Notes under the pieces: model-generated
The model's input: only the letters and a program-made list of their open reading frames with translations
Told to the model about the DNA's origin: nothing
Databases searched by the model: none
Program-made: the position numbers and the translations under genes
Part shown: piece by piece, positions 1 through 64,000 of the stretch
Numbering within the stretch: position 1 is the first letter of the stretch
How the letters are laid out: the number at the start of each line of letters is the position of its first letter
Assembly: GCA_018296165.2 (NCBI GenBank)
Contig: JACKQL020000018.1
Span: 372,001-436,000 of the forward strand
Reading direction: 5' to 3'
Source: Termitomyces sp. T153
Lineage: Eukaryota; Basidiomycota; Agaricomycetes; Agaricales; Lyophyllaceae
Length of the DNA: 64,000 bases

Positions 1-2830
1 GCCTCCTTTGACTTGCTTCTAGAGTGCAAGAAGTGAGACCATGCTATCAAACTGCTGCCTGACTTAGCACCCTCCAGCTGTAAGGTCTACCCCCTTGTGC
101 CCAGAGAGCAGGATGAGCTCAATGCCTTCCTCTAGGAGAACTTGGACTCCAGTCATATCTATTCATCCAAATCCCTGATGGCTTCTCTGGTCTTCTTCAT
201 CAAAAAGAAGGATGGCTCCCTCTGACTAGTACAGGACTATCAGGTACTCAATGCTATAATGGTGAAGAATTGCTAACCTCTCCCCCTCATCTCCAAGCTC
301 ATCAACAGCCTCCAGGGCATACAATACTTTACTAAACTGGATGTCTAGTGGGGTTACAACAATGTGTGCATTCAGGAGGGAGACAAGTAGAAGGCAGCCT
401 TTCAGACCAACTGAGAATTGTTTGAGCCACTTGTTATGTTCTTTGGTCTCACCAACAGCCCAGCCACCTTCCAGACCATGATGAACAACATCTTCCAGGA
501 CCTCATTGCAGAGGGTGTAGTGTGTGTGTACCTCAATGACATCCTCATCTACACCAAAACACTGGAGGAACACCATCGGATCACTCATCTCATCCTGAAA
601 TGCCTCTGCCAACACTAGCTCTACCTCAAACTGGAGAAGTGCAAGTTCAAACAAACCCAGATTGAGTACCTTGGCCTAATCATCTCCCATGGAACTGCAG
701 AGATGGACCCAGTGAAGGTGGCAGGTGTGGTGGAGTGGCTGAAGCCCTGGAACAGGAAGGAGGTGCAGGCATTCCTTGGCTTCACAAACTTTTACTGGAG
801 ATTCATCCAGGACTTCTCACATCATGCCTGCCCACTGTTCAACCTCACTGGAAAAAATGTTACATGGAGCTGGGAGCCTCCAGAGCAGACAGCCTTTGAC
901 ACTCTCAAGTGTGCCATGACTTCCAGACCTGTTCTCCTCTTCCTGGATGACAACTCTCCCTTCCACATAGAGGCCAACAGCTCTGACTTTGCCACTGGGG
1001 CAGTGCTCTCACAGCAATCTCTGGAGGACAGGAAGTGGCACCTGGTGGCCTTTTACTCCAAAAGCTGAATGCAGTGGAGTGGAACTATGAGATCCATAAC
1101 AAGGAGATGTTGGCCATCATCCAGTTATTTGAGGAGTGGCAGCACTTCTTGGAAGGTGCACAGCACAAGTTCGAGGTCTGGACAGATCACAAGAACCTTG
1201 AATACTTTTGGACAGCCAAGAAGCTCAATTGCTGGCAGGCTCAATGGTCCCTCTACCTTGCCAACTTTGACTTCTCCTTGTACTACAAGCATGGCTGGAG
1301 CATGGGGAAACCAGACACCCTGTCTTGGAGGGTGGACCATGGGACAGGAGAAGGGAATAACAGTAACATCATGCTCCTCTGCCCTAAATTGTTTACAACC
1401 TGAGCTATGGAGGGCCTAGTTGTCAATGGAGCAGAAGCAGACATTTTCCAGGACATCTGATGGGGTAATAGGGATGGTTGACAGGAGGAGCTTGTGGTGC
1501 AGGCTGCTTGGATGCTGAAGTTGGAGCATGCTACTAGTGTTAAGGCAGTCTATGCTGATGAATGGGCCCTCCAAGATGGAATCCTGACCTTCTGAGACCA
1601 TATCTACATCCCCAACATCCCAGAGCTCCATTAGAGGATTGTGGAGCAATATCATGACTCCTGCATTGCAGGGCACCCTGGGCAGTAGAAGACACTGGAG
1701 TTAGTATCATAGAACTACTGGTGGCCCCAGATGTCCTGGTACATTAGGTCCTACACTAGTACTTGTAATCTCTGCCTCTGGACCAAGCCCCAATGCTGAC
1801 TCCCCTATGGACAGTTACACTCACTACCAGTGCCTGTGGAACAATGGAGTGTAGCATCTGTGGACTTCATTGTAGAGTTCCCTGATGCCCATGGTTATGA
1901 TGCAAAGCTCTACTGACTGCTCAGAATAAAGCTCCACACCATTAATGCCTACCATTCTCAGTCTGATGGCCAGATGAAGTGTGTAAACCAGGAGTTGGAA
2001 CAGTATCTCCACCTCTTCTGCAACAAGTGCCAAGATGACTGGGACAAACTCCTCCCCAATGCCAAATTCCAGTACAACAACCATGTTCATGCATCCACCC
2101 AATTTTCCCCATTCTTTCTCAACACTGGATGGCACCCATGCATGGGTTTTGAACCCCAGGCCTGACCCTCAGAGAATGAGGCAGTAAATAAATTTGTGGA
2201 CTGGATGAAGAGGCCACAAAAAGAGGCCTGGGCTGCACTGGCAAAGGCAAAAGATGACATGGCATGATACTATGACTGTGAGAGGACCTCAGAGTGCAAA
2301 TATCAGCCTGGGAATTGAGTCTACCTGGATGCCTCTGATATTATGACCACCCATCCCTCAAAGAAGCTGTCACACCACCAGTTAGGGCCATTCACAGTGG
2401 AACAACAGATAGGACTCTTGGCCTATCAACTCTGACTCCCCATGGGGATGTGCCAGCTTCATCCAGTGTTCAATGTGGTCAAACTTACCCTGGCCCCTAA
2501 AGATCCTATCCCAGGGCAACATCTGCCACCTCCACTGCCCCCAGTGGTGGTCAATGACAATGAAGAGTACAAAGTGGAAGAAATCCTAGACAGTTGTTTA
2601 TTCTGGAGATGACTACAGTACAAGGTGAAGTGGAAAGGCTACAGAATTGAGGATATTTCCTGGGAGCCATAGGAGAATGTACATGCCCCCAGACTTGTTA
2701 AGGAGTTCCACCAGAGACACCCAGATGCTCCATGTGCCATATGAGGAATCTACTCTATCTTGCCAGCAGACCAAGCAATCAGGGACTTCTTCTACCCTGC
2801 ACATCAAGACACTGCATGCTAGAGGGGGGG
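1..2830 (+). pseudogene. Copy A pol remnant (RT-RNase H-integrase-chromodomain)
   Basis: Reads as gypsy pol with stops and small frameshifts. The RT fingers/palm begin near 90. The FGLTNSPATFQTMM block is at ~442-485. The RT catalytic box reads VYLNDIL at ~526-546, with the first catalytic Asp replaced by Asn. RNase H holds an [16 protein letters not shown] block at ~970-1020 and HNKEMLAI at ~1095-1120. Integrase spans ~1640-2200, with the NAYHSQSDGQ block near 1945-1975. The chromodomain is at ~2565-2830 and contains YKVKWKGYRIEDISWEP. Several stops are TGG-to-TAG or CAG-to-TAG type changes at positions where copy B keeps the sense codon. It is non-functional. Confidence 0.92.
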
Positions 2831-2833
2831 TGA

Positions 2834-3182
2834 TGTCAGGGGACCTCCATTTCCAACCTCTGTGACTAGTTCCAGCACCTCTGCAGCTGGTTTGACATCT
2901 CTGGGGCTCTTTCCAGAACCTTGGAGTTCTCTGTATTACCTCAGCAACCATTGCTCTAGGGTTAGAAGTAGCTCCAGTCACATGTAAGTAGTTCCCATGC
3001 CTCTGCCACCCACTGATGCACCACACCAAGCAGCGAGGATCCTTAGACTTGTTCTCTTTGGATTCTCCTTTGCTAGGTGATTAGTTACTGATTTGTATTG
3101 TCATCTACTCTGCTAATATACTTTGGATTTCCCTCTGCTAGCTGTGTGACTCTGATCTGTCACTCCAGAGGTTGCCCTTACA
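2834..3182 (+). repeat. 3' LTR of copy A (349 bp)
   Basis: Starts TGTCAGGGGACC directly after the polypurine tract and a TGA spacer, and ends GTTGCCCTTACA. It carries the family-wide tandem pair of TTTGGATT..CC...GCTAG segments (~3057-3078 and ~3121-3142) near its end. The right flank is GTATC. The matching 5' flank is outside the window, so the target duplication cannot be checked. Confidence 0.85.
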
Positions 3183-3452
3183 GTATCTATGATATACCAT
3201 GTAATATCAAAGACCATATTATGAAGAACCCCTGCTCTCATTTCCATTCCCCAACTCATCATGCTCATGCTGCTGATACCAACTCTGTTCCTGTCCATGC
3301 TGGCTCTGCCCACATCATCCTTGCTCTTGATCCTGATTATGTTGACCCCACTTCTGACAATGAGTAGTATGTGGTGCTTTCTCCTGAAGAAAGGGAGTAT
3401 TTTTGCATCATGTTGGACAGGTGGGAGTGTTGAAGTTGGCTGGGTGTCTGCA
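3183..3452 (+). other. Unassigned fragment before LTR O
   Basis: A short decayed coding-like stretch. One frame reads ADTNSVPVHAGSAHI, then after a stop YVVLSPEEREYFCIMLDRWE. It sits immediately upstream of an LTR-like start (TGTGACACCCC at 3453), so it may be the 3' end of that element's internal region. I do not recognise the protein. Confidence 0.35.
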
Positions 3453-4256
3453 TGTGACACCCCCCCCCCCAGTTACTAACATGTACATACATTCCTAACT
3501 TAGTTTATGTGTCATTCTGTAAAATTTTCCCTATTGTAGCAAATACACTCACTTGTGGTCATCTGTGCTCAGCACATTGTGTGCATCTCTGTGGATCTGA
3601 AAAGGTTTATTGTGTCTGTGTCCTGCACTCTCTTGTGTTTCCCCACCCCTTTGCCATCCCTATCTTTAACAAGTATAACATCTGCCTGTATATAGAAACA
3701 ACAAGCAACCATCAGAGTATTGTTCCCCCCCATTAGCTCTCAGCTTACCAGCTTCAGATTTCTTATTGATCTCCCTTGTCATGATTAATAACTTAGCAAC
3801 AAGTCTTGATGACCTCATACTCAATCTAGCATGGGTGCCAACTGTGGGTACTCTTAGTGTTTTTGTGACTTAGTGATGCTAGCAACTGCAGCTAGCAACT
3901 AGTTTGCATTTGTCCCCCAGTTTATACTGACTTCACTTATTTCTTGTTCCCCATTTTCTATTGCTTAGTTTCCCTTTCATTAGTGACTTGTTCTAGTGAC
4001 TCTTTTGTCTCTATCTATTTTCCTTCCATTACCCAGCAACTTAGCAAGTTCCTGTTACCATCTAGCAACTTAGGCTAGTGATAGTGATATTTCTCACTTG
4101 AATCCTCCATTTCCCTTCATAACTATTAGCTCTTGCTTTCTGGGATGATAACTGACTTGCCCCTGTCACTTCCTATTTCCTGCTACCCTATCTAGTTACC
4201 AGTGTTTAGGCTTTCTTTTGGTTTTCTGCATGGCAGCTAGGCAGCATAGGAGAGCA
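3453..4256 (+). repeat. LTR-like repeat O, sharing its 3' half with LTR family C
   Basis: Begins TGTGACAC followed by a C run. From ~3690 (AACAACAAGCAACCATCAGAG...) to ~4250 (GGCAGCTAGGCAGCATAGG) it matches the R-U5-like half of LTR family C at 7440-7999, 8130-8707 and, inverted, at 47463-47856/55914-56230. The first ~230 bp differ from family C, so two LTR types share a 3' module. It is very rich in the motif CTTAGCAAC/CTAGCAAC. The right end is fused to an F-type LTR near 4257. Confidence 0.6.
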
Positions 4257-4941
4257 TCACTGCACAGCCCTGACAAAGCCTGCTGTCAGACCTGCAGCCC
4301 CCAGAAGGGTTCCAGTAGTCAGTATATAAGTCATAGAGTAATATCTGTTACACTAGTCTTGATATTGCTGATATTTACCTGTTATATCTGTGTCTGTTAT
4401 GTTTCCCAGCTTTGTTTCATTTTTGTCTCCAGTCTTGTATCTCTTTCAATCTATTTTGTTCTCATCTTAATATTGCCTTGACTCTGTCTTGTCTTGACTG
4501 CTTCTGTTTCCTTTTACACATGCCTGAATTCCTTTCATCTCTAACTCTGTTACAATCTCCATTCATATATTTACAACTTGTACATTCATAACTAACTTCA
4601 GACCTTGCCCTACACTTGGACCCAGAACCCATCAACACTAATCAATCACCCATCAAACTCTGGTTCTGCTCTCCTTGCTTGCTTGACCTCCACTTGCCCC
4701 CCATTTCCAGTATCCAATCCTGGGCTTGTGCCTGATGCACTCCAAGTCTGACCCTCTTCATACATTGTCCTAGACTTCCCTAGACCACCCTAGACTTGCT
4801 TGGACTACTTTCCCAACCTTTCCCTGCAGGTATCTGAAGTCTGGACCTCCCCACAATGCCAGGTTATAAGTGCAGGACATTGCGTCCACCTAGTAAGGAC
4901 TTTTCTAGTTAAGCTGAACCCCCATAGTCAGCAGAACCACA
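4257..4941 (+). repeat. LTR family F, 5' LTR missing its first part
   Basis: Matches 12775-13373 and the reverse complement of 11239-11850. It has a TATA-like AGTATATAAG at 4321-4330 in the same context as AGTATATAAG at 12835-12844. The end CCCCATAGTCAGCAGAACC corresponds to the terminus of the complete 998-bp F LTR. About the first 300 bp (U3) are missing at the junction with repeat O, so this is a truncated or recombined LTR. Confidence 0.65.
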
Positions 4942-6436
4942 TAATATCAAGACTCCTCCTTACTCTGTTCTTGATGTCTGCATTTAACCCAGCATACACT
5001 CTCACTGGCTACCCAACCAATATCTATGGTCAGCTGGTACCTGAAAACTACTATGGCCCATTCTATTCAGGCCCACCTACAAATCACTATGCTCCCCATC
5101 ATTGGACCCTGGATCCAAACTAAGCTTTCTACACTCCTTCCATCAGTCAGTGGATACTCTCAGGCTTGCACTGCCCCTTGGAGTACCCCACTGATGGTAC
5201 CTACCCCCACATGTACTCTAGAAGACTACTTGGGACCCCAACAGCTGTATAGGCACTCCCAGCCCCACCCAACTCTGCCTACCTCCCTCTGGCATACTAT
5301 TATGCCTACCCCCACCCTGCTGCACCCCTGATCCCTCCAGAACAGCCTGGCAACTACCCCTCCCCTCAGCTCCAACCCCCTGCACAAGCCCTATTCTCTC
5401 TAAAACAACAATGGGTCAAAGCCTACATTCAGCAGCACAACAAAGTTCTCTACTCCACCTCTCCTCTGCCAAGTTTGCAAGACATACTCATGCCCTCCTT
5501 ATCAGCCTTGGGTATTACAACACTCTTGGAACTCTGAAGGTATGAGCAGACCACCTCCTCAACTTCCACAAACATTACCAGCAGGGCACCCTCCCCAAAT
5601 CCACCCAAGGTACCCTGTGAATTGATGCCAACCTCTGGAACAAGCTCCATGCCCTGGTCAAAGAAATCTACACTAGCCTGAACCCCTGCTGATTTAAGGA
5701 CCTCTTATGCCCTGCCTGCTCCTTCTACATAGAACAAAAAGAGCCCACTGGAGTACAAACTGAAGTCCTGGCCTCTATTTCCCATCAGCAGGATGAGCTC
5801 AATGCCACATCTGACATCCTGAAGTCTCTCAAACCTGCTAGAAGAGTCTTTGACCAACCCACTGCTCACACCCTGGCCCTCTCTGCTTGCCCCAGGGCAA
5901 ACTCAGTCCCCAGCACCTTGCATACCCAAAACCAGCCCACTGATCCCAAGCCCCACACCCAGAGAGTACTCCAGCCCCTCCCTGCCAACAATGACCTCAT
6001 TTCCAACCACACCCTTTCCTATATCAACAAGCCTGAGAACTCCAGTGGAGAACATTTTCCTTGCAATGGAGTTCTAGGCTCTCTCTGGAACAGACCTCCA
6101 CACTTTTACCTTTGTGCCCCCCATGGTACACCCCTACAAACACACCCCTGCCTCACTAAAATGCCTCAGCCTCTCCACATCAATCCATGGGCCCTGGAGC
6201 ACTCAGACCCTCTTTTTCCACTAATTCTCCTCAAACCCCACCAATTCCATTACCTAATCAACCCACCAATGCAAACAGCTTTGGACTGCCAACCCCTGGA
6301 GAATGCCCTCCTTCCTACTGGGCTCCAGGACCTCCCCTGGGCAATGTTGGCCCACCTCCAGGTGGTGGACCTCCCAATGGCAAACTTTCAGGCAGATGGG
6401 GCCTTGCTATGGACAACTTCCCCCCTCAGCATAGGG
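4942..6436 (+). pseudogene. Decayed gag-like region downstream of LTR F
   Basis: Carries a proline-rich, frequently interrupted coding pattern directly after the F LTR. It holds stretches such as KLHALVKEIYTSLNPC (~5646-5690) and QQDELNATSDILKSLKPARR (~5788-5845). The last part, at 6187-6456, is rich in PPG/GGG (GPPPGGGPPNGK), as in the tails of many basidiomycete gypsy Gag proteins. I see no zinc knuckle, protease or RT before the sequence jumps to LTR family C at 6437. The Gag assignment is inferred from position and composition. It is broken by many stops and non-functional. Confidence 0.5.
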
Positions 6437-8707
6437 TGATAAGACCCAATGGTTGATGGGCACTGTTATTGACATTTAGGGTTATCTTATCTGGCAGCAC
6501 CTGATGTGGACACAGCACAAGTTTGTACAAGTCATGTGACTTCATCATGTGGGATCTAGCCCTAAGGTCTGAAACAACACAGCCATTGCATGGAATTTTA
6601 GTGACCATGAGACTACTGGATCATGAACTTCATTATATGGAGTCTAGCCTCTAGATCTAGAATGATAAGGCCAAGACCTTCCTTAGCAATAATTGCTAGT
6701 GACATTACCTAGCAGCAACAATACCTCCTCTCAAAAACAGATATATTGAAAGCCATGTGACCTCTTACTTCTTGTCTTGCTTACAAACATACTTGAATAG
6801 TGTCTACACTTCAAATATTGATGTTAGGTATGCTCTTCTATTGTTACTGACATTTATTATACATCTTGCCAACATTGCATTGATAAGACCCACTTGTTGC
6901 TGAGCATTGTTTTTTGCATTTCTAATTGGATATCAGCTGATATATTATACATGACCTGGTACAAGTCATGACACTTAGCATGTGAGGTTTAGCCCCAAGG
7001 TCTGGAATGAGATAGCTTTGCACAGGATTTTAGTGACCATAAGACTCATGGATTACAAGCTGCATCACATAGAGCTTGGACTTTGGATCTAGAATGACAA
7101 GGACAAGACCTTTCTTAGCAACAATTGCTAGTAACATTACTTGGTAAAAACACTGTCTCCTCTCCAAAAAGGGATATATGGACAGCCATGTGATTTCTTA
7201 CTTATCATTTTTCTTGTCAAGCTTACAAACATACTTGAACAGCATCTACACTTCAGGTATTGATGTAGGAAATGCTCTTTTCTTGTGATTGACAATTTTT
7301 ACACATCATATCAACATTGTATACAGATACTTGGTTACAGGACTGACATTCAGTATGTATCATGAACACTTTGGCAGATGCTGTTGCTGGTAGCAACTAA
7401 TATTTCCTTTGCAAATACTATACTTATGAACAGTATAAATACTGCCTGTACAGAGAGACAAAAACAAACAGAGTCCTATCCCCCTTACTAGCTCTACACT
7501 TACCAGCTTCAGACCTCTTATTGTTCTTTCTCTCATCATTGCTAACAACTTAGTGACAGTCTTGATGACCTTGACCTTGACTTAGTGTGGGTGCCAACTG
7601 CAGGTACCCTTAGCATTACTACAACTTAGCAATGCTAGCAACTACAGCTAGCAACTAGTTTGCATTTGTCCTCCATTACATTTTAACTCCCTTCATTCCT
7701 CATTCCCAACTCCCTTTCTATTGCTGAGTTCTTCTTTCTTAGCAACTCTTTTGCCTTCCTTCCTTTCTCTCTCATCTATCAAGTGACCTTTTGTTACTGT
7801 CTAGCAACTTAGGCTAGCAATAGTAACATTTGGCACTTTGCTCTTTATTTCCTTCACATCAACTAGCTCTTGCTTTCTGGGATGGTTACTGACTTGCCCT
7901 CTATTAATTTTCTACTGCTAGCTACCCTATCTAGTTGCTAGTGTTTAGGTCCTCCTTTCTTTGGTTTTCTGCACAGCAGCTAGGCAGCATAGGAGCACAA
8001 CAGCATATGAATACCTGGTTACCATACTGACATCCAGTATGTATCAGGGACACTTTGGCAGATGCCATTGCTGGCAGCAACTAATATTTCCTTTCTAAAT
8101 ACTATATTTATGAACAGTATAAATACTGTCTGTACATAGAGACAACAAGCAACCATCAGAGTATTGTTCCCCCCCATTAGCTCTCAGCTTGCTAGCTTCA
8201 GATTTCTTATTGCTCTCTCTCATCATTGTTAACAACTTAGTAACAAGTCTTGACAACCTCATACTCAATCTAGTGTGGGTGCCAACTGTAAGTGCTCTTA
8301 GTGTTTTTGTGACTTAGCAACACTAGCAACTGTGGCTAGTAACTAGTTTAGTTTGCATTTGTCCCCCAGTTTATATTGACTTCACTCATTTCTGTTTCCC
8401 AACCCCTTTCTATCACTTAATTCTCCTTTCTTAGTGGCTCATCCTAGCAACTCTTTGTCTCTATCCTTTTTCTTTCTATTACCCCACAACTTAGCAACAT
8501 TTTGTGACTGCCTAGTAAATTAGGCTAGCAATAGCAACATTTCTCACTTGACTCCTCCATCTTTCTTCACAACTATTAGCTCTTGCTTTCTGGGATGGTT
8601 ACTAACTTGCCCCTATTACTTCCTATTGCCTGCTACCCTATCTAATTGCCAGTGTTTTGGCCTTATTTTTGATTTTCTGCATAGCAGCTAGGTAGCATAG
8701 GAGCACA
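6437..8707 (+). repeat. Rearranged LTR family C with both halves duplicated (a-a'-b-b')
   Basis: Four modules in tandem. Module a (6437-6880, starts TGATAAGACCC) is repeated as a' (6881-~7320, starts TGATAAGACCCAC). Module b (~7325-7999) is repeated as b' (~8019-8707). Both b modules contain GAACAGTATAAATACTG (TATA-like, ~7427 and ~8112) and end GCATAGGAGCACA. The split LTR of element C (47463-56797, minus) has a single a-b order, so this array arose by duplicating each half separately. The b modules are packed with CTAGCAAC-type motifs. A decayed gag follows at 8708. Confidence 0.7.
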
Positions 8708-11233
8708 TCAAGAAGTAGAAACAACTACTATTATTACTACAACATCAGACCCCCACCTCAAAACCAAAACACCCAGGACAACACCCACAACACATTGGCC
8801 TGGGAAGGCAAGCTTGACATTCAGAAACTAGAGCCCTTCACTAGTTGCAACCCCTGGAAATGGAGAATCTTCTTAATGCAATGTCTTACCATGTTCCAAG
8901 CTAAGCCCATTACTTTCCAGCTTGAGAGCTCATGGATGGCCTTTGCCACCTTGTATCTACAGGTCATTGCCTTCAATCACTACATGGCACTGCTCTGGTT
9001 TGATCCCAACAACCCTGTACTCTTCAACTGGCTTTCCTTTGCCCAGGAATTCTCCAGTAAGTTTGGCATATCTGACACTGTAGCAGAAGCAGAGGAAGAT
9101 CTCTTCAACCTCTAGATGCACAACAACAAATGCTTCACAACCTTTATTGTCCAGTTTGAACAAGAAGCCTATGAAACTTGGCTGGGATTACAATGCCCTC
9201 CAATTTGCTCTCTGCCATACTCTTCCCCAACATATAAAGGATGTCCTCTGCTTTGCATCCAAGCAAACCACATATGATGGTTACAAGGCACTCATCACAC
9301 AGGTCAATTAATGCTATTGGAAAGACCAGAGCAAAAGTGCAGCACCTCAAACTACCTGGAACATCTACAGCAATACCAACTGGCAGGCCAGAGCAACTAA
9401 CAGCAGCCAACCCTCAATCCCTGCAGCCCCCACCAACTCTGCACTCTGCTTCTCCTCCAGACAAGGACCCCTCAGCACCAATCAACCCCCAGGACCCCAC
9501 CCACCTGCCCAACTCAAGGCTGCTAACCTCCACAAGGCTTCAGAACTCCTGGACATTAACCCTGACAACTCTCAGGACCCTGACAATGCTCTGGACCCTG
9601 CTGAAGACCAGGAGGCCTATACACAAATAAAATCTGAAACAGACCTTGAATTGACATACTGGAGAAGATGCAGAAAAAATGAGAGAAAGAGGGCATGTGT
9701 ATCTTATGTGGTGAGCAAGGACATTTTACTGGCTATTGCCCTAAACACCAAGTGATAGGATGCACTGTGTGTACTATTGACAGAGAAGACTGCAAGTATC
9801 AGTTTATAGAAAAGAAGTCAGTGGTTTAGGTCACAAAGGCACACTAAATTGTGGATCAGACACCAATGTCTTCTCTGCCCTGGTTGTATCCCTCCACAAC
9901 ATGGTTTTTTCTCCAGACACCCTCTCAGCACACCTCTCATTGCATTCTTCCCACACCCTCCTCTTCCATACCACCCTCCCCTTCTCTGCCAACTCCATTC
10001 CTACTCTGGTTGACAGTGGTGCTACCAACAACTTCATCAATGAATTGCTAGCTGCACTTGCCCCACAATGCCTCTAGCAACTCTCCACCCCCATCCTCTT
10101 CAAGCTTTTTGATGGTGATCCTACCTCTGCTAGAAACATCACCCATTGTGTGGAAACAACTATGACATTTGCCAATGGATGACAGCAGGACCTCTAGCTG
10201 CTAGTCACCAAGCTCCATGCCTTTGCCCCCATTGTTCTTGCTTTCTCATGGCTCTGCACAGCCAATCCCCACATTGACTAGCCCAGCCTCACCCTCTGCC
10301 TTGACCAGAGTAGCCTGATCAACTCTGGACTAGTCCCCTTCGATATGTCATCCTACCTCTAGGGCTAAGGAAACACTGCTGACATCCCCCAGACCCCTCC
10401 ACAGCTCCATTCTAAGTCCACACAATCATTCATCATCACTGTCCAACTCAACAACTCTCCAACAATCCTGCCTGCCCTCATTGACAGCAGAGCCTCATCT
10501 TCCCTAATGATGGTCTTCCACTCTCTAGTGCCTTGCCTCTCTGCTCCTCACCCAACTGCCCCCTCACTCACCCCTGCTCCCAGCACTGCTCAACAGCTAT
10601 GCAAATCATGTGCCACTCTAGAGAAATAGAGCACTTCTTGTGCCTCAAGCAACACAAGAAGCAAACCAAGAAATACAGTGGGACCCCACCATGGGACCAT
10701 CAAACTTGCAAGGCTCCCTGTGCCAGATGCAATGGGCATACTAGAAAGAATGGGTCAGCTGGGAGTGCAGCAGAAGAGGCCAACAACTTACTGGGGCCTC
10801 TGTCTGGCACCACTCCAATGTTGGGGGACTCTGCAACTGCCCAACCACCTTGATAAGCAGTTCTGGCATGACCTCAGCCCGTGGCACTGTCTGGGCCTCT
10901 GGAATGACTTGCACAATCCCCAGCACCAAACTAGGCCTTAAAGAACAAATGGGTAGCATGGGGCCCAACTGGCAGGGCTGCCCCAACCCCCTCACCTGAG
11001 GAGAGCTTCCAAAAGAGCCTGCTGTCATTGAATACACCCCTGTCAGACTTGTTAGCATGATGCAGAGCATGGGAACCTAGCACTCATGATGATGGTACAT
11101 ATCATCTATGCACTTTTGGTCCTGCCACTAGTCAAACTCCTCCTGATGCCCCTCATACTAAATCCACACATTCACACAATTGTTGTCAGAGGGAGGAGAG
11201 GTCAGAGAAGCTGACAGAAACAATGCAGAGGAA
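8708..11233 (+). pseudogene. Decayed gypsy gag-protease region after LTR C
   Basis: Gag core at 8795-9115 (FNHYMALLWFDPNNPVLFNW, then FAQEFSSKFGISD), typical of basidiomycete gypsy Gag. A CCHC zinc knuckle is at ~9693-9750 (CILCGEQGHFTGYCP) in a shifted frame. An aspartic-protease motif TLVDSGATNNFI is at ~10003-10040. A second, LIDSRASSSL at ~10480-10510, has Gly changed to Arg. RT, RNase H and integrase are absent: coding resemblance fades after ~10950 and the sequence meets a solo LTR at 11239. Many stops and frameshifts; non-functional. Confidence 0.72.
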
Positions 11234-11238
11234 GACAT

Positions 11239-12236
11239 TGTCAGGTTCTGCTAACTATGGGGGCCCAGCTTAACTGGGTGAGTCCTTACTAGGTGGATGT
11301 GATGTCCTGTGCTTATAACCTAGCACCCTAGGGATGGTTTGGACTTCAGATACTTGCAAGGGGAAGCTGAAAGGAGCAGTCTGATTAAGTCCAGGGTGGC
11401 CTAGAGAAGTCTAAGACCCAGTATATCAAATGTTGGGTTTGGGTGAGCATTAGGTACAAGTCTGTAGGCAAGTGTATGGGCTGCAGGGTAAGCAGAGGCT
11501 TTGCAAGTGATGGGAGTGGAGTCAGAGTTTGATGAAGGATCAATCAAGAGTGGTGGAGTCCAGGGCAGAGTGTAGGGCAAGGTCCAGAGCTATTATAAGA
11601 ATGTTTGAAGAGTTGTAGCATGTGCATGGAGTTTGTAATGATGTCAGAGTTGAAAGGAACTTAGGAATGATAAAGGAAATAGAGATGGACAAGACAAGAC
11701 AAAGTTGAGACAAGATGAAACTGAGAAAGGAATCGATTCAAGGCTAAAAATAGAAACAGAGGCAAGACCAGGAAATGTAACAGAGAGAAACATGAGACAC
11801 AAGTAACCAAGTAAAGTAATATCAAGACTAAGGTAACAGATGCTATTCTACATCTTATTTACTAACTATTGGACTTCCTTTGGGGAGTTAGAGTGCAACA
11901 ATGGGGCTTGTCAGTGGTGACATTCTGATGGGATCTGATGAGAATGTGGTCTGCCCCATAGTTGTTGGGGAGTTCTGGAGTGGTCATGTAGGTTGTGGGG
12001 GTGAATTAGTGATGTGTACCTGGGTTAGGAGAGATGTCAGAGGGGCCTGGGGGCTTGGGAAGGGGAAGGGAAATGATGGGATCTGCAGGAAACATGTTGG
12101 GGTTTGCTGGGGAAGCATCAGAGTTAGCCAAGGTGGGCACTGTGGGTGAACAATGATTGGGGTGAGTCTGGGGAGAACTCTGGAGAAGCAGTAGGCTTGG
12201 GAAAGAGGGTTGGGGGTCTGGAAGTGGGTTGTGACA
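11239..12236 (-). repeat. Complete solo LTR of family F (998 bp) with 5-bp TSD GACAT
   Basis: On the plus strand it runs TGTCAGGTTCTGC...GGGTTGTGACA. It is flanked by GACAT at 11234-11238 and GACAT at 12237-12241, a perfect 5-bp target duplication. The same sequence in direct orientation occurs at 12479-13373 and, in part, at 4257-4941. The LTR lies in minus orientation relative to the 12479 copy. The TSD shows an independent insertion that later lost its internal part by LTR-LTR recombination. Confidence 0.9.
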
Positions 12237-12478
12237 GACATAGGCAGAATGTTGGGAAGCACTGGGGTACATCTGCCCCTTTTAATTGATTAGGAGGAGC
12301 TCCCTGATGAATGGCAGCCCTGCTTCAACTTTATTCTTCATGCTGCCACCACTCACTGCTGACTGATGCATATTCTCTGCTGACTGATGCATATTGCTGT
12401 GACTTCAATTCCCATGCCCCTGCTCATCCCTGACCTGCACTCCATGTCCAAAAGGTCTCAATGCTGGAGGGGGAGTGA
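12237..12478 (+). other. Internal tail of the host element, with polypurine tract
   Basis: This short stretch continues the element interrupted by the solo LTR. It contains a 20-bp tandem repeat (TGCTGACTGATGCATATTC/G, ~12356-12396). It ends in GCTGGAGGGGGAGTGA, a polypurine tract just before the F LTR at 12479. No coding domain can be recognised, so most of pol has been deleted. Confidence 0.5.
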
Positions 12479-13436
12479 TGTTACAACCCATTCCCAGACC
12501 TCCAGACCTTCACCCTGCATATCCCAAACAACTAGACTACCTGCCAGCACCCCCTCAACTCACTGCAACTATTGTTTGCCCACAGTGCCCACCCTAGCTA
12601 ACTCTGATGCTCTGCCAGCAAATCCTGACAGCCCTGGCAAGCCCCATCACTCCCCCCATCCTCTTCTGAGGCCCTAAATGTCTTCAATGCCTTCCAGGAA
12701 CTCCAGCACATGCTGTGGACTCATACCATTGTGTTACCATGGCCTGCCCATTCAGAACCAACACCTGCCAGATCTGCACAACCCTGATAAACCCTACTAT
12801 CCAATCTGCAGCCTCTGGAGGAGTCTCAGTAGTCAGTATATAAGTTGTAGAGTAATATCTGTTACAGTAGTCTGATATTGCTGATATTTACCTGCTACAT
12901 CTATGTCTGTTACATTTCCTGGCTTTGTCTCTGTTTTTAGTCTCCAATCTCATATCTCTCTCAATTTATTTTGTTCTTATTTTAATCTTGCCTTGACTCT
13001 GTCTCATCTTGACTGCTTTTGTTTCCTTTCACATGTGCCTGAAGTCTTTTTATCTCTAACTCCATTACAATCTCCATTCATATATTTATGACTTGTACAT
13101 TCATAACTAACTCTGGACCTTGCCCTACACTTGGCCCTGGAACCAATTAATACTAATTGATCACCCATCAAACTCCAGTCCCACTCCCTCCACTCACTTG
13201 ACCTCTGCTGACCCCACATTCTCAGTATCCAAACCCATGCTTGTACCTAACACACCCCCAAGCTCCACCCTCCTTATGCATTGTCCTCAATTTCCTTGGA
13301 CCACTCTGAACTTGCACAGGCTGCTTCCCCCCTTTCTTTGCAAGTACTCGAAGTCCAGACCTCCCCAGAACACCAGGTTTTTTATGTGTGCCTGAATTTC
13401 TTTCATCTCTAACCCTGTTACAATCTCCATTCATAT
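12479..13436 (+). repeat. LTR family F, 3' LTR, right end rearranged
   Basis: Starts TGTTACAACCC after a polypurine tract and follows the 998-bp F LTR up to CCAGGTT at ~13373. The terminal ~105 bp are missing. In their place is a second copy of an internal LTR segment (TGTGCCTGAATTTCTTTC... at 13386-13436, matching ~13033-13086). It then abuts the BRR2-like pseudogene. With the solo LTR at 11239-12236 it forms an inverted repeat about 0.9 kb per arm, separated by 242 bp. Confidence 0.75.
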
Positions 13437-14510
13437 AGGTGGTGGACAGGCAGGAAGGGAGCAAGAAGCAGCCAAAGTGGCATACAGAGATGGGGTTTGG
13501 GTACATAGATATTATTCAGGCAATGCAGGATGTGAAGGGGTTGCAGTACTAGCTATAGATGGTGGAGATGTGAGAGGTGTACAAGATGATTTGGGGTCTG
13601 TGCATGGGGTGCTGGGGGACTAGGCACAGAATATTGTGTGAAGTGCAGCAGACACTGGGCTTGAGATGCTCAAGAACAATGCAATGAGGGAATTTGACAA
13701 GAAGGAGGTCAAAGAGATTCTGGGGCCTGTGATGGCTGAGATGTTTGTGCAGCTTATGAGTCTGGCCAAGAAGATTACAGGTTATAATGCAGAGGACAAG
13801 GCAATGGGCAATCCAGATATGAAGAGGAAGGACACAGAGATTGACAACAAAGTCAGCCTGGCTGTTGTCTTTGACAAGGACAAACAGGACAATAAGGAGC
13901 ATGAGGGATTTGAAATTTGCAACAACTCTGACAAGGAAGCAGACAATGATGTGCCCAATGCACTACCTACAGCCAATGCTGACAACAACAACAACAACAA
14001 GAAGCTTGTGAGCAGGACATTGTCTCATCACATTCAATTGACAGTTTCTGGGTGCAGCACCAAATCACTGAAATCTACCCAGACCCCATCACAGCCACTG
14101 ACAAGACCACCTCTGTGCTGTCTATCCTCAGCTCTGAGTCTTCTCTGTGTGACTGCAAGAACCAGCTTATAGAGCTTTTTGAGTACCAGAGTTTCCACAT
14201 TACCACCAAGTTTCTCAAAAACCACAATGTTGTTATGTGGTGCACAAAACTCATATGCAGCAATGCAGACAAGTGTGTCAATGTTGAGGTTGCAATGCAC
14301 AAAAAAGGTCTTGGGTGGATTCTCCATGAGCTCACAGGCAATTGCCAGGCTAAAGCTGCCAAGTCCCTGGGTGACAATGATGCAATGGATGTGGACATGA
14401 AACTCAAGGTGCCAAAAACTGTGATGCTCCAGCCTGGATCAACTGTGGAGCCCAAAAAGATAGTCAACATGATGACATTGGCATTCAGCCAGGGTGGACA
14501 TCTGATAAAC
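13437..14510 (+). pseudogene. BRR2: Fragment of the N-terminal region of pre-mRNA-splicing helicase BRR2
   Basis: BRR2 is the U5 snRNP helicase that unwinds U4/U6. Three reading frames in succession give the region before its first helicase cassette. Frame 2 (~13490-13600) has GFGYIDIIQAMQDVKGLQY, then decayed YRPRT.ETRE..YE. Frame 1 (~13585-14010) has VLGD*AQNIV*SAADTGLEMLKN, LGPVMAEMFVQLMSLAKKIT and IDNKVSLAVVFDKDKQDN. Frame 3 (~14022-14505) has SIDSFWVQHQITEIY, VLSILSSESSLCDCKNQLIE and LAFSQGGHL. These match the order of conserved blocks in BRR2/SNRNP200 (AAD..LE.LKN, LGP, KKITDY, IDAFW.QRQ, DRECENQL, F.QG.H), recalled from general knowledge. Both ends are cut and it has two frameshifts and several stops. 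Many family Arg, Asp and Glu positions are Cys/His, Asn and Lys here, as expected from G:C-to-A:T decay. Confidence 0.85.
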
Positions 14511-15018
14511 TTGTCATCATCTTTGTTTCCTCTCATCAACAGTGTAATAGATAGCAGTTGCAACATTTGACAGATCACCTGATTGGGTAGTGAATCTAGA
14601 TGTGTGGTCTCAAGCATAAAATCAAACTGTTAACCATTTTGATTCTAAAGCATACCATATGGTTTCCACAGAACTCAAGTGCCAGCAACTCAACATACTG
14701 TCAATTCATACAATTCATATTTACCAGTGGGTTATTATGATTGATCATATTCATCCTGCACACCATTCATATTTTCTACTATCTCTTGTGTTTGAGTAGC
14801 AACAGCAGTTGAGGTCTGCACAGTTGTTCCATGGTTGTTCTGTTGCCTGTAAAACTATGCTAGCATATGCCAGAAATGTGTCCAATATCAGATACTTAGA
14901 TATACTCACAGTGAGTACCTTGGCACAGGATTATGATACATTGACACCAAATAATCATCCATATACATATGAACAACCCTGATAGGTTTGTTTGTATGTA
15001 TGGTGTCATGCTTGTAGA
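14511..15018. other. Non-coding stretch between BRR2 fragment and element G
   Basis: AT-richer sequence with no convincing coding frame or LTR end. It should be part of the pre-insertion locus, because it directly borders the target duplication of element G (GTAGA at 15014-15018). It would have been contiguous with 26430 onward before G inserted. Confidence 0.5.
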
Positions 15019-15168
15019 TGTTACAATATACATGTGACCAAGCCCTACACCAGCTTGTAGTCAATATTTGCAGTCTTTATCTTTGTCCATTTTGTTCTGA
15101 GGTATGCTAAATCATTGTTTATTATTAAATTATCAAAATACATTGAAACTACTAGTCAAAGCCTTACA
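15019..15168 (+). repeat. 5' LTR of element G (150 bp)
   Basis: TGTTACAATATACATG...CTTACA. Compared with the 3' LTR it lacks ~31 bp near the end (a GTTCTTAGTGCTACTAATG-type segment), so one LTR has suffered an indel. Left flank GTAGA. Confidence 0.9.
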
Positions 15169-15212
15169 CTTGGACAAAGATCTTTAAAAAATTTTTCTTT
15201 GTCACCTTCAAG

Positions 15213-16145
15213 ATGTCTGACCAAGAGGATGCAGCAGCAATAGACCCAATGAGCAACAGGATTGCAGGCATGGTCTTTCAGGCTATGCAGACCCAGTTGA
15301 TGGCACATATGCAGGCTCAGGAGGAGGGACTCTTGGCAGTGCTTGCCTGCATGGTGCACCTTGAACAGGTGGTGCACAGGCAGGAACAAGGCTGTTTATA
15401 GCAAGTTCTGCATGTTCCAAAAATCAATCCACCTGAGGTATACAATGGGAAATTGAAGCAGCTGGCAGATCAGTTTGCCAAATAGGTTGAGGCTACAGCA
15501 GAATTTGAAGTCTTCAGGAACAACTGACAGAAGATTGTCTGGGCACAGTTGTATTTGACTGGGTCAGCATGTCAGTGGTCATCCATAATCATGACAGGCT
15601 CTGAGGACCCAGATATCAATCTTAGGCATTTTGACTGAGTGGCCTGGCTCACAGATTTCAAGGCAGCATTTTGCATCCATGACCAGGCTCAGAACACATT
15701 GAACCATATCAGACAGCTACAGCAAGACTCAAAATTGATAACTGACTATACTGCATGGCCTTCTTTGAGTTGAAGGGGAAGCTAGGGCATGCAGATGCTG
15801 AGAGAAACTATATCAAGGATTGGTTCTGGAAAGGCCTGAATGTGGCAGTGATGGAGGTCCTGGTGAACATGGACTTCCAGATGGCAGAGGAGGCACACAA
15901 CATCTTGTTGCAGTAGAAGAGCAAGTTAGTTGATCTTACAGCTAAGAAGAAGGGTGCTCTATATACTAGCTCACTGTCTGTGCTACCTACACTTCATGCT
16001 ATGGCCCCAGCCCATGCAGCCCCTCCTCCTCCGTCTGCAGACCCAAACATAATAGACATCAATTGGGCAAAAGAGTTGCCTGTAGCAAGGAAGTGTTTCA
16101 AGTGTGGCAAGTTGGGCCACTTCATTGCACAGTGCCCATGCTAGG
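15213..16145 (+). pseudogene. Element G gag
   Basis: Starts MSDQEDAAAIDPMSN at 15213 and reads through interruptions to a CCHC zinc knuckle CFKCGKLGHFIAQCP (~16094-16138). Typical Gag features are PEVYNG, QWSSIIMTG and FKAAFCIHD (capsid-like). Stops such as K*VEA and N*QK break the frame. Gag would form the particle and bind RNA through the knuckle. This copy cannot make a full product. Confidence 0.85.
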
Positions 16146-16439
16146 AGGAGTCAATCTGAGCAGCACTTCAAGAGGCAGTGGAGGTTGCTATGAAGGTTGC
16201 AGAACCTAAACTAGGTTTTGTGTAGGGTCACCCCATGAATATGCAGCAGGGGCAACCAAGTGGTCTCATGTACTCAATGCACTTAATGGCACTGTTTTGT
16301 GTGATCCAAGAGAAGCAAGTGTGACTAAGAAGAGGCATGGGGTGGTGTGAGCAGCAGTGATACATGCACAGGTGCCAAGGTCTGATCATGCAGCATTAGA
16401 ACTGCCTATGATGTTGTGCATACAGGTGCAGGTTGCTGT

Positions 16440-17330
16440 TCAAGTCATTGACATGCAGGCTCTGTTTTGTCAACCAGTGCTTTGTCAATGAGCAGGGGCT
16501 GCCCTACAGTGCTGAGGAAGCACCCAATGCAGTTGCAGACAATTGATAATTTGGAGGTGAAGTCAGGGCTGATCATGAGGGAGGTGTATTTGTGTGTGGT
16601 AGTGGAGGAGCATAAGGAGACAGTAGTGTTTGATGTGGCAGATATTAGTGACAACAATGTAATCCTAGGTGTTGATTGGCTGCATTGGCACAGTCCATCT
16701 ATTGACTGGAGTTGTTTGACAATTGACTTTACTTCAACCTTCTGCTGGACCTCATGTTTGAGTATGGAACAAATGACAGTGGGGTGGAGGCAGCCTGACC
16801 CACACTCACATGCAGCACATGCACTGCCAGTGCCATCAGCATTGGTATGGCCATGAGCATGTCAGGCCTTTGCACACAAGTCAACATGCATGATGCCAGC
16901 ACAGACTCAGGTTTGTCAAGCCATCCCAGCAGAGAGGTTCTACAGGCTAAAGGGAGCATGGACCAGGATTATGTGTTTCTAGCAGAGACAGCATAGGGAG
17001 GTGGTGCAAGTTGCATGGGCATGCATCAGCAAGGTGATAGAGTATGTGGAAGTGGGGGCAGGGACAAGTATGGAGCAGGGGGTGTTCTTGGAACAAATGT
17101 GGAAGATGGAATCAGTGCAGAGGACAGAGGGACTATGCTTGGTGACTGTACAAGGAGGGGCAGGCCAGAGTTCATCACAGAAGTTAGCAAAGGTAGAGGC
17201 ACAGAAGAAGGGCAGGGAAGAGCAGAGGGTGGATGAGATGGTAACAGATGAGGTTTACAATTTCCTGGAGGTGTTTGACAAGCAGAGGTCAGAGCAGTTA
17301 TCAGAGCACAAGACTCATTATGGCTAGTTT
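16440..17330 (+). pseudogene. Element G protease and RT-proximal linker
   Basis: A retropepsin-like region at 16467-16740 includes VVVEEHKETVVFDVADIS and VILGVDWLHWHSPSIDW, the conserved block after the protease core (ILG..WL..HNP.IDW in the family). The catalytic D-S/T-G is not clear and appears mutated. The linker ends in FLEVFDKQRSEQLSEHK at ~17262-17310, normally followed by the N-terminal RT. Here it jumps straight to THYG*FEFLVM, so about 250-300 bp of RT are deleted at ~17311. Confidence 0.8.
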
Positions 17331-18240
17331 GAGTTTTTGGTGATGCAATTTGGTTTGCATAATGCCCCAGCAGCCTTTCAGTGCATGGTCAATGACTTGT
17401 TCCACAATTTGGTTGATGTGTATATGGTTCTCTACCTGGACAATATTATCATTTTCTCAGAGGATCTGGTGCAACATGATGATCATGTTCAAGAGGTCTT
17501 GTGGCACCTTTGGCAGGCAGATCTTTTTCTGAAGCCAGAGAAGTGCCATTTCAGGACAGCAGAGGTTGACTATCTGGGGTTGAAGATATTGCTAAAACAT
17601 GTGGTCATGGACCTTGTGAAGGTCAGCAGCATCAGTGACTGGCCAACACCATAGAACTTATGGCATGTAAATCAATTCTTGGGTTTCTGCAATTTTTACT
17701 ATTAATTAGTGGAGGATTACATAATGATTGCAAAGCCATTGGAGGATTTGAAGAAGAAGGACTGTGTTTGGCAGTGGGGGGTGGTGGAGCAGCAGGCATT
17801 TGATGGGTTGAAGGCAGCATTTACATGGGCACTTGTGTTGATGATGCCAGATATGGAGGCTCAGTTTTGCATAGAGACTGATGCCTCTGACTTTGCAGTT
17901 GGCACAGTTCTCTCACAGAAGGTGCAGGATGGGGATTGGTGACTAATAGCATTTTTCTCCAAGTCAATGCAGCTAGCTGAATGCAACTACAATGTGCATG
18001 ACAAGAAACTGCTGTCAGTGGTGAGAGCTTTTGAGACATAGAGGCCATATCTAGAGAGGAGTCCATTCCTGCTGAGGTATTCTCTGATTATGACAACTTG
18101 GAGTATTTCATGATGGTGCATGATCTGAGCTGGCAGCAGGTGAGGTGGAGTCTCTTTTTGAACTGTTTTGTGTTAAGGATCCACTACAAGATGGGTTGTC
18201 TCAGTGCAAGTCTAGATGGCCTGTCCTGATGCACTGATTA
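17311..18240 (+). pseudogene. Element G truncated RT and RNase H
   Basis: RT resumes at FEFLVMQFGLHNAPAAFQ (~17328-17385). The catalytic box reads LYLDNIIIF (~17430-17456), the second Asp being Asn. The palm/thumb continue with LKPEKCHF and DYLGLKI. RNase H has QFCIETDASDFAVGTVLSQK (~17863-17922) and HDKKLLSVV (~17998-18025), the usual catalytic Glu (HDKEL) being Lys. The fingers and RT motif A are lost by the deletion at 17311. Non-functional. Confidence 0.88.
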
Positions 18241-18280
18241 TGAGCCCTCATAGGATGTATATGATAACACAGGTGAGACA

Positions 18281-19233
18281 GTGTTGGGAGAGCAGCAGAT
18301 GGTAAAGTGTGGTGTGGTGGTGAGGTTAGTATGGTGTGAGCAGATAGTGGCAGATAGTGACATTTTGGCCAAGATTCAAGAGGCAACACCAAACAATCTG
18401 AAGCTGACTCCAGTCTTGCAGTTGACCAATGCTCCAGCATTAGTGAGGTCAAGGCTCTATGAGTTTAGTGTCAACAATGGGCTTGTTTGTTTTTGTGGCC
18501 TAGTGTATGTGCCAAATGACAGCAAGATCAAGCATATAATTCTGCAGCTTTACTATGACTCCATTCTAGCAGGGCACCTAGGTTAGGCAAACATGCTGGC
18601 CTTGATAGCATGGAACTACTACTGGCCATGTATGTTGGAATTTGTGCAGCAGTATGTGGAAGGGTGCAAAGTATGCCAGTAGATTAAGCCATGGTGCCAA
18701 TATCCATATGGTCTGTGGCAGCATGTTTTAATGGATTACATTGGGCCACTTCTAGCCTTATGTGGGTACAATATGATTTAAGTTATTTGTGGCAAGTCTA
18801 CAAAGCATGCACATTTCTTGGGGGCATATGCTATGGATGACACTGCCACCATGTGTAATGCCTTCATGGAGTGTGTGTAGTGCTTGTATAGCATGCCTAA
18901 GAAGGTGGTCTCAGATAGAGGGCCACAGTTTGTTGCTTGTTATGTGAAATGCATATGGGAAAGGCTGAGTATCAAGCTGGCATTGTTGACAGTGCATTAT
19001 CCACAATCTGATGGATGGACTGAGCAGGTAAATCAAGAACTCAAGGTTTACCTACATGCATTTATTGATTACTACCAAGATGATTGAATGGACTGGTTGC
19101 CCTTCACAGAGTTTGCCTATAACAGTCATGTAAGCACCACAACAGGTATGTCCCCCTTTTATGCAGAATATGCTTACAACTCAATGTTTTTGGTGGATCC
19201 AGTGAACTCCCAGATGGTGCCCAAGGCTGATGC
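18281..19233 (+). pseudogene. Element G integrase, N-terminal and core part (continues after element B)
   Basis: The HHCC-type zinc domain is visible around YDSILAGHLG...EGCKVCQ (~18545-18680). The DDE core has MDYIGPLLA (~18730-18756), VVSDRGPQFV (~18905-18935), YPQSDGWTEQVNQELKVYL (~18997-19053), FTEFAYNSHVS and TTGMSPFYAEY. The frame is cut at 19233 by element B and resumes at 25605 with DAQLDKMDKICKVQEELKA. Stops are present. Confidence 0.88.
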
Positions 19234-19675
19234 TGTCAGGGAATGTCTCACTTGTTTCCCCTTCTCCTCCTCCAGTTCTTGTCAGATTTGCTCTGTTATA
19301 GTTTTCCTTTATTCTCCTCCCTTTTCCCTATCTATTGGTCCTAGTTTCAGTCCTCAGGCTGCACCGGTTCTCTGTCAATAATTCAGACAAGTATGGCCCT
19401 TTGACACTGCCACTGGCTTATGTAACTGCTGACCAATTGCTGACACATCACTTGTGTCTTTTTTTTCTCTGTCATACTGTACAGTTGTTTCTCATGCTTC
19501 TGAAGCCTCTGAAGCATCACACCTGGCCTAGGGAATCCCCAGACTTGTTCTCTTTGGATTTCCCTTTGCCAGGTGAGTAGTTATCTCAGTAGACACTGTA
19601 CAGTACTGAATAGACTTTGGATTTCCCTTTGCCAGCTGTGTGATTGAGCCCCAGCCTCCAGAGGTTGCCCTTACA
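19234..19675 (+). repeat. 5' LTR of element B (442 bp)
   Basis: TGTCAGGGAATG...GTTGCCCTTACA. Near the end it holds two direct copies of TTTGGATTTCCCTTTGCCAG (~19553-19573 and ~19616-19636). Loss of one explains shorter LTRs elsewhere, as in element H. Confidence 0.93.
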
Positions 19676-19791
19676 GCAGAACAAGTCTCCAGATTCTGTC
19701 TGGGAGCCCCCTTTTTGGTTACTTGAGCTTCTACTTGGTTCCTCAAAAGGTCTCTTTCCCACCAGTGTCTTAGTGCTCCTGTGCTCTTCCT

Positions 19792-21099
19792 ATGACGCAG
19801 CCAACCCCTCCAGCACCTCCCCATGACACTTCAAGCCCCCAGGATGATGCCTGGAGTTGTTTACTGTCTCTGGAAACACAGGTTCAACTTACCCAAGCCT
19901 CCCTTACTTCCCACACAGCTGAACTCACTGGACTCCATCAAACTACTGAAGCAGTGTCCCTTTCTCTACAAGCCCTTCTGAAACATCTCCCCCTTGCTCC
20001 TACCACTCCTTTGATGCCCCCAGCAGATGCAGAATGGTTTGTGTCTGCACCTAGCTCAGGCTTGTTGGCTTCAGCTGCTGCAAAATGGTTTGCATCTGCA
20101 TCTGGCTTAGGCTTTTTAGCTCCTCATTCCAAACTCCCTCATCCTGCACTCCCTGATGTATATAATGGAGATCATAAGGCTGGAGAACATTTCCTCCAGT
20201 CCTGCATTATCTATATCCAGCTGAGTGGTGAAGCCTTTACCTTAGATGCCTTGAAAATTGCCTGGGTCCTCTCCTACATGAAGGCTGGTCTAGCCTTAAC
20301 TTATGCACTGCATATCTTTTGACCCCCAGGAGGAGTGGAGAGTTTCTCTAGCTGGACAGAGTTTGAGAAGGAGTTCTGAGCAGAGTTCTTCCTCCTTGAC
20401 CCAGCTAAAACTGCAGCTCTTTCTCTTCAAGACCAAACTCAGTATAGTCAAGAAAAGGGGTCACTTGATGAGTACATTGACTCCTTTTGTGCCTTAGTTG
20501 AACAGGCTGGATATCTGGATGGTCTACAACTCTGCCTAACCTTCCATGACAGACTCCACTCCTCTCTCAGGGATCATATAGACAGCATGGCAGAAGGGTG
20601 CCCAGATGATGAGCAGGTTGATACCTAGTACAAGGTGGTACATGAGCAGTGGCAGCTCATGGAACTGCAACATGAGCTGCAGCAGATGCAACCCCCAACC
20701 TTCTCTTTTCCTCATGGAGGATTCACCCCCTGAGCTCTCTCTTCTGCACCTGCACCAGCATCCTCATGACCAGGTGCAGCTCCTTCCTTCATGCCTCATG
20801 CTGCTCCTCTGCACTCCCTACCCCAAGGAGTCCCAATGGATATTGATGCTTCCTGACAGCAGTCCACCACCCCCTTGCTGTGTTGATGCTGTGGGAAGGC
20901 AGGTCATTTTGCCCATTACTGTCCTCAAGAGCTAGAAGTTTGCTACTTGTCAGCATCAGAGCAAGAAGAACTGCTCATCCAACTCCTCACAGCCCAGGAT
21001 GCCACAGGAACTCCCTCTCTGGACACACCTATAGCTGTCCATTCTGAGGAAGTGGCCAATGGATTGGAGGAGGTTCCTACAGAGTCTGAGGATTTTTAA
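19792..21099 (+). pseudogene. Element B gag
   Basis: Starts MTQPTPPAPPHDTSS at 19792. A capsid-like block DALKIAWVLSYMKAGLALTY lies at ~20245-20305, then a coiled region (LMELQHELQQMQPP) and a CCHC knuckle C*CCGKAGHFAHYC at ~20880-20923, in which a Trp codon has become a stop. The gag frame closes at TAA 21097-21099 within a T5A4 run. Pol follows in the -1 frame. About seven internal stops, mainly TGA/TAG of the CGA/TGG/CAG transition type. Confidence 0.9.
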
Positions 21100-24000
21100 A
21101 AGGGCAATGGATGACCAGTATGCCCCCATTGCCCAGTACTAATTGTTTTGCTCCCCTGTCCATAGAATCAAATATATCTGTTGCCATTGTTGATACTATG
21201 CCTGAAATGATAAGCCCCTCCTCAGACATACAAACTCCCCCTCCAGCTAAAGTCTCAGTCCAAAACACACTCCCCAGTACACACCCTCACATCCCTGCAT
21301 GGGAACACCACCTCCCCCACCATTATGTTGTTGCTTCCACCCCTTCTACCAACTCCCTGAAGCTACAGGTGGAGATTGAGACAACAGACACTCAGCAGAT
21401 CCAAAGTGTGGTTGCCCTTCTTGACAGTGGTGCAACAGGCCTCTTCCTTGACACTGACTACGTGCAATGATACTGCCTGACCACTCACCCCCTTTCTCAT
21501 CCTATCCCTATCTACAATGTTGATGGCACACTCAATGAAGCTGGCTCTATTTGCTCTGTGGTGGATCTGGTCCTCCACTACCAAAACCACTCAGAGCGAG
21601 CTGCTTTTGCCATCACTAGTTTGGGAAAGCAAGACATGATCTTGGGGTTCACCTGGCTACATGAATACAATCCAGAGATTGACTGGACTAAGGGTGAGGT
21701 GAAGATGAGTCATTGCCCACATCACTATGTTACCTGTGCAAAAGAAGCCCATAAAGAGCAGAGAGCCAAAGTTCATAAGTGTGCTGCTGTGCATGCCTGT
21801 TGTGCTGGGCATCTCTCTTATGCTGATCTCAACCTCCTGAGTCCCCCCCCTCTGGCATTCTCCCATAGAGAGGCTCTCTATGAGTATGTCCAAGGTGTTG
21901 GGTGTGAATCTCCAGAGGAAGAAGAAGGTGAAGAAGAATGGACCCATACTCCAGATGCAGAGTCTCCAGATGAGACTATAGAGGTGGGTGATTGGATCTA
22001 TGCTACAACCCTCTGCCCTCCTCCTACAGTGGCAATTCAGGCCATTCAGATGACTTCTCAGCATCTGGCTGAGGCATTTGTGGCAAATTCACAGCCCAAG
22101 CCTTTCCATAGCACTATTTCCAATCACCTCCATGACTTCAAGAATGTATTCTCCAAGGCCTCCTTTGATTCACTTCCAGAGCACAAACAGTGGGATCATG
22201 CAATTGAGCTGATACCAGATGTGGAGCTCTCCAGCTGCAAGGTCTATCCACTTGCACCCCATGAATAGGATGAGCTGGACACTTTCCTGCTGAAGAATCT
22301 TAGCTCAGGATAAATACAACCCTCCAAGCCTCCAATGGCCTCCCTAGTCTTCTTTATTAAGAAGGATGGGTCTCTTTGTCTGGTTCAGGATTATTGTGTC
22401 CTGAATGCAATGACAGTGAAGAACTGCTATCCTTTGCCACTCATCTCAGAACTTGTCAACAACCTTTGAGGTATACACTATTTCACAAAGTTGGATGTCC
22501 ACTGGAGCTACAACAATGTACACATCAAAGAAGGGGATGAGTGGAAGGCAGCATTCCAAACTAATCATGGACTTTTTGAACCTCTGGTAATGTTCTTTAG
22601 TCTCACCAATAGCCCAGCCACCTTTCAGACTATGATGAATGACATTTTCCATGATCTGATTGTGGAAGGTGTTGTCTGCATGTATCTTGATGATATCTTT
22701 ATCTACACAAGAACTCGGGAGGAGCACCACCAGGTCACATGCATGGTCTTGGAATGCCTCCGCCAACACCAGCTCTATTTAAAGCCTGAGAAGTGCAAGT
22801 TCGAACAGACAAAAGTGGAGTACCTAGGTTTGATCATTTCACATGGAACTGCCAAGATGGACCCTATTAAAGTGGCTGGGGTAGCAGAGTGGCCTGAGCC
22901 AAGGAACAAAAAGGAAGTTCAGGTCTTTCTTAGGTTTGTTAATTTCTATCAGAGGTTCATACAGGATTTCTCCCACCATACATGACCCCTCTTTGATCTC
23001 ACAGTTAAGGATACTGCATGGCAGTGGGAGCCCCCACAGCAAGCTGCTTTCAATGCCCTCAAGCAATCCATGACCTCAAAGCCAGTCCTCCTGTTCCCCA
23101 ACAATGACTCTCCATTCTGTGTGGAAGCAGATAGCTCAGACTTTGCTACAGGGGCAGTCCTCTCCCAGCAGTCAAAAGAGGATGGCAAATGGCACCCAGT
23201 AGCCTTCTACTCCAAGAGCCTTAATGCAGTGGAATGGAACTATGAGATCCATGACAAGGAGATGCTGGCAATTATTCAGTCCTTTGAAGAATGGAGGCAT
23301 TTTCTTGAGGGTGCACAACATAAGTTTGAAGTCTGGACAGACCATAAGAACCTGGAGTACTTCCGTTCCACTAAGAAACTCAATTGACATCAAGCTTGGT
23401 GGTCTCTGTATCTGGCCAACTTCGACTTTTCACTGCACCACAAACTAGGATGGAGCATGGGCAAACCAGATGCACTGTTCAGGTGGGCAGACCATAGTAC
23501 TGGAGTGGGAGATAATAACAATATTGTTCTCCTCAAGCCAGAGCTCTTTGCCATCCATGCACTAGAAGGGATTGTGGCTCAGGGAGATGAGGCAAACATC
23601 CTTAGGGACATCCAACAAGGGAACTGGGAGGGTGCACAGGAGGATGCAGTTACCCAGGCTGCACAGGCCCTACAAGCTCGATGGGCAAGTGGAGTCAAGT
23701 CAGTGCATGCAGATGAGTGGGGTCTTCAGGATGGGCTGCTGACCTTCAGAGGATGCATTTATGTGCCTAACATTCCAGAACTTTGTTGGCACATTGTAGA
23801 ACAACATCATGACTCTTGAGTGGCTGGACATCCTGGAAGGTGAAAGATGCTAGAGCTGATATCCCAGAACTATTGGTAGCCACAGATCTCCCAATATGTA
23901 GGCACCTACACTAGCACCTGCTACCTCTGTCTCTGCACAAAACCTTGCCACCAAGCACCCATGGGCCAGCTACACCCACTTCCTATTCCAGCTGCTTACT

Positions 24001-25150
24001 GGAGTGTTGCATCAGTGGATTTCATTGTGTAGCTCCCAGATGCTCATGGGTATGATGCCGTGATAGTGGTGGTGGACCTCTATGGCAAACAGGCTCACTT
24101 TATACCTACTCACACCACATGCTCTGCCTTGGGAGTGGCCAGCCTATACTATAAGAATGTCTAGAAACTCCACAGTCTGTCAGATGGATATGTCTCAGAC
24201 TGGGGCCCCCAGTTTGTGGCAGAATTCACTCGAGAACTGTATCACCTGCTAGGCATAAAGCTCCATACCACCATGGCCTATCACCCTCAGTTGGACGGGC
24301 AGACAGAATGCATTAACCAGAAACTGGAACAGTATCTCCACCTGTTTTGTAATGAGAGGCAGGATGACTGGAATGAGCTGCTGCCAGATGCAGAATTCCA
24401 ATACAACAACCATGTTCACTCTTCCACACAGATGACTCCATTCTTCCTGAATACTGGCAGGCACCCCTACATGGGATTTGAATCTTGGGCACGCCCCTCA
24501 GAGAACAATTCTGTCAATGAGTTTGTGAACCAGATGAGAAGGGCACAGGAGGAGGCAAAAGCTGCATTGGTGAAGGCCAAGGAAGACATGGCACAGTACT
24601 ATGATCGCAGACAGACACCTGCTCCAGTTTACAAGCCTGGGGACCATGTGTACTTGGACAGCTCAGACATTAAGACAACAAGGCCATCCCTGAAGCTATC
24701 ACATCGTCATCTGGGCCCCTTCATGGTGGAGAAGAAGGTAGGGCCTTTGGCATACTGACTTAAACTCCCAGCAGGCCTGTGCCAACTGCATCCAGTCTTC
24801 AATGTGGTCAAGTTGTTTTCAGCTCCAGAGGATCCAATCCCAGGCTGTCACCCTAAGCCACCCCCACCACCAGTCCTGGTCAATGATGAGGAAGAATATA
24901 AGGTGGAGGAAATCTTGGACAGCAGGGTATTCTGAGGGAAATTGCAGTTCAAGGTGAAATGGAAGGGATATGGCATTGAAGACATCTCTTGGGAACCACA
25001 GGCTAATGTTCATGCACCAGGCTTAGTCCAGGACTTCTATTGTAGGCATCCCAATGCCTTCAAAGCGATTCGAGGCATCTACTCTATTTCACCAGCTAAC
25101 CAGGCAATTCGTGACTTCTTCTACCCAGTGCATCAAGGCACTGCATCCTA
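21100..25150 (+). pseudogene. Element B pol (protease, RT, RNase H, integrase, chromodomain)
   Basis: One continuous frame (-1 to gag) with only substitutions, no frameshift noticed. Protease VVALLDSGATGLFLDTDYV at ~21408-21465. RT contains FSLTNSPATFQTMM and an intact VCMYLDDIFIYT box (~22675-22710). RNase [18 protein letters not shown] (~23121-23171) and HDKEMLAI with its Glu kept. Integrase: AGHPG (~23824), VSDWGPQFVAEFTREL (~24193-24240), AYHPQLDGQTE. Chromodomain: EEYKVEEIL then QFKVKWKGYGIEDISWEPQ (~24892-25005). About thirteen stops. Parental residues are preserved better than in copies A, H, G and C. Non-functional as it stands. Confidence 0.93.
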
Positions 25151-25162
25151 GAGGGGGGGTGA

Positions 25163-25604
25163 TATCAGGGGATGTCTCACTTGTTTCCCCTTCTCCTCCT
25201 CCAGTTCTTGTCAGATTTGCTCTGTTATAGTTTTCCTTTATTCTCCTTCCTTTTCCCTATCTATTGGTCCTAGTTTCAGCCCTCAGGCTGCACCAGTTCT
25301 CTGTTAATAATTCAGACAAGTGTGGCCCTTTGACACTGCCACTGGCTTATGTAACTGCTGACCAATTGCTGACACATCACTTGTGTCTTTTTTTTCTCTG
25401 TCATACTGTACAGTTGTTTCTCATGCTTCTGAAGCCTCTGAAGCATCACACCTGGCCTAGGGAATCCCCAGACTTGTTCTCTTTGGATTTCCCTTTGCCA
25501 GGTGAGTAGTTATCTCAGTAGACACTGTACAGTACTGAATAGACTTTGGATTTCCCTTTGCCAGCTGTGTGATTGAGCCCCAGCCTCCAGAGGTTGCCCT
25601 TACA
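25163..25604 (+). repeat. 3' LTR of element B (442 bp)
   Basis: Begins TATCAGGGGATG (second base G to A relative to the 5' LTR's TG start) and ends GTTGCCCTTACA. Seven transition differences from the 5' LTR and no indel. Confidence 0.93.
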
Positions 25605-26190
25605 GATGCCCAGTTGGACAAGATGGATAAGATTTGCAAGGTACAAGAAGAGTTGAAGGCATTGCTGGAGTTAGCAGCAGCACTGATGAAGCAATTCTAT
25701 AATGTGTGGGTCAACAAGGTGCCCAATTGCATGATAGGAGACCATGTTTATCTTGAACAAGCAGATCTGCACTCAGATTGCCCAGACCATGAGTTGGATT
25801 TCAAGAGATTTGGGCCATTCCAGATTATGCAGAAGATTTTAGACATGGCATATCAGTTGGCCTTGCCAGATGGCTGGTTGATACACAGTGATCCTCCACA
25901 TATCATGTTTAGTCCCAGCATGTGAAGACACAATCCTTGGTCAGTGACAGGATCTGCTGCCCCCAGTGCAGATGGAGTTGGGAGAGGAGGTCGAGATAGA
26001 GTGGATCTTGCACAAGAGAACAATGAGGGGCAGGGTCACAGAGTTTTTGGTCTGCTGGAAAGGCTACAATGAGAGCAAGAACAAGTGGTTCAAGGAATAC
26101 AACATGCCACACATGTTGGAGGCCATTCAGGAGTTTAGGACAAATGAAAAGACACATGAAGAGACAAGAGGTGCAAAGCAGATCTGAGCA
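25605..26190 (+). pseudogene. Element G integrase C-terminus and chromodomain
   Basis: Resumes the interrupted integrase after the GATGC duplication: AALMKQFYNVWVNKVP (~25677-25725), GDHVYLEQADL and FGPFQIMQKI (the GPF/Y module). A chromodomain follows at ~25985-26150 (EIEWILHKRTMRGRV, LVCWKGYNESKNKWFKEYN). Chromodomains bind methylated histone tails and direct integration to heterochromatin (family knowledge). Stops separate the two parts. Confidence 0.88.
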
Positions 26191-26243
26191 AAAAGATTGG
26201 ACCTTTTTTTCATTTCTCTTTACCTTAACAAGTGGGGAGTGGG

Positions 26244-26424
26244 TGTCACAATATACATGTGACCAAGCCCTACACCAGCTTGTAGTTAGTACTTACAGTC
26301 TTTATCTTTGTCCATTTCATTCTTAAATATGCTAAATTATCATTTATTATTTACTTATCAAAATACATATTGTTCTTAGTGCTACTAATGTGCCACATTG
26401 CAAACTGCTGGTCAAAGCCTTACA
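26244..26424 (+). repeat. 3' LTR of element G (181 bp)
   Basis: TGTCACAATATACATGTG...GCCTTACA after the polypurine tract; right flank GTAGA. Confidence 0.9.
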
Positions 26425-27365
26425 GTAGACATTTTGAGGTCTACAAAGTAGACAAGGTTTTTCTCCTTGATTATGCACTGAGAAATGTCCACAATTTTCG
26501 TTCCCACATGATCAATATACTATGTGATATCTACCTGCTACCCACTTGTCTGCACTTTTTGCTCCCTTCTGGCTATCTCTTCCAGCTATCTTTTCTGGCT
26601 AATGTTGCTGTCCCACTTTTTGCTCCCTTCCAGCTATCTTTTCCAGCTAATGTTGTTGCCCATACTTTTTGCTCCCTTTCAGCTTTGTTTTCCCTCTTTT
26701 TATGTTTTTCCTTTTTTCCTTTTCTTCTTCTTTTTTTGATTGTTATTTTTGTTATTTTTTATTTTATTTTATTTTTTATTTTATTTTATTTTATTCTTTT
26801 TCTTCTTTTCTTCTTTTTGTTTTTTATATCTTTTCTTTTCATATATTTTATATTTGCATTCTTTGACATGACTTAATGTTCTTCTATCTATTGCACTATA
26901 TATGTTCACTGATTTGCATTTAATGATTTGGAGGGTATGGCTGGATTTGAGGTCTATCTTATCATCTGTATGGCTTTTGTTGATCTGTATCTATGTTGTG
27001 GAACAATTTTGTTCCAACATCTAATTGCATAATATTCTCATGTGCTAATCATGGGCATGTGATTGAACTTTTATGACTCTCCTATTCATAGTCAATATTA
27101 CTATATTAATATTTTGATGTCTATCTATGCTAAATGGAAGCTGAGATTGCATCCACATATATGCCATGATAGACCTAGTGAATAAAGAATAAAATATATA
27201 TGTTGTGTAATGATCTTTGCTCCAACAACTGATTGCATAATCTTCTCATGTGCTAAGTATGGCATGAGATTGAACTTATGCACCTATTCAGCATGAACAG
27301 TCAATCTTACTATATGCCCTGAACATCACAGGGGAAGCCAGCACAGAGCACAGTCAAAATCATGT
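26425..27365. other. AT-rich unique region with low-complexity and direct repeats
   Basis: No gene seen. It contains about three degenerate copies of a 50-61 bp unit beginning CACTTTTTGCTCCCTT (26553, 26614, ~26663). A pyrimidine/TTTTA-rich tract spans ~26690-26850. A ~96-bp direct repeat occurs at 27011-27105 and 27219-27314 (both GTTCCAACA or GCTCCAACA ... ATTGCATAAT.TTCTCATGTGCTAA ... TACTATAT). Probably original locus sequence between element G and the downstream ORF. Confidence 0.6.
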
Positions 27366-27773
27366 ATGATAATATTGTTGACTGAAAGAGGTTCAATTAG
27401 TGATCATTTAGAAAATTTCTGGTTACATACAGATTCTCAATGTCAGTCTTGTGGAAAGAATCTTATTAGGGTCTTCCAATTCTTGCATGCACCACCTTTG
27501 CTGTATTTTGACATATTGTCTGTCAATGTTCATATCAATGATAGCATATGTATATCCGCTGTTGACACATTGAAAACATATGTGTATAAGTTAAAGGGTG
27601 TGGTGTATTACAGCGATAACCACTTCACAAGCAGGTATATAGATAAGAACAATGATGTATGGTACCATGATGGACTGACAGGACACCAAATGATCAAATA
27701 TAATGAACCATTAGATATGTCTGTATCTGGAACTAAGATAGCTACATTGGCTATATATGTACATTTGGACTGA
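27366..27773 (+). CDS. Ubiquitin-specific-protease-like C-terminal fragment (intact 135-aa frame)
   Basis: An uninterrupted frame reads CQSCGKNLIRVFQFLHAPP, then LKGVVYYSDNHFTSRYIDKN, NDVWYHDGLTG and TLAIYVHLD. The C-x2-C followed by Y.L.G...Y....HF..R.......W...DG resembles the C-terminal half of USP/C19 peptidases, where HF/HY holds the catalytic His. Such modules occur as stand-alone ORFs linked to fungal mobile elements. The Cys-box half is not seen, so this is a fragment, a terminal exon, or a distant relative. The ATG at 27366 is the first in frame but splicing from upstream is possible. It sits at the boundary where CpGs begin to be retained. Confidence 0.42.
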   Translation: MIILLTERGSISDHLENFWLHTDSQCQSCGKNLIRVFQFLHAPPLLYFDILSVNVHINDSICISAVDTLKTYVYKLKGVVYYSDNHFTSRYIDKNNDVWYHDGLTGHQMIKYNEPLDMSVSGTKIATLAIYVHLD

Positions 27774-28455
27774 ATATATTGTATTCTCCCAATGAGACCT
27801 CGGACTTGCCGTGCGCCGCAACGGCCCATACTCAACGGTCAATAGTAAAGTGTTCACGTCTATCAGAAACTGATTTTTGAGGGTCGATACTAGTAAGAAC
27901 GTCACTATAAAACGAGTCAGGAAATCAAGAATACTTACAAAAACAACAAAAGCATCTGGTTCAATCTGTAGCCATGACTTGATGGACGGGAAATTTCTTT
28001 GGAGATTTTTGTAGATTCATGTTCGGAAGTTCTCTTGACTTAATTCACCAATTCACAGAGCTTTTAATGAAGAAGACTATAGCAGTGAAGGTTCGACTTT
28101 TCCAAATACGAGAAACAATAGTTGAGGTCGATTCTCCCACGATTTATGCGTCTGGTCAGCCTGTTTATCGGAGATTCTGGTGAGTCTGTTTATCGGAGAT
28201 TGAGTCCAGTGTCAGCCGATTATTCATCCTCACAAAAAGAGTGAACGATCCTCGAATTCATGATGAGTCATATAACCCCGTCAGTTGCATTATTTTTCAA
28301 ATGCCACAAGGAGAAAATACGCCCACAGATAGATGAAATCAGGAGACGGAGCGAGGGATCTTCCCAATTTACTGGTGGGAAATTCGGGGAATTCGGTACG
28401 GGATGTCGGACCATTCCCGCCATGTTGAGCCTCCTGACGGATAAGTATGTAGTAG
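27774..28455. other. CpG-containing intergenic region before the LINE
   Basis: No convincing gene. A 22-bp direct repeat (CTGTTTATCGGAGATT with flanking bases, ~28161-28178 and ~28188-28205) is visible. CpG becomes frequent from ~27800. The right end, AAGTATGTAGTAG (28443-28455), is the target duplication of the LINE. Confidence 0.55.
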
Positions 28456-28617
28456 GACCGCTTCTTGATCTACAACTGCCATCATCCCTTCCAGGGTCCT
28501 GGTAGTTTAGTAGGCCTAGCTAGCAATAAGTCAAACTTTTCATTCACTATCTAACCGGCCCAAAGGCCCCCTTTCGCTACTTCTATTCTCTAATCCTCCC
28601 AATCGACCCACATTACC

Positions 28618-30363
28618 ATGGACTGCACAGCAGTCCCCCCCAAACCACCCCGTCAGCAAAACAGCGGTGCCAACCGCGCAGGGACCCCGACCCCGACACA
28701 GCCCCTCCCGTCTCGTTCTGAATTCAGCGCCCTGCTGATGGCCCACGGAGGCCCGGTCTGGTCCCTCAGCAACGCTCGCAAATGGCTAGAGACAAAAGGC
28801 TGGATTCTGGCTGGGGAGCCATACGACCGCATGAAGCTCGCTCGTGTGCTGATGACTGCAGTTGTCATCTCCAAGGGCGTGAAGCTTGAAAATGAGGCAA
28901 AGAATGCGATCCTAGCGGTTGCATTCTTGATGGAAGATGACGCAATAGACAAGCTCTCAGACTCATTGGCCGGCGTAGTCGCCTCCAAGGTCTTCGAGCG
29001 TGTCGACCCCGTCATCAGCTGCATTGCCTCATCCCTTGACTTCATCTCCGCGAATGACACGGTGCAAGCTGAGACTACCCTGGCTCTCAGGAATGTCTCG
29101 TCCCAGTTGGTATCAGTGTCCTCTTCTCTCAATGACGCCATTTCCAAGCTAACCGCCACGCCTCCGACGCCGCCGCCCCTCCCCCAGCCCTCCCCTCGTG
29201 GCCCCACGTGGGCCGAGGTAGTATCCGCTGCACCCCCAGCAATCCCACCGGACTTCAACCCAAAGGCCCACCCCCAACACACCCGCCTGCAACAACGCCT
29301 CATTCACGACGCAAAGACGGTTCTGATCATGATCGACCCCTCAAGCCCCAACGCACCCACCAACCACTCTCCAGCTGCAAACGCTGACCTCTGGGGATGA
29401 TTCAACAAACAGCTAGTCGAGATCGACAAGACGGCAGCCAACCTTGCAGCAATCGATGGCATTCCCGGCAACCCCTCCAGGACCCTCGTAAAGGGCATCA
29501 CTTGGCTTAAACGAGGTGCTTACCTTGTCGAGCTCGATACCCCAGAGTCGGCCGCAAGACTCAGAAGCTACGCACACGACCCCGTCTGGGATCTCGCCAA
29601 GACATGCTTGGGAGACTCAGCACGGGTCATCGATAAGGCCTTCAGCCTGATCATTCGCTTTGCCCCCTGCGGAGGGATCTTTGACCCCTCCAATGCAGAA
29701 GACATCGCGACCTTCAAGTGCGAGAACGGGTTGGCGGCAGGAAGCATCACCATGGCCTCTTGGCTGAAGAAGGAGGCATGTCGCCACACGCGACAGACTG
29801 TTGCCTCCCTCAAGGTGATCTGCAACTCCCCACACGCTGCCAACCACCTCCTTCGCGAGTGCGTCTTCATTGCAGGGCACCTCATAGCGGTCCGCAAGGA
29901 TCTCCGCGAGCCCCTCCATTGCAACAACTGCCAGGAGTTCAGCCACATCCGGGCATCCTGCAAAAATGCAGGCCATTGCTCCTACTGCGCCAACACCAGC
30001 CATTCCTTTGACAATTGTCCCTCTGGGACGGCTCCTTGCTGCGCTTCATGCGGACCAGACTCGACTCATGCGAGCTCTGCCTGTCACTGCCCGATCTTTC
30101 GGGAACGCTGTAATGACCTGGATACTCGCTATCCTGAGAACAGCATGCTGTTCTTTCCCACTGGCGATCCCAGTACATGGGTCTCAGACCCCCTGAAAAC
30201 CTCGAAGTCCGCCCCCACGCCCACTCCGTGGGTTACTGGTCCCTCCACTCCTGAACCTTCGGGCTCAGGACAATACCAGGCGGCACTCACTGACCTTTGG
30301 AAGCCGCGCCATAGCGCTCCCACAGCTCCTCAGACAACCCCCGCTACTAACCCCCCCCAATGA
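28618..30363 (+). pseudogene. LINE ORF1 (Gag-like, three zinc knuckles), one in-frame TGA
   Basis: 581 codons in one frame from ATG 28618 to TGA 30361-30363, broken only by TGA at 29398-29400 (WG*FNKQ, consistent with CGA to TGA at a CpG). A proline-rich segment (TPPTPPPLPQPSPRGP, ~29158-29205) leads to an RNA-binding-like region (GITWLKRGAYLVELDTPESA). Zinc knuckles are CNNCQEFSHIRASC (~29922-29963) and CSYCANTSHSFDNC (~29977-30018), then a C-C-x2-C cluster (~30037-30100). ORF1 proteins of this clade bind LINE RNA to form the particle. The TAG-free, CpG-rich sequence shows recent activity. Read-through or another copy would be needed for function. Confidence 0.9.
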
Positions 30364-33300
30364 TTTTGAACACTAACCTAGCGCCGCGTCTATGCATATG
30401 GCAGCAGAACCTTTGCAAGTCGAACATAGCCCAAGAGGCCATGCTTGGCACGGCCCAGCCGGAAGACTGGGACATCCTGGCACTGCAGGAACCCTATCTC
30501 GACCACCTAGGCAACACCAGGGCTACCTCAAAATGGATAACGCACTATCCCAAATCCCATTGACGCGACAACAGCACCCATACATGCTCGATTCTCCTGA
30601 TCAACGCTAACGTCCCCACAGACTCATACACTTTCCTGGATGTCCCCTCCACGGACATCACAGCCATCAGATTCAGAACCGTTGAGGGTCATCTCACCCT
30701 CTTCAACATATACAATGATTGTACTAATAACAACAGCCTCACAGCACTATCTGCCTTCCTTTCCTCCCGCCTCCATGCCCTCTGCCCTACGCAAGACGAC
30801 CACATGATCTGGGCTGGCGATTTCAACTGCCATCACCCCCTATGGGAGACGGTTGAAAATCGGCACCTCAACTCCTCCGAGGATGACATACGTCCCCTGT
30901 TGCGCCTCCTGGGCCGCTACCACATGGAGCTAGCACTGCCGCCTGGCACGCCGACTCTTCGCACAGCGCGCAACAGCTGGACGCGTCCCAACAACGTTTG
31001 GCGTCGAAACGTTGGGCCCAACCCCATCATCTCATGTTGCATGGCACCCTTGCTCTGCCCCCTGGTCACCGACCACCTACCTGTCATCACCATCATCGCG
31101 CTCTTGCTCCCACGCACCTCGGCTCCCCCCTCCAGAAATTTCCGCGAGGTTAACTGGGTGGCATTCAACGAATCGCTGAAGGCGAAGTTGACCGTGGACT
31201 CTCCTGCCTGCCTGCTAACCTCCAAAGACCAATTTCATTCTAAGGTCCTGGCGCTGACGGTGCTCATACAAGAGGTCATCAAATGCGACGATATAGTTCC
31301 CATCCGTAAACCCTGCCCCTTCACCAAGAGGTGGTGGACTTCGGAGCTGACGGCTCTCAAAAAGGCTAGAACCAAAGCCAACAACCTAGCATACAAATTC
31401 CGTGACATAGCTAACCATCCGGCCAAAGTCGAGGCCAAGCGACTGTCGCAGTTGATGGCAGATACCATCCGCAAGGCCAAGAATGACCATTGGGTTGAAT
31501 GGCTGGAGAACATCGATGCCAGGCAGATCTACATCACCAATAAGTATGTAGTCTGCAAACCCACTGACGCTTCTTACGATAGGATCCCGGACCTGAAAGT
31601 GCCGGGCGGCAACGCAGAGACCTGGGCAACCATGGGTGCCCAGAAGGCCGAGATCCTAGCTAAGTCCCTCTTCCCTCCTCCCCCCATCTCCACTTCATCC
31701 CCCCCCTCTGCGTATCCGAAACCCCTACCGGGCATATGGTTCTTGAACCGCGCTCGTATCACAGACGCCATCGCTCAGCTCAAGCCCTACAAGGCTCCGG
31801 GTCCTGACGGGATCCCCAACATTGTGCTGAAGCGGTGTGCTGACACCCTAATCGACCACCTTTACTATATCTTTTGCGCAGTGTTCGAACTCAATGTCTA
31901 CCACGATTCGTGGCTCACTTCGACCACCCTTGTTCTACGTAAACCTGGGAAACCAGACTACAGTGAACCTAAGGCTTACCACCCAATCGGGCTCCTAAAT
32001 ACCATTGGGAAGCTCCTATCCACCATTGTTGCTGCTGACCTCTCCTTCCTAGCCGAGAAACACTCCATGTTCCCTACAACGCAATTCGGAGGCCGCCCTG
32101 GGCGCAACACAACCAACGCAATGCATACCGTGGTCTCCAAGATCAAGGATGCCTGGCGCATGGGGCATGTAGCCGCAGCGCTCTTCCTCGACGTACAAGG
32201 CGCTTTCCCAAATACCGGACGCAATCGGCTGCTACACAACATGCGGGAAAGCCGGGTGCTGACCTGCTACATCAACTTAGTATGGAATATGCTCACAGGC
32301 AGACGGACCAGACTCAAGTTTGACGACCACGTCTCGGAACCGTTCAACGTGCTCAACGGCACCACCCAAGGATGCCCACTGGCCATGCTGTTGTATGCGT
32401 TCTACAATGCTCTGCTGATCCGTGTAGCAAACGAGGGTGCCAAGAACGAGCTCACCTCAGGCTTCATAGACGATTCCATGTTTCTCGCAACAGCTAAGAC
32501 CCTCCCCGACTGCCACAGGATCCTCGCTGACATGATGCACCGGCCCAGCGGTGGCTTCGACTGGTCCCTCTCCCATAGTTCTCCGTTCGAGCTGTCCAAA
32601 CTGGCCCTCATGAACTTCCCCTGCTCACCCCACGACACAGCCCCAGCTGACCTCACGCTATCGCGCACCAACCCCGACGGCACAACCACTGACCAGCTTG
32701 TCAAGACAGTCCCATTGTACAAGTACCTTGGGGTTGTCTTCAACCCCGGTCTACAATGGAATGCCCACTGCCAGAAGGTGATGGCACGCGCCACCTGGTG
32801 GTCCCTCCAGGTAATGCGGCTGTCGAGGACATCGGGAGGTATGCCCCCCCAACACATGCGCCAACTATATAACATGGTTGCCGTGCCTGCCATCACGTAC
32901 GCAGCCGACGTCTGGTATACTGGCATACACGAAGCTCCGTCAGGCAAGAGAAAGCTCGGCTCGGTCGCGGTCACCAACAAGCTCATCCCCTCCCAAAGAC
33001 ATGCGGCCAGGGCCATCACAGGCGCACTCAGCACAACAGCAGGCAACATACTCGACGCCCATGCATTTCTACTTCTGGTCGAGCTACTCTTCAACAAGGT
33101 TTTATTCAGGGCTGCGGTGCGTGTCTCTTCTCTACCCTCTTCCCATCCCCTATACTCCGTCGCTCGATGGGCTGCTGGCCGATACGTCGCCTGGCACCGC
33201 TCCCCGCTCCACTTTCTCTTTCACGTTACAGCGGTTGCACCGAAAGCCATCGAGACTGTACAACCGGTCCGGCGGCGACCGAACTACCTGCCCTCCTTCT

Positions 33301-34406
33301 CGACCTCAATAGCAGATGACAAGGATGCCGCCCTTGCCCAGGCTAATGACACGCTCTCCTCTACTCCAGTCGTAGTATACTGCGATGGCTCGGGATATGA
33401 GAACGGTATCGGCGCATCAGCGGTACTGTACGTTAGGGGGGTGGAAACGCAGCACCTGTGTTACCACCTAGGCAGCAAATCACAACACACTGTCTATGAG
33501 GCCGAGATTGTAGGTGTCCTACTTGCCCTACACATGCTGATTCTTTTGACACGCAACCTACCTGCACAAGCCGTTATTGGCAGTGACAGCCAAGCTATGA
33601 TTAGAGCAACAAACAACCAACGCCCACACCCTTCTCACTATCTACTTGACCATGTGCACGATGCTGCAGAACTCCTGCACAAGAAGCAAGATCGACTCAT
33701 TTGCACTGTAGAACGACAACGAGCCTCCCGCCGCGGGTCCCCTTGGACAGACCGCACTCGCAACTTCATCGATCTACAGCTACACTGGACACCAGGCCAC
33801 GCGGGCTTCCAACCCAACGAACGCGCTGACGCCCTCGCGAAGCATGCCGCCAAAGGCCTCACGAGCAATCCCAAATCGCTGCCGCCACTCCTCCGACGCA
33901 ACCCGTTGCCTACCAGCATCTCCGCAACACGTCAAGCCGCCCAAGATTCCCTTCTTTCGGAATGGGAGACGAGATGGAAACAATCCCCGAGATACGCTAA
34001 CTCACACGTCTTAGACCAGTCACTCCCCTCCAAGAAATACCTCAAGCTTGTCCAGGACCTCGACCGGCGAGAGTCTGCCCTGCTCACTCAGCTCCGCACA
34101 CGCCACATCCCACTGAACCACTACCTCTTCCGGATCAGACGATCCGAGACCCCGGTTTGCCCCCACTGCGGGAACCTAGCAGTCGAGTCGGTGCACCACC
34201 TCATCAACGAATGCAGACACTACCAATTCAAACGTCACCGCTATCTCCGGCGCAAACTACGGCGAAAAGCTGAGTCTCTCTCCTTTTTGTTCACCTCGCC
34301 CGCTGCCTTAAAACCGCTTTTCCAGTTCATACACGCTACTAAGCGTTTGGAGCCTAGAGCCCAACCGGACACCGGACAGACGGCCCATCAGGGCCTACCC
34401 GCCTAA
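30360..34406 (+). pseudogene. LINE ORF2 (AP-endonuclease, reverse transcriptase, RNase H), one in-frame TGA
   Basis: 1348 codons from ATG 30360, overlapping the ORF1 stop as ATGA. A single TGA at 30561-30563 lies early in the endonuclease (KSH*RDN); the remaining 1200+ codons are open. Endonuclease: WQQNLCKSN, LALQEPYLD, WAGDFNCHHPLWE (~30810-30848), TDHLPV (~31069). RT: YKAPGPDGIPN (~31787-31820), motif A FLDVQGAFPN (~32185), motif B TTQGCPLAML (~32363), motif C GFIDDSMF (~32461-32484), KYLGVVF. RNase H: YCDGSGYENGIG (~33380), YEAEIVGVLLAL, GSDSQAMI, HWTPGHAGFQPNERADALAKH (~33785-33845). C-terminal CPHCGNLAVESVHHLINEC zinc finger (~34159-34215). All catalytic motifs look intact. Confidence 0.95.
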
Positions 34407-34727
34407 AAACCCTTATACTTCCCCCAATAATTTCGGCTCCAACGCATCACCTCAACCCACCTTAACTTCATTCCTCCATGGGCTGAGCGCACCGTTGTGC
34501 AGCTCGACCCTAGGCCACTCGCCCCCGGCCTGTGGCCATGTCGCACCCAAAACGAATCTCAAATCTTACCTCATCGGGCAGTACTAGGGAGCGTCACCAA
34601 AAACGACTACGGAATGTCGGCCTGCTCATTCTCCGCATATGCGGGGGGGTGTGGATTCTGACGGCTCTTGTAATATTCGGTAGCACCATGCAACATGGTA
34701 ACAGTATATACCGTGCATGAATATATG

Positions 34728-34743
34728 ATATAAAAAAAAAAAA
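34728..34743 (+). terminator. LINE 3' poly(A) tail
   Basis: An uninterrupted A run after ATATGATAT at 34730 marks the 3' end of the retrotransposed RNA, followed directly by the target duplication. Confidence 0.9.
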
Positions 34744-34756
34744 AAGTATGTAGTAG

Positions 34757-35639
34757 AGAAAGGATACGGTTACAGAACACCATGATCGTGCCTTCGCGTA
34801 AGACCAATACCGATTCGAAACCAAAGGGAGGGAACAAAATAATCGTCAGGAGGATGGGATCGTCAAACATGTGTAAAGATCGAGATGCGGGATCCGTGTG
34901 AGAGGGGCCAGTCAGGCTAGTTTGTGCATGCGGTCACGGCGCGGTGGCAAACAGAAAGTACTTTTATTTGATCCAGTAAAGGTATTAAGCTTGCCAATCG
35001 GATCTCAGTTCTCCGAAATACTTTTATAGGTAAGTACCTAGGTATCCGCGTCATACCCGCTGACCTTCTCTAATAGGTTGCTCGTAATCGAGCCGAGGAT
35101 AGTCGTAGCCATGTTCAATTGCCAAGAAGTTTCGAATCATGAGTCAAAGTTAAATAACATTACCAAATAACATTACCGTTAGAGTCGACAGAGGCCGTCG
35201 GTTTGTAATGACGAGCGATTCAGATTCGGTCGTCATGGGTGTCAATTATCAAGAAATAGAGCACGAAGAGCGCTCTCCCATTTCTCTGATTGATTGCACT
35301 TCACGGGCTCAAGGAGAAAGACCAAAACAAATTAACAGCAATGCAGTAAGGTGTCTAGGATACACACTGGTCACTGGTATGGGCAAACACCGTTCAAAGG
35401 AATTGAGTCTCTGGAATATCTGAATGTTGTGGTACTTGCCGCAAGAACCACATTGATTTGACTTTGACTTTTGACTTGGAGATTAAGTGATTAAGGGGAA
35501 TGTATGTGGACATCCCAGCCAGACCTAGGCAACACCGATATACACTGGAGCTTCACCAGTCGCAACATGTCTGATTGAACTAATGCATTGATAACTCCAG
35601 ACCGCGATGAAGGTCCAAACTATTTCTCTTACATGGTAA
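34757..35639. other. CpG-rich unique region, no confident gene
   Basis: CpG-containing, mixed composition, no element ends found. A 71-codon open frame at 35208-35423 (MTSDSDSVVMGVNYQE...) has no recognised features and is probably chance. Before the LINE inserted, this sequence was contiguous with 28442. Confidence 0.5.
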
Positions 35640-36182
35640 TCAAGGGAACTTAGCTACCAAAACGGCTCCGTCGTAGTAATCGGCTTCTGCGGCCTCCAGG
35701 AGCCGGCGCGCCTCTTCTTGTTGAACACGAATGGCGGCTTCTGCTTGCCTTGAAAGGAATAACCTAACTTTGGCATCATAGAGCTGGTATAAAATAAATC
35801 AACTCGTGCATATGACCCCAAGTACCAACACTACCTGCGAAGACTTGTTGCGGATTCCATTATGCGCCCTTACTGAATAGTCGTGTTTATACACATGAAC
35901 AGTTCCCAAAGGTTGCTCGAGGCGTCTGGCGTCCAACTGGAAAGCATCGACAGCCCAATGATCTACAGGATCATTTGGTGATGCGCCGATACTAAGAAAG
36001 AGATCAGGTCTATAGTTGAGGAAATGAAAGGCTTGGAATACGGACGTGACTTTAAAGCTATAGGGTTGCGTTCTTAGACTAGCCGATATGGCTTGTTCAT
36101 TCTTCGTGAGCGCTTGACGAATAGCGCTTGCAATCTGCGTAGGCATTTGCGAGCTGGCTTGTCTGCTGAAGTGTATGAGCAT
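35640..36182 (-). CDS. Spliced gene of unknown function (two exons visible), possibly cut by an LTR
   Basis: Exon 1 is 36182-35835 (116 codons from ATG) and exon 2 is 35783-35640 (47 codons and TGA). They are joined across a 51-nt intron 35834-35784 with GTAGTG at its 5' end and ATACCAG at its 3' end. Splicing keeps phase: NKSSQ joins LYDAKVRLFLSRQAEAA. Exon 2 ends in an amphipathic, Ala/Glu/Arg-rich helix-like segment (AIRVQQEEARRLLEAAEADYY) and stops at KFP. Exon 1 has QMPTQIASAIRQALTKNEQ and RPDLFLSIGASPNDPVDHW. I do not recognise the family. CpG-rich exon 2 and a clean intron point to a real host gene. The family-K LTR starts 100 bp upstream (36282), so the true 5' end may have been displaced or replaced. 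Confidence 0.6.
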
Positions 36183-36281
36183 GTCTAACTTATGTGGGGG
36201 TGGAGAGACGATGAGGTGAGGAGAATTTCGTATAATTAATGACACGCCCACAAAACAAAATATCAATGTATACATACACAA

Positions 36282-36641
36282 TGTGACGCAAGCGTAGACA
36301 ACGGTTAAGTCACACGAAAAAGATAAGAGAGAGTTCACTCGAGAGACTGTGATAAGTGCTCGAATCTCCCTAAATAGCTAGGGTGTACAAAGAACTCTTT
36401 ATATACCTAGCTACGGGTGAAAGTAAATTAGAAAATAAGTCGATCGTTATAAGAATAGACTGAAGATTGTAAGTAGAGTAATGAGATAGGAGTAATGTAA
36501 ACTACTTTTAATACATTATACTGGTCGAGTCGGGGTCATTGTCAGTAGAATGGTAGATTAGGAGAGTTGGGATTAGTCGTGACGAAGAGTAGATCTGTCA
36601 CGAGTCAGTGGAGGTGAGAGGCGGGTCACGACTCCATCACA
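36282..36641 (-). repeat. 3' LTR of element K (360 bp, CpG-retaining copy)
   Basis: Plus-strand TGTGACGCAAGCG...ACTCCATCACA; in its own orientation TGTGATGGAGTCGTGACC...GCTTGCGTCACA. It is preceded (minus strand) by the purine-rich CCGGAGGGCGTA. Contains a TATATAAAG-type box (~36400-36408 complement). A second copy of identical length lies at 61399-61758. The flanks CACAA and TACGC do not match, as expected for one LTR of an element. Confidence 0.85.
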
Positions 36642-36661
36642 TACGCCCTCCGGGCCGTCAG

Positions 36662-37550
36662 TTAGCCCTTCTTTCTGCCATGTCCTCGTCGCACTTGCTG
36701 GACCTCCTCAGATTTGCTCAGGGCCACTGTGTCGTCCTCAAGTTCTCCAGGTGCATCTAAATCAGTGTCCAAGAATTCCTCCAATTTCATTGATAGCCGA
36801 ACTCGCAGCACCAGAGACAGGTGGGTTAGGAGTCAAAGCAACAGGAGTCAATGGGGTGGTTGGGGCAAGGGTCAGGCTCAGATCGACAACTTGTGCAGTG
36901 GGAGCTGGTGTCATTACTGCTGGGGTATACTGAGCTGGGGGAACGTAGTCTTTGACAGCTGTCAATACGTCCTCAATGACTTGTTGGGCCTGCTGGGGGA
37001 TCTGGGCATAAGGATTAGGTGTTCTGTCATAGCTGACGTGATGTCCGCCACAATTCCTGTTGCAGCCACAATGACCACGCGCCACATGCCTCGCAAACAC
37101 ATTGTCCACCACTGAGCAATTGAGCTTCATGCACTCCCAATGTTCCTCAGCCTCCCTTGAGTTCCACAGCTGGATTGCGACCTAGCGACACATCAAACCT
37201 GTGAAGAGACATTCGTCCTCGCAATTTTGGACAGTCAACTCGTTGCGCTGCACCATTTTGATGGCCGTGCTGAGGTTGGAGAGTGCTGAGTCCCCTACAT
37301 CAAATGCCGCTTCATTAATGTCTGTCCCCTTTGCAATTTGTCCATCTTCCCCTTTCCTAGCAGATTTGAACAGGAAGGTGTTGGTGGAGTTGAATGCCTG
37401 CACAAAGGTGTCATAAGCAAAAGGGGTATCCACACCATTGTTGTTTGGAGCTTGTAAGTTCTTGTGGTGAGCCAGGAATCCATGGACCTGTCCTGCATGC
37501 AATGACTGACTGCCACCTACTCCATTTATAGTTGTCTTGGGTGGAACCAT
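36662..37550 (-). pseudogene. Element K gag-like protein (Cys/His cluster, acidic C-terminus)
   Basis: Starts MVPPKTTINGVGGSQ at 37550. It continues FAYDTFVQAFNSTNTFLFKS and KGTDINEAAFDVGDSALSNL to a TAG at 37182-37184, then in the same frame KLNCSVVDNVFARHVARGHC with a CGCNRNCGGHH cluster and a Pro/Thr-rich part. A 1-nt frameshift near 36775 shifts to DLDAPGELEDDTVALSKSEE and the basic end RRGHGRKKG, stopping at 36662-36664. About 296 codons in all. It lies directly upstream of a polypurine tract and LTR. No protease, RT or integrase accompanies it, so K may be a non-autonomous, one-protein LTR element or the remnant of a larger one. Its 5' end meets element C at ~37560. CpG retention ends inside this gene, near 37300. 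Confidence 0.65.
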
Positions 37551-37581
37551 GCACAGTTAACATGCTCAAGAAGAGGGTGAT

Positions 37582-38305
37582 TCATGGAGTAAACCATGGT
37601 GAGTGGATGAGGATACAAGTTGTTATGCTTACTGAGGGTGGTTGTGTGACCAGCAGGGCAAGGACTGGTTTGGGCTGATGTGCAAGTGTGTCTTGTGAGG
37701 GTGGGGTTGGGACAAGGATGAAAGGAACAGGAGTCAGTGCACTGATATCATTGGGGCCGAGGAGTGTGTGAGCAAGGCTGCTTGGGGCCCTCTTGTTGGC
37801 TTTTCCCTTCTTTTTGTATCTAGGACATTGGCAAATTTTCATATACCCCACCAGCAAATTTGCTTGCTTCTGATCAGCCTCTGGAATTTTTTCCATGCCA
37901 ATTGGTAAATCCCCAATTTTCAAGACACCCTGAAAATCAAGATAAGCTGTCATTGCATTCAAATGTTTGGCTTGATCATATGGCAGCCAGGTGATGTCAC
38001 CTGGCTTCCACTGCAACTGGAACACTGAGTCTGTCCCTCACCCAACATGTGAAATAATTTTATCAACTGCCCATTCTGGCTCAACATCCTCAGGACAGCC
38101 TACTTGTTCATCCAGATGCCCAGGGAACAGATGGTCATCATTTGGTATATGGACCCTTAATAGTGTTGTATGTACTACATGATGGACCCCATGGTTGATC
38201 ATTGTTGCAGGTAGCACTAAGTGGAATGACTGATTCACAAAGTCTTTGGTAATTTTGTATGGCCCAACAAACTTTGGAATCAATTTTTGGGCCAGGCCCT
38301 TTGCA
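37582..38305 (-). pseudogene. Element C integrase C-terminal part and tail
   Basis: Continues the integrase after the Copia insertion: FVGPYKITKDFVNQSFHLVL (the GPF/Y-like module), GVHHVVHTTLLRVHIPNDD and EPEWAVDKIISHVG. A chromodomain-like LQWKPGDITWLPYDQ follows, then a Pro/Ser-rich tail. It has a stop after HVG and changes such as HVVHTTLL where family members have HPVFHASLLR. Non-functional. Confidence 0.82.
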
Positions 38306-38310
38306 AAGGT

Positions 38311-38643
38311 TGTTAGATGCTGATGATGTGGGATCACCGTAAGTGCCACAAGTCCGAGACCGAGAGGGTCAATAGATTATATTTTCATTCTTGACATTAA
38401 TTACCTTCACCCCTAGACTCGAATATATATATATATAATATATCTACAGTGCATACACCCCCAGTCAAATATACAATGACTGAGGGTGAGTAACCATACC
38501 TATCTCACTATACCAAATTACCATACTTACAACCTACCTTAGTGCACATACTTACTTGTGTATTATAGGTAGGATCCCCAGTCAAATATATGATGACTGA
38601 GGTGCATGTACTTACTCATGTATTATAGGTCCTAAGTTTAACA
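38311..38643 (+). repeat. 5' LTR of Copia J
   Basis: Contains an AT dinucleotide tract (~38426-38444) and two copies each of CAGTCAAATATA.. ATGACTGAG (a CAGTCA/TGACTG inverted pair) and CATACTTACT.GTGTATTATAGGT, about 110 bp apart. These are internal tandem modules, perhaps regulatory. Confidence 0.9.
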
Positions 38644-38855
38644 GGTTATGGCAGAGTGCTGCTCCATACACTGAAGTACGACCTATAGGACCTGTGTTTT
38701 TTTGGACCACATGTCCGATAATTGGTGGGCTACTGCCCTGACTTTGTTTTTCTGATTACTGAGCACAGTGCATCATGTATTGCCATATCATGGACCTGAG
38801 GACACACACTGTCCCAGACTACACTTGCCCCATCCCCCCCCTCTTGATCTTCACT

Positions 38856-41800
38856 ATGGATCTGACTCTTGATGTTACTGAGAGCCCTGGAAAACCTACT
38901 CTCAACATTTCAGATGATGTCACAAAGGAAATGTGATGGGTTGACAGTGTTACACCCACAATCCCACAGATCAAGGTCTTGCTCCATTACTCTAGAGAGT
39001 TGTTAGCAAAAAATGATGGTAAATGGATGCCCTGGTTGAAGTTCATGAAGCTTGAACTTACTATGTCTGGCTTGTATGAATATGTTTTTGATCCTCCTGA
39101 TATTCCTCACAAATTATTTGAGCCACGGGCATATTGTAACTGGCATTTGAATAACTGTCTTGCCCTCTCCTTTTTGATGCTGGGACTGTCAGAATCAGAA
39201 CACAACTTGGCTGATGATTCCATTGATGCAAAGGCACTGTGGGAGTACCTACAGGTGTGATATGGTGGAGCAGGACTGGTCCAGCAGGTTTGCCTTCTGC
39301 AGGAAGCACTAACTACAAAGTGTTCCCCTGCTGAACCTATCATAAAGACAACTGACCACATCTATAAGAAGATCAACCATGCTTTTGATGTTGGAGAAGT
39401 GACCAAAGACCTCCTACAGTCCATTGCCACACTATCCTCCCTATCTGACAACACACTGTATGCAAACGCATGATCAATCATCTCATGAGATCTTGCAGCA
39501 GCGATGGCAGCAATACTCTATGGCCCTGATGATATTCATCATTTCCTGGAAAATGAACAAATGCTATATGATGCCAACAAGAACATTCAGGACATGCACC
39601 ACACTGTACTGGCGGCCCGATCAACAACTCAGGGCAGTGACCTAGTCTGTGATGTGTGTAGGGCAAAGGGACAGACAAATTACATAGGACATACCAAACC
39701 ATGGTGCATCCTAGAGGGTGGTGGTATGGCAGGGAAGACACTAGATGAAGCAAGGGCTGCTCAGGTGGCATACTATAAGGCTAAGAAGGACAACTGTGAC
39801 AAGAAAAAAGGCATAACAAAACTCACCTTTACTCTGGCTGGAGGCTCAGCATTTACAGTAGAAGGCAATGCAAGTACACTTGCTGCCTACCTTGCCAGCC
39901 AGATGAGCAGGGCACCAGATATGGCACCTAAAGCCTTGTTTGCAGGCCTGGCATCAGATGCCATTCCCAGTGAACTCATGGATGCTGAGAGTCTTGAGAT
40001 TGATGCATGGATTGTGCTGGAGGAGGAGTCAATGGTAAGCATTGACTGGAAAGGCTATACATTACAAGCTACAACTAAAATCCCACAACCCAGTGCCACC
40101 ATAACACTTCACACATGCCCCTTCTATCTAGACTCAGGTGCAACTGTACATATCTCCCCAGATGCCACCTATTTCATATTCCTCACACTCATACCAGATA
40201 AACCAATTTGAGGTATAGGCGGATCTGCAATATCTGCCACTGCTATTGGAAAAATGAACCTACAACTTGCTGATGGCTCCCATCTGATACTCAACAATGC
40301 TCTCTTTGTGCCCAAAGCCACTGTTAAACTTCTTTCAGTTAGCTCTCTGGTAAAGAAGAATGGGATATTTACCACGTTCAGTGATGCAAGTGCAACATTA
40401 TTCAAAGGTTCAACAAACAGATTAGTGGCAAATGGAACTCTGATTCCCATGAAGAACTTGTACACACTTAATCTGTACACTGAATATGCACTTAGTGTTC
40501 ACATGTCACCCAATATTGTTATGTGGCACTGCTGTCTGGGTCATGCTAACTACCAAACCATCATGGAAATGGCAAAAAGGGGCATAATTGAAGGTATGCC
40601 ATGCATCTTCACTACAAAGCCACTAAGGTGTAACAAATGCATCCTTGGCAAACAGACCAGAACACCTGTCCCAAAAATTAGAGAAGAAGGAGTTGGACAC
40701 AGAGCAACATGCAAGCTAGGGATAGTGTGGGTGGATCTAACAGGGAAGCAAGATGTGACATCAAGAACTGGAAATAATTATGTCATGAATATTGTCAATG
40801 ACTATACAAATAAACCATAGTCCATACCCCTGAAACTGAAGAGCAATGCATTCAGAGAGCTTCAAGCATGGATTCTTGCCAGACAGGTTGAAACAGGCCT
40901 GAAAGTGGGCATACTTTGATCTGGAAATGATTCAGAAATCATAGCTCGAGAGAATGAGGAATGGTACAAGTCTCAAGGAATAACAACACAATGTGGAGCT
41001 GTTTACACATCAGCACATTTAGGGCAGGTAGAATGCATGCACAGGACGCTCATGGGAAAAAGTATAGCCATGAGACTATATGTGAAGTACCCTCCATTCC
41101 TCTGGGATGAATTCTATTTAACAGCAGCTCATCTGCATGGGAAAACAAGGACATCAGCAGTAAATGATGTCACACCAGATGAGCTATAGTATGGCAAGAA
41201 GCTGAGTTACTCTTACATCTGTGAGATAGGCTGCTGGGTTTTTGTCCTCATACTAGGCAAACATAACTCTAAAACCTATGAAAGGGCAATTGAATGTACA
41301 TTGATAGGTTATGACCTGAAAGCCAAGGCTTATAGATGCTATGATAAAGTGACAAAACAGGTATACAGCACATACCATGTCAAGTTTATCAAACATCAAG
41401 ACAATTCTAACACAGCAAGCCTGACAATACCCTCTTCAGCTCCAGAACACACCACACCTGATTCATCCACAGCCACAATGGCTCCAGACCATGCAGAGAT
41501 CCCAACTATTGATGCCATCACAAAAGGGGTGCAAGACCAACCATATATAGTTCCAGATGATGACAAAGAAACCACACCTCCACTGGGCATGCCTGTGGAC
41601 CTGATTCCTCAAGATAATCCTGAGGGTCAAGACCAACTAGCTGAGCATATCCAAGACCCACCCCAATTCTCAACATGAATCCCAATACCAACAGCTCAAA
41701 GTAGACTAAACAATGCACCAGAAACACCAGTGGAGCATGGTATATGGGAATCAAGAGAATCAGCAGACTGAATTTGTGAAGCTAAAGCTGACCATCGGCA

Positions 41801-43507
41801 TGCAATCAAGGAACTATATTGCAATGACAATCAAAATCATCAAATTCCACAAGCAGCTGGAGATGAAAATGTGGACCTGGATTGTGCATTAGCAACAATT
41901 AATGAGACAGAGGAAAATCTAAGCATAAATGCAGAGGATGTCAACCCAGAGGTGCCAAAGACATGGAAACAGGCACAAGATTCCCCCGATGCTGAAAGAT
42001 GGAGATCAGCCTATGAAGATGAACTCAAGTCCTTGAAGGATATGGGAGTATACCAACTAATCCCTAGACATGAGGTACCGTCAGGTCATTGAATACATCG
42101 AGGCTGACCAGTATTTGCACTCAAGCATGACAAAAAAGGCAATGTCATACAATTTAAGGTTTGACACATATTGCAGGGATTCAATCAGATATATGAACAA
42201 GAATACACAAAAACTACCTCACTGACAGCGTGTGCAGAATTGTGGCAGATCTTACTTCATCTGGTGGCAATGCAAGGCTGGGATGCCATGCAGATTGATG
42301 TAAAAACTGCATTTTTATATGGTGTTCTACCAGAGGAGGAGACTACTTACATGGAGCAACCACAGGGCTTTGAGGAACCAGGCAAAGAAGACCATGTCTG
42401 TAAGTTAGAAAGGGGACTTTATGGGATGAAGCAGGCAGGGTGAATTTGGAACTGTATCTTGAATAAAAACATGGTAGGAAGGTAGAGGTTCACAAGGCTA
42501 GCCTGCAAATCCTGTGTCTATTACAGGAAGTCCAATCATGGAATAGTCATTGCTGCTGTTCATGTGGATGACTTCTTGTCAGTTGTGAGCTCCAAACATG
42601 CAAACAAACACTTTAAATCCCAACTAAGAGATGTCTGGACTATCTCAGATCTGGGCACACCATGACAAATTGTGGGGATTGCAGTTGAATGGGATAGAGA
42701 GAATAGGGCAGTGTACCTGTCACAAGGACCCATTATTGACAAGTTAATCTCGCAGTATGGCCAGAAGGAGGCCAACCCACTCTTGCTGCCAATGGAGCCA
42801 GGTTTGAAGTTATGGAGAACTGATTATTCCAAGTTGACACAAAAGGAATGGGATGATATTGCCAGGATACCTTACCGATGATTGGTGGGGGGCTTGATCT
42901 GGCTTGCTATATCCTCTTGGCCCAACATACAATATGCTGTCAAGCAACTCAGTCAGTATTTCAATTCTTATTCAGTCATACACTGGAACGCGGCCATACA
43001 TGTGGTTCAATACTTGAAAGGTACAAGAGATATCAGACTGTGCCTGGGAGGTACATCTCCAATCTCTCTTGTGGGGTTCACGGATTCAGATTGGGCTAAT
43101 TGCCTAGACACACAACATAGTGTTGGTGGGTATGCATGGTCTCTAGGATTGGGTGTCATATTGTGGGCTTTGCAAAAACAAAAAACAGTAGCAGCTTCAT
43201 CATGCAAGGCTGAGTACATGGCAGCCTTCAAGGCTGCACAAGAGTGTGTGTGGCTGTGAACTCTCCTCCAGGCAATTGGCCACCCTACTGATAACACAAC
43301 TACTCTCATGTGTAACAACAATGCAGCCATAAACTTATCTGAAGACCCAATGTTGCACTCTTGGGTGAAACATGTCAACATCAAGTACCACTTCTTATGA
43401 GAGCATGTAGCCTCAAAGGAGCTCACTGTCTGTTATATTAATATGAGGGACAACATTGCGGACATATTTATGAAACCCCTTCCCCTACCACATTTTTCTC
43501 GACTTTG
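38856..43507 (+). pseudogene. Copia J gag-pol polyprotein with many nonsense codons, no frameshift
   Basis: A single frame runs from ATG 38856 to ~43507, interrupted only by stop codons. Gag: LKFMKLELTMSGLYEYVFDP and a zinc knuckle CDVCRAKGQTNYIGHTKPWC (~39648-39707). Protease LDSGATVHISPDA (~40131-40168). Gag-pre-integrase MWHCCLGHANY (~40521) with CNKCILGKQTRTP. Integrase VWVDLTGKQDV (~40728). RT: IDVKTAFLYGVLPEEE (~42295), HVDDFLSVV with the catalytic DD kept (~42560-42590). RNase H: VGFTDSDWANC (~43071) and ASSCKAEYMA (~43195), ending ADIFMKPLP. All catalytic motifs are recognisable. Substitutions alone have inactivated it. Confidence 0.93.
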
Positions 43508-43579
43508 AAAGATCCTAGGACTATCATGAACAACGTTTCACATGAGGAGGAGCCTTATAGCACTTTTGGTGAGGAGGAG

Positions 43580-43907
43580 TGTTAGATGCCAATGACGTGG
43601 GATCACTGTAAGTGCCACACATCTGAGACCAAGAGGGTCAATAGATTTCATTCTTGACATTAATTACCTTCACCCCTAGACTCAAATATATATATATATT
43701 ATATATCTACAGTGCATACACCCCCAGTCAAATATACAATGACTGAGGGTGAGTAACCATACCTATCTCACTATACCAAATTACCATACTTACAACCTAC
43801 CTTAGTGCACATACTTACTGGTGTATTATAGGTAGGATCCTCAGTCAAATATACAATGACTGAGGTGCACATACTTACTCGTGTATTATAGGTCCTAAGT
43901 TTTAACA
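43580..43907 (+). repeat. 3' LTR of Copia J
   Basis: TGTTAGATGCCAATGACG...TTTTAACA, preceded by the purine-rich GAGGAGGAG (43571-43579). Right flank AAGGT. Confidence 0.9.
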
Positions 43908-43912
43908 AAGGT

Positions 43913-46455
43913 GATGTTTTTTGTTGATAAGTACACTAAATCACTCTTACTGAATGGAACTTCCCTCCTCTTCCTGTTAGCATCCCTCACTTGTTTGGTA
44001 TATGCTGCCAAAATGCTATCATGTGCAGCTATCAAGGCCAATTCCCTGTTCAAGGCAAAGTTGCAAATCCCAGGAAACTCTGAGCTTGGTGCCAATGTCC
44101 AGATCATCAATTGAGGCATCCTTTCTGTGTTCAGAAAAAATGGTGTGTATTCTGTGCTCTCATTTTGTGCATTGTTGATTGCAAACTCAATTGCTGGTAA
44201 TTTTCAACCCAGTCTTTCTGCTTCTCATCAACACATTGAGGAAGCATCTGAGTTACCATCTGATTGGTATGCTTTGCGGTACCATCTGTTTCAGGGTGGT
44301 ATGCACTTGACATTTTGAGTTCAGTTCCTACTAACCTGTGTAATTTCCACCAAAATCCACTGGTGAGCAATAAATAGACTTTGGAATCCCATGTAACTTA
44401 ACTTATACACATGCTCAAACACTAATTCCACAGTGTTGGTTGCCTTGTAGCTCACCCTGCTGGGTACAAGGTGTACCATACCTGTTAATAGGCATATAAC
44501 CACTGTGATGGAGTCAAATGTTCCATCCTGATTTCTAGACTCATGTAAGGGCCCTACAAAATTGATGCCTATTGATTCCCAAGCTTGACCTGGCACAGCC
44601 AGTGGATTCAGCAGGCCAAAAAGTTTTTGATTGCTTGGTTTGCTCCTCCTGCAAGTCATATATGTCTCATAGAAGGCTGTAGTGTCACAAACTATCTCCT
44701 GCCACCAAACATGATCCTTAAGATATGTGAGTGTTTTGACAGCTCCTAAGTGGGCCAACAAGGAGTTTACTTCTGATATAACAACCTCTTGAAGGTTATG
44801 CCCCTTGATATAGGCTCAAGGAATGCACAAATCTTTTTGATCTCCCTGGTTTAAGTATACCCAATCATCCTCAACTACAAAGTTTCAGTATTACTTGGGC
44901 TTCTGCAAGATGGATTTAAGAAAACCATCATACATATACCTTCCATGTATGGCTGCTGGTAAGTCAATCCCATCCTCAAACATCATACCAATTAATGATG
45001 TGTTGCTCTGGACAATAGAATTAGCTGCCTTGCCCTCTAATGAGTCCTCTGTCTTCAATGTTGACAGTGGTAAGCCTTCCTCAGTGCTCTTCTTTGAAAC
45101 CAGCTGTTGTGGTCCATGTATCCATATCCTTTGTTTCATTCAGCTTGTGAACTCTTTTGATGTTTCAGAGCACCCCAATTCTGCTGCAGACAAAGGTTTC
45201 TGCCCCCTACAAGGTTTTGTTGTCTGCATAGTATCCACTGCACTTGCCTCTAGTCCTGCTAGCAATGGCACCATGATATAATTGTTGATATGTGGGTCCT
45301 CTTTCACCACATTGTGATATGTGTATTCTGATCTAGCTCTTTCTATGCCAGGTGCATCATCTGAGTAAATCTGTGATAGTGCATCTGCAAGTAACATTAT
45401 CAACACCTATGACATAAACCACTGCAAAGTCAAATTCACCAATCTTTCCAACCCACTGTGCCTGTCTCCCTGACAGGTTCCTTTGTTTGAGTAAGTGTAC
45501 TGAACCCTTGTGATCTGTCAGCCATTGAAATGTGTGCCCTGCAGTATATCACAATGGTGCATCATAGACTCAACCCCTGCCAACATCTTGATCTTGTGTA
45601 CTGGGTAGTTTTGTTGAGCACTACTCAGTTTTTCCAAGAAGAATGCTGCTATTTTTGCCTCATTCCATGTTGGCCCTTGGCAAACAACACCTGCAATGCC
45701 AGTTGCACATCCATCTGTAATTGAGAATACTGATGGAGCATTATATTTAATTGGCACCCTATAGTGAGTGTGTCCCTGACATACAATGTGTTTAACATCC
45801 TCAAACACTTGCTGATGTGTGTAACTCCAGCAGAATGGAATCTTACCACCTGTCAGCCCATGTAGCACTGCCATTGGTACACAGACTGAGGCTGGGTCAT
45901 TTGCAAGGTATCCTACTGAAACAACAAAACCTCTTAGCAACTCTTTATTTGTCAGGACTCTCCATGCAAGTACTGAGTCAACTTTTTTGGGATCCATCTT
46001 GATGCCCTTGTCATTAATTATCTGGCCCAGCAGATTGAGTTCTGGCTGTATAATGAAGAGTTTGTCCCAGCCTAAGTAAAGCTTGTCCTTGCTCAGTATG
46101 TCAATTACTAACTTTACATGCTGAACATGGTCCTCCAACATATCAGAATAAATTACAATATTGTCAAGGTACACATCCATGAACCTGCCTATATATGGCA
46201 AAAATATATAATTCATCAGGGACTGAAATGTTGCTGGTGCATTGCAGTGCCCCTGCTGTAGGACATTGCTTAGCATGTTCCCATCAGGTGTTGTTACTGC
46301 TGTCCAATGGGCATGCTCTGAGACCACACAAATTTGTTTGTCAGCATTCTTTTGATCCAACAATGACCTGTACTTTGCTGATGCCACTCTCTAGAAGATA
46401 CTCTGAATGTCTGGGAATGGTGATGACATTTTTATTATATTGGCATTTCTTGCCA
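43913..46455 (-). pseudogene. Element C RT, RNase H and integrase
   Basis: RT contains KMSSPFPDIQ, CNAPATFQSLMNYIF and a catalytic box DVYLDNIVIYS (~46145-46180), the second Asp being Asn. RNase H holds SITDGCATGIAGVV and YPVHKIKMLAGVES, where family members have HEIEMLAG, so the Glu is Lys. Integrase has a zinc-binding ...YMTCRRSK, ESIGINFVGPL and SSAYHPETDGTAKHTNQMV, then stops at the J insertion. Multiple stops (e.g. near 45406, 44761). This and 37582-38305 were one ORF. Confidence 0.9.
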
Positions 46456-47462
46456 TCAAGTCATACACAGTCCAAAGCTTTGGAGGATTTGAACCTGGTT
46501 TGTGATCATCAGCATTGGAACTGTGTTCCTTGCACTTGTCACCTTGTACTGACCTGTCTGCAAGTAGTATTCCCTTTCCTTGGCCCATTGCTCATGGAAT
46601 GCTTCAGGACATTTTAATGGGTGCCATTGATATATGGCAGATTCATCTATCAATAGAATGTGATGGTTGACTGCTTGTAGTGGCAATAAGTCTGTTTCAT
46701 CATCCTCTTTGCATACCAGTAATGCATACTTTATGAGTTCTTGGTGAACACATTCAATCTGGTCATTGTAGGCTTTGACAGCCCATACTGCTATTTGTGA
46801 CACATCACTCCTTTTAATTAGCTTTGCTGTGTTGTGCCTTACTACCACTCTTGCTGGGTTGAGCCCTACTAATACTCTATGCTGAAATAACCATGGTGTC
46901 TCCAGAATGAGGTCATACCCTGACAGGTTGGCAATATCAAAGTAGTGCTCTTCATTGATTTCCTGATATTTCATGTTTACATTTGTCCCAAAGTTGATCT
47001 TGGAGCATGATCCCTGTACTGCTAGATGTAGTGATAATGGCTTTACAAACTCAATCCATGGCACACATGATTTGCCTGCTAATGTTGTTGACATGAAGTT
47101 ACCCAATGAGCCTGTATCAATCAATGTGCATGCCTGCTGTCCACCAATTTATACAATAATTACAACTGGCTTTGGCACTATTCATGTGCCACTTGGCCCA
47201 TGGTCATCATTGTCATCACCCCAGTTGTCATCCAACCTTGTGTTAAAACTTGTCAAGTCAAAGTTCTGCTCATTGTGAGCTTTGGCATTTATTTCAGAGT
47301 CTGACTCATTGCAATCTTTCAGATCTTGTATCCTACTTGGTCCAAGCACTGCCTTCAACCACTCTTTCAATGCTGAAGTGTTGACCCAGTCTTTAAGCAA
47401 CCCCTCAAACTGCAGACATGCATGTAACCATGCATCCTCTTCAAAGATCTGCTGTGCATTGA
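46456..47462 (-). pseudogene. Element C gag remnant and aspartic protease
   Basis: Gag tail NTSALKEWLKAVLGPSRIQD with an acidic DDNWGDDNDDHG (47182-47400). The retropepsin MIDTGSLGNFMSTTLAGK (from 47124) has D-T-G, followed by NFGTNVNMKYQEI and YFDIANLSGYDLILETPWLF, the conserved post-catalytic block. The frame then leads to the RT (VNHHILLIDESAIYQWHPLK). Only the end of gag is present; the first part is missing. Confidence 0.86.
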
Positions 47463-47856
47463 TGTGCTCCTATGCTGCCTAGCTCTCATGCAGGAAAACA
47501 AAAGAAACCTAAACACTGGCAAGCAGATAGGGTAGCCAGCAATATGAAGTGATGAGGGCAAGTCAGTAAATGTCCCAGAGGACTAGAGTGCTAAAAGGGA
47601 TGGGAATGAAGTGAAAGTACAAGTGGGAAAAGTTGCTATTGCTAGCCTAAGTTGCTAGATGGTAACATAGGATAGCTAAGTTGCTGGGTAATGAAGGAAA
47701 AAAGGGGTGGAGACAAAAGAGTTCCTAGGATAAGTCACTAAGGAGAGAGAGAGATAAATTGCTAAGAAAGGAGGACTGAGCAATAAAGGTGGTAGTAGGG
47801 ATGGAAGGGAAGCAAAGTTGCTAATGATAGGAAGGATAGATAAAAGGGGAGGACAA
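47463..47856 (-). repeat. LTR of element C, 3' portion (split by element H)
   Basis: Plus-strand start TGTGCTCCTATGCTGCCTAG is the reverse of the family-C LTR end GCATAGGAGCACA. It matches the b module at 7500-7999 in inverse orientation. It ends at the H target site GACAA (47852-47856). Confidence 0.8.
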
Positions 47857-48215
47857 TGTAAGGGCAACTTCCAGGAGTGGAAGCTCAACCACACAGCTAG
47901 CAGAGGGGAATCCAAAGTATATTATCAAGGTAGTCAACAATACAAATAGTAACTAATCACCTAGCAGAGGAGAATCCAAAGAGAACAAGTCTAAGGATCC
48001 CTGCTGCTTGGTGTAGCACATCAGCAGGTGGCAAAGGCATGAGAACAACTGTACAGAAGGCCAGAGCTAGCCCTAACCCTAGGAAACTGCTTGACAAGGA
48101 ACCACAGAAAGCTCCAAGAGTCTCTGGAGATCTCTGTGGGTCTGGAATGAGCTGCAGAGATTGCTGCAGAGGTTGGAAATGGAAGTTGGAGGTCAGAAAT
48201 GGAAGTCCCCTGACA
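47857..48215 (-). repeat. 3' LTR of element H (359 bp)
   Basis: Keeps both copies of the GGGGAATCC/GAGAATCC CTAGCAG segment with the ~43-bp spacer, as in the B LTR and the solo LTR at 60623. The polypurine tract of H, in complement, follows at 48216-48230. Confidence 0.9.
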
Positions 48216-50295
48216 TCACCTCCCCTTTAGTGTGTGGCATCTTGACATGCAGGGTAAAAGAAGTTCCAAATCACCTGGTCCACTGGTAAGATAGGGTAGA
48301 TTTCTCAGATGGCCTGTGGCATGTCTAGGTGCCTTTGGTGGAACTCCCTAATTAGCCCTGGCACATGCACATTCTCCCATAGTTCCCAGGAGATGTCCTC
48401 AATTCCATAACCTTTCCACTTCACCTTGTATTGTAGCCATTATTGGAACAGACAACTATCTAGAATCTCTTCCACCTCATACTCCTTGTTGTCATTGACC
48501 ACCACTAGAGGTGGCAGGGGTGCCAGGTGTCACCCCAGAATTGGGTCCTTTGGGGCTGGCATTAGCTTGACTACATTGAACACTAGATGGAGCTGGCACA
48601 TCCCCATAGGAAGCCAGAGTTGGTAGGCTAGCAGTCTGACCTGCCATTCTACTGTGAAGGGTTCTAATTGGCAGTGCAAGAGCTTTTTTAATGGTCAGGT
48701 GGTTGCAATATCAGAGGCATCCAGGTAGACCCAATTCCCAGGCTGGTACTTGGGTGCTGGGGTTCTTCCATAGTTGTAATATTGTGCCATGTTGTCCTTT
48801 GCCTTTGCCAGGGCTGCCAAGGCTTCCTTCTGTGACCTCTTCATCCAGTCCACAAACTTGTTCACTGCTTCATTCTCTGACAGCCAGGTCCATGGTTCAA
48901 AGCCTATGCATGGGTAATGTCCAGTGTCTAGGAAGAAGGGCAAAAACTGAGTGGCTGCATGAACATGGTTGTTGTACTGGAATTTAGCATTGGGGAGGAG
49001 TTTGTCCCAGTTGTCCTGACACTCATTGCAGAAGAGGTAGAGATACTGCTTGAGCTCCTAATTTACATATTTAGTCTGGCCATTGGACTGCAGGTGATAG
49101 GCAGTGGAGGTGTGCAGCTTCATGCCAAGTAGTTGGTAGAGCTCTTTAGTGAAGTCCACTACAGATTGTGGCCTGCAGTCAGATACATAGGTATCAGAGA
49201 GGCTGTGGAGCTTCCAGACATTTCTCCAGTATAGGTTCACAGTGCCCATGGCAGAGCAAGTGGTATGAGTGGGAATGAAGTGTGCTTGCTTGCTATATAA
49301 GCCCACCACTACCATGATAGCATCATAACTGTGGGTGTCAGGGAGCTCTACAATGAAGTCCACTGAAGTGATACTCCAGTGTTCCAAGGGGATGGGGAGG
49401 GGATGTAGCTGTCCAGTGGGAATATGGTATTGGGGCCTAGTTTGGAGACAGGGATTGCATGTACTGGTGTAGGACCCAATGTACTGGGACATTTATGGCC
49501 ACCAGTAGTTCTGGGATACTGGTTCCAATATTTTCCATCAGCCAGAGTGTCCAGCAATCCAAGAGTCATGGTGTTGCTCTACAATTCTCTAGCAGAGCTC
49601 TGGGATGTTGGGCATGTAGATGCAGTCCCAGAAGGTCAGGAGCCCATCTCAGAGGGCCCATTTGCTCATGTGGACAGACTTGGCTCTAGTGGTGCATCTC
49701 AATTTCAGTGCCTGGGCTGCCTGGGTGACAAGTTCTTCCTGATAACTATCCCAATTTCCATGTTGAATGTTCTGGAGAATGTCCACCTCTGCTTCCTCAA
49801 TGGCTAGACCTTTCATGGTTCAGATTGCAAAGAGTTTGGGGCAGAGGATGTCCAGCTTCCCCATACTCTTGCCTAGCTTGTGGTGCAGCAAGAAGTTGAA
49901 GCTGGCTAGATAGAGGAACCACCAGGCTTGTTGATGGTTGAGCTTCTTAGCCATCCAAATCCAAAAATATTCAAGGTTCTTGTGATCTGTCCAAACCTCA
50001 AACTTATGCTGCACACCTCCAGGAAATGCCACCACTCTTTGAAGGACCAGATGATGGGCAACATCTCCTTGTCATGGATCTCATAGTTGCACTCTACTGC
50101 ATTCAGGCTCTTGGAATAAAAGGCCACTGGATGCTACTTCCCATCCTCTGGAGACTATTGTGATAAAACAGCTCCAGTGGCAAAGTCAGAACTGTTGGCT
50201 TCCACTTGGAAGGGAGAGTTCTTGTCCAGAAAGAGGAGGACTGGTTTGGAGGTAACAGTGTGCTTGAGAGCATCAAAGGCTGTCTGCTCTGGAGG
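48216..50295 (-). pseudogene. Element H RNase H C-terminus, integrase and chromodomain
   Basis: From high to low coordinates: RNase [20 protein letters not shown] (~50070-50015); integrase zinc region ...CNPCLQTRP and core SVDFIVELPDTHSYDAIMVVV (~49380-49315), GRWPQS-like CRPQSVVDFTKELYQLLGMKL, STAYHLQSNGQTKYVN; FLDTGHYPCIGFEPWTW (~48940-48890); then GPF-like and chromodomain remnants (YKVKWKGYGIEDISWEL, complement ~48425-48375). Many stops and frameshifts. Starts at the I insertion. Confidence 0.88.
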
Positions 50296-52361
50296 TGCAA
50301 GAGAACAAGCATTCTGTGATTAAACCCAATGGAAGGCAGGTAGTCACAAGCAACAAGCAAGAGTCAAAGGAGCACAAGGCAGCTAAGAGTTGGGCAAGGG
50401 GCAAGTGCAGCAAGCCAAATGTGAGTAACAACACTAGAGCTCTTACAGTTGGTTCAATGGATAGGCCAGAAGAACACTGCTATTGTTCAGTCAGAGGATA
50501 TTCTATCCTGCTAACTGGCTTATATACTACATCCATAGCTATGCTATGACTAATGCTATATATGGTAAGTGGCCTGAGTATGCTAAGCAGTAATTACTAA
50601 CAATATGTCAAAAGAAGAAATAGAGTTTAATGACTATGAAGGGCTGACTAATACTGACTGGAGAGTGCAGGAGCTTGGCAGCTGGTTGATTTGATGTGCT
50701 AGAAATGATGCTATATCTATGATTAAGGCTGGATAGAGTCAGAGTTACTCATTGGAGTTACTCAAATGAGTTGTCTCCTTACATCACTCCCCCTCAAGGT
50801 CCATCAACCCAATGGACAGTGTTACCTTCCCCAATAAGACCAGCTATGATGAGTGTGGTGCATTCTGCCCCCAAGTAGTGTCCAAAGGTGTATTGAATTA
50901 TTGGGGTTGATGCATCAGGCATCAGTGTAGAGAGGGACATAGGTGAAGTCATGTCCATTGGAAAAGCCAGAGTTGCCCAAAATGAATGAACACTTGACAT
51001 CAATGAAACCAGAGAGAGAAACAAAGGTTGCTGGGTAGAAGAAGTAGCAGCTGTAGTTGCAGGCACAGAGGCCATTGACAGAGTGTTAGAAGAGGGTGCT
51101 CTGGGCTGGGTAGAAGTAGGGGTGGACAATGTAGTGTGTTCTAAAGGTGCCAGCACAGCAACTGCCAGTGCAATGTTGCCAGTGTGTTGCTTCCATGGTA
51201 CATGGACTTGCTTCTTAGCTATCCACTTTCCAAAACCATGAGGGCTTCTCCAGTCTGCTGATCAGAGCCCCTGATAGAGATGTACTGATGGTATCCTCTA
51301 ACCAAGCCAGTCATAAAGGCAGCCAAGCAGGTGCCAGAGATATTTAGGGCTTGTTTAATGCCCTGCTCCTAGTGACCAACTACATGTGCAACAAGAGAGT
51401 CAGGGAGTTTGAGTGTGCACTTGAAACATGGGGTATAGCCATTTGTAGGAGGTAAGTCCCAAGCAAAGGGGATGGCAAGGGGAGCATTAGTGGCAGGGTG
51501 CACTACACATCAAGGGATATGAGAGGTGGGCACAGTAGGAGTTTTGGTGGACAACTTGGGCTTCAGCTGCTCAGGGGGAGCTGATCACTTTTCCAAGCCT
51601 GAAGGAACTGAGCAGCCACCCATACTAGGCTGCAAAGCTGTTTGGACAGAGGCAACAGTGGCAATGGGCATGGGCATATGACCAGACTTGAGTACTGCTA
51701 GTCTGCTCTTGAGTCCTGCCACAAGAGTTAACAGTCTCTCAATAGTGTTGGTGGAATTGGATGAAGTGGCAGAGGATGACATAGTGTCTTGAAGTTAGGG
51801 TGAAAATAAGAGTAGGTTGTAGGTTAGGTGCTATGCACAAGAAATGTGGACAGCCTAGAAGACTGAACAAGCTGTAAGGAGACAAGCATTCCTTGTATAA
51901 ACCCAATGGAAGGCAGGCAGTCACAAGCAATGAGCAAGAGTCAAAGAGCCACAAGGCAGCTTAGAGTTGATTAAGGGGCAAGCACAGCAAGCCAAACATA
52001 ACTAATGACACTGGAGCTCTTATAGTCAGTTCAATGAATAGGCCCAGGAAAACACTGCTATTGTTCAGTTAAAGGATATTCTATCCTGCTGACTAGCTTA
52101 TATACTACATCCATGGCTATACTATGACTAATGCTATATGTAGTAAGCAGCCCAGGTATGCTAAGCAGTAATTACTAACAATATGTCAAAAGGAGAAATA
52201 GAGTCCAATAACTATGAAGAGCTGACTAATACTGACTGCAGAGTGCAGGGGCTTAGCAGCCAATTGATTGGATATGCTAGAGATGATGCTATACCTATGA
52301 CTAAGGCTGGATAGAGTTAGAGTTACTCATTGGAGTTACCTAAAGGAGTTGTCCCCTTATA
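50296..52361 (-). mobile_element. Non-autonomous LTR retrotransposon I (2066 bp) encoding a KH-like protein, TSD GGAGG
   Basis: LTRs 50296-50783 (488 bp) and 51873-52361 (489 bp), the better preserved one TGTAAGGAGACAAGC...CCCCTTATA (TACA in the other). GGAGG flanks both ends (50291-50295 and 52362-52366), and excision restores the H RNase H frame context. The purine tract TTGAGGGGGAGTGA lies just inside the 50783 LTR on the minus strand, which fixes the orientation. Only ~1089 bp of internal sequence, with one decayed ORF and no protease, RT or integrase. It must depend on enzymes supplied in trans. Confidence 0.9.
50798..51782 (-). pseudogene. Element I sole protein: coiled N-terminus plus KH-like RNA-binding domain
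   Basis: Minus strand, from MSSSATSSNSTNTIERLLTL at 51782 in one frame (three stops) to ~51240, then a 1-nt shift to GKWIAKKQVHVPWKQHTG and on to IAGLIGEGNTVHWVDGP, ending ~50798. Roughly 320 codons. An N-terminal helix (LTLVAGLKSRLAVLKSG) is followed by a linker, then LKLPDSLVAHVVGH*EQGIKQ and ISGTCLAAF...HQYISIRGSDQQTGEALMVL. The V-G-x-x-G-x-x-I-K-x...SG and ...I.IRG....I..A pattern matches a type-I KH fold (beta-alpha-alpha-beta-beta-alpha), whose GxxG loop binds single-stranded RNA. One loop residue is now a stop. The C-terminal half is Ser/Thr/Pro-rich. KH assignment is by motif reading, not by search. Confidence 0.68.
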
Positions 52362-52366
52362 GGAGG

Positions 52367-54290
52367 CCCCCAGCTCCAGGTGGTGTTCTTCACAGTGAGG
52401 TTGAATAGAGAGTGGGCATGATGTGAGAAGTTCTGGATGAACCTCTAGTAGAAGTTAGCAAAGCCTAGGAAGGCCTGCACTTCCATCTTGTTCTTGGGCT
52501 CCAGCCACTCCACAACACTCACCACCTTCACCAAATCCATCTCTGCAGCTTTGTATAAGATGATCAGCCTGAGATACTTGATCTCAGTTTGCTCAAACTT
52601 ACACTTCTCTGGTTTGAAATAGAGCTGGTGATGGCAGAGGCATTCCAAGACAAGGCACATGATCTGGCAGTGCTCCTACAATGTTTTGGTGTAGATAAGG
52701 ATGTTGTTGAGGTATACACACACTGTGCCTTCAGCAATGAGGTTCTGGAAGATATTGTTCATCATTGTCTGGAAGGTAGCTGGGCTATTGGTGAGTCCAA
52801 AGAACATGACAAGAGGTTCAAACAGTCTCTGGTGGGTCTGGAAGATGGCCTTCTATTTGTATCCCTCCTAGATGCACATGTTATTGTAGCCCCCACTAGA
52901 CATCCAGTTTAGTAAAGTATTGCACACTCCAGAGGTTATTTATGAACTCAGAGATGAGGGGGAGAGTTCAGTGGTTCTTTATGGTCATGGTGTTAAGAAC
53001 TTGGTAGTCCTGGACTAGTCAGAACAAGCTGTCCTTCTTTTTAATGAAGAAGACCAGAGAAGCCATCAGGGATTTGGAGAAGTGGATGTGGCCAGAGTCC
53101 AGGTTCTCTTGCAGAAAGGCATTGATCTTATTCTGCTTCTTAGGTGCTAGTGTAGACCTTACAGCTCAAGGGCTTAAAATCCAGCATTAATTCAATAGCA
53201 TGGTCCCACTGTTTGTGCTTCAGGAGTGAGTCAAACAAGGCCTTAGAGAACACATCCTCAAATGCATGGAGGTATGGAGACACAACATCCTGGAATGCCA
53301 GAGTGTGGAGTTGGCAGCAAATGCCTAGGCTAGCTGCTGGGATGTGGTATGGCTAGCTCAGATCTTTACAGTGGAGAGCAGTGAGCATAAGGTGTTGGTG
53401 TAGATCTGGTCTCCAACTTTCACCGCCTTGTCCAGGAGCTCTGGGTTGCATATGCCTTCAAACTCCCCTCTTAGTCCCTTCTCTAGGGCCCTGCCACTGC
53501 TCTGGTCATCCTTGTAGAGGGCCTCTCTATGGAGGAATGCCAGGGGCAAGGGGTCCAGGAGGTCTAGATCTGCAAAGGAGAGATGGCTAGTGTGGCATGC
53601 CCAGATGGCCACATGTTCTCAAACTTTGGCCTGGCACTCTTCTCTGATCTTAGTGGTGCAGGCAGAGCACCTTCCAGGAGCACTGGCTCATAGTTACCTT
53701 GCCTCAGGCCCAGTCTACTTTGGGTTTGTGCTTCTAGAGCCATGTGAACCCAAGAATCATGTCCTGCTTGCCTAAACTGGTGACAGCAAAGACTGCACAC
53801 TCAGTGTGATCCTAGTAGCAGAGGACAAAGTCTACTATGGAGCTGATGGTGCCAGCTTTGTTGGGTGTTCTGTCAATTTTGAACACCAGGATGGGCTGGA
53901 GAAGTGGCTGCATGGTCAAGCCATAGCACTGTACAAACTCTGAGTCTAGGAACAGTCCTGTCACTCCACTGTCTAGGAGAGCAGTGACTCCACAAGTTTG
54001 CTGGGTGTCTGTGGTCTCAATTTCTATATTGAGGCACAATGAGTTTGCAGACAGACTTGAGGCCACTACATACTGCCAGGGTAGTTGGCACTTCTAGGCA
54101 GGGTGGTGCCAGCAGAGCCTAGCTGGTGTTAGGGAGCTTGGCTGGGACTCTGGAGTTGGTGTTTGTATGTCTGGAGGGGAAAGCTGAGGTTCTTCTGTCT
54201 TAGAATGATTGGCATTGGGAAGGGCAATTTCATTTTCTAACAACAGACATAAGAACCTGTTAGTACCTGGTAATGGAGGCATACACCTCA
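52367..54290 (-). pseudogene. Element H protease, RT and start of RNase H
   Basis: Protease: TTDTQQTCGVTALLDSGVTGLF (~54045-53980) with D-S-G. Then LGKQDMILGF-like HMALEAQTQSRL, and SHLSFADLDLLDPLPLAF. RT runs ~53230-52440; its catalytic box (complement ~52725-52690) reads VCVYLNNILIYT, both Asp being Asn. The RT end is LYFKPEKCKFEQTEIKYL then VEWLEPKNKMEVQAFLGFAN. It joins 50295 across element I. Non-functional. Confidence 0.9.
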
Positions 54291-55506
54291 TCCATTGCTC
54301 AACTAAAAATCCTCCTCCAGGCCTGGGGGGGTGCACAAGTGCCAATCTCCTCTGAGGTCAACTTTGGTGCCAGCTCATCTGGTGATGGAGCTACAGTGGC
54401 ATCCTTTGTGGCCAACAGCTACAGAAGAAGCTCCTCTTGCTCTGCCATAGAGAGTTAGTGCACCACCAGACTCAACAGGCAATGTTATGTGAAGTGCCTC
54501 AGTTTTTGCATCTCCAGCACAGTAGCAGCACAGGGCAGTGCTGTTGGGCTGCATCTATGTCCATGGAAATGCCCAGTGGCAAGGAGCATAGCATGGGGAT
54601 GGCCAGAGCAGGGATGGGTGCTGGGAGTACAGGAGCAGAGTAATGGAGACTGGCAACTAAAATAGAGCACTGTGTCAGGTGCAAGTGGCAGAGCTCCCAT
54701 TAGATCTCCATAAGCTGCCACTGGATCCTAGGCCACCTTGTACCAGGAGGCAATCCTTTCATCATCTGGGTGGCCCTCAGCCAGATTGTCAATGTGCTCT
54801 ATCAGTGTGAGGTGCAGGCCATCCTAGAATACAAGGCACAGTTGAAAACCATCAGGGTAGGCAGCTTGCTTGATTAGTGCCTGGAATGAGCCAACATACT
54901 TTTTTAGCATCTGCCTCCCTTGCCCATACTGCTCCCTGTCACACAGCACTAAAGTGGCAGTTTTTGCAGGGTCAATTGGGAAAAACTCCACTCAGAAGTC
55001 CTCTTTGAAGGCAGCCCAATCTGCAAAGCTTCTGACACCTCCAGGGTGTTAGAACACCCATAGCACATAGGTGGAGGCCTGTCCAGTCTTCATATATAAC
55101 AGCATCCAAGCTATCTTCAATGCATCAGAGTTGGAGGTGTCTCTGCTGAGGTGGATGTAGATAAGACAGAACTGAAGGAAGTGCTCCCCACTAGAGTGAG
55201 CACCATCATATGCATCTAAGAGCACAGAGCATGGGATTTGCAGCTGGAGAGTTATTGGGGCTACAGAAGTGACTACTGGAGCTGCCAGGGGTGGTGCAGA
55301 GATAGGAGGCAGGTGCTCTAGCAGCACTGGAGGAATTGGGAAATATGATTAGTGGTCTGACAGAGGGTAGAGAGTTTGGTTGTGTGATGGGTGAGAGACA
55401 ATTGAGTCAGTTGCACCTGGTTCTCTAAGTGTAGCAGGTGAGTCCAGGCTTTGTTCTGAGGGGCTAGAGCCTCAGGGAGAGTGTCTGGATTGGCAAGCTG
55501 AGACAT
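54291..55506 (-). pseudogene. Element H gag
   Basis: Starts MSQLANPDTLPEALAPQNKA at 55506. It continues HLENQVQLTQLSLTHHTTKL, SVLLDAYDGAHSSGEHFLQF and SDALKIAWMLLYMKTGQAST, which parallel copy B's gag (DALKIAWVLSYMKAGLALTY). The knuckle region is decayed (LLCWRCKN.. at ~54535-54510). The gag frame ends at GAGGATTTTTAG (complement ~54315-54304), the same T5-stop junction as in copy B. Several stops. Confidence 0.86.
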
Positions 55507-55613
55507 AGAATTCCACAGGTGCTTAAGTCTGGTGGAGAAGTGACAGATAGGGGCTTGGAGGTTCCCTGCAGGCTATGAGGGGCTTCCAGACCAGAGTCAG
55601 TGACTTGTTCTGC

Positions 55614-55908
55614 TGTAAGGGCAACCTCTGAGAGCAGTGGCTCAATCATGCAGCTAGCAGAGGGGAATCCAAAGAGAACAAGTCTAAGGATCCCTGCTGC
55701 TTAGTTCAGCACATCAGCAGGCAGTGGAGGCATAAGAACAACTGTACAGAAGGCCAGAGCTAGCCCTCACTCTAGAGAATTGCTTGACAAGGAACCAAAA
55801 AAAGCTCTGAGGGTCTCTGGAGATCTCCAGGAGTCTGGAGCAAGCCATGCAAATTGCTGCAGAGGTTGGAAATGGAAGTTGGAGGTCAGAAATGGAAGTC
55901 CCCTAACA
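55614..55908 (-). repeat. 5' LTR of element H (295 bp)
   Basis: Same ends as 47857-48215 but lacks 63-64 bp between two short direct repeats (CTAGCAGAGGGGAATCC), consistent with a slippage or recombination deletion. Confidence 0.9.
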
Positions 55909-55913
55909 GACAA

Positions 55914-56797
55914 GGACATTTTGCTAAGGTTTTTAGGGACCTAGTGACAGAAAAGAGATGGAGACAAAGGGAATAAGTGACATTGGTAAAAACTGAGGAA
56001 CAAACACAAACTAGTTGCTAATATCACAGAGACAAAAGACACTATAGAGTACCCATGATTGGTACCCATGCTAAATCAAATATGAGGTCACTGAGGCTTG
56101 TTGCTAAGCCTATAACAATGACAAGAGTAGACAGAAAAGAAATCTGAAGCTGGTAAGCTGAGAGCTACTGAGGGGGAACAATAAATATGCTTGTTGTTTT
56201 TGGGTCTCTATGTACAGGCAGTATTTATACTGTTTGTAGGTATAGTATTTAGAAAGGAAATATAGTTGCCACCAGCAATGGCATCTGCCAAAATGTCCAT
56301 GATACATACTGGATGTCAGTATAGTAACAAAGTATTTGTATGTAATGTCAACAAGATGCATAATAAATGTCAGTAACAAAAAAAGAGCATACTTAATGTC
56401 AATATCTGAAGAATAGACACACACCATTCAGGTATATTTGTAAGCAAGACAAGAGAAATGATCAGTAAGGGGTCACATGGTCTTTAATATATCTGTTTTT
56501 GAGAATAAGTATTGTTGTTGCCAGGTAATGTCACTAGTGATTGTCACTAAAGAAGGTCTTGACCTTATCTTTCTAGATCCAAAGGCTAGATTCCACATGA
56601 TGAGGCTCATGATCCAGAGGTCTCATGGTTGCTAGGATCCTGTGCAATGGCTATATTGTTCCAGACCTTGGGGCTAGATCCCATGTGATAAAGTCATGTG
56701 ACTCATACATACCTGTACTGTGTTCACATCAGGTGCTGCCCAGATAAGATAGTCCATGATATCAGTAACAGTGCCCAGAAACAGTTGGGCCTTATCA
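55914..56797 (-). repeat. LTR of element C, 5' portion (split by element H)
   Basis: Reads, minus strand, from TGATAAGGCCCAACTG at 56797 through a TATA-like AACAGTATAAATACTG (~56235 complement) to the H insertion site. It matches modules a and b of the 6437-8707 array in single a-b order. With 47463-47856 it gives one ~1.28-kb LTR. Confidence 0.78.
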
Positions 56798-58475
56798 GCA
56801 TACCATGCCTATAAGTCAAACAGCAGATCTGATAGTAGGTCAATGTCCAACAGTTCCCAGTGCAGGCCCTGATCTGCCATCCAATAGTAATCATAAATTA
56901 CTAGCATGCCATCTCCATCACTGTACAACTCAAAGTGTGTCCTGTATTTCCTTTTGATAAGGTGATCCAATGAATAAGGTGTGCCCTTGAGCAGCTCTTC
57001 TCTAACCCACTCAATGATATAGTACCCTAGACATATGTCCATATATCAGTCCTCCAAACCTTCTGGGACCATTCCACTAATCTGCAACTGCTTTACAGCA
57101 TACATATATGCCAGCACCACCTCAGGGTCTTCAAGGAAATCCTCCCAAAGGTATACATCTTTCTCAACAGCATGATCTCTCATGACAAAAGATTAACTAC
57201 TCCTGTCCTGCTCAATCTCAAATCAGCCCATTTTTAAGTGTTCTGGTCCATCTCCTGGATATTGCTGTGCATCCAGATTCTCCATCACATGAGCCCTGAC
57301 ATCTCCCACTGGATGGCTGCTCCAATGGCATGCAAGTAATCCCTCTGCCATGCATTTATCACATCCATCCCAGCATGGTGTCAGCAATGCTTGCTCCCAC
57401 TCCAATACTTCTTCAACCAGCTTATTCTGAAAGAATCCAATCAGGTCAAGTTCCAAGTCCAGTAAGTGCCTCCTTTTGACCTTTACTGATCTCCCATCCT
57501 GACACCCTGATATCAGGAAATCCTTCCCATGTGGTGCAACAATCCATCTTGTTTTGTAGGAACCATCCTTGCTTACTGGGTATGTGTGCTCCCCTTCTTT
57601 GAGTGGCTTCCATACCTGATGCCAGCACATTGCCCATCCATGGTGCAGACTTCCACTTTGTCAGGTCTACTTTTGCCACTGGCAATCCCAGTCAGAACAT
57701 ATGGCTCTCAGCCCATCATAGAGGAAGGTTGAGCTCTGCATCATATGATTGGTGAGTATCTATTATCTCTCCATCAAGAAAAGGTGACTGGTCATTCCAT
57801 CTTATGTAGTCCACAATCATGTGTTGTCCTCCATTAGTTTCACATACTGAAAATGTCATGCCTTCTCCTTGTTCCAGTGTTTATGAACCAGGGTAGGGTG
57901 CCATCTGTTCCAGTACTTCTACTGCACATTGTATCACAAAATCCCCAATACATGGCCTCAATGTTACTGAAGTGTCAACCTCCCAGTGCATCACTGATAT
58001 CTGTATTGAGTCAGTTGTTCCCACAGCTTTAGACTGTTCCCAAAGAGACTCAGTTATTACAAAATCAATTTCAATGTTATGACTTGCAATTCCTGGTGGT
58101 TTGTTCTTCCCATTCCTTACTAAATTCCCATCTGGGCAATTGCATGCTAGATGTCCTATCACATACATTTGAAGCACCTATTTTGTGCACAATGTTCATT
58201 GTATTCTCTGCTGCTCAGTTGCTTGACTGACTTTTTTGAGGGCTGTTCTTGTTGTCTCCTCCACGGCAGGTTACCTCTCATGAAGGTAGCTGCAGTCCTA
58301 TTCTGTTGCTGACCATTGCTAACTGACTTTCTTGTGTCTGATGTCACATCTGTTGACCCCACCCCCCAGCTTCCCTAGGGGTTCTGCTCACATCTCTTGT
58401 TTCTTTTTCTTGGACCTCCATTGTTGTTGTGTCAGTTTGTGACCTCTTCTGCAATTTCAATCCATTCCACCACAC
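56798..58475 (-). pseudogene. Element M gag-like zinc-knuckle region and unknown downstream ORF, decayed
   Basis: A CCHC knuckle NRCFKCM..GHLACNCPDGN (~58180-58130) follows a basic Gln-rich stretch (RKSVSNGQQQNRTAATFMRG). Downstream, frames with CIGDFVIQCAVEVLEQMAPYPG, WKPLKEGEHTYPVSKDGSYK, FHLHTHW-like residues and HFELYSDGDGMLVIYDYYWM suggest a further acidic/aromatic-rich protein that I cannot assign. No RT or integrase follows before the C LTR at 56797, so the rest was lost or displaced. Many stops. Confidence 0.5.
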
Positions 58476-59285
58476 AATGTACATCAATCCACAAAAATAC
58501 CTCAGAGTGTAGACCATTGATATGCCTGTCTCATATTACATACCTTGGAGTGCTCAATATACCTTGAAAACTGACTGAAAACTGTAAGTCAGGAAATGCC
58601 AAAAACTGTAGGCATTGAGCATGTACCAAAAGTAAAAAACCAATGAACCCAAAAGGCCCAGCTGAAAAAGAAAGCAGCCAGGAATGAGCAACCAATGATG
58701 AGGGAAACATAGAATAAAGATCATGCACTGATTGCCAATGAGCAGCAATGCTCAGCAGGTCCAGCTACTTGGCTACCTGAGTGTCTATTCTTGTAAAAAT
58801 CCTTGAAACCCTTTGAAAATGATGTCCCTACAACAAATCAACTGGCAAAAGTTTGGAACCTATGTCAAGCAAGGTAATGAAGTAAGGAGAAGCTGAAAGC
58901 AGAGAGAGCAGAGGAGAAAAAGTTAAGAACCAGCAATAATGGGGCCAAAAACCTTTAATGGTAAACCAGCCTACAACATACCCAACCAGCCACAAAAACA
59001 TGTGGATAGCACATTGGTCTGTGTGCCAATGATGGGCTATAAAAGGAGGAGGATTTTGAAGGAAAAAGACAAGCAATCTATGTACCACAGCTTGGAGATA
59101 CCCCAGGGAGTGGATCTCTTAGGCCTACAAGTTATTAGTTGCTTTGGGATCAGTTTAATATACTATTGAGCCCATTTATTTGTGTGAGACCATCTCAATC
59201 ATTAAATAAAATCATAAAAATATCAATTCTCATTCTACACTACATGGGATTGCATGTAACTAAGCCCTTGAACAACTGTGAACAG
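58476..59285 (+). other. Unassigned insertion-like segment with TATA box and poly(A) signal
   Basis: Non-coding, CpG-free segment interrupting the M gag reading. It has a good promoter-like GGGCTATAAAAGGAGGAG at 59035-59052, a CAATCATTAAATAAAATC polyadenylation-like region at ~59192-59210 and a possible end ATTCTACA (~59244). This is LTR-like architecture in plus orientation, but I could not find matching termini or a target duplication, so the boundaries are approximate. Confidence 0.35.
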
Positions 59286-60490
59286 AAAGTTTGATCAGTT
59301 GATCTAATCATTGACAGCATCAAACTTACATTTTGCATCACCATCCTGCCAAAGCCAACTCTGGATGCTATTTTGTAAGCCATTGAGTGTAGACCATCCT
59401 GCCAAAGCCCATTCTAGATGCTATTTTGTAAGCCATTTCATAGTTTCACAACTTTCTCCCACTCAGCAAAAAGTCCAATCATATTGTATAGCTCCTCCAG
59501 CCCATAACAGTAGTCTGTGACTGTTTTCCCATGTTGCAACAAGCATTGTAACTTATCCCATTGCTCCATCCAGTAGTTTATTGGAAAACAGTAATCACAT
59601 TTCTTCAAAGCACTCTTGTAAGTCCCAACTGTAGGGGTTAATAGCTATCTTCTAACTGTAAAAGTCATAGGCCTGTCCCCTTAGACCATGACAGTACAAA
59701 TACCCAGCATTCATGCTCCACCCTCCATACATAATTGGTCCCTTCTATCACAAACCAATAATAGGCTCATGCATCAGCCACCCTGTTATACTCTCTTGGA
59801 CAATGGGCTTAATTGGAGTACACTGCTTCTTTTTTTATCTGTTTTCCTGGCCATTCCCCTTCTAAGATCTAGACCAGCACCATCAGATCCACTTAGAGAC
59901 TTAGCATTTGACTCCTCAGTGTTATTACCCTCCATCATCTTGGTTGCTCCCTGTATCATGGTGCCTAGGTAGCTGCTTGCTGCTACCTGTGCCAAGGGCA
60001 TCACCTCAGAGAGCATCTCTTTATTGTTGCACAGAGATGCCTTACCACTGATGGCCCTTACCATGTGGTGAACAGCTGTAGCTGCCATGCATCCCTTTTC
60101 CTTGATGTCAGGGTCTGTTTTCTGACTTGGGGTAGATTCTTCCCTTTGGAAATCCTCCTTTTTTGCTGATGGGACTGTCAACCAACCCTCAATGTCCCTT
60201 ACTCCCAAGGTTCTTTTGTATTTTTGCAACTCTTCTTATTGCTTGCAGATGTCCAGTTCCTCTTCCAGGATATCAACTTTCTCCCAGTTCCTGAAATCCA
60301 GGCCTTTTTCCTTGGGACCCAATTTATTGAAGTTGATGCACACAGCCCTTGTGTGCCTGTCAAAAAGGTCTTTTTCCTTTCCTGTAATAGCTTCCTGTGC
60401 TAATGCTACTGCAATTTTCTGATCCAGTTTGAGCACTTTATTGACTAGACTACCAGTAGTACAATTTCTGTCTGCTTTAGTCATACTATT
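59286..60490 (-). pseudogene. Element M gag N-terminal part, decayed
   Basis: Minus strand from ~60484 (MTKADRNCTTGSLVNKVLKL): LAQEAITGKEKDLFDRHTRA, DFRNWEKVDILEEELDICKQ, then RTLGVRDIEGWLTVPSAKKE, later SALKKCDYCFPINYWMEQWD (~59610-59550) and TVTDYCYGLEELYNMIGL. The W...LQ...G.TV.DY...L..L pattern is retroelement capsid-like. A ~53-bp tandem duplication lies at ~59342-59440. Several stops. The knuckle part follows at 58180 after an insertion-like segment. Confidence 0.55.
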
Positions 60491-60622
60491 GCCTGCCTGA
60501 CCATAGCAACCTCTATCTGAGTCCTTGCTTCAGTTATGACTTGAGCTAACAGTTGTCCATGGACCCCCATCCTCCTCCATGGAGTCCATACTAGATGTTT
60601 TCAAAAGGTCAGCACTGCTATC

Positions 60623-60976
60623 TGTAAGGATAACCTCCAGGAGCAGCAGCTCAATCACACAGCTAGCAGAGGATAATCTGAAGTATATTAGCAAGATAGT
60701 CAACAATACAAATAGTAACTAATTACCTAGCAGAGGGGAATCCAAAGAGAACAAGTCTAAGGATCCTTGCTGCTTAGTGCAGTGCATCAACAGGCAGCAG
60801 AGGTGTGAGAACAACTATACAGAAGGCCAGAGCTAGCCCTAACACTAGGGAAGTGCTTGACAAGGAACCACAGAAAGTTCCAAAGGTCTCTGGAGATCTC
60901 TGGGGGTCTAAGCTATGGAGATTGCTGCAGAGGTCAGAAATGGAAGTTGGAAGTCAGGAATGGAAGTCCTCCAACA
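60623..60976 (-). repeat. Solo LTR of the A/B/H family (354 bp), TSD CTATC
   Basis: Plus strand TGTAAGGATAACCTCC...AAGTCCTCCAACA, matching 47857-48215 throughout, including the 63-bp segment missing from 55614-55908. CTATC flanks both ends (60618-60622 and 60977-60981). An internal-deletion relic of a former full insertion. Confidence 0.93.
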
Positions 60977-61398
60977 CTATCCCTTTCCAACTAAATTTTA
61001 GTCAACAACCCATCTATAGCCGATTTGCCACCATGCCCTAAGGCAGGGGAACTGGGCCTCTTGAGCACAGCATTTCTGTACAAGCATGTTATACCATCTG
61101 AGCTGAGCAAATTTGGCCAACCACTGGGCTGTGGGCTAGAATCACAAGTGGCAGTGTTCAGCAACATCAATTGGCTGCATACCTGTGTTCCCATTGGTAG
61201 TGTCAAGGTTTTTTATGGCCAAGTGAGTAGTCACCATTTTGACAAGTTTCCAAAGTTTTTGTGTGTAGTGTAAGAAAATTTTTGAGGTTTGTTGCCAAGT
61301 CAGAGGAGTCCCAGTTGATCAGACCAAGAGTAACCAGAGCAAGGCAATTAAGAAAGCAAGAGTTTTTTATGAATAGAGTGACTTGTTCAGTAAAAAAA
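60977..61398. other. Unassigned CpG-poor stretch
   Basis: Mixed coding-like frames (e.g. GLWARITSGSVQQHQLAAYL) but no recognisable domain. The left end continues whatever element the solo LTR inserted into. Confidence 0.35.
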
Positions 61399-61758
61399 TG
61401 TGATGCAAGCATAGACAACAGTTAAGTCACATGAAAAAGATAAGATAGAGTTCACTTGAGAGACTGTGATAAGTGCTTGAATTTCTCTAAGTAGCTAGGG
61501 TGTACAAAGAACTCTTTATATACCTAGCTACATATGAAAGTAAACCAGAAAATAAGTTGATTGTTATAAGAATAGACTAAAAATTGTAAGTAGAGTAATG
61601 AGATAGGAGTAATGTAAAATACTTTTAATACATTATACTGGTTGAGTCAGGGTCATCATTGGTAGAATGGTAGATTAGGAGAGTTGGTATTAGACATGAT
61701 GAAGAGTAGATCTGTCTTGAGTTGGTGGAGGTGAGAGGCAGGTCACAATTCCATCACA
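61399..61758 (-). repeat. Old copy of the element K LTR (360 bp, CpG-free)
   Basis: Exactly as long as 36282-36641 and alignable without gaps. All 16 CpG sites of that copy are TpG (9) or CpA (7) here, with about 21 other substitutions. No matching 5-bp flanks (AAAAA and CACAA). Confidence 0.9.
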
Positions 61759-62002
61759 CACAAGTTTGTTGGAGATTTAGAAGTTCACAGAAAGAGGGCC
61801 ACATAATGAATATGGGAACAGGTTTTGGACTGAGTGATGGGATCACATGCCCCTTCTTTGCTTACTCATCCTGCCCCCTCTCTACTTAACTTGAAATGTC
61901 TTTTGCCACCACCATCATCACCAAACAGATGGATCTTGAGCATGCTGCCTAAGTCTATTTAATAAGATTAATGGTTTGCTATCCTAGCACAGGGGAAGAT
62001 AA

Positions 62003-63330
62003 GTGACTGAGCTGGAGAGAAGGGTACCAGCCTTCTTCAAGTTATACTTGCACTGGTTTGAGATGGCAGAGATTGGTGTGGTGTGGACAAGGAGTGGTGC
62101 AGTAGAGATGGAGTGCCATGATCTTTATTCTCATGTTATTAATGAACCTCAAATGATGCCTTATGTTGCTAACTTTGTAAGTGGTTTTCCTTTCATTCTT
62201 GGTGCTCACTGATAACATTGTTGCTAGGTTCCTCTTGGGGCACTAGAGTATAAGAGCAACAATTTGTTTGCAGAACAGATGACAGCAAGTCACTTGGGAC
62301 ATTGCTAGGCTTGGCAATGTTGCTAAGAGTCTCCTTAGTCAAGCTTAGATCTGACTCCTAATGAAATTTTCTGGTTCCAGCATCTGCTACACAAGCTGAA
62401 ATTATAAAGGTGTTGGGTAGAAGGTTGGATTTACTGAAGAGGAGAACAATGACAATGCTGAGGGAGAAGCTGGCAGCACTGCTAAGAGTTCAGTGGCATC
62501 ACCAAAACAGGCTAGGGACTCAGGCAAAGGAAAGATTAAGGCAAAAGAGGTCAAGGAGGCTCAGGTAAGCAACCACCCCATTCAGTGCCCTTTTATCTCT
62601 AATGCAGTGACAGAGATACAACAAGGTTGACATTGCTAAGAGTCCAATGGTATCACTCAAGAAGATCAAGGGCTCTAGAAAAGGGAGGGGCAAAGCAAAG
62701 AAGATAGAGGCACTAGAAGTAAGTCACCCTTTTCTAACCTTAGCACTATTACCAGTAACAATCTAGTTACTTAGGAGCTTTCCCAGATATAATTTAGCAA
62801 CAAAGAGCTAAGGGACTCACTTTGCTGGAAGAAGGCTTTAACAGTGACAGAGGAAGGAGTCAGAGAGGGTGAAGTTCTGCTTGGTACTCAGCAGAAGAAA
62901 GCAGCATCACTAGCATCAAGGCAGGCATTCAAGAATTGGAAAGCCATGGTAAGTTCCAATTCATTGCTATAAAGGCTCACAGGTAATATTGTTACAGTGC
63001 AACAAGTGCTGGGCAGAAAATGACCCCAAGGCCTATTGATACCTAACTGGCACCCATTCCTGCTATTGCTGTGATAGCATCAAGGAGTAGTCCTACAATG
63101 GCAAATCCTTGCACCATTGCAGAGGGCAGGTTGTCACTAAGAACTTTGCCAAGGCAGTCCTAGTTTGGCAGGCCTGGGCTTATATGATTGCACAATGAGT
63201 GCTAGCAGCAAAAGGCAAGCCATTGTCATTAAGGTTACAGCTTGGACTTGCCAATGTTGGAAGATGGCATGGTAGTAGGAGAAGCTGAAGTGAAGGAGAA
63301 AGGGAAGAGTTGGGCACACTTACTATATAT
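62003..63330 (+). pseudogene. Decayed multi-exon gene with Cys-cluster (C-x2-C...C-x2-C)
   Basis: Exon-like blocks are separated by GT...AG introns. A first block, MECHDLYSHVINEPQMMPYV, ends at GTAAGTGG (~62180). A block TEEENNDNAEGEAGSTAKSS...KIKAKEVKEAQ ends at GTAAGC 62562 with acceptor TGCAG at ~62606. Next is RYNKVDIAKSPMVSLKKIKG...KKIEALE, ending at GTAAGT ~62719. A later block, KKAASLASRQAFKNWKAM, ends at GTAAGTTCC ~62950 (acceptor TTACAG ~62996). It is followed by CNKCWAENDPKAY*YLTGTH then CYCCDSIKE*SYNGKSLHHC. The cysteine pattern resembles a small zinc-cluster module of unassigned basidiomycete proteins. Stops in the Cys block and CpG loss show decay. Whether it is a host gene or transposon-borne is unclear. 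Confidence 0.5.
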
Positions 63331-63430
63331 CAATTATGTTTTCTATACAATCATTGAAGAATTGCACCTTGTTCTTAGCCCCAGACTTCAGATTTTAAGT
63401 CTAGCAACTCTAAAGCATCATCTTTCACTC

Positions 63431-63866
63431 TAGCCCCCTCTCTTTTGAGTGACTGCCCTCATCATTTTGTTCAACTGGTATCACCTTAGGGTACTATTTT
63501 GCCAAGTTCATGTTTAGCACTAGCACCTACAGCTAATCTTTATTTGTTATTGTCCCTGTTGCTAACACCCCTTTTGCTACCTCTAGCACCAGTCTTCAGC
63601 CTTGCTCTGCTAGCAACCTATTTCCTAGCAACCTCAGTTCAACTCTAGTTGGGTTTACTCACAGAGTTTCCCCTTCCCTATCTGCTATCAACATCTCTTG
63701 ACCTTGCACTAGCAACCTAGCACCTCTTCTGCATCCAGCAGGCTTTCTGGGACCTAGCTCAACTTGCAACCCTCACTTTCTTAGTCTGTTCATACTCTAC
63801 TTGTGGAACTGCTAGTTGTTGTGTTCTCTGCACAGTAGCTAAGCAGCAATGGACATCAACAATGAT
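63431..63866 (+). repeat. LTR-like sequence rich in CTAGCAAC motifs
   Basis: Composition, the repeated CTAGCAAC/TTGCTAAC words and the end TCTGCACAGTAGCTAAGCAGCAATGG resemble the end of LTR families C and O (TTCTGCACAGCAGCTAGGCAGCATAGG). It is joined abruptly to an A-family RT sequence at 63867. Confidence 0.45.
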
Positions 63867-64000
63867 AGTGAAGAATTGCTATTCTTTACCACTCATCTCT
63901 GAACTTGTCAACAACCTTTGAGGGGCACATTACTTCACTAATTTGGATGTCTGTTGGGGCTACAACAATGTGCACATCAAAGAAGGAGATGAATGGAAGG
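63867..64000 (+). pseudogene. Start of another A/B-family gypsy RT copy (runs off window)
   Basis: AATGATAGTGAAGAATTGCT... to the window end matches 22411-22544 of element B (VKNCYSLPLIS, NFDVCWGYNNVHIKEGDEWK in translation), including the same TGA after NNL. The element begins in mid-RT, so its 5' half is missing. Confidence 0.9.

Follow-up and report, generated by a model that had tools for sequence, protein, structure and literature searches.

The window analysed here, a 64,000-nucleotide stretch of the Termitomyces sp. T153 genome, contains two copies of one long terminal repeat (LTR), of which one has kept its CpG dinucleotides and the other has none, and the question that this locus raises is whether the difference reflects the age of the two copies or the place in which each of them lies. 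A preliminary description held that the copies, at 36282-36641 (LTR1) and 61399-61758 (LTR2), are both 360 bp long and align without gaps, that 16 CpGs in LTR1 face none in LTR2, with 9 TG and 7 CA products on both strands, and that this is CpG-specific decay; realignment agrees on each of these points. The total number of differences is 37 positions. The description also counted 21 differences in 328 positions outside the 16 sites, and while this count is correct, 6 of the 21 are lost CpGs as well, lying in three pairs (offsets 258/259, 261/262 and 324/325) at which one copy has TG and the other CA. At each pair, CG is found in 5 of the 8 other copies, which indicates that these CpGs were lost independently in both LTRs and leaves 15 true non-CpG differences. 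From an inferred complement of at least 19 CpGs at insertion, LTR1 has thus lost 3 of 19 and LTR2 19 of 19 (Fisher p = 9e-8), and the loss from LTR1 can be put at 3 to 6 sites. That the ancestral state of the family was CpG-rich is borne out by the outgroup, since all 22 CpG columns carry CG in at least 4 of 8 outgroup copies, and by the presence of both TG and CA in 19 of the 22 columns (10 copies counted), as expected with CG ancestral. Losses across the ten copies are graded (0, 0, 1, 1, 2, 6, 13, 18, 18 and 22); these counts exclude L011, which duplicates L010 almost exactly (99.6% over 3,359 bp), L009 is incomplete with 17 of the 22 columns, and three columns of L008 and two of L004 show neither CG, TG nor CA.

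To judge from the sequence, LTR1 and LTR2 are most likely the two ends of one Ty3/Gypsy insertion, in which case they are equally old. The repeats begin with TG and end with CA (TGTGA...TCACA), and the same CACAA stands at both outer edges (36277..36281 and 61759..61763), a motif found at 0.12-0.17% of background positions, so that a chance match would be about that frequent; perfect 5-bp duplications also flank the solo LTRs L005, L006 and L007. Where non-CpG states set copies apart from L004 and the majority of seven others, four are common to LTR1 and LTR2, as opposed to one for LTR1 with L004 and none for LTR2 with L004, and two states common to LTR1 and LTR2 are absent from all eight other copies. 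The alternative, that these are two separate insertions of different age and that CpG loss is an effect of age, is very improbable, although decay over time is real, as seen in the nested element described below and in the LTR pair of L030, and although the LTR tree leaves LTR1, LTR2 and L004 unresolved and does not recover the first two as sisters. Against it stand the duplicated target site, the shared derived states and the presence of internal sequence of the element inward of both LTRs, together with the relative rate of non-CpG change, which is higher in the CpG-rich LTR1 (9 changes) than in the CpG-free LTR2 (6), or 7 and 5 under a stricter count. The label "old copy" that had been given to LTR2, and with it an old-versus-young explanation, is rejected on the target-site duplication and these 9 and 6 changes. 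A search for the empty allele did not find it: the left flank matched itself alone, and the right flank matched, besides itself, degenerate repeats at 65-77%.

The interior of the element is consistent with this assignment. On the minus strand it shows the Ty3/Gypsy order of protease, reverse transcriptase/RNase H and integrase, in broken frames and with a younger element nested in the integrase. LTR2 is the 5' LTR, and the leader that follows it carries a 354-bp insert (60623..60976) related to 47857-48208, which is absent from L003, where the sequence is continuous across the site with a 5-bp overlap. Open pieces in the gag position (59789..60529, minus) have no Pfam match, and the region adjoining the LTR matches L003 and L004. 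Further CpG-erased repeats, taken as nested insertions, occupy 47149..59788 (2 CpGs in 12,640 bp). They are followed, all on the minus strand, by an aspartyl protease (46459..47148; PF08284, 5.1e-5), reverse transcriptase and RNase H (45521..46390; PF00078, PF17919, PF17917), integrase pieces (43898..44815), of which that at 44324-44815 has the H2C2 zinc-binding domain PF17921 and the other two match no Pfam family, an integrase C-terminal SH3-like piece (38041..38376; PF24626, E 4.9e-8) and a C-terminal extension of the pol polyprotein (36765..38037, in pieces 36765-37181, 37185-37556 and 37585-38037), before LTR1 as the 3' LTR. The younger nested LTR element (38311..43907, plus strand; target-site duplication AAGGT; LTRs at 38311-38643 and 43580-43907), which we take to be Copia-like, has partly decayed CpGs (30, o/e 0.12), and its open reading frame at 39504-40208 has no Pfam match. 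A search against Rfam gave no match.

The two ends of the element lie in different surroundings. LTR1 lies upstream of a conserved, spliced host gene (35643..36182, minus; 82% identity to a hypothetical protein of Termitomyces sp. J132), 99 bp from its ATG at 36182, in a left flank that is single-copy, and the non-element DNA beside it has a CpG o/e of 0.96. A CpG-rich segment extends over 27790..37313 and includes a 1,200-aa LINE ORF, the host gene and LTR1. CpGs continue about 1 kb into the element, including the 3' end of its internal region (36642..37308, minus; o/e 0.49), and then end within about 100 bp: 23 CpGs in 667 bp are followed by 1 in 1,002 bp, and beyond this the o/e is near 0. 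A two-state model with parameters set by the analyst places the boundary at 37266..37367 (90% span), within the continuous coding sequence of the pol extension. That the boundary is the edge of a nested insertion was rejected by searching the genome with the protein that spans it, as the two halves lie in order at the L010 locus, with 943 bp between them, and the version in the window is on this ground taken as the continuous one. DNA homology to L010 ends at 37270, about 100 bp or less from the CpG boundary, and this closeness may be chance.

The same division is seen in a 200-kb sample of the genome, of which 44% is CpG-erased and in which CpG o/e is 0.89 in CpG-rich and 0.02 in CpG-poor kilobases. 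Among ten copies of the LTR, CpG retention follows the CpG o/e of 500 bp of outer flank (rho 0.79, p 0.007), and the correlation is weaker with 1.5-kb flanks (rho 0.62, p 0.055). In the window, a high-copy LTR family at 19234-25605 is likewise CpG-free. Since the gene-side end of the insertion kept most of its CpGs and the repeat-side end lost all, it seems to be location rather than age that decides where the decay strikes.

In the far LTR (LTR2), CpGs were lost at a per-site rate at least 50 times that of other sites; near the gene this ratio is about 7 to 14, and three duplications in CpG-rich DNA give about 0.7, 3 and 5. The ratio is about 36 (range 14-96) for the two LTRs of the young L030, which is less than the 50 found for LTR2, and about 178 (41-910) in the nested pair, a variation that is unexplained by a simple clock and counts against the best explanation. 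For vertebrate methyl-CpG the ratio is roughly 10-15-fold, and the ratio here is higher. The fitted repeat pairs were the nested pair, L030, L006, L009 and L031, with TG and CA products only (one site of L030, two of L006 and five of L031 being dropped); the fits did not extend to CpG-free repeat pairs or to the tandem arrays of L026 and L032.

Genes for CpG methylation are encoded in this genome, as read from partial exons. These include a DNMT5 match (to 7r76, E 1.7e-81; deposited as 'DNA repair protein Rad8' and presumably the Cryptococcus Dnmt5), two DNMT1-like loci with RFD matches alongside, and SRA matches on three contigs. The preliminary description had proposed looking for DNMT1- and RID-type methyltransferases: DNMT1-like sequence is present at two loci, and no RID-type gene was recognised among the four PF00145 matches at three loci, which were assigned to DNMT5 and DNMT1-RFD in an exon-wise search that may miss genes. 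Tet/JBP had no match in the genome, and the control genomes were silent as well. Thymine-DNA glycosylase (mug, TIGR00584) also had no match, which gives a weak hint that G:T repair is missing, weak because only 2 of 14 control genomes responded to this model and none above the cut-off.

We consider it likely, with a probability of about 0.75 for both parts jointly, that 36282-61763 is a single nested 25.5-kb Ty3/Gypsy insertion on the minus strand and that its CpGs were lost through compartment-restricted methylation followed by C-to-T decay, as opposed to homology-triggered repeat-induced point mutation (RIP). At insertion, both LTRs would have been identical, with at least 19 CpGs each; one end would have landed 99 bp from the start codon of the conserved gene, in DNA presumably free of CpG methylation, while the other faced repeat-rich DNA. 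CpGs of the repeat compartment would have been methylated by DNMT5 and DNMT1-RFD, whose genes are present and whose activity is assumed, and methylcytosine would have turned to thymine on either strand, a chemistry proposed on the measured rate ratio. Such decay would have erased all CpGs of the far LTR and nearly all as far as the boundary some 1 kb into the element, so that the outcome would be set by chromatin position, with no role for age or repetition.

Of the two mechanisms offered in the preliminary description, methyl-CpG deamination fits the products, which are equal in TG and CA and depend on neither neighbouring base nor strand. TG:CA stands at 57:50 in the LTR copies (excluding L003, L006 and L008, with 2 TG and 2 CA) and at 36:37 in the leader region, and residual CpG is 2.1-2.8% of normal whichever of the four 5' bases precedes it. 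A TCG context is associated with Microbotryum and was rejected here on this uniformity. The other mechanism, a RIP-like process that prefers CpG and mutates duplicated DNA in the sexual cycle, is unlikely. It would account for the loss of all CpGs from LTR2 and of most from L004 and L010, and for the repeats that fill the CpG-free parts of the window, and a similar CpG hypermutation in T. matsutake was read as RIP-like by its authors in the part of that report considered here (PMC6980582). However, the gene-side LTR, as duplicated as its twin, was largely spared (3/19 lost as opposed to 19/19), and losses are graded among copies. Of 100 pairs of neighbouring products in the LTR copies, 53 share a strand (excluding L008, 0/1), as do 36 of 71 in the leader region; the strand and product counts of L001 and L002 include three sites possibly lost before insertion. 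In L030, a young element within CpG-erased DNA that has lost about 20% of its CpGs, the losses do not cluster (P 0.24 and 0.30 in runs tests), and the two LTRs appear to have lost sites independently of each other (2 coinciding losses, 1.65 expected). Strand-blocked RIP is rejected on present evidence from these counts. TpA o/e is not raised either, at 0.70 in CpG-rich kilobases and 0.69 in CpG-poor ones, and none of the PF00145 matches from the exon-wise search was recognised as RID.

It is more doubtful still that LTR1 decayed and was then restored by gene conversion, or that its CpGs are under selection as part of the gene's promoter. Its position upstream of an ATG and the abrupt end of the CpG-rich tract inside the element would suit such an origin, but conversion would be expected to have erased the states that LTR1 has in common with LTR2 and leaves the equally CpG-rich non-element flank unexplained, and an LTR1 with 9 ordinary substitutions, and with some of its own CpGs lost, does not show evident strong sequence conservation. 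An active CpG mutator gated by chromatin, through enzyme-driven conversion of methyl-CpG or deliberate non-repair in sharply bounded domains, is an improbable reading, if slightly less so than a RIP-like process, from which it differs in that it would not count homology and would be confined to heterochromatin. If true, it would drive whole domains CpG-free and thereby favour CpG-free transposons beyond the reach of methylation, such as the family at 19234-25605.

CpG-biased decay in Agaricomycetes has already been reported, and what is new here is the control given by twin LTRs of equal age, together with the size of the effect (a rate ratio of 50 or more in the far LTR). Because both ends of a single insertion started out identical and came to differ in their surroundings, neither age nor sequence nor copy number can explain the contrast, and the locus gives a position-resolved rate ratio; the comparison can be applied to every intact LTR pair in any Agaricomycete assembly. 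The choice between RIP and passive decay of methylcytosine in this class is left open in the parts of two earlier reports considered here (PMC6980582; PMC4014442).

A literature search for Termitomyces with RIP returned no study of a Termitomyces genome by title, and one for Termitomyces with CpG methylation returned none. In vertebrates and plants, deamination of methyl-CpG yields TpG and CpA equally, with no further context and with genes protected, and the present system is like this in its equal products, lack of further context and protected stretches at genes; it is unlike vertebrates in that the decay is far more complete (o/e 0.02, as opposed to about 0.2) and the rate ratio larger. 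Neurospora-type RIP is known for strand-blocked mutations. It consists of C-to-T mutation of repeats, according to the part of a review considered here (PMC13297926), and the present decay resembles it in this respect, although there is no rise in TpA from CpA to TpA change, there are no strand blocks, no RID was recognised in the exon-wise search, and one of two identical LTRs was largely spared where RIP mutates all duplicated copies. As far as the relevant parts of the report go, the transposons of Tricholoma matsutake, an agaric lacking rid and dim2 and having a masc2 homologue, show the same CpG-biased C-to-T hypermutation, which was studied there with no recourse to LTR pairs from a single insertion, whereas the twin LTRs of one insertion used here separate position from age (PMC6980582). 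A CpG-to-TpG bias is also shared with another Agaricomycete, Rhizoctonia solani AG8, in which hypermutation was seen between nuclei and deamination of 5mC was offered as an alternative to RIP; in the portion of that report considered here genes and repeats are hit alike, while in Termitomyces CpG erasure affects 44% of the sample and the CpG-rich kilobases keep an o/e of 0.89 (PMC4014442).

The two 360-bp long terminal repeats at 36282-36641 (LTR1) and 61399-61758 (LTR2) are very probably the ends of one minus-strand Ty3/Gypsy element, identical at insertion. At their outer edges both carry CACAA (36277-36281 and 61759-61763), a pentamer found at 0.17% of positions in the window and at 0.12% in a genome sample, and perfect 5-bp duplications are likewise found at three solo copies (ACTCC at L005, GTTTA at L006, GTCTG at L007). 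This LTR was found at 11 places in the 72.4-Mb assembly (307 contigs), the set being identical with either window LTR as query. The sequence inward of LTR1 matches LTR-adjoining DNA of locus L010, that inward of LTR2 the LTR-adjoining DNA of L003, L004 and L008, and on the minus strand from 61 to 36 kb there follow open pieces in the gag position (for which no Pfam match was found), protease, RT/RNase H, integrase and a C-terminal extension, with other repeats interposed. Four non-CpG states are common to LTR1 and LTR2 and unlike L004 and the majority of seven other copies (one for LTR1 paired with L004, none for LTR2 with L004), two non-CpG states of the pair are absent from all eight other copies, and a maximum-likelihood tree groups the pair with L004 (support 92/89) without splitting the order among the three. 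Duplication, inner matches, gene order and shared states thus identify 36282 as the 3' LTR and 61399 as the 5' LTR of a single element. In its leader sits a 354-bp insert (60623-60976) that shows a 5-bp overlap when compared with L003; sequences related to it lie at 47857-48208 and 55550-55836, and none of the three has a CpG.

The preliminary description's counts for this pair are exact: a gap-free alignment with 37 differences, and 16 CpGs in LTR1 vs 0 in LTR2, where nine had become TG and seven CA. Its tally of 21 differences elsewhere, over 328 positions, also holds, but they are not all non-CpG changes, since six form three TG-versus-CA pairs. At these sites five of eight other copies have CG, so three CpGs were lost from each LTR, as TG in one and CA in the other, which leaves 15 genuine non-CpG differences. 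Polarising ancestral states with the eight other copies gives no fewer than 19 CpGs at insertion, or 22 should three same-state sites have been lost in parallel, and LTR1 has lost 3/19 (or 6/22) vs 19/19 (or 22/22) in LTR2 (Fisher p 9e-8 or 4e-7). The non-CpG differences arose nine times in LTR1 and six in LTR2 (seven and five on a stricter count), and the idea that LTR2 is the older copy is rejected: both very probably stem from one insertion and are of equal age.

CpG loss depends on position. LTR1 lies upstream of a conserved minus-strand gene, 99 bp from its ATG (36182); the gene's single match in the search is a hypothetical protein from Termitomyces sp. J132 (82% identical across 73% of the query), which its C-terminal exon (35643-35798) likewise matches. 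The genome search found the left flank of the insertion at a single place; for the right flank it found the flank itself and degenerate repeats of 65-77% identity. Observed/expected CpG (o/e) is 0.96 in the left flank (34407-36281) and 0.49 in the inner segment (36642-37308) beside LTR1, whose CpGs are kept, then 0.02 at 37309-38310 and 0.00-0.01 from there to the window's end, the exception within this CpG-erased stretch being a younger nested element (38311-43907; 0.12). A two-state HMM places the drop at 37266-37367, within coding sequence of which both sides are present in the L010/L011 copy, 943 bp apart there, an interruption of the pol extension. L010 (C94:172542) and L011 (C219:6934), on separate contigs and 99.6% identical over 3.4 kb, represent a haplotig or a duplication of recent date. 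A 1,200-aa stop-free LINE ORF (RVT_1, RNase H) lies at 30804-34406, within the CpG-rich island that adjoins the conserved gene; the ORF's best match is a Lyophyllum shimeji protein, with Termitomyces sp. T112 among the 120 matches listed, the majority of them lacking an organism name, and the surrounding 28000-34406 (CpG o/e 0.81) is possibly a young insertion. With the J132 match of the conserved gene, this suggests Termitomyces or a near relative as host.

The rate of CpG loss in LTR2 is no less than 82-fold that of pooled non-CpG change (50-fold or more using the upper limit of the latter), and in LTR1 it is about 7-fold (3/19) to 14-fold (6/22); in three duplications within CpG-rich DNA the ratio is about 0.7, 3 and 5. 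Losses are graded across ten LTR copies. An intermediate stage of decay is seen in a young LTR element within CpG-erased DNA (L030:3558-9579; GTCTC duplication, LTR divergence 0.013), where an HMM-defined CpG-rich segment coincides with the element's limits and its two LTRs have lost about 20% of their CpGs, unclustered and approximately independently. The nested element (AAGGT duplication) has lost about 76%. Another LTR element, at 19234-25605 (5-bp GATGC duplication, LTRs 98.6% identical), has 1 and 0 CpGs in its LTRs and no TG/CA oppositions, so it was inserted almost CpG-free. Besides its own LTRs there are at least 38 full-length matches at 96-98% identity (40 of 2,385 candidates scored), and five retrieved copies have 0-2 CpGs each. 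The pattern suggests a transposon family that is nearly free of CpG and has amplified recently, and that CpG methylation may be unable to mark.

The same division runs through a genome sample of twenty 10-kb segments placed at round coordinates along seven large contigs. There a two-state HMM with analyst-set parameters assigns 88.0 of 199.7 kb to the CpG-poor state, and the 26 rich/poor boundaries have a median width of about 104 bp (range 31-639). Among kilobase bins over 264 kb, which include the non-randomly chosen window, rich ones number 117, poor ones 134 and intermediate ones 13. In the poor bins CpG o/e is 0.02, with TG and CA raised and TA unchanged. Residual CpG there stands at 2.1-2.8% of that in rich bins, whichever of the four bases lies 5' of it.

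The losses have neither strand nor context bias. Counted over five LTR copies plus both L030 LTRs, products are 57 TG and 50 CA, neighbours being on the same strand in 53/100 cases, and in the leader by LTR2, where 0/90 of L003's CpGs are kept, there are 36 TG, 37 CA and 17 other, with 36/71 same-strand neighbours. A methyltransferase search, of the kind that the preliminary description suggested, found a DNMT5 match (7r76, E 1.7e-81, deposited under the title 'DNA repair protein Rad8', which we take to be Cryptococcus Dnmt5) and two DNMT1-like loci with RFD matches beside them; SRA domains are on three contigs. One DNMT1-like locus, L013 (C4:1004558-1004737), has a TGA within its methylase match, which could reflect an intron, an error or decay of the gene.

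Because products are balanced, losses graded and dependent on position, and methylation genes present, the favoured reading is that CpG methylation would be restricted to one compartment and followed there by C-to-T decay. Both the methylation and a spontaneous, rather than enzymatic, origin of the mutations are what we infer from sequence, and an active, heterochromatin-gated mutator is a possible alternative. Retention rises with CpG o/e of the 500-bp external flank (rho 0.79, p 0.007; 10 copies, L011 dropped), but the weaker correlation with the 1.5-kb flank (rho 0.62, p 0.055) counts against methylation and decay, as do the difference in rate ratio between L030 (about 36) and the nested pair (about 178), though their ranges are wide and overlap, and a CpG rate ratio above that of vertebrates.

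In the open-licence papers and few topic sets covered, the same twin-LTR test was not found. CpG-biased hypermutation has been reported for Rhizoctonia solani AG8 (PMC4014442) and for transposons of Tricholoma matsutake, where its authors did not settle whether RIP is the cause (PMC6980582). The kind of decay is already known, and what is new here is its record in twin LTRs of equal age.
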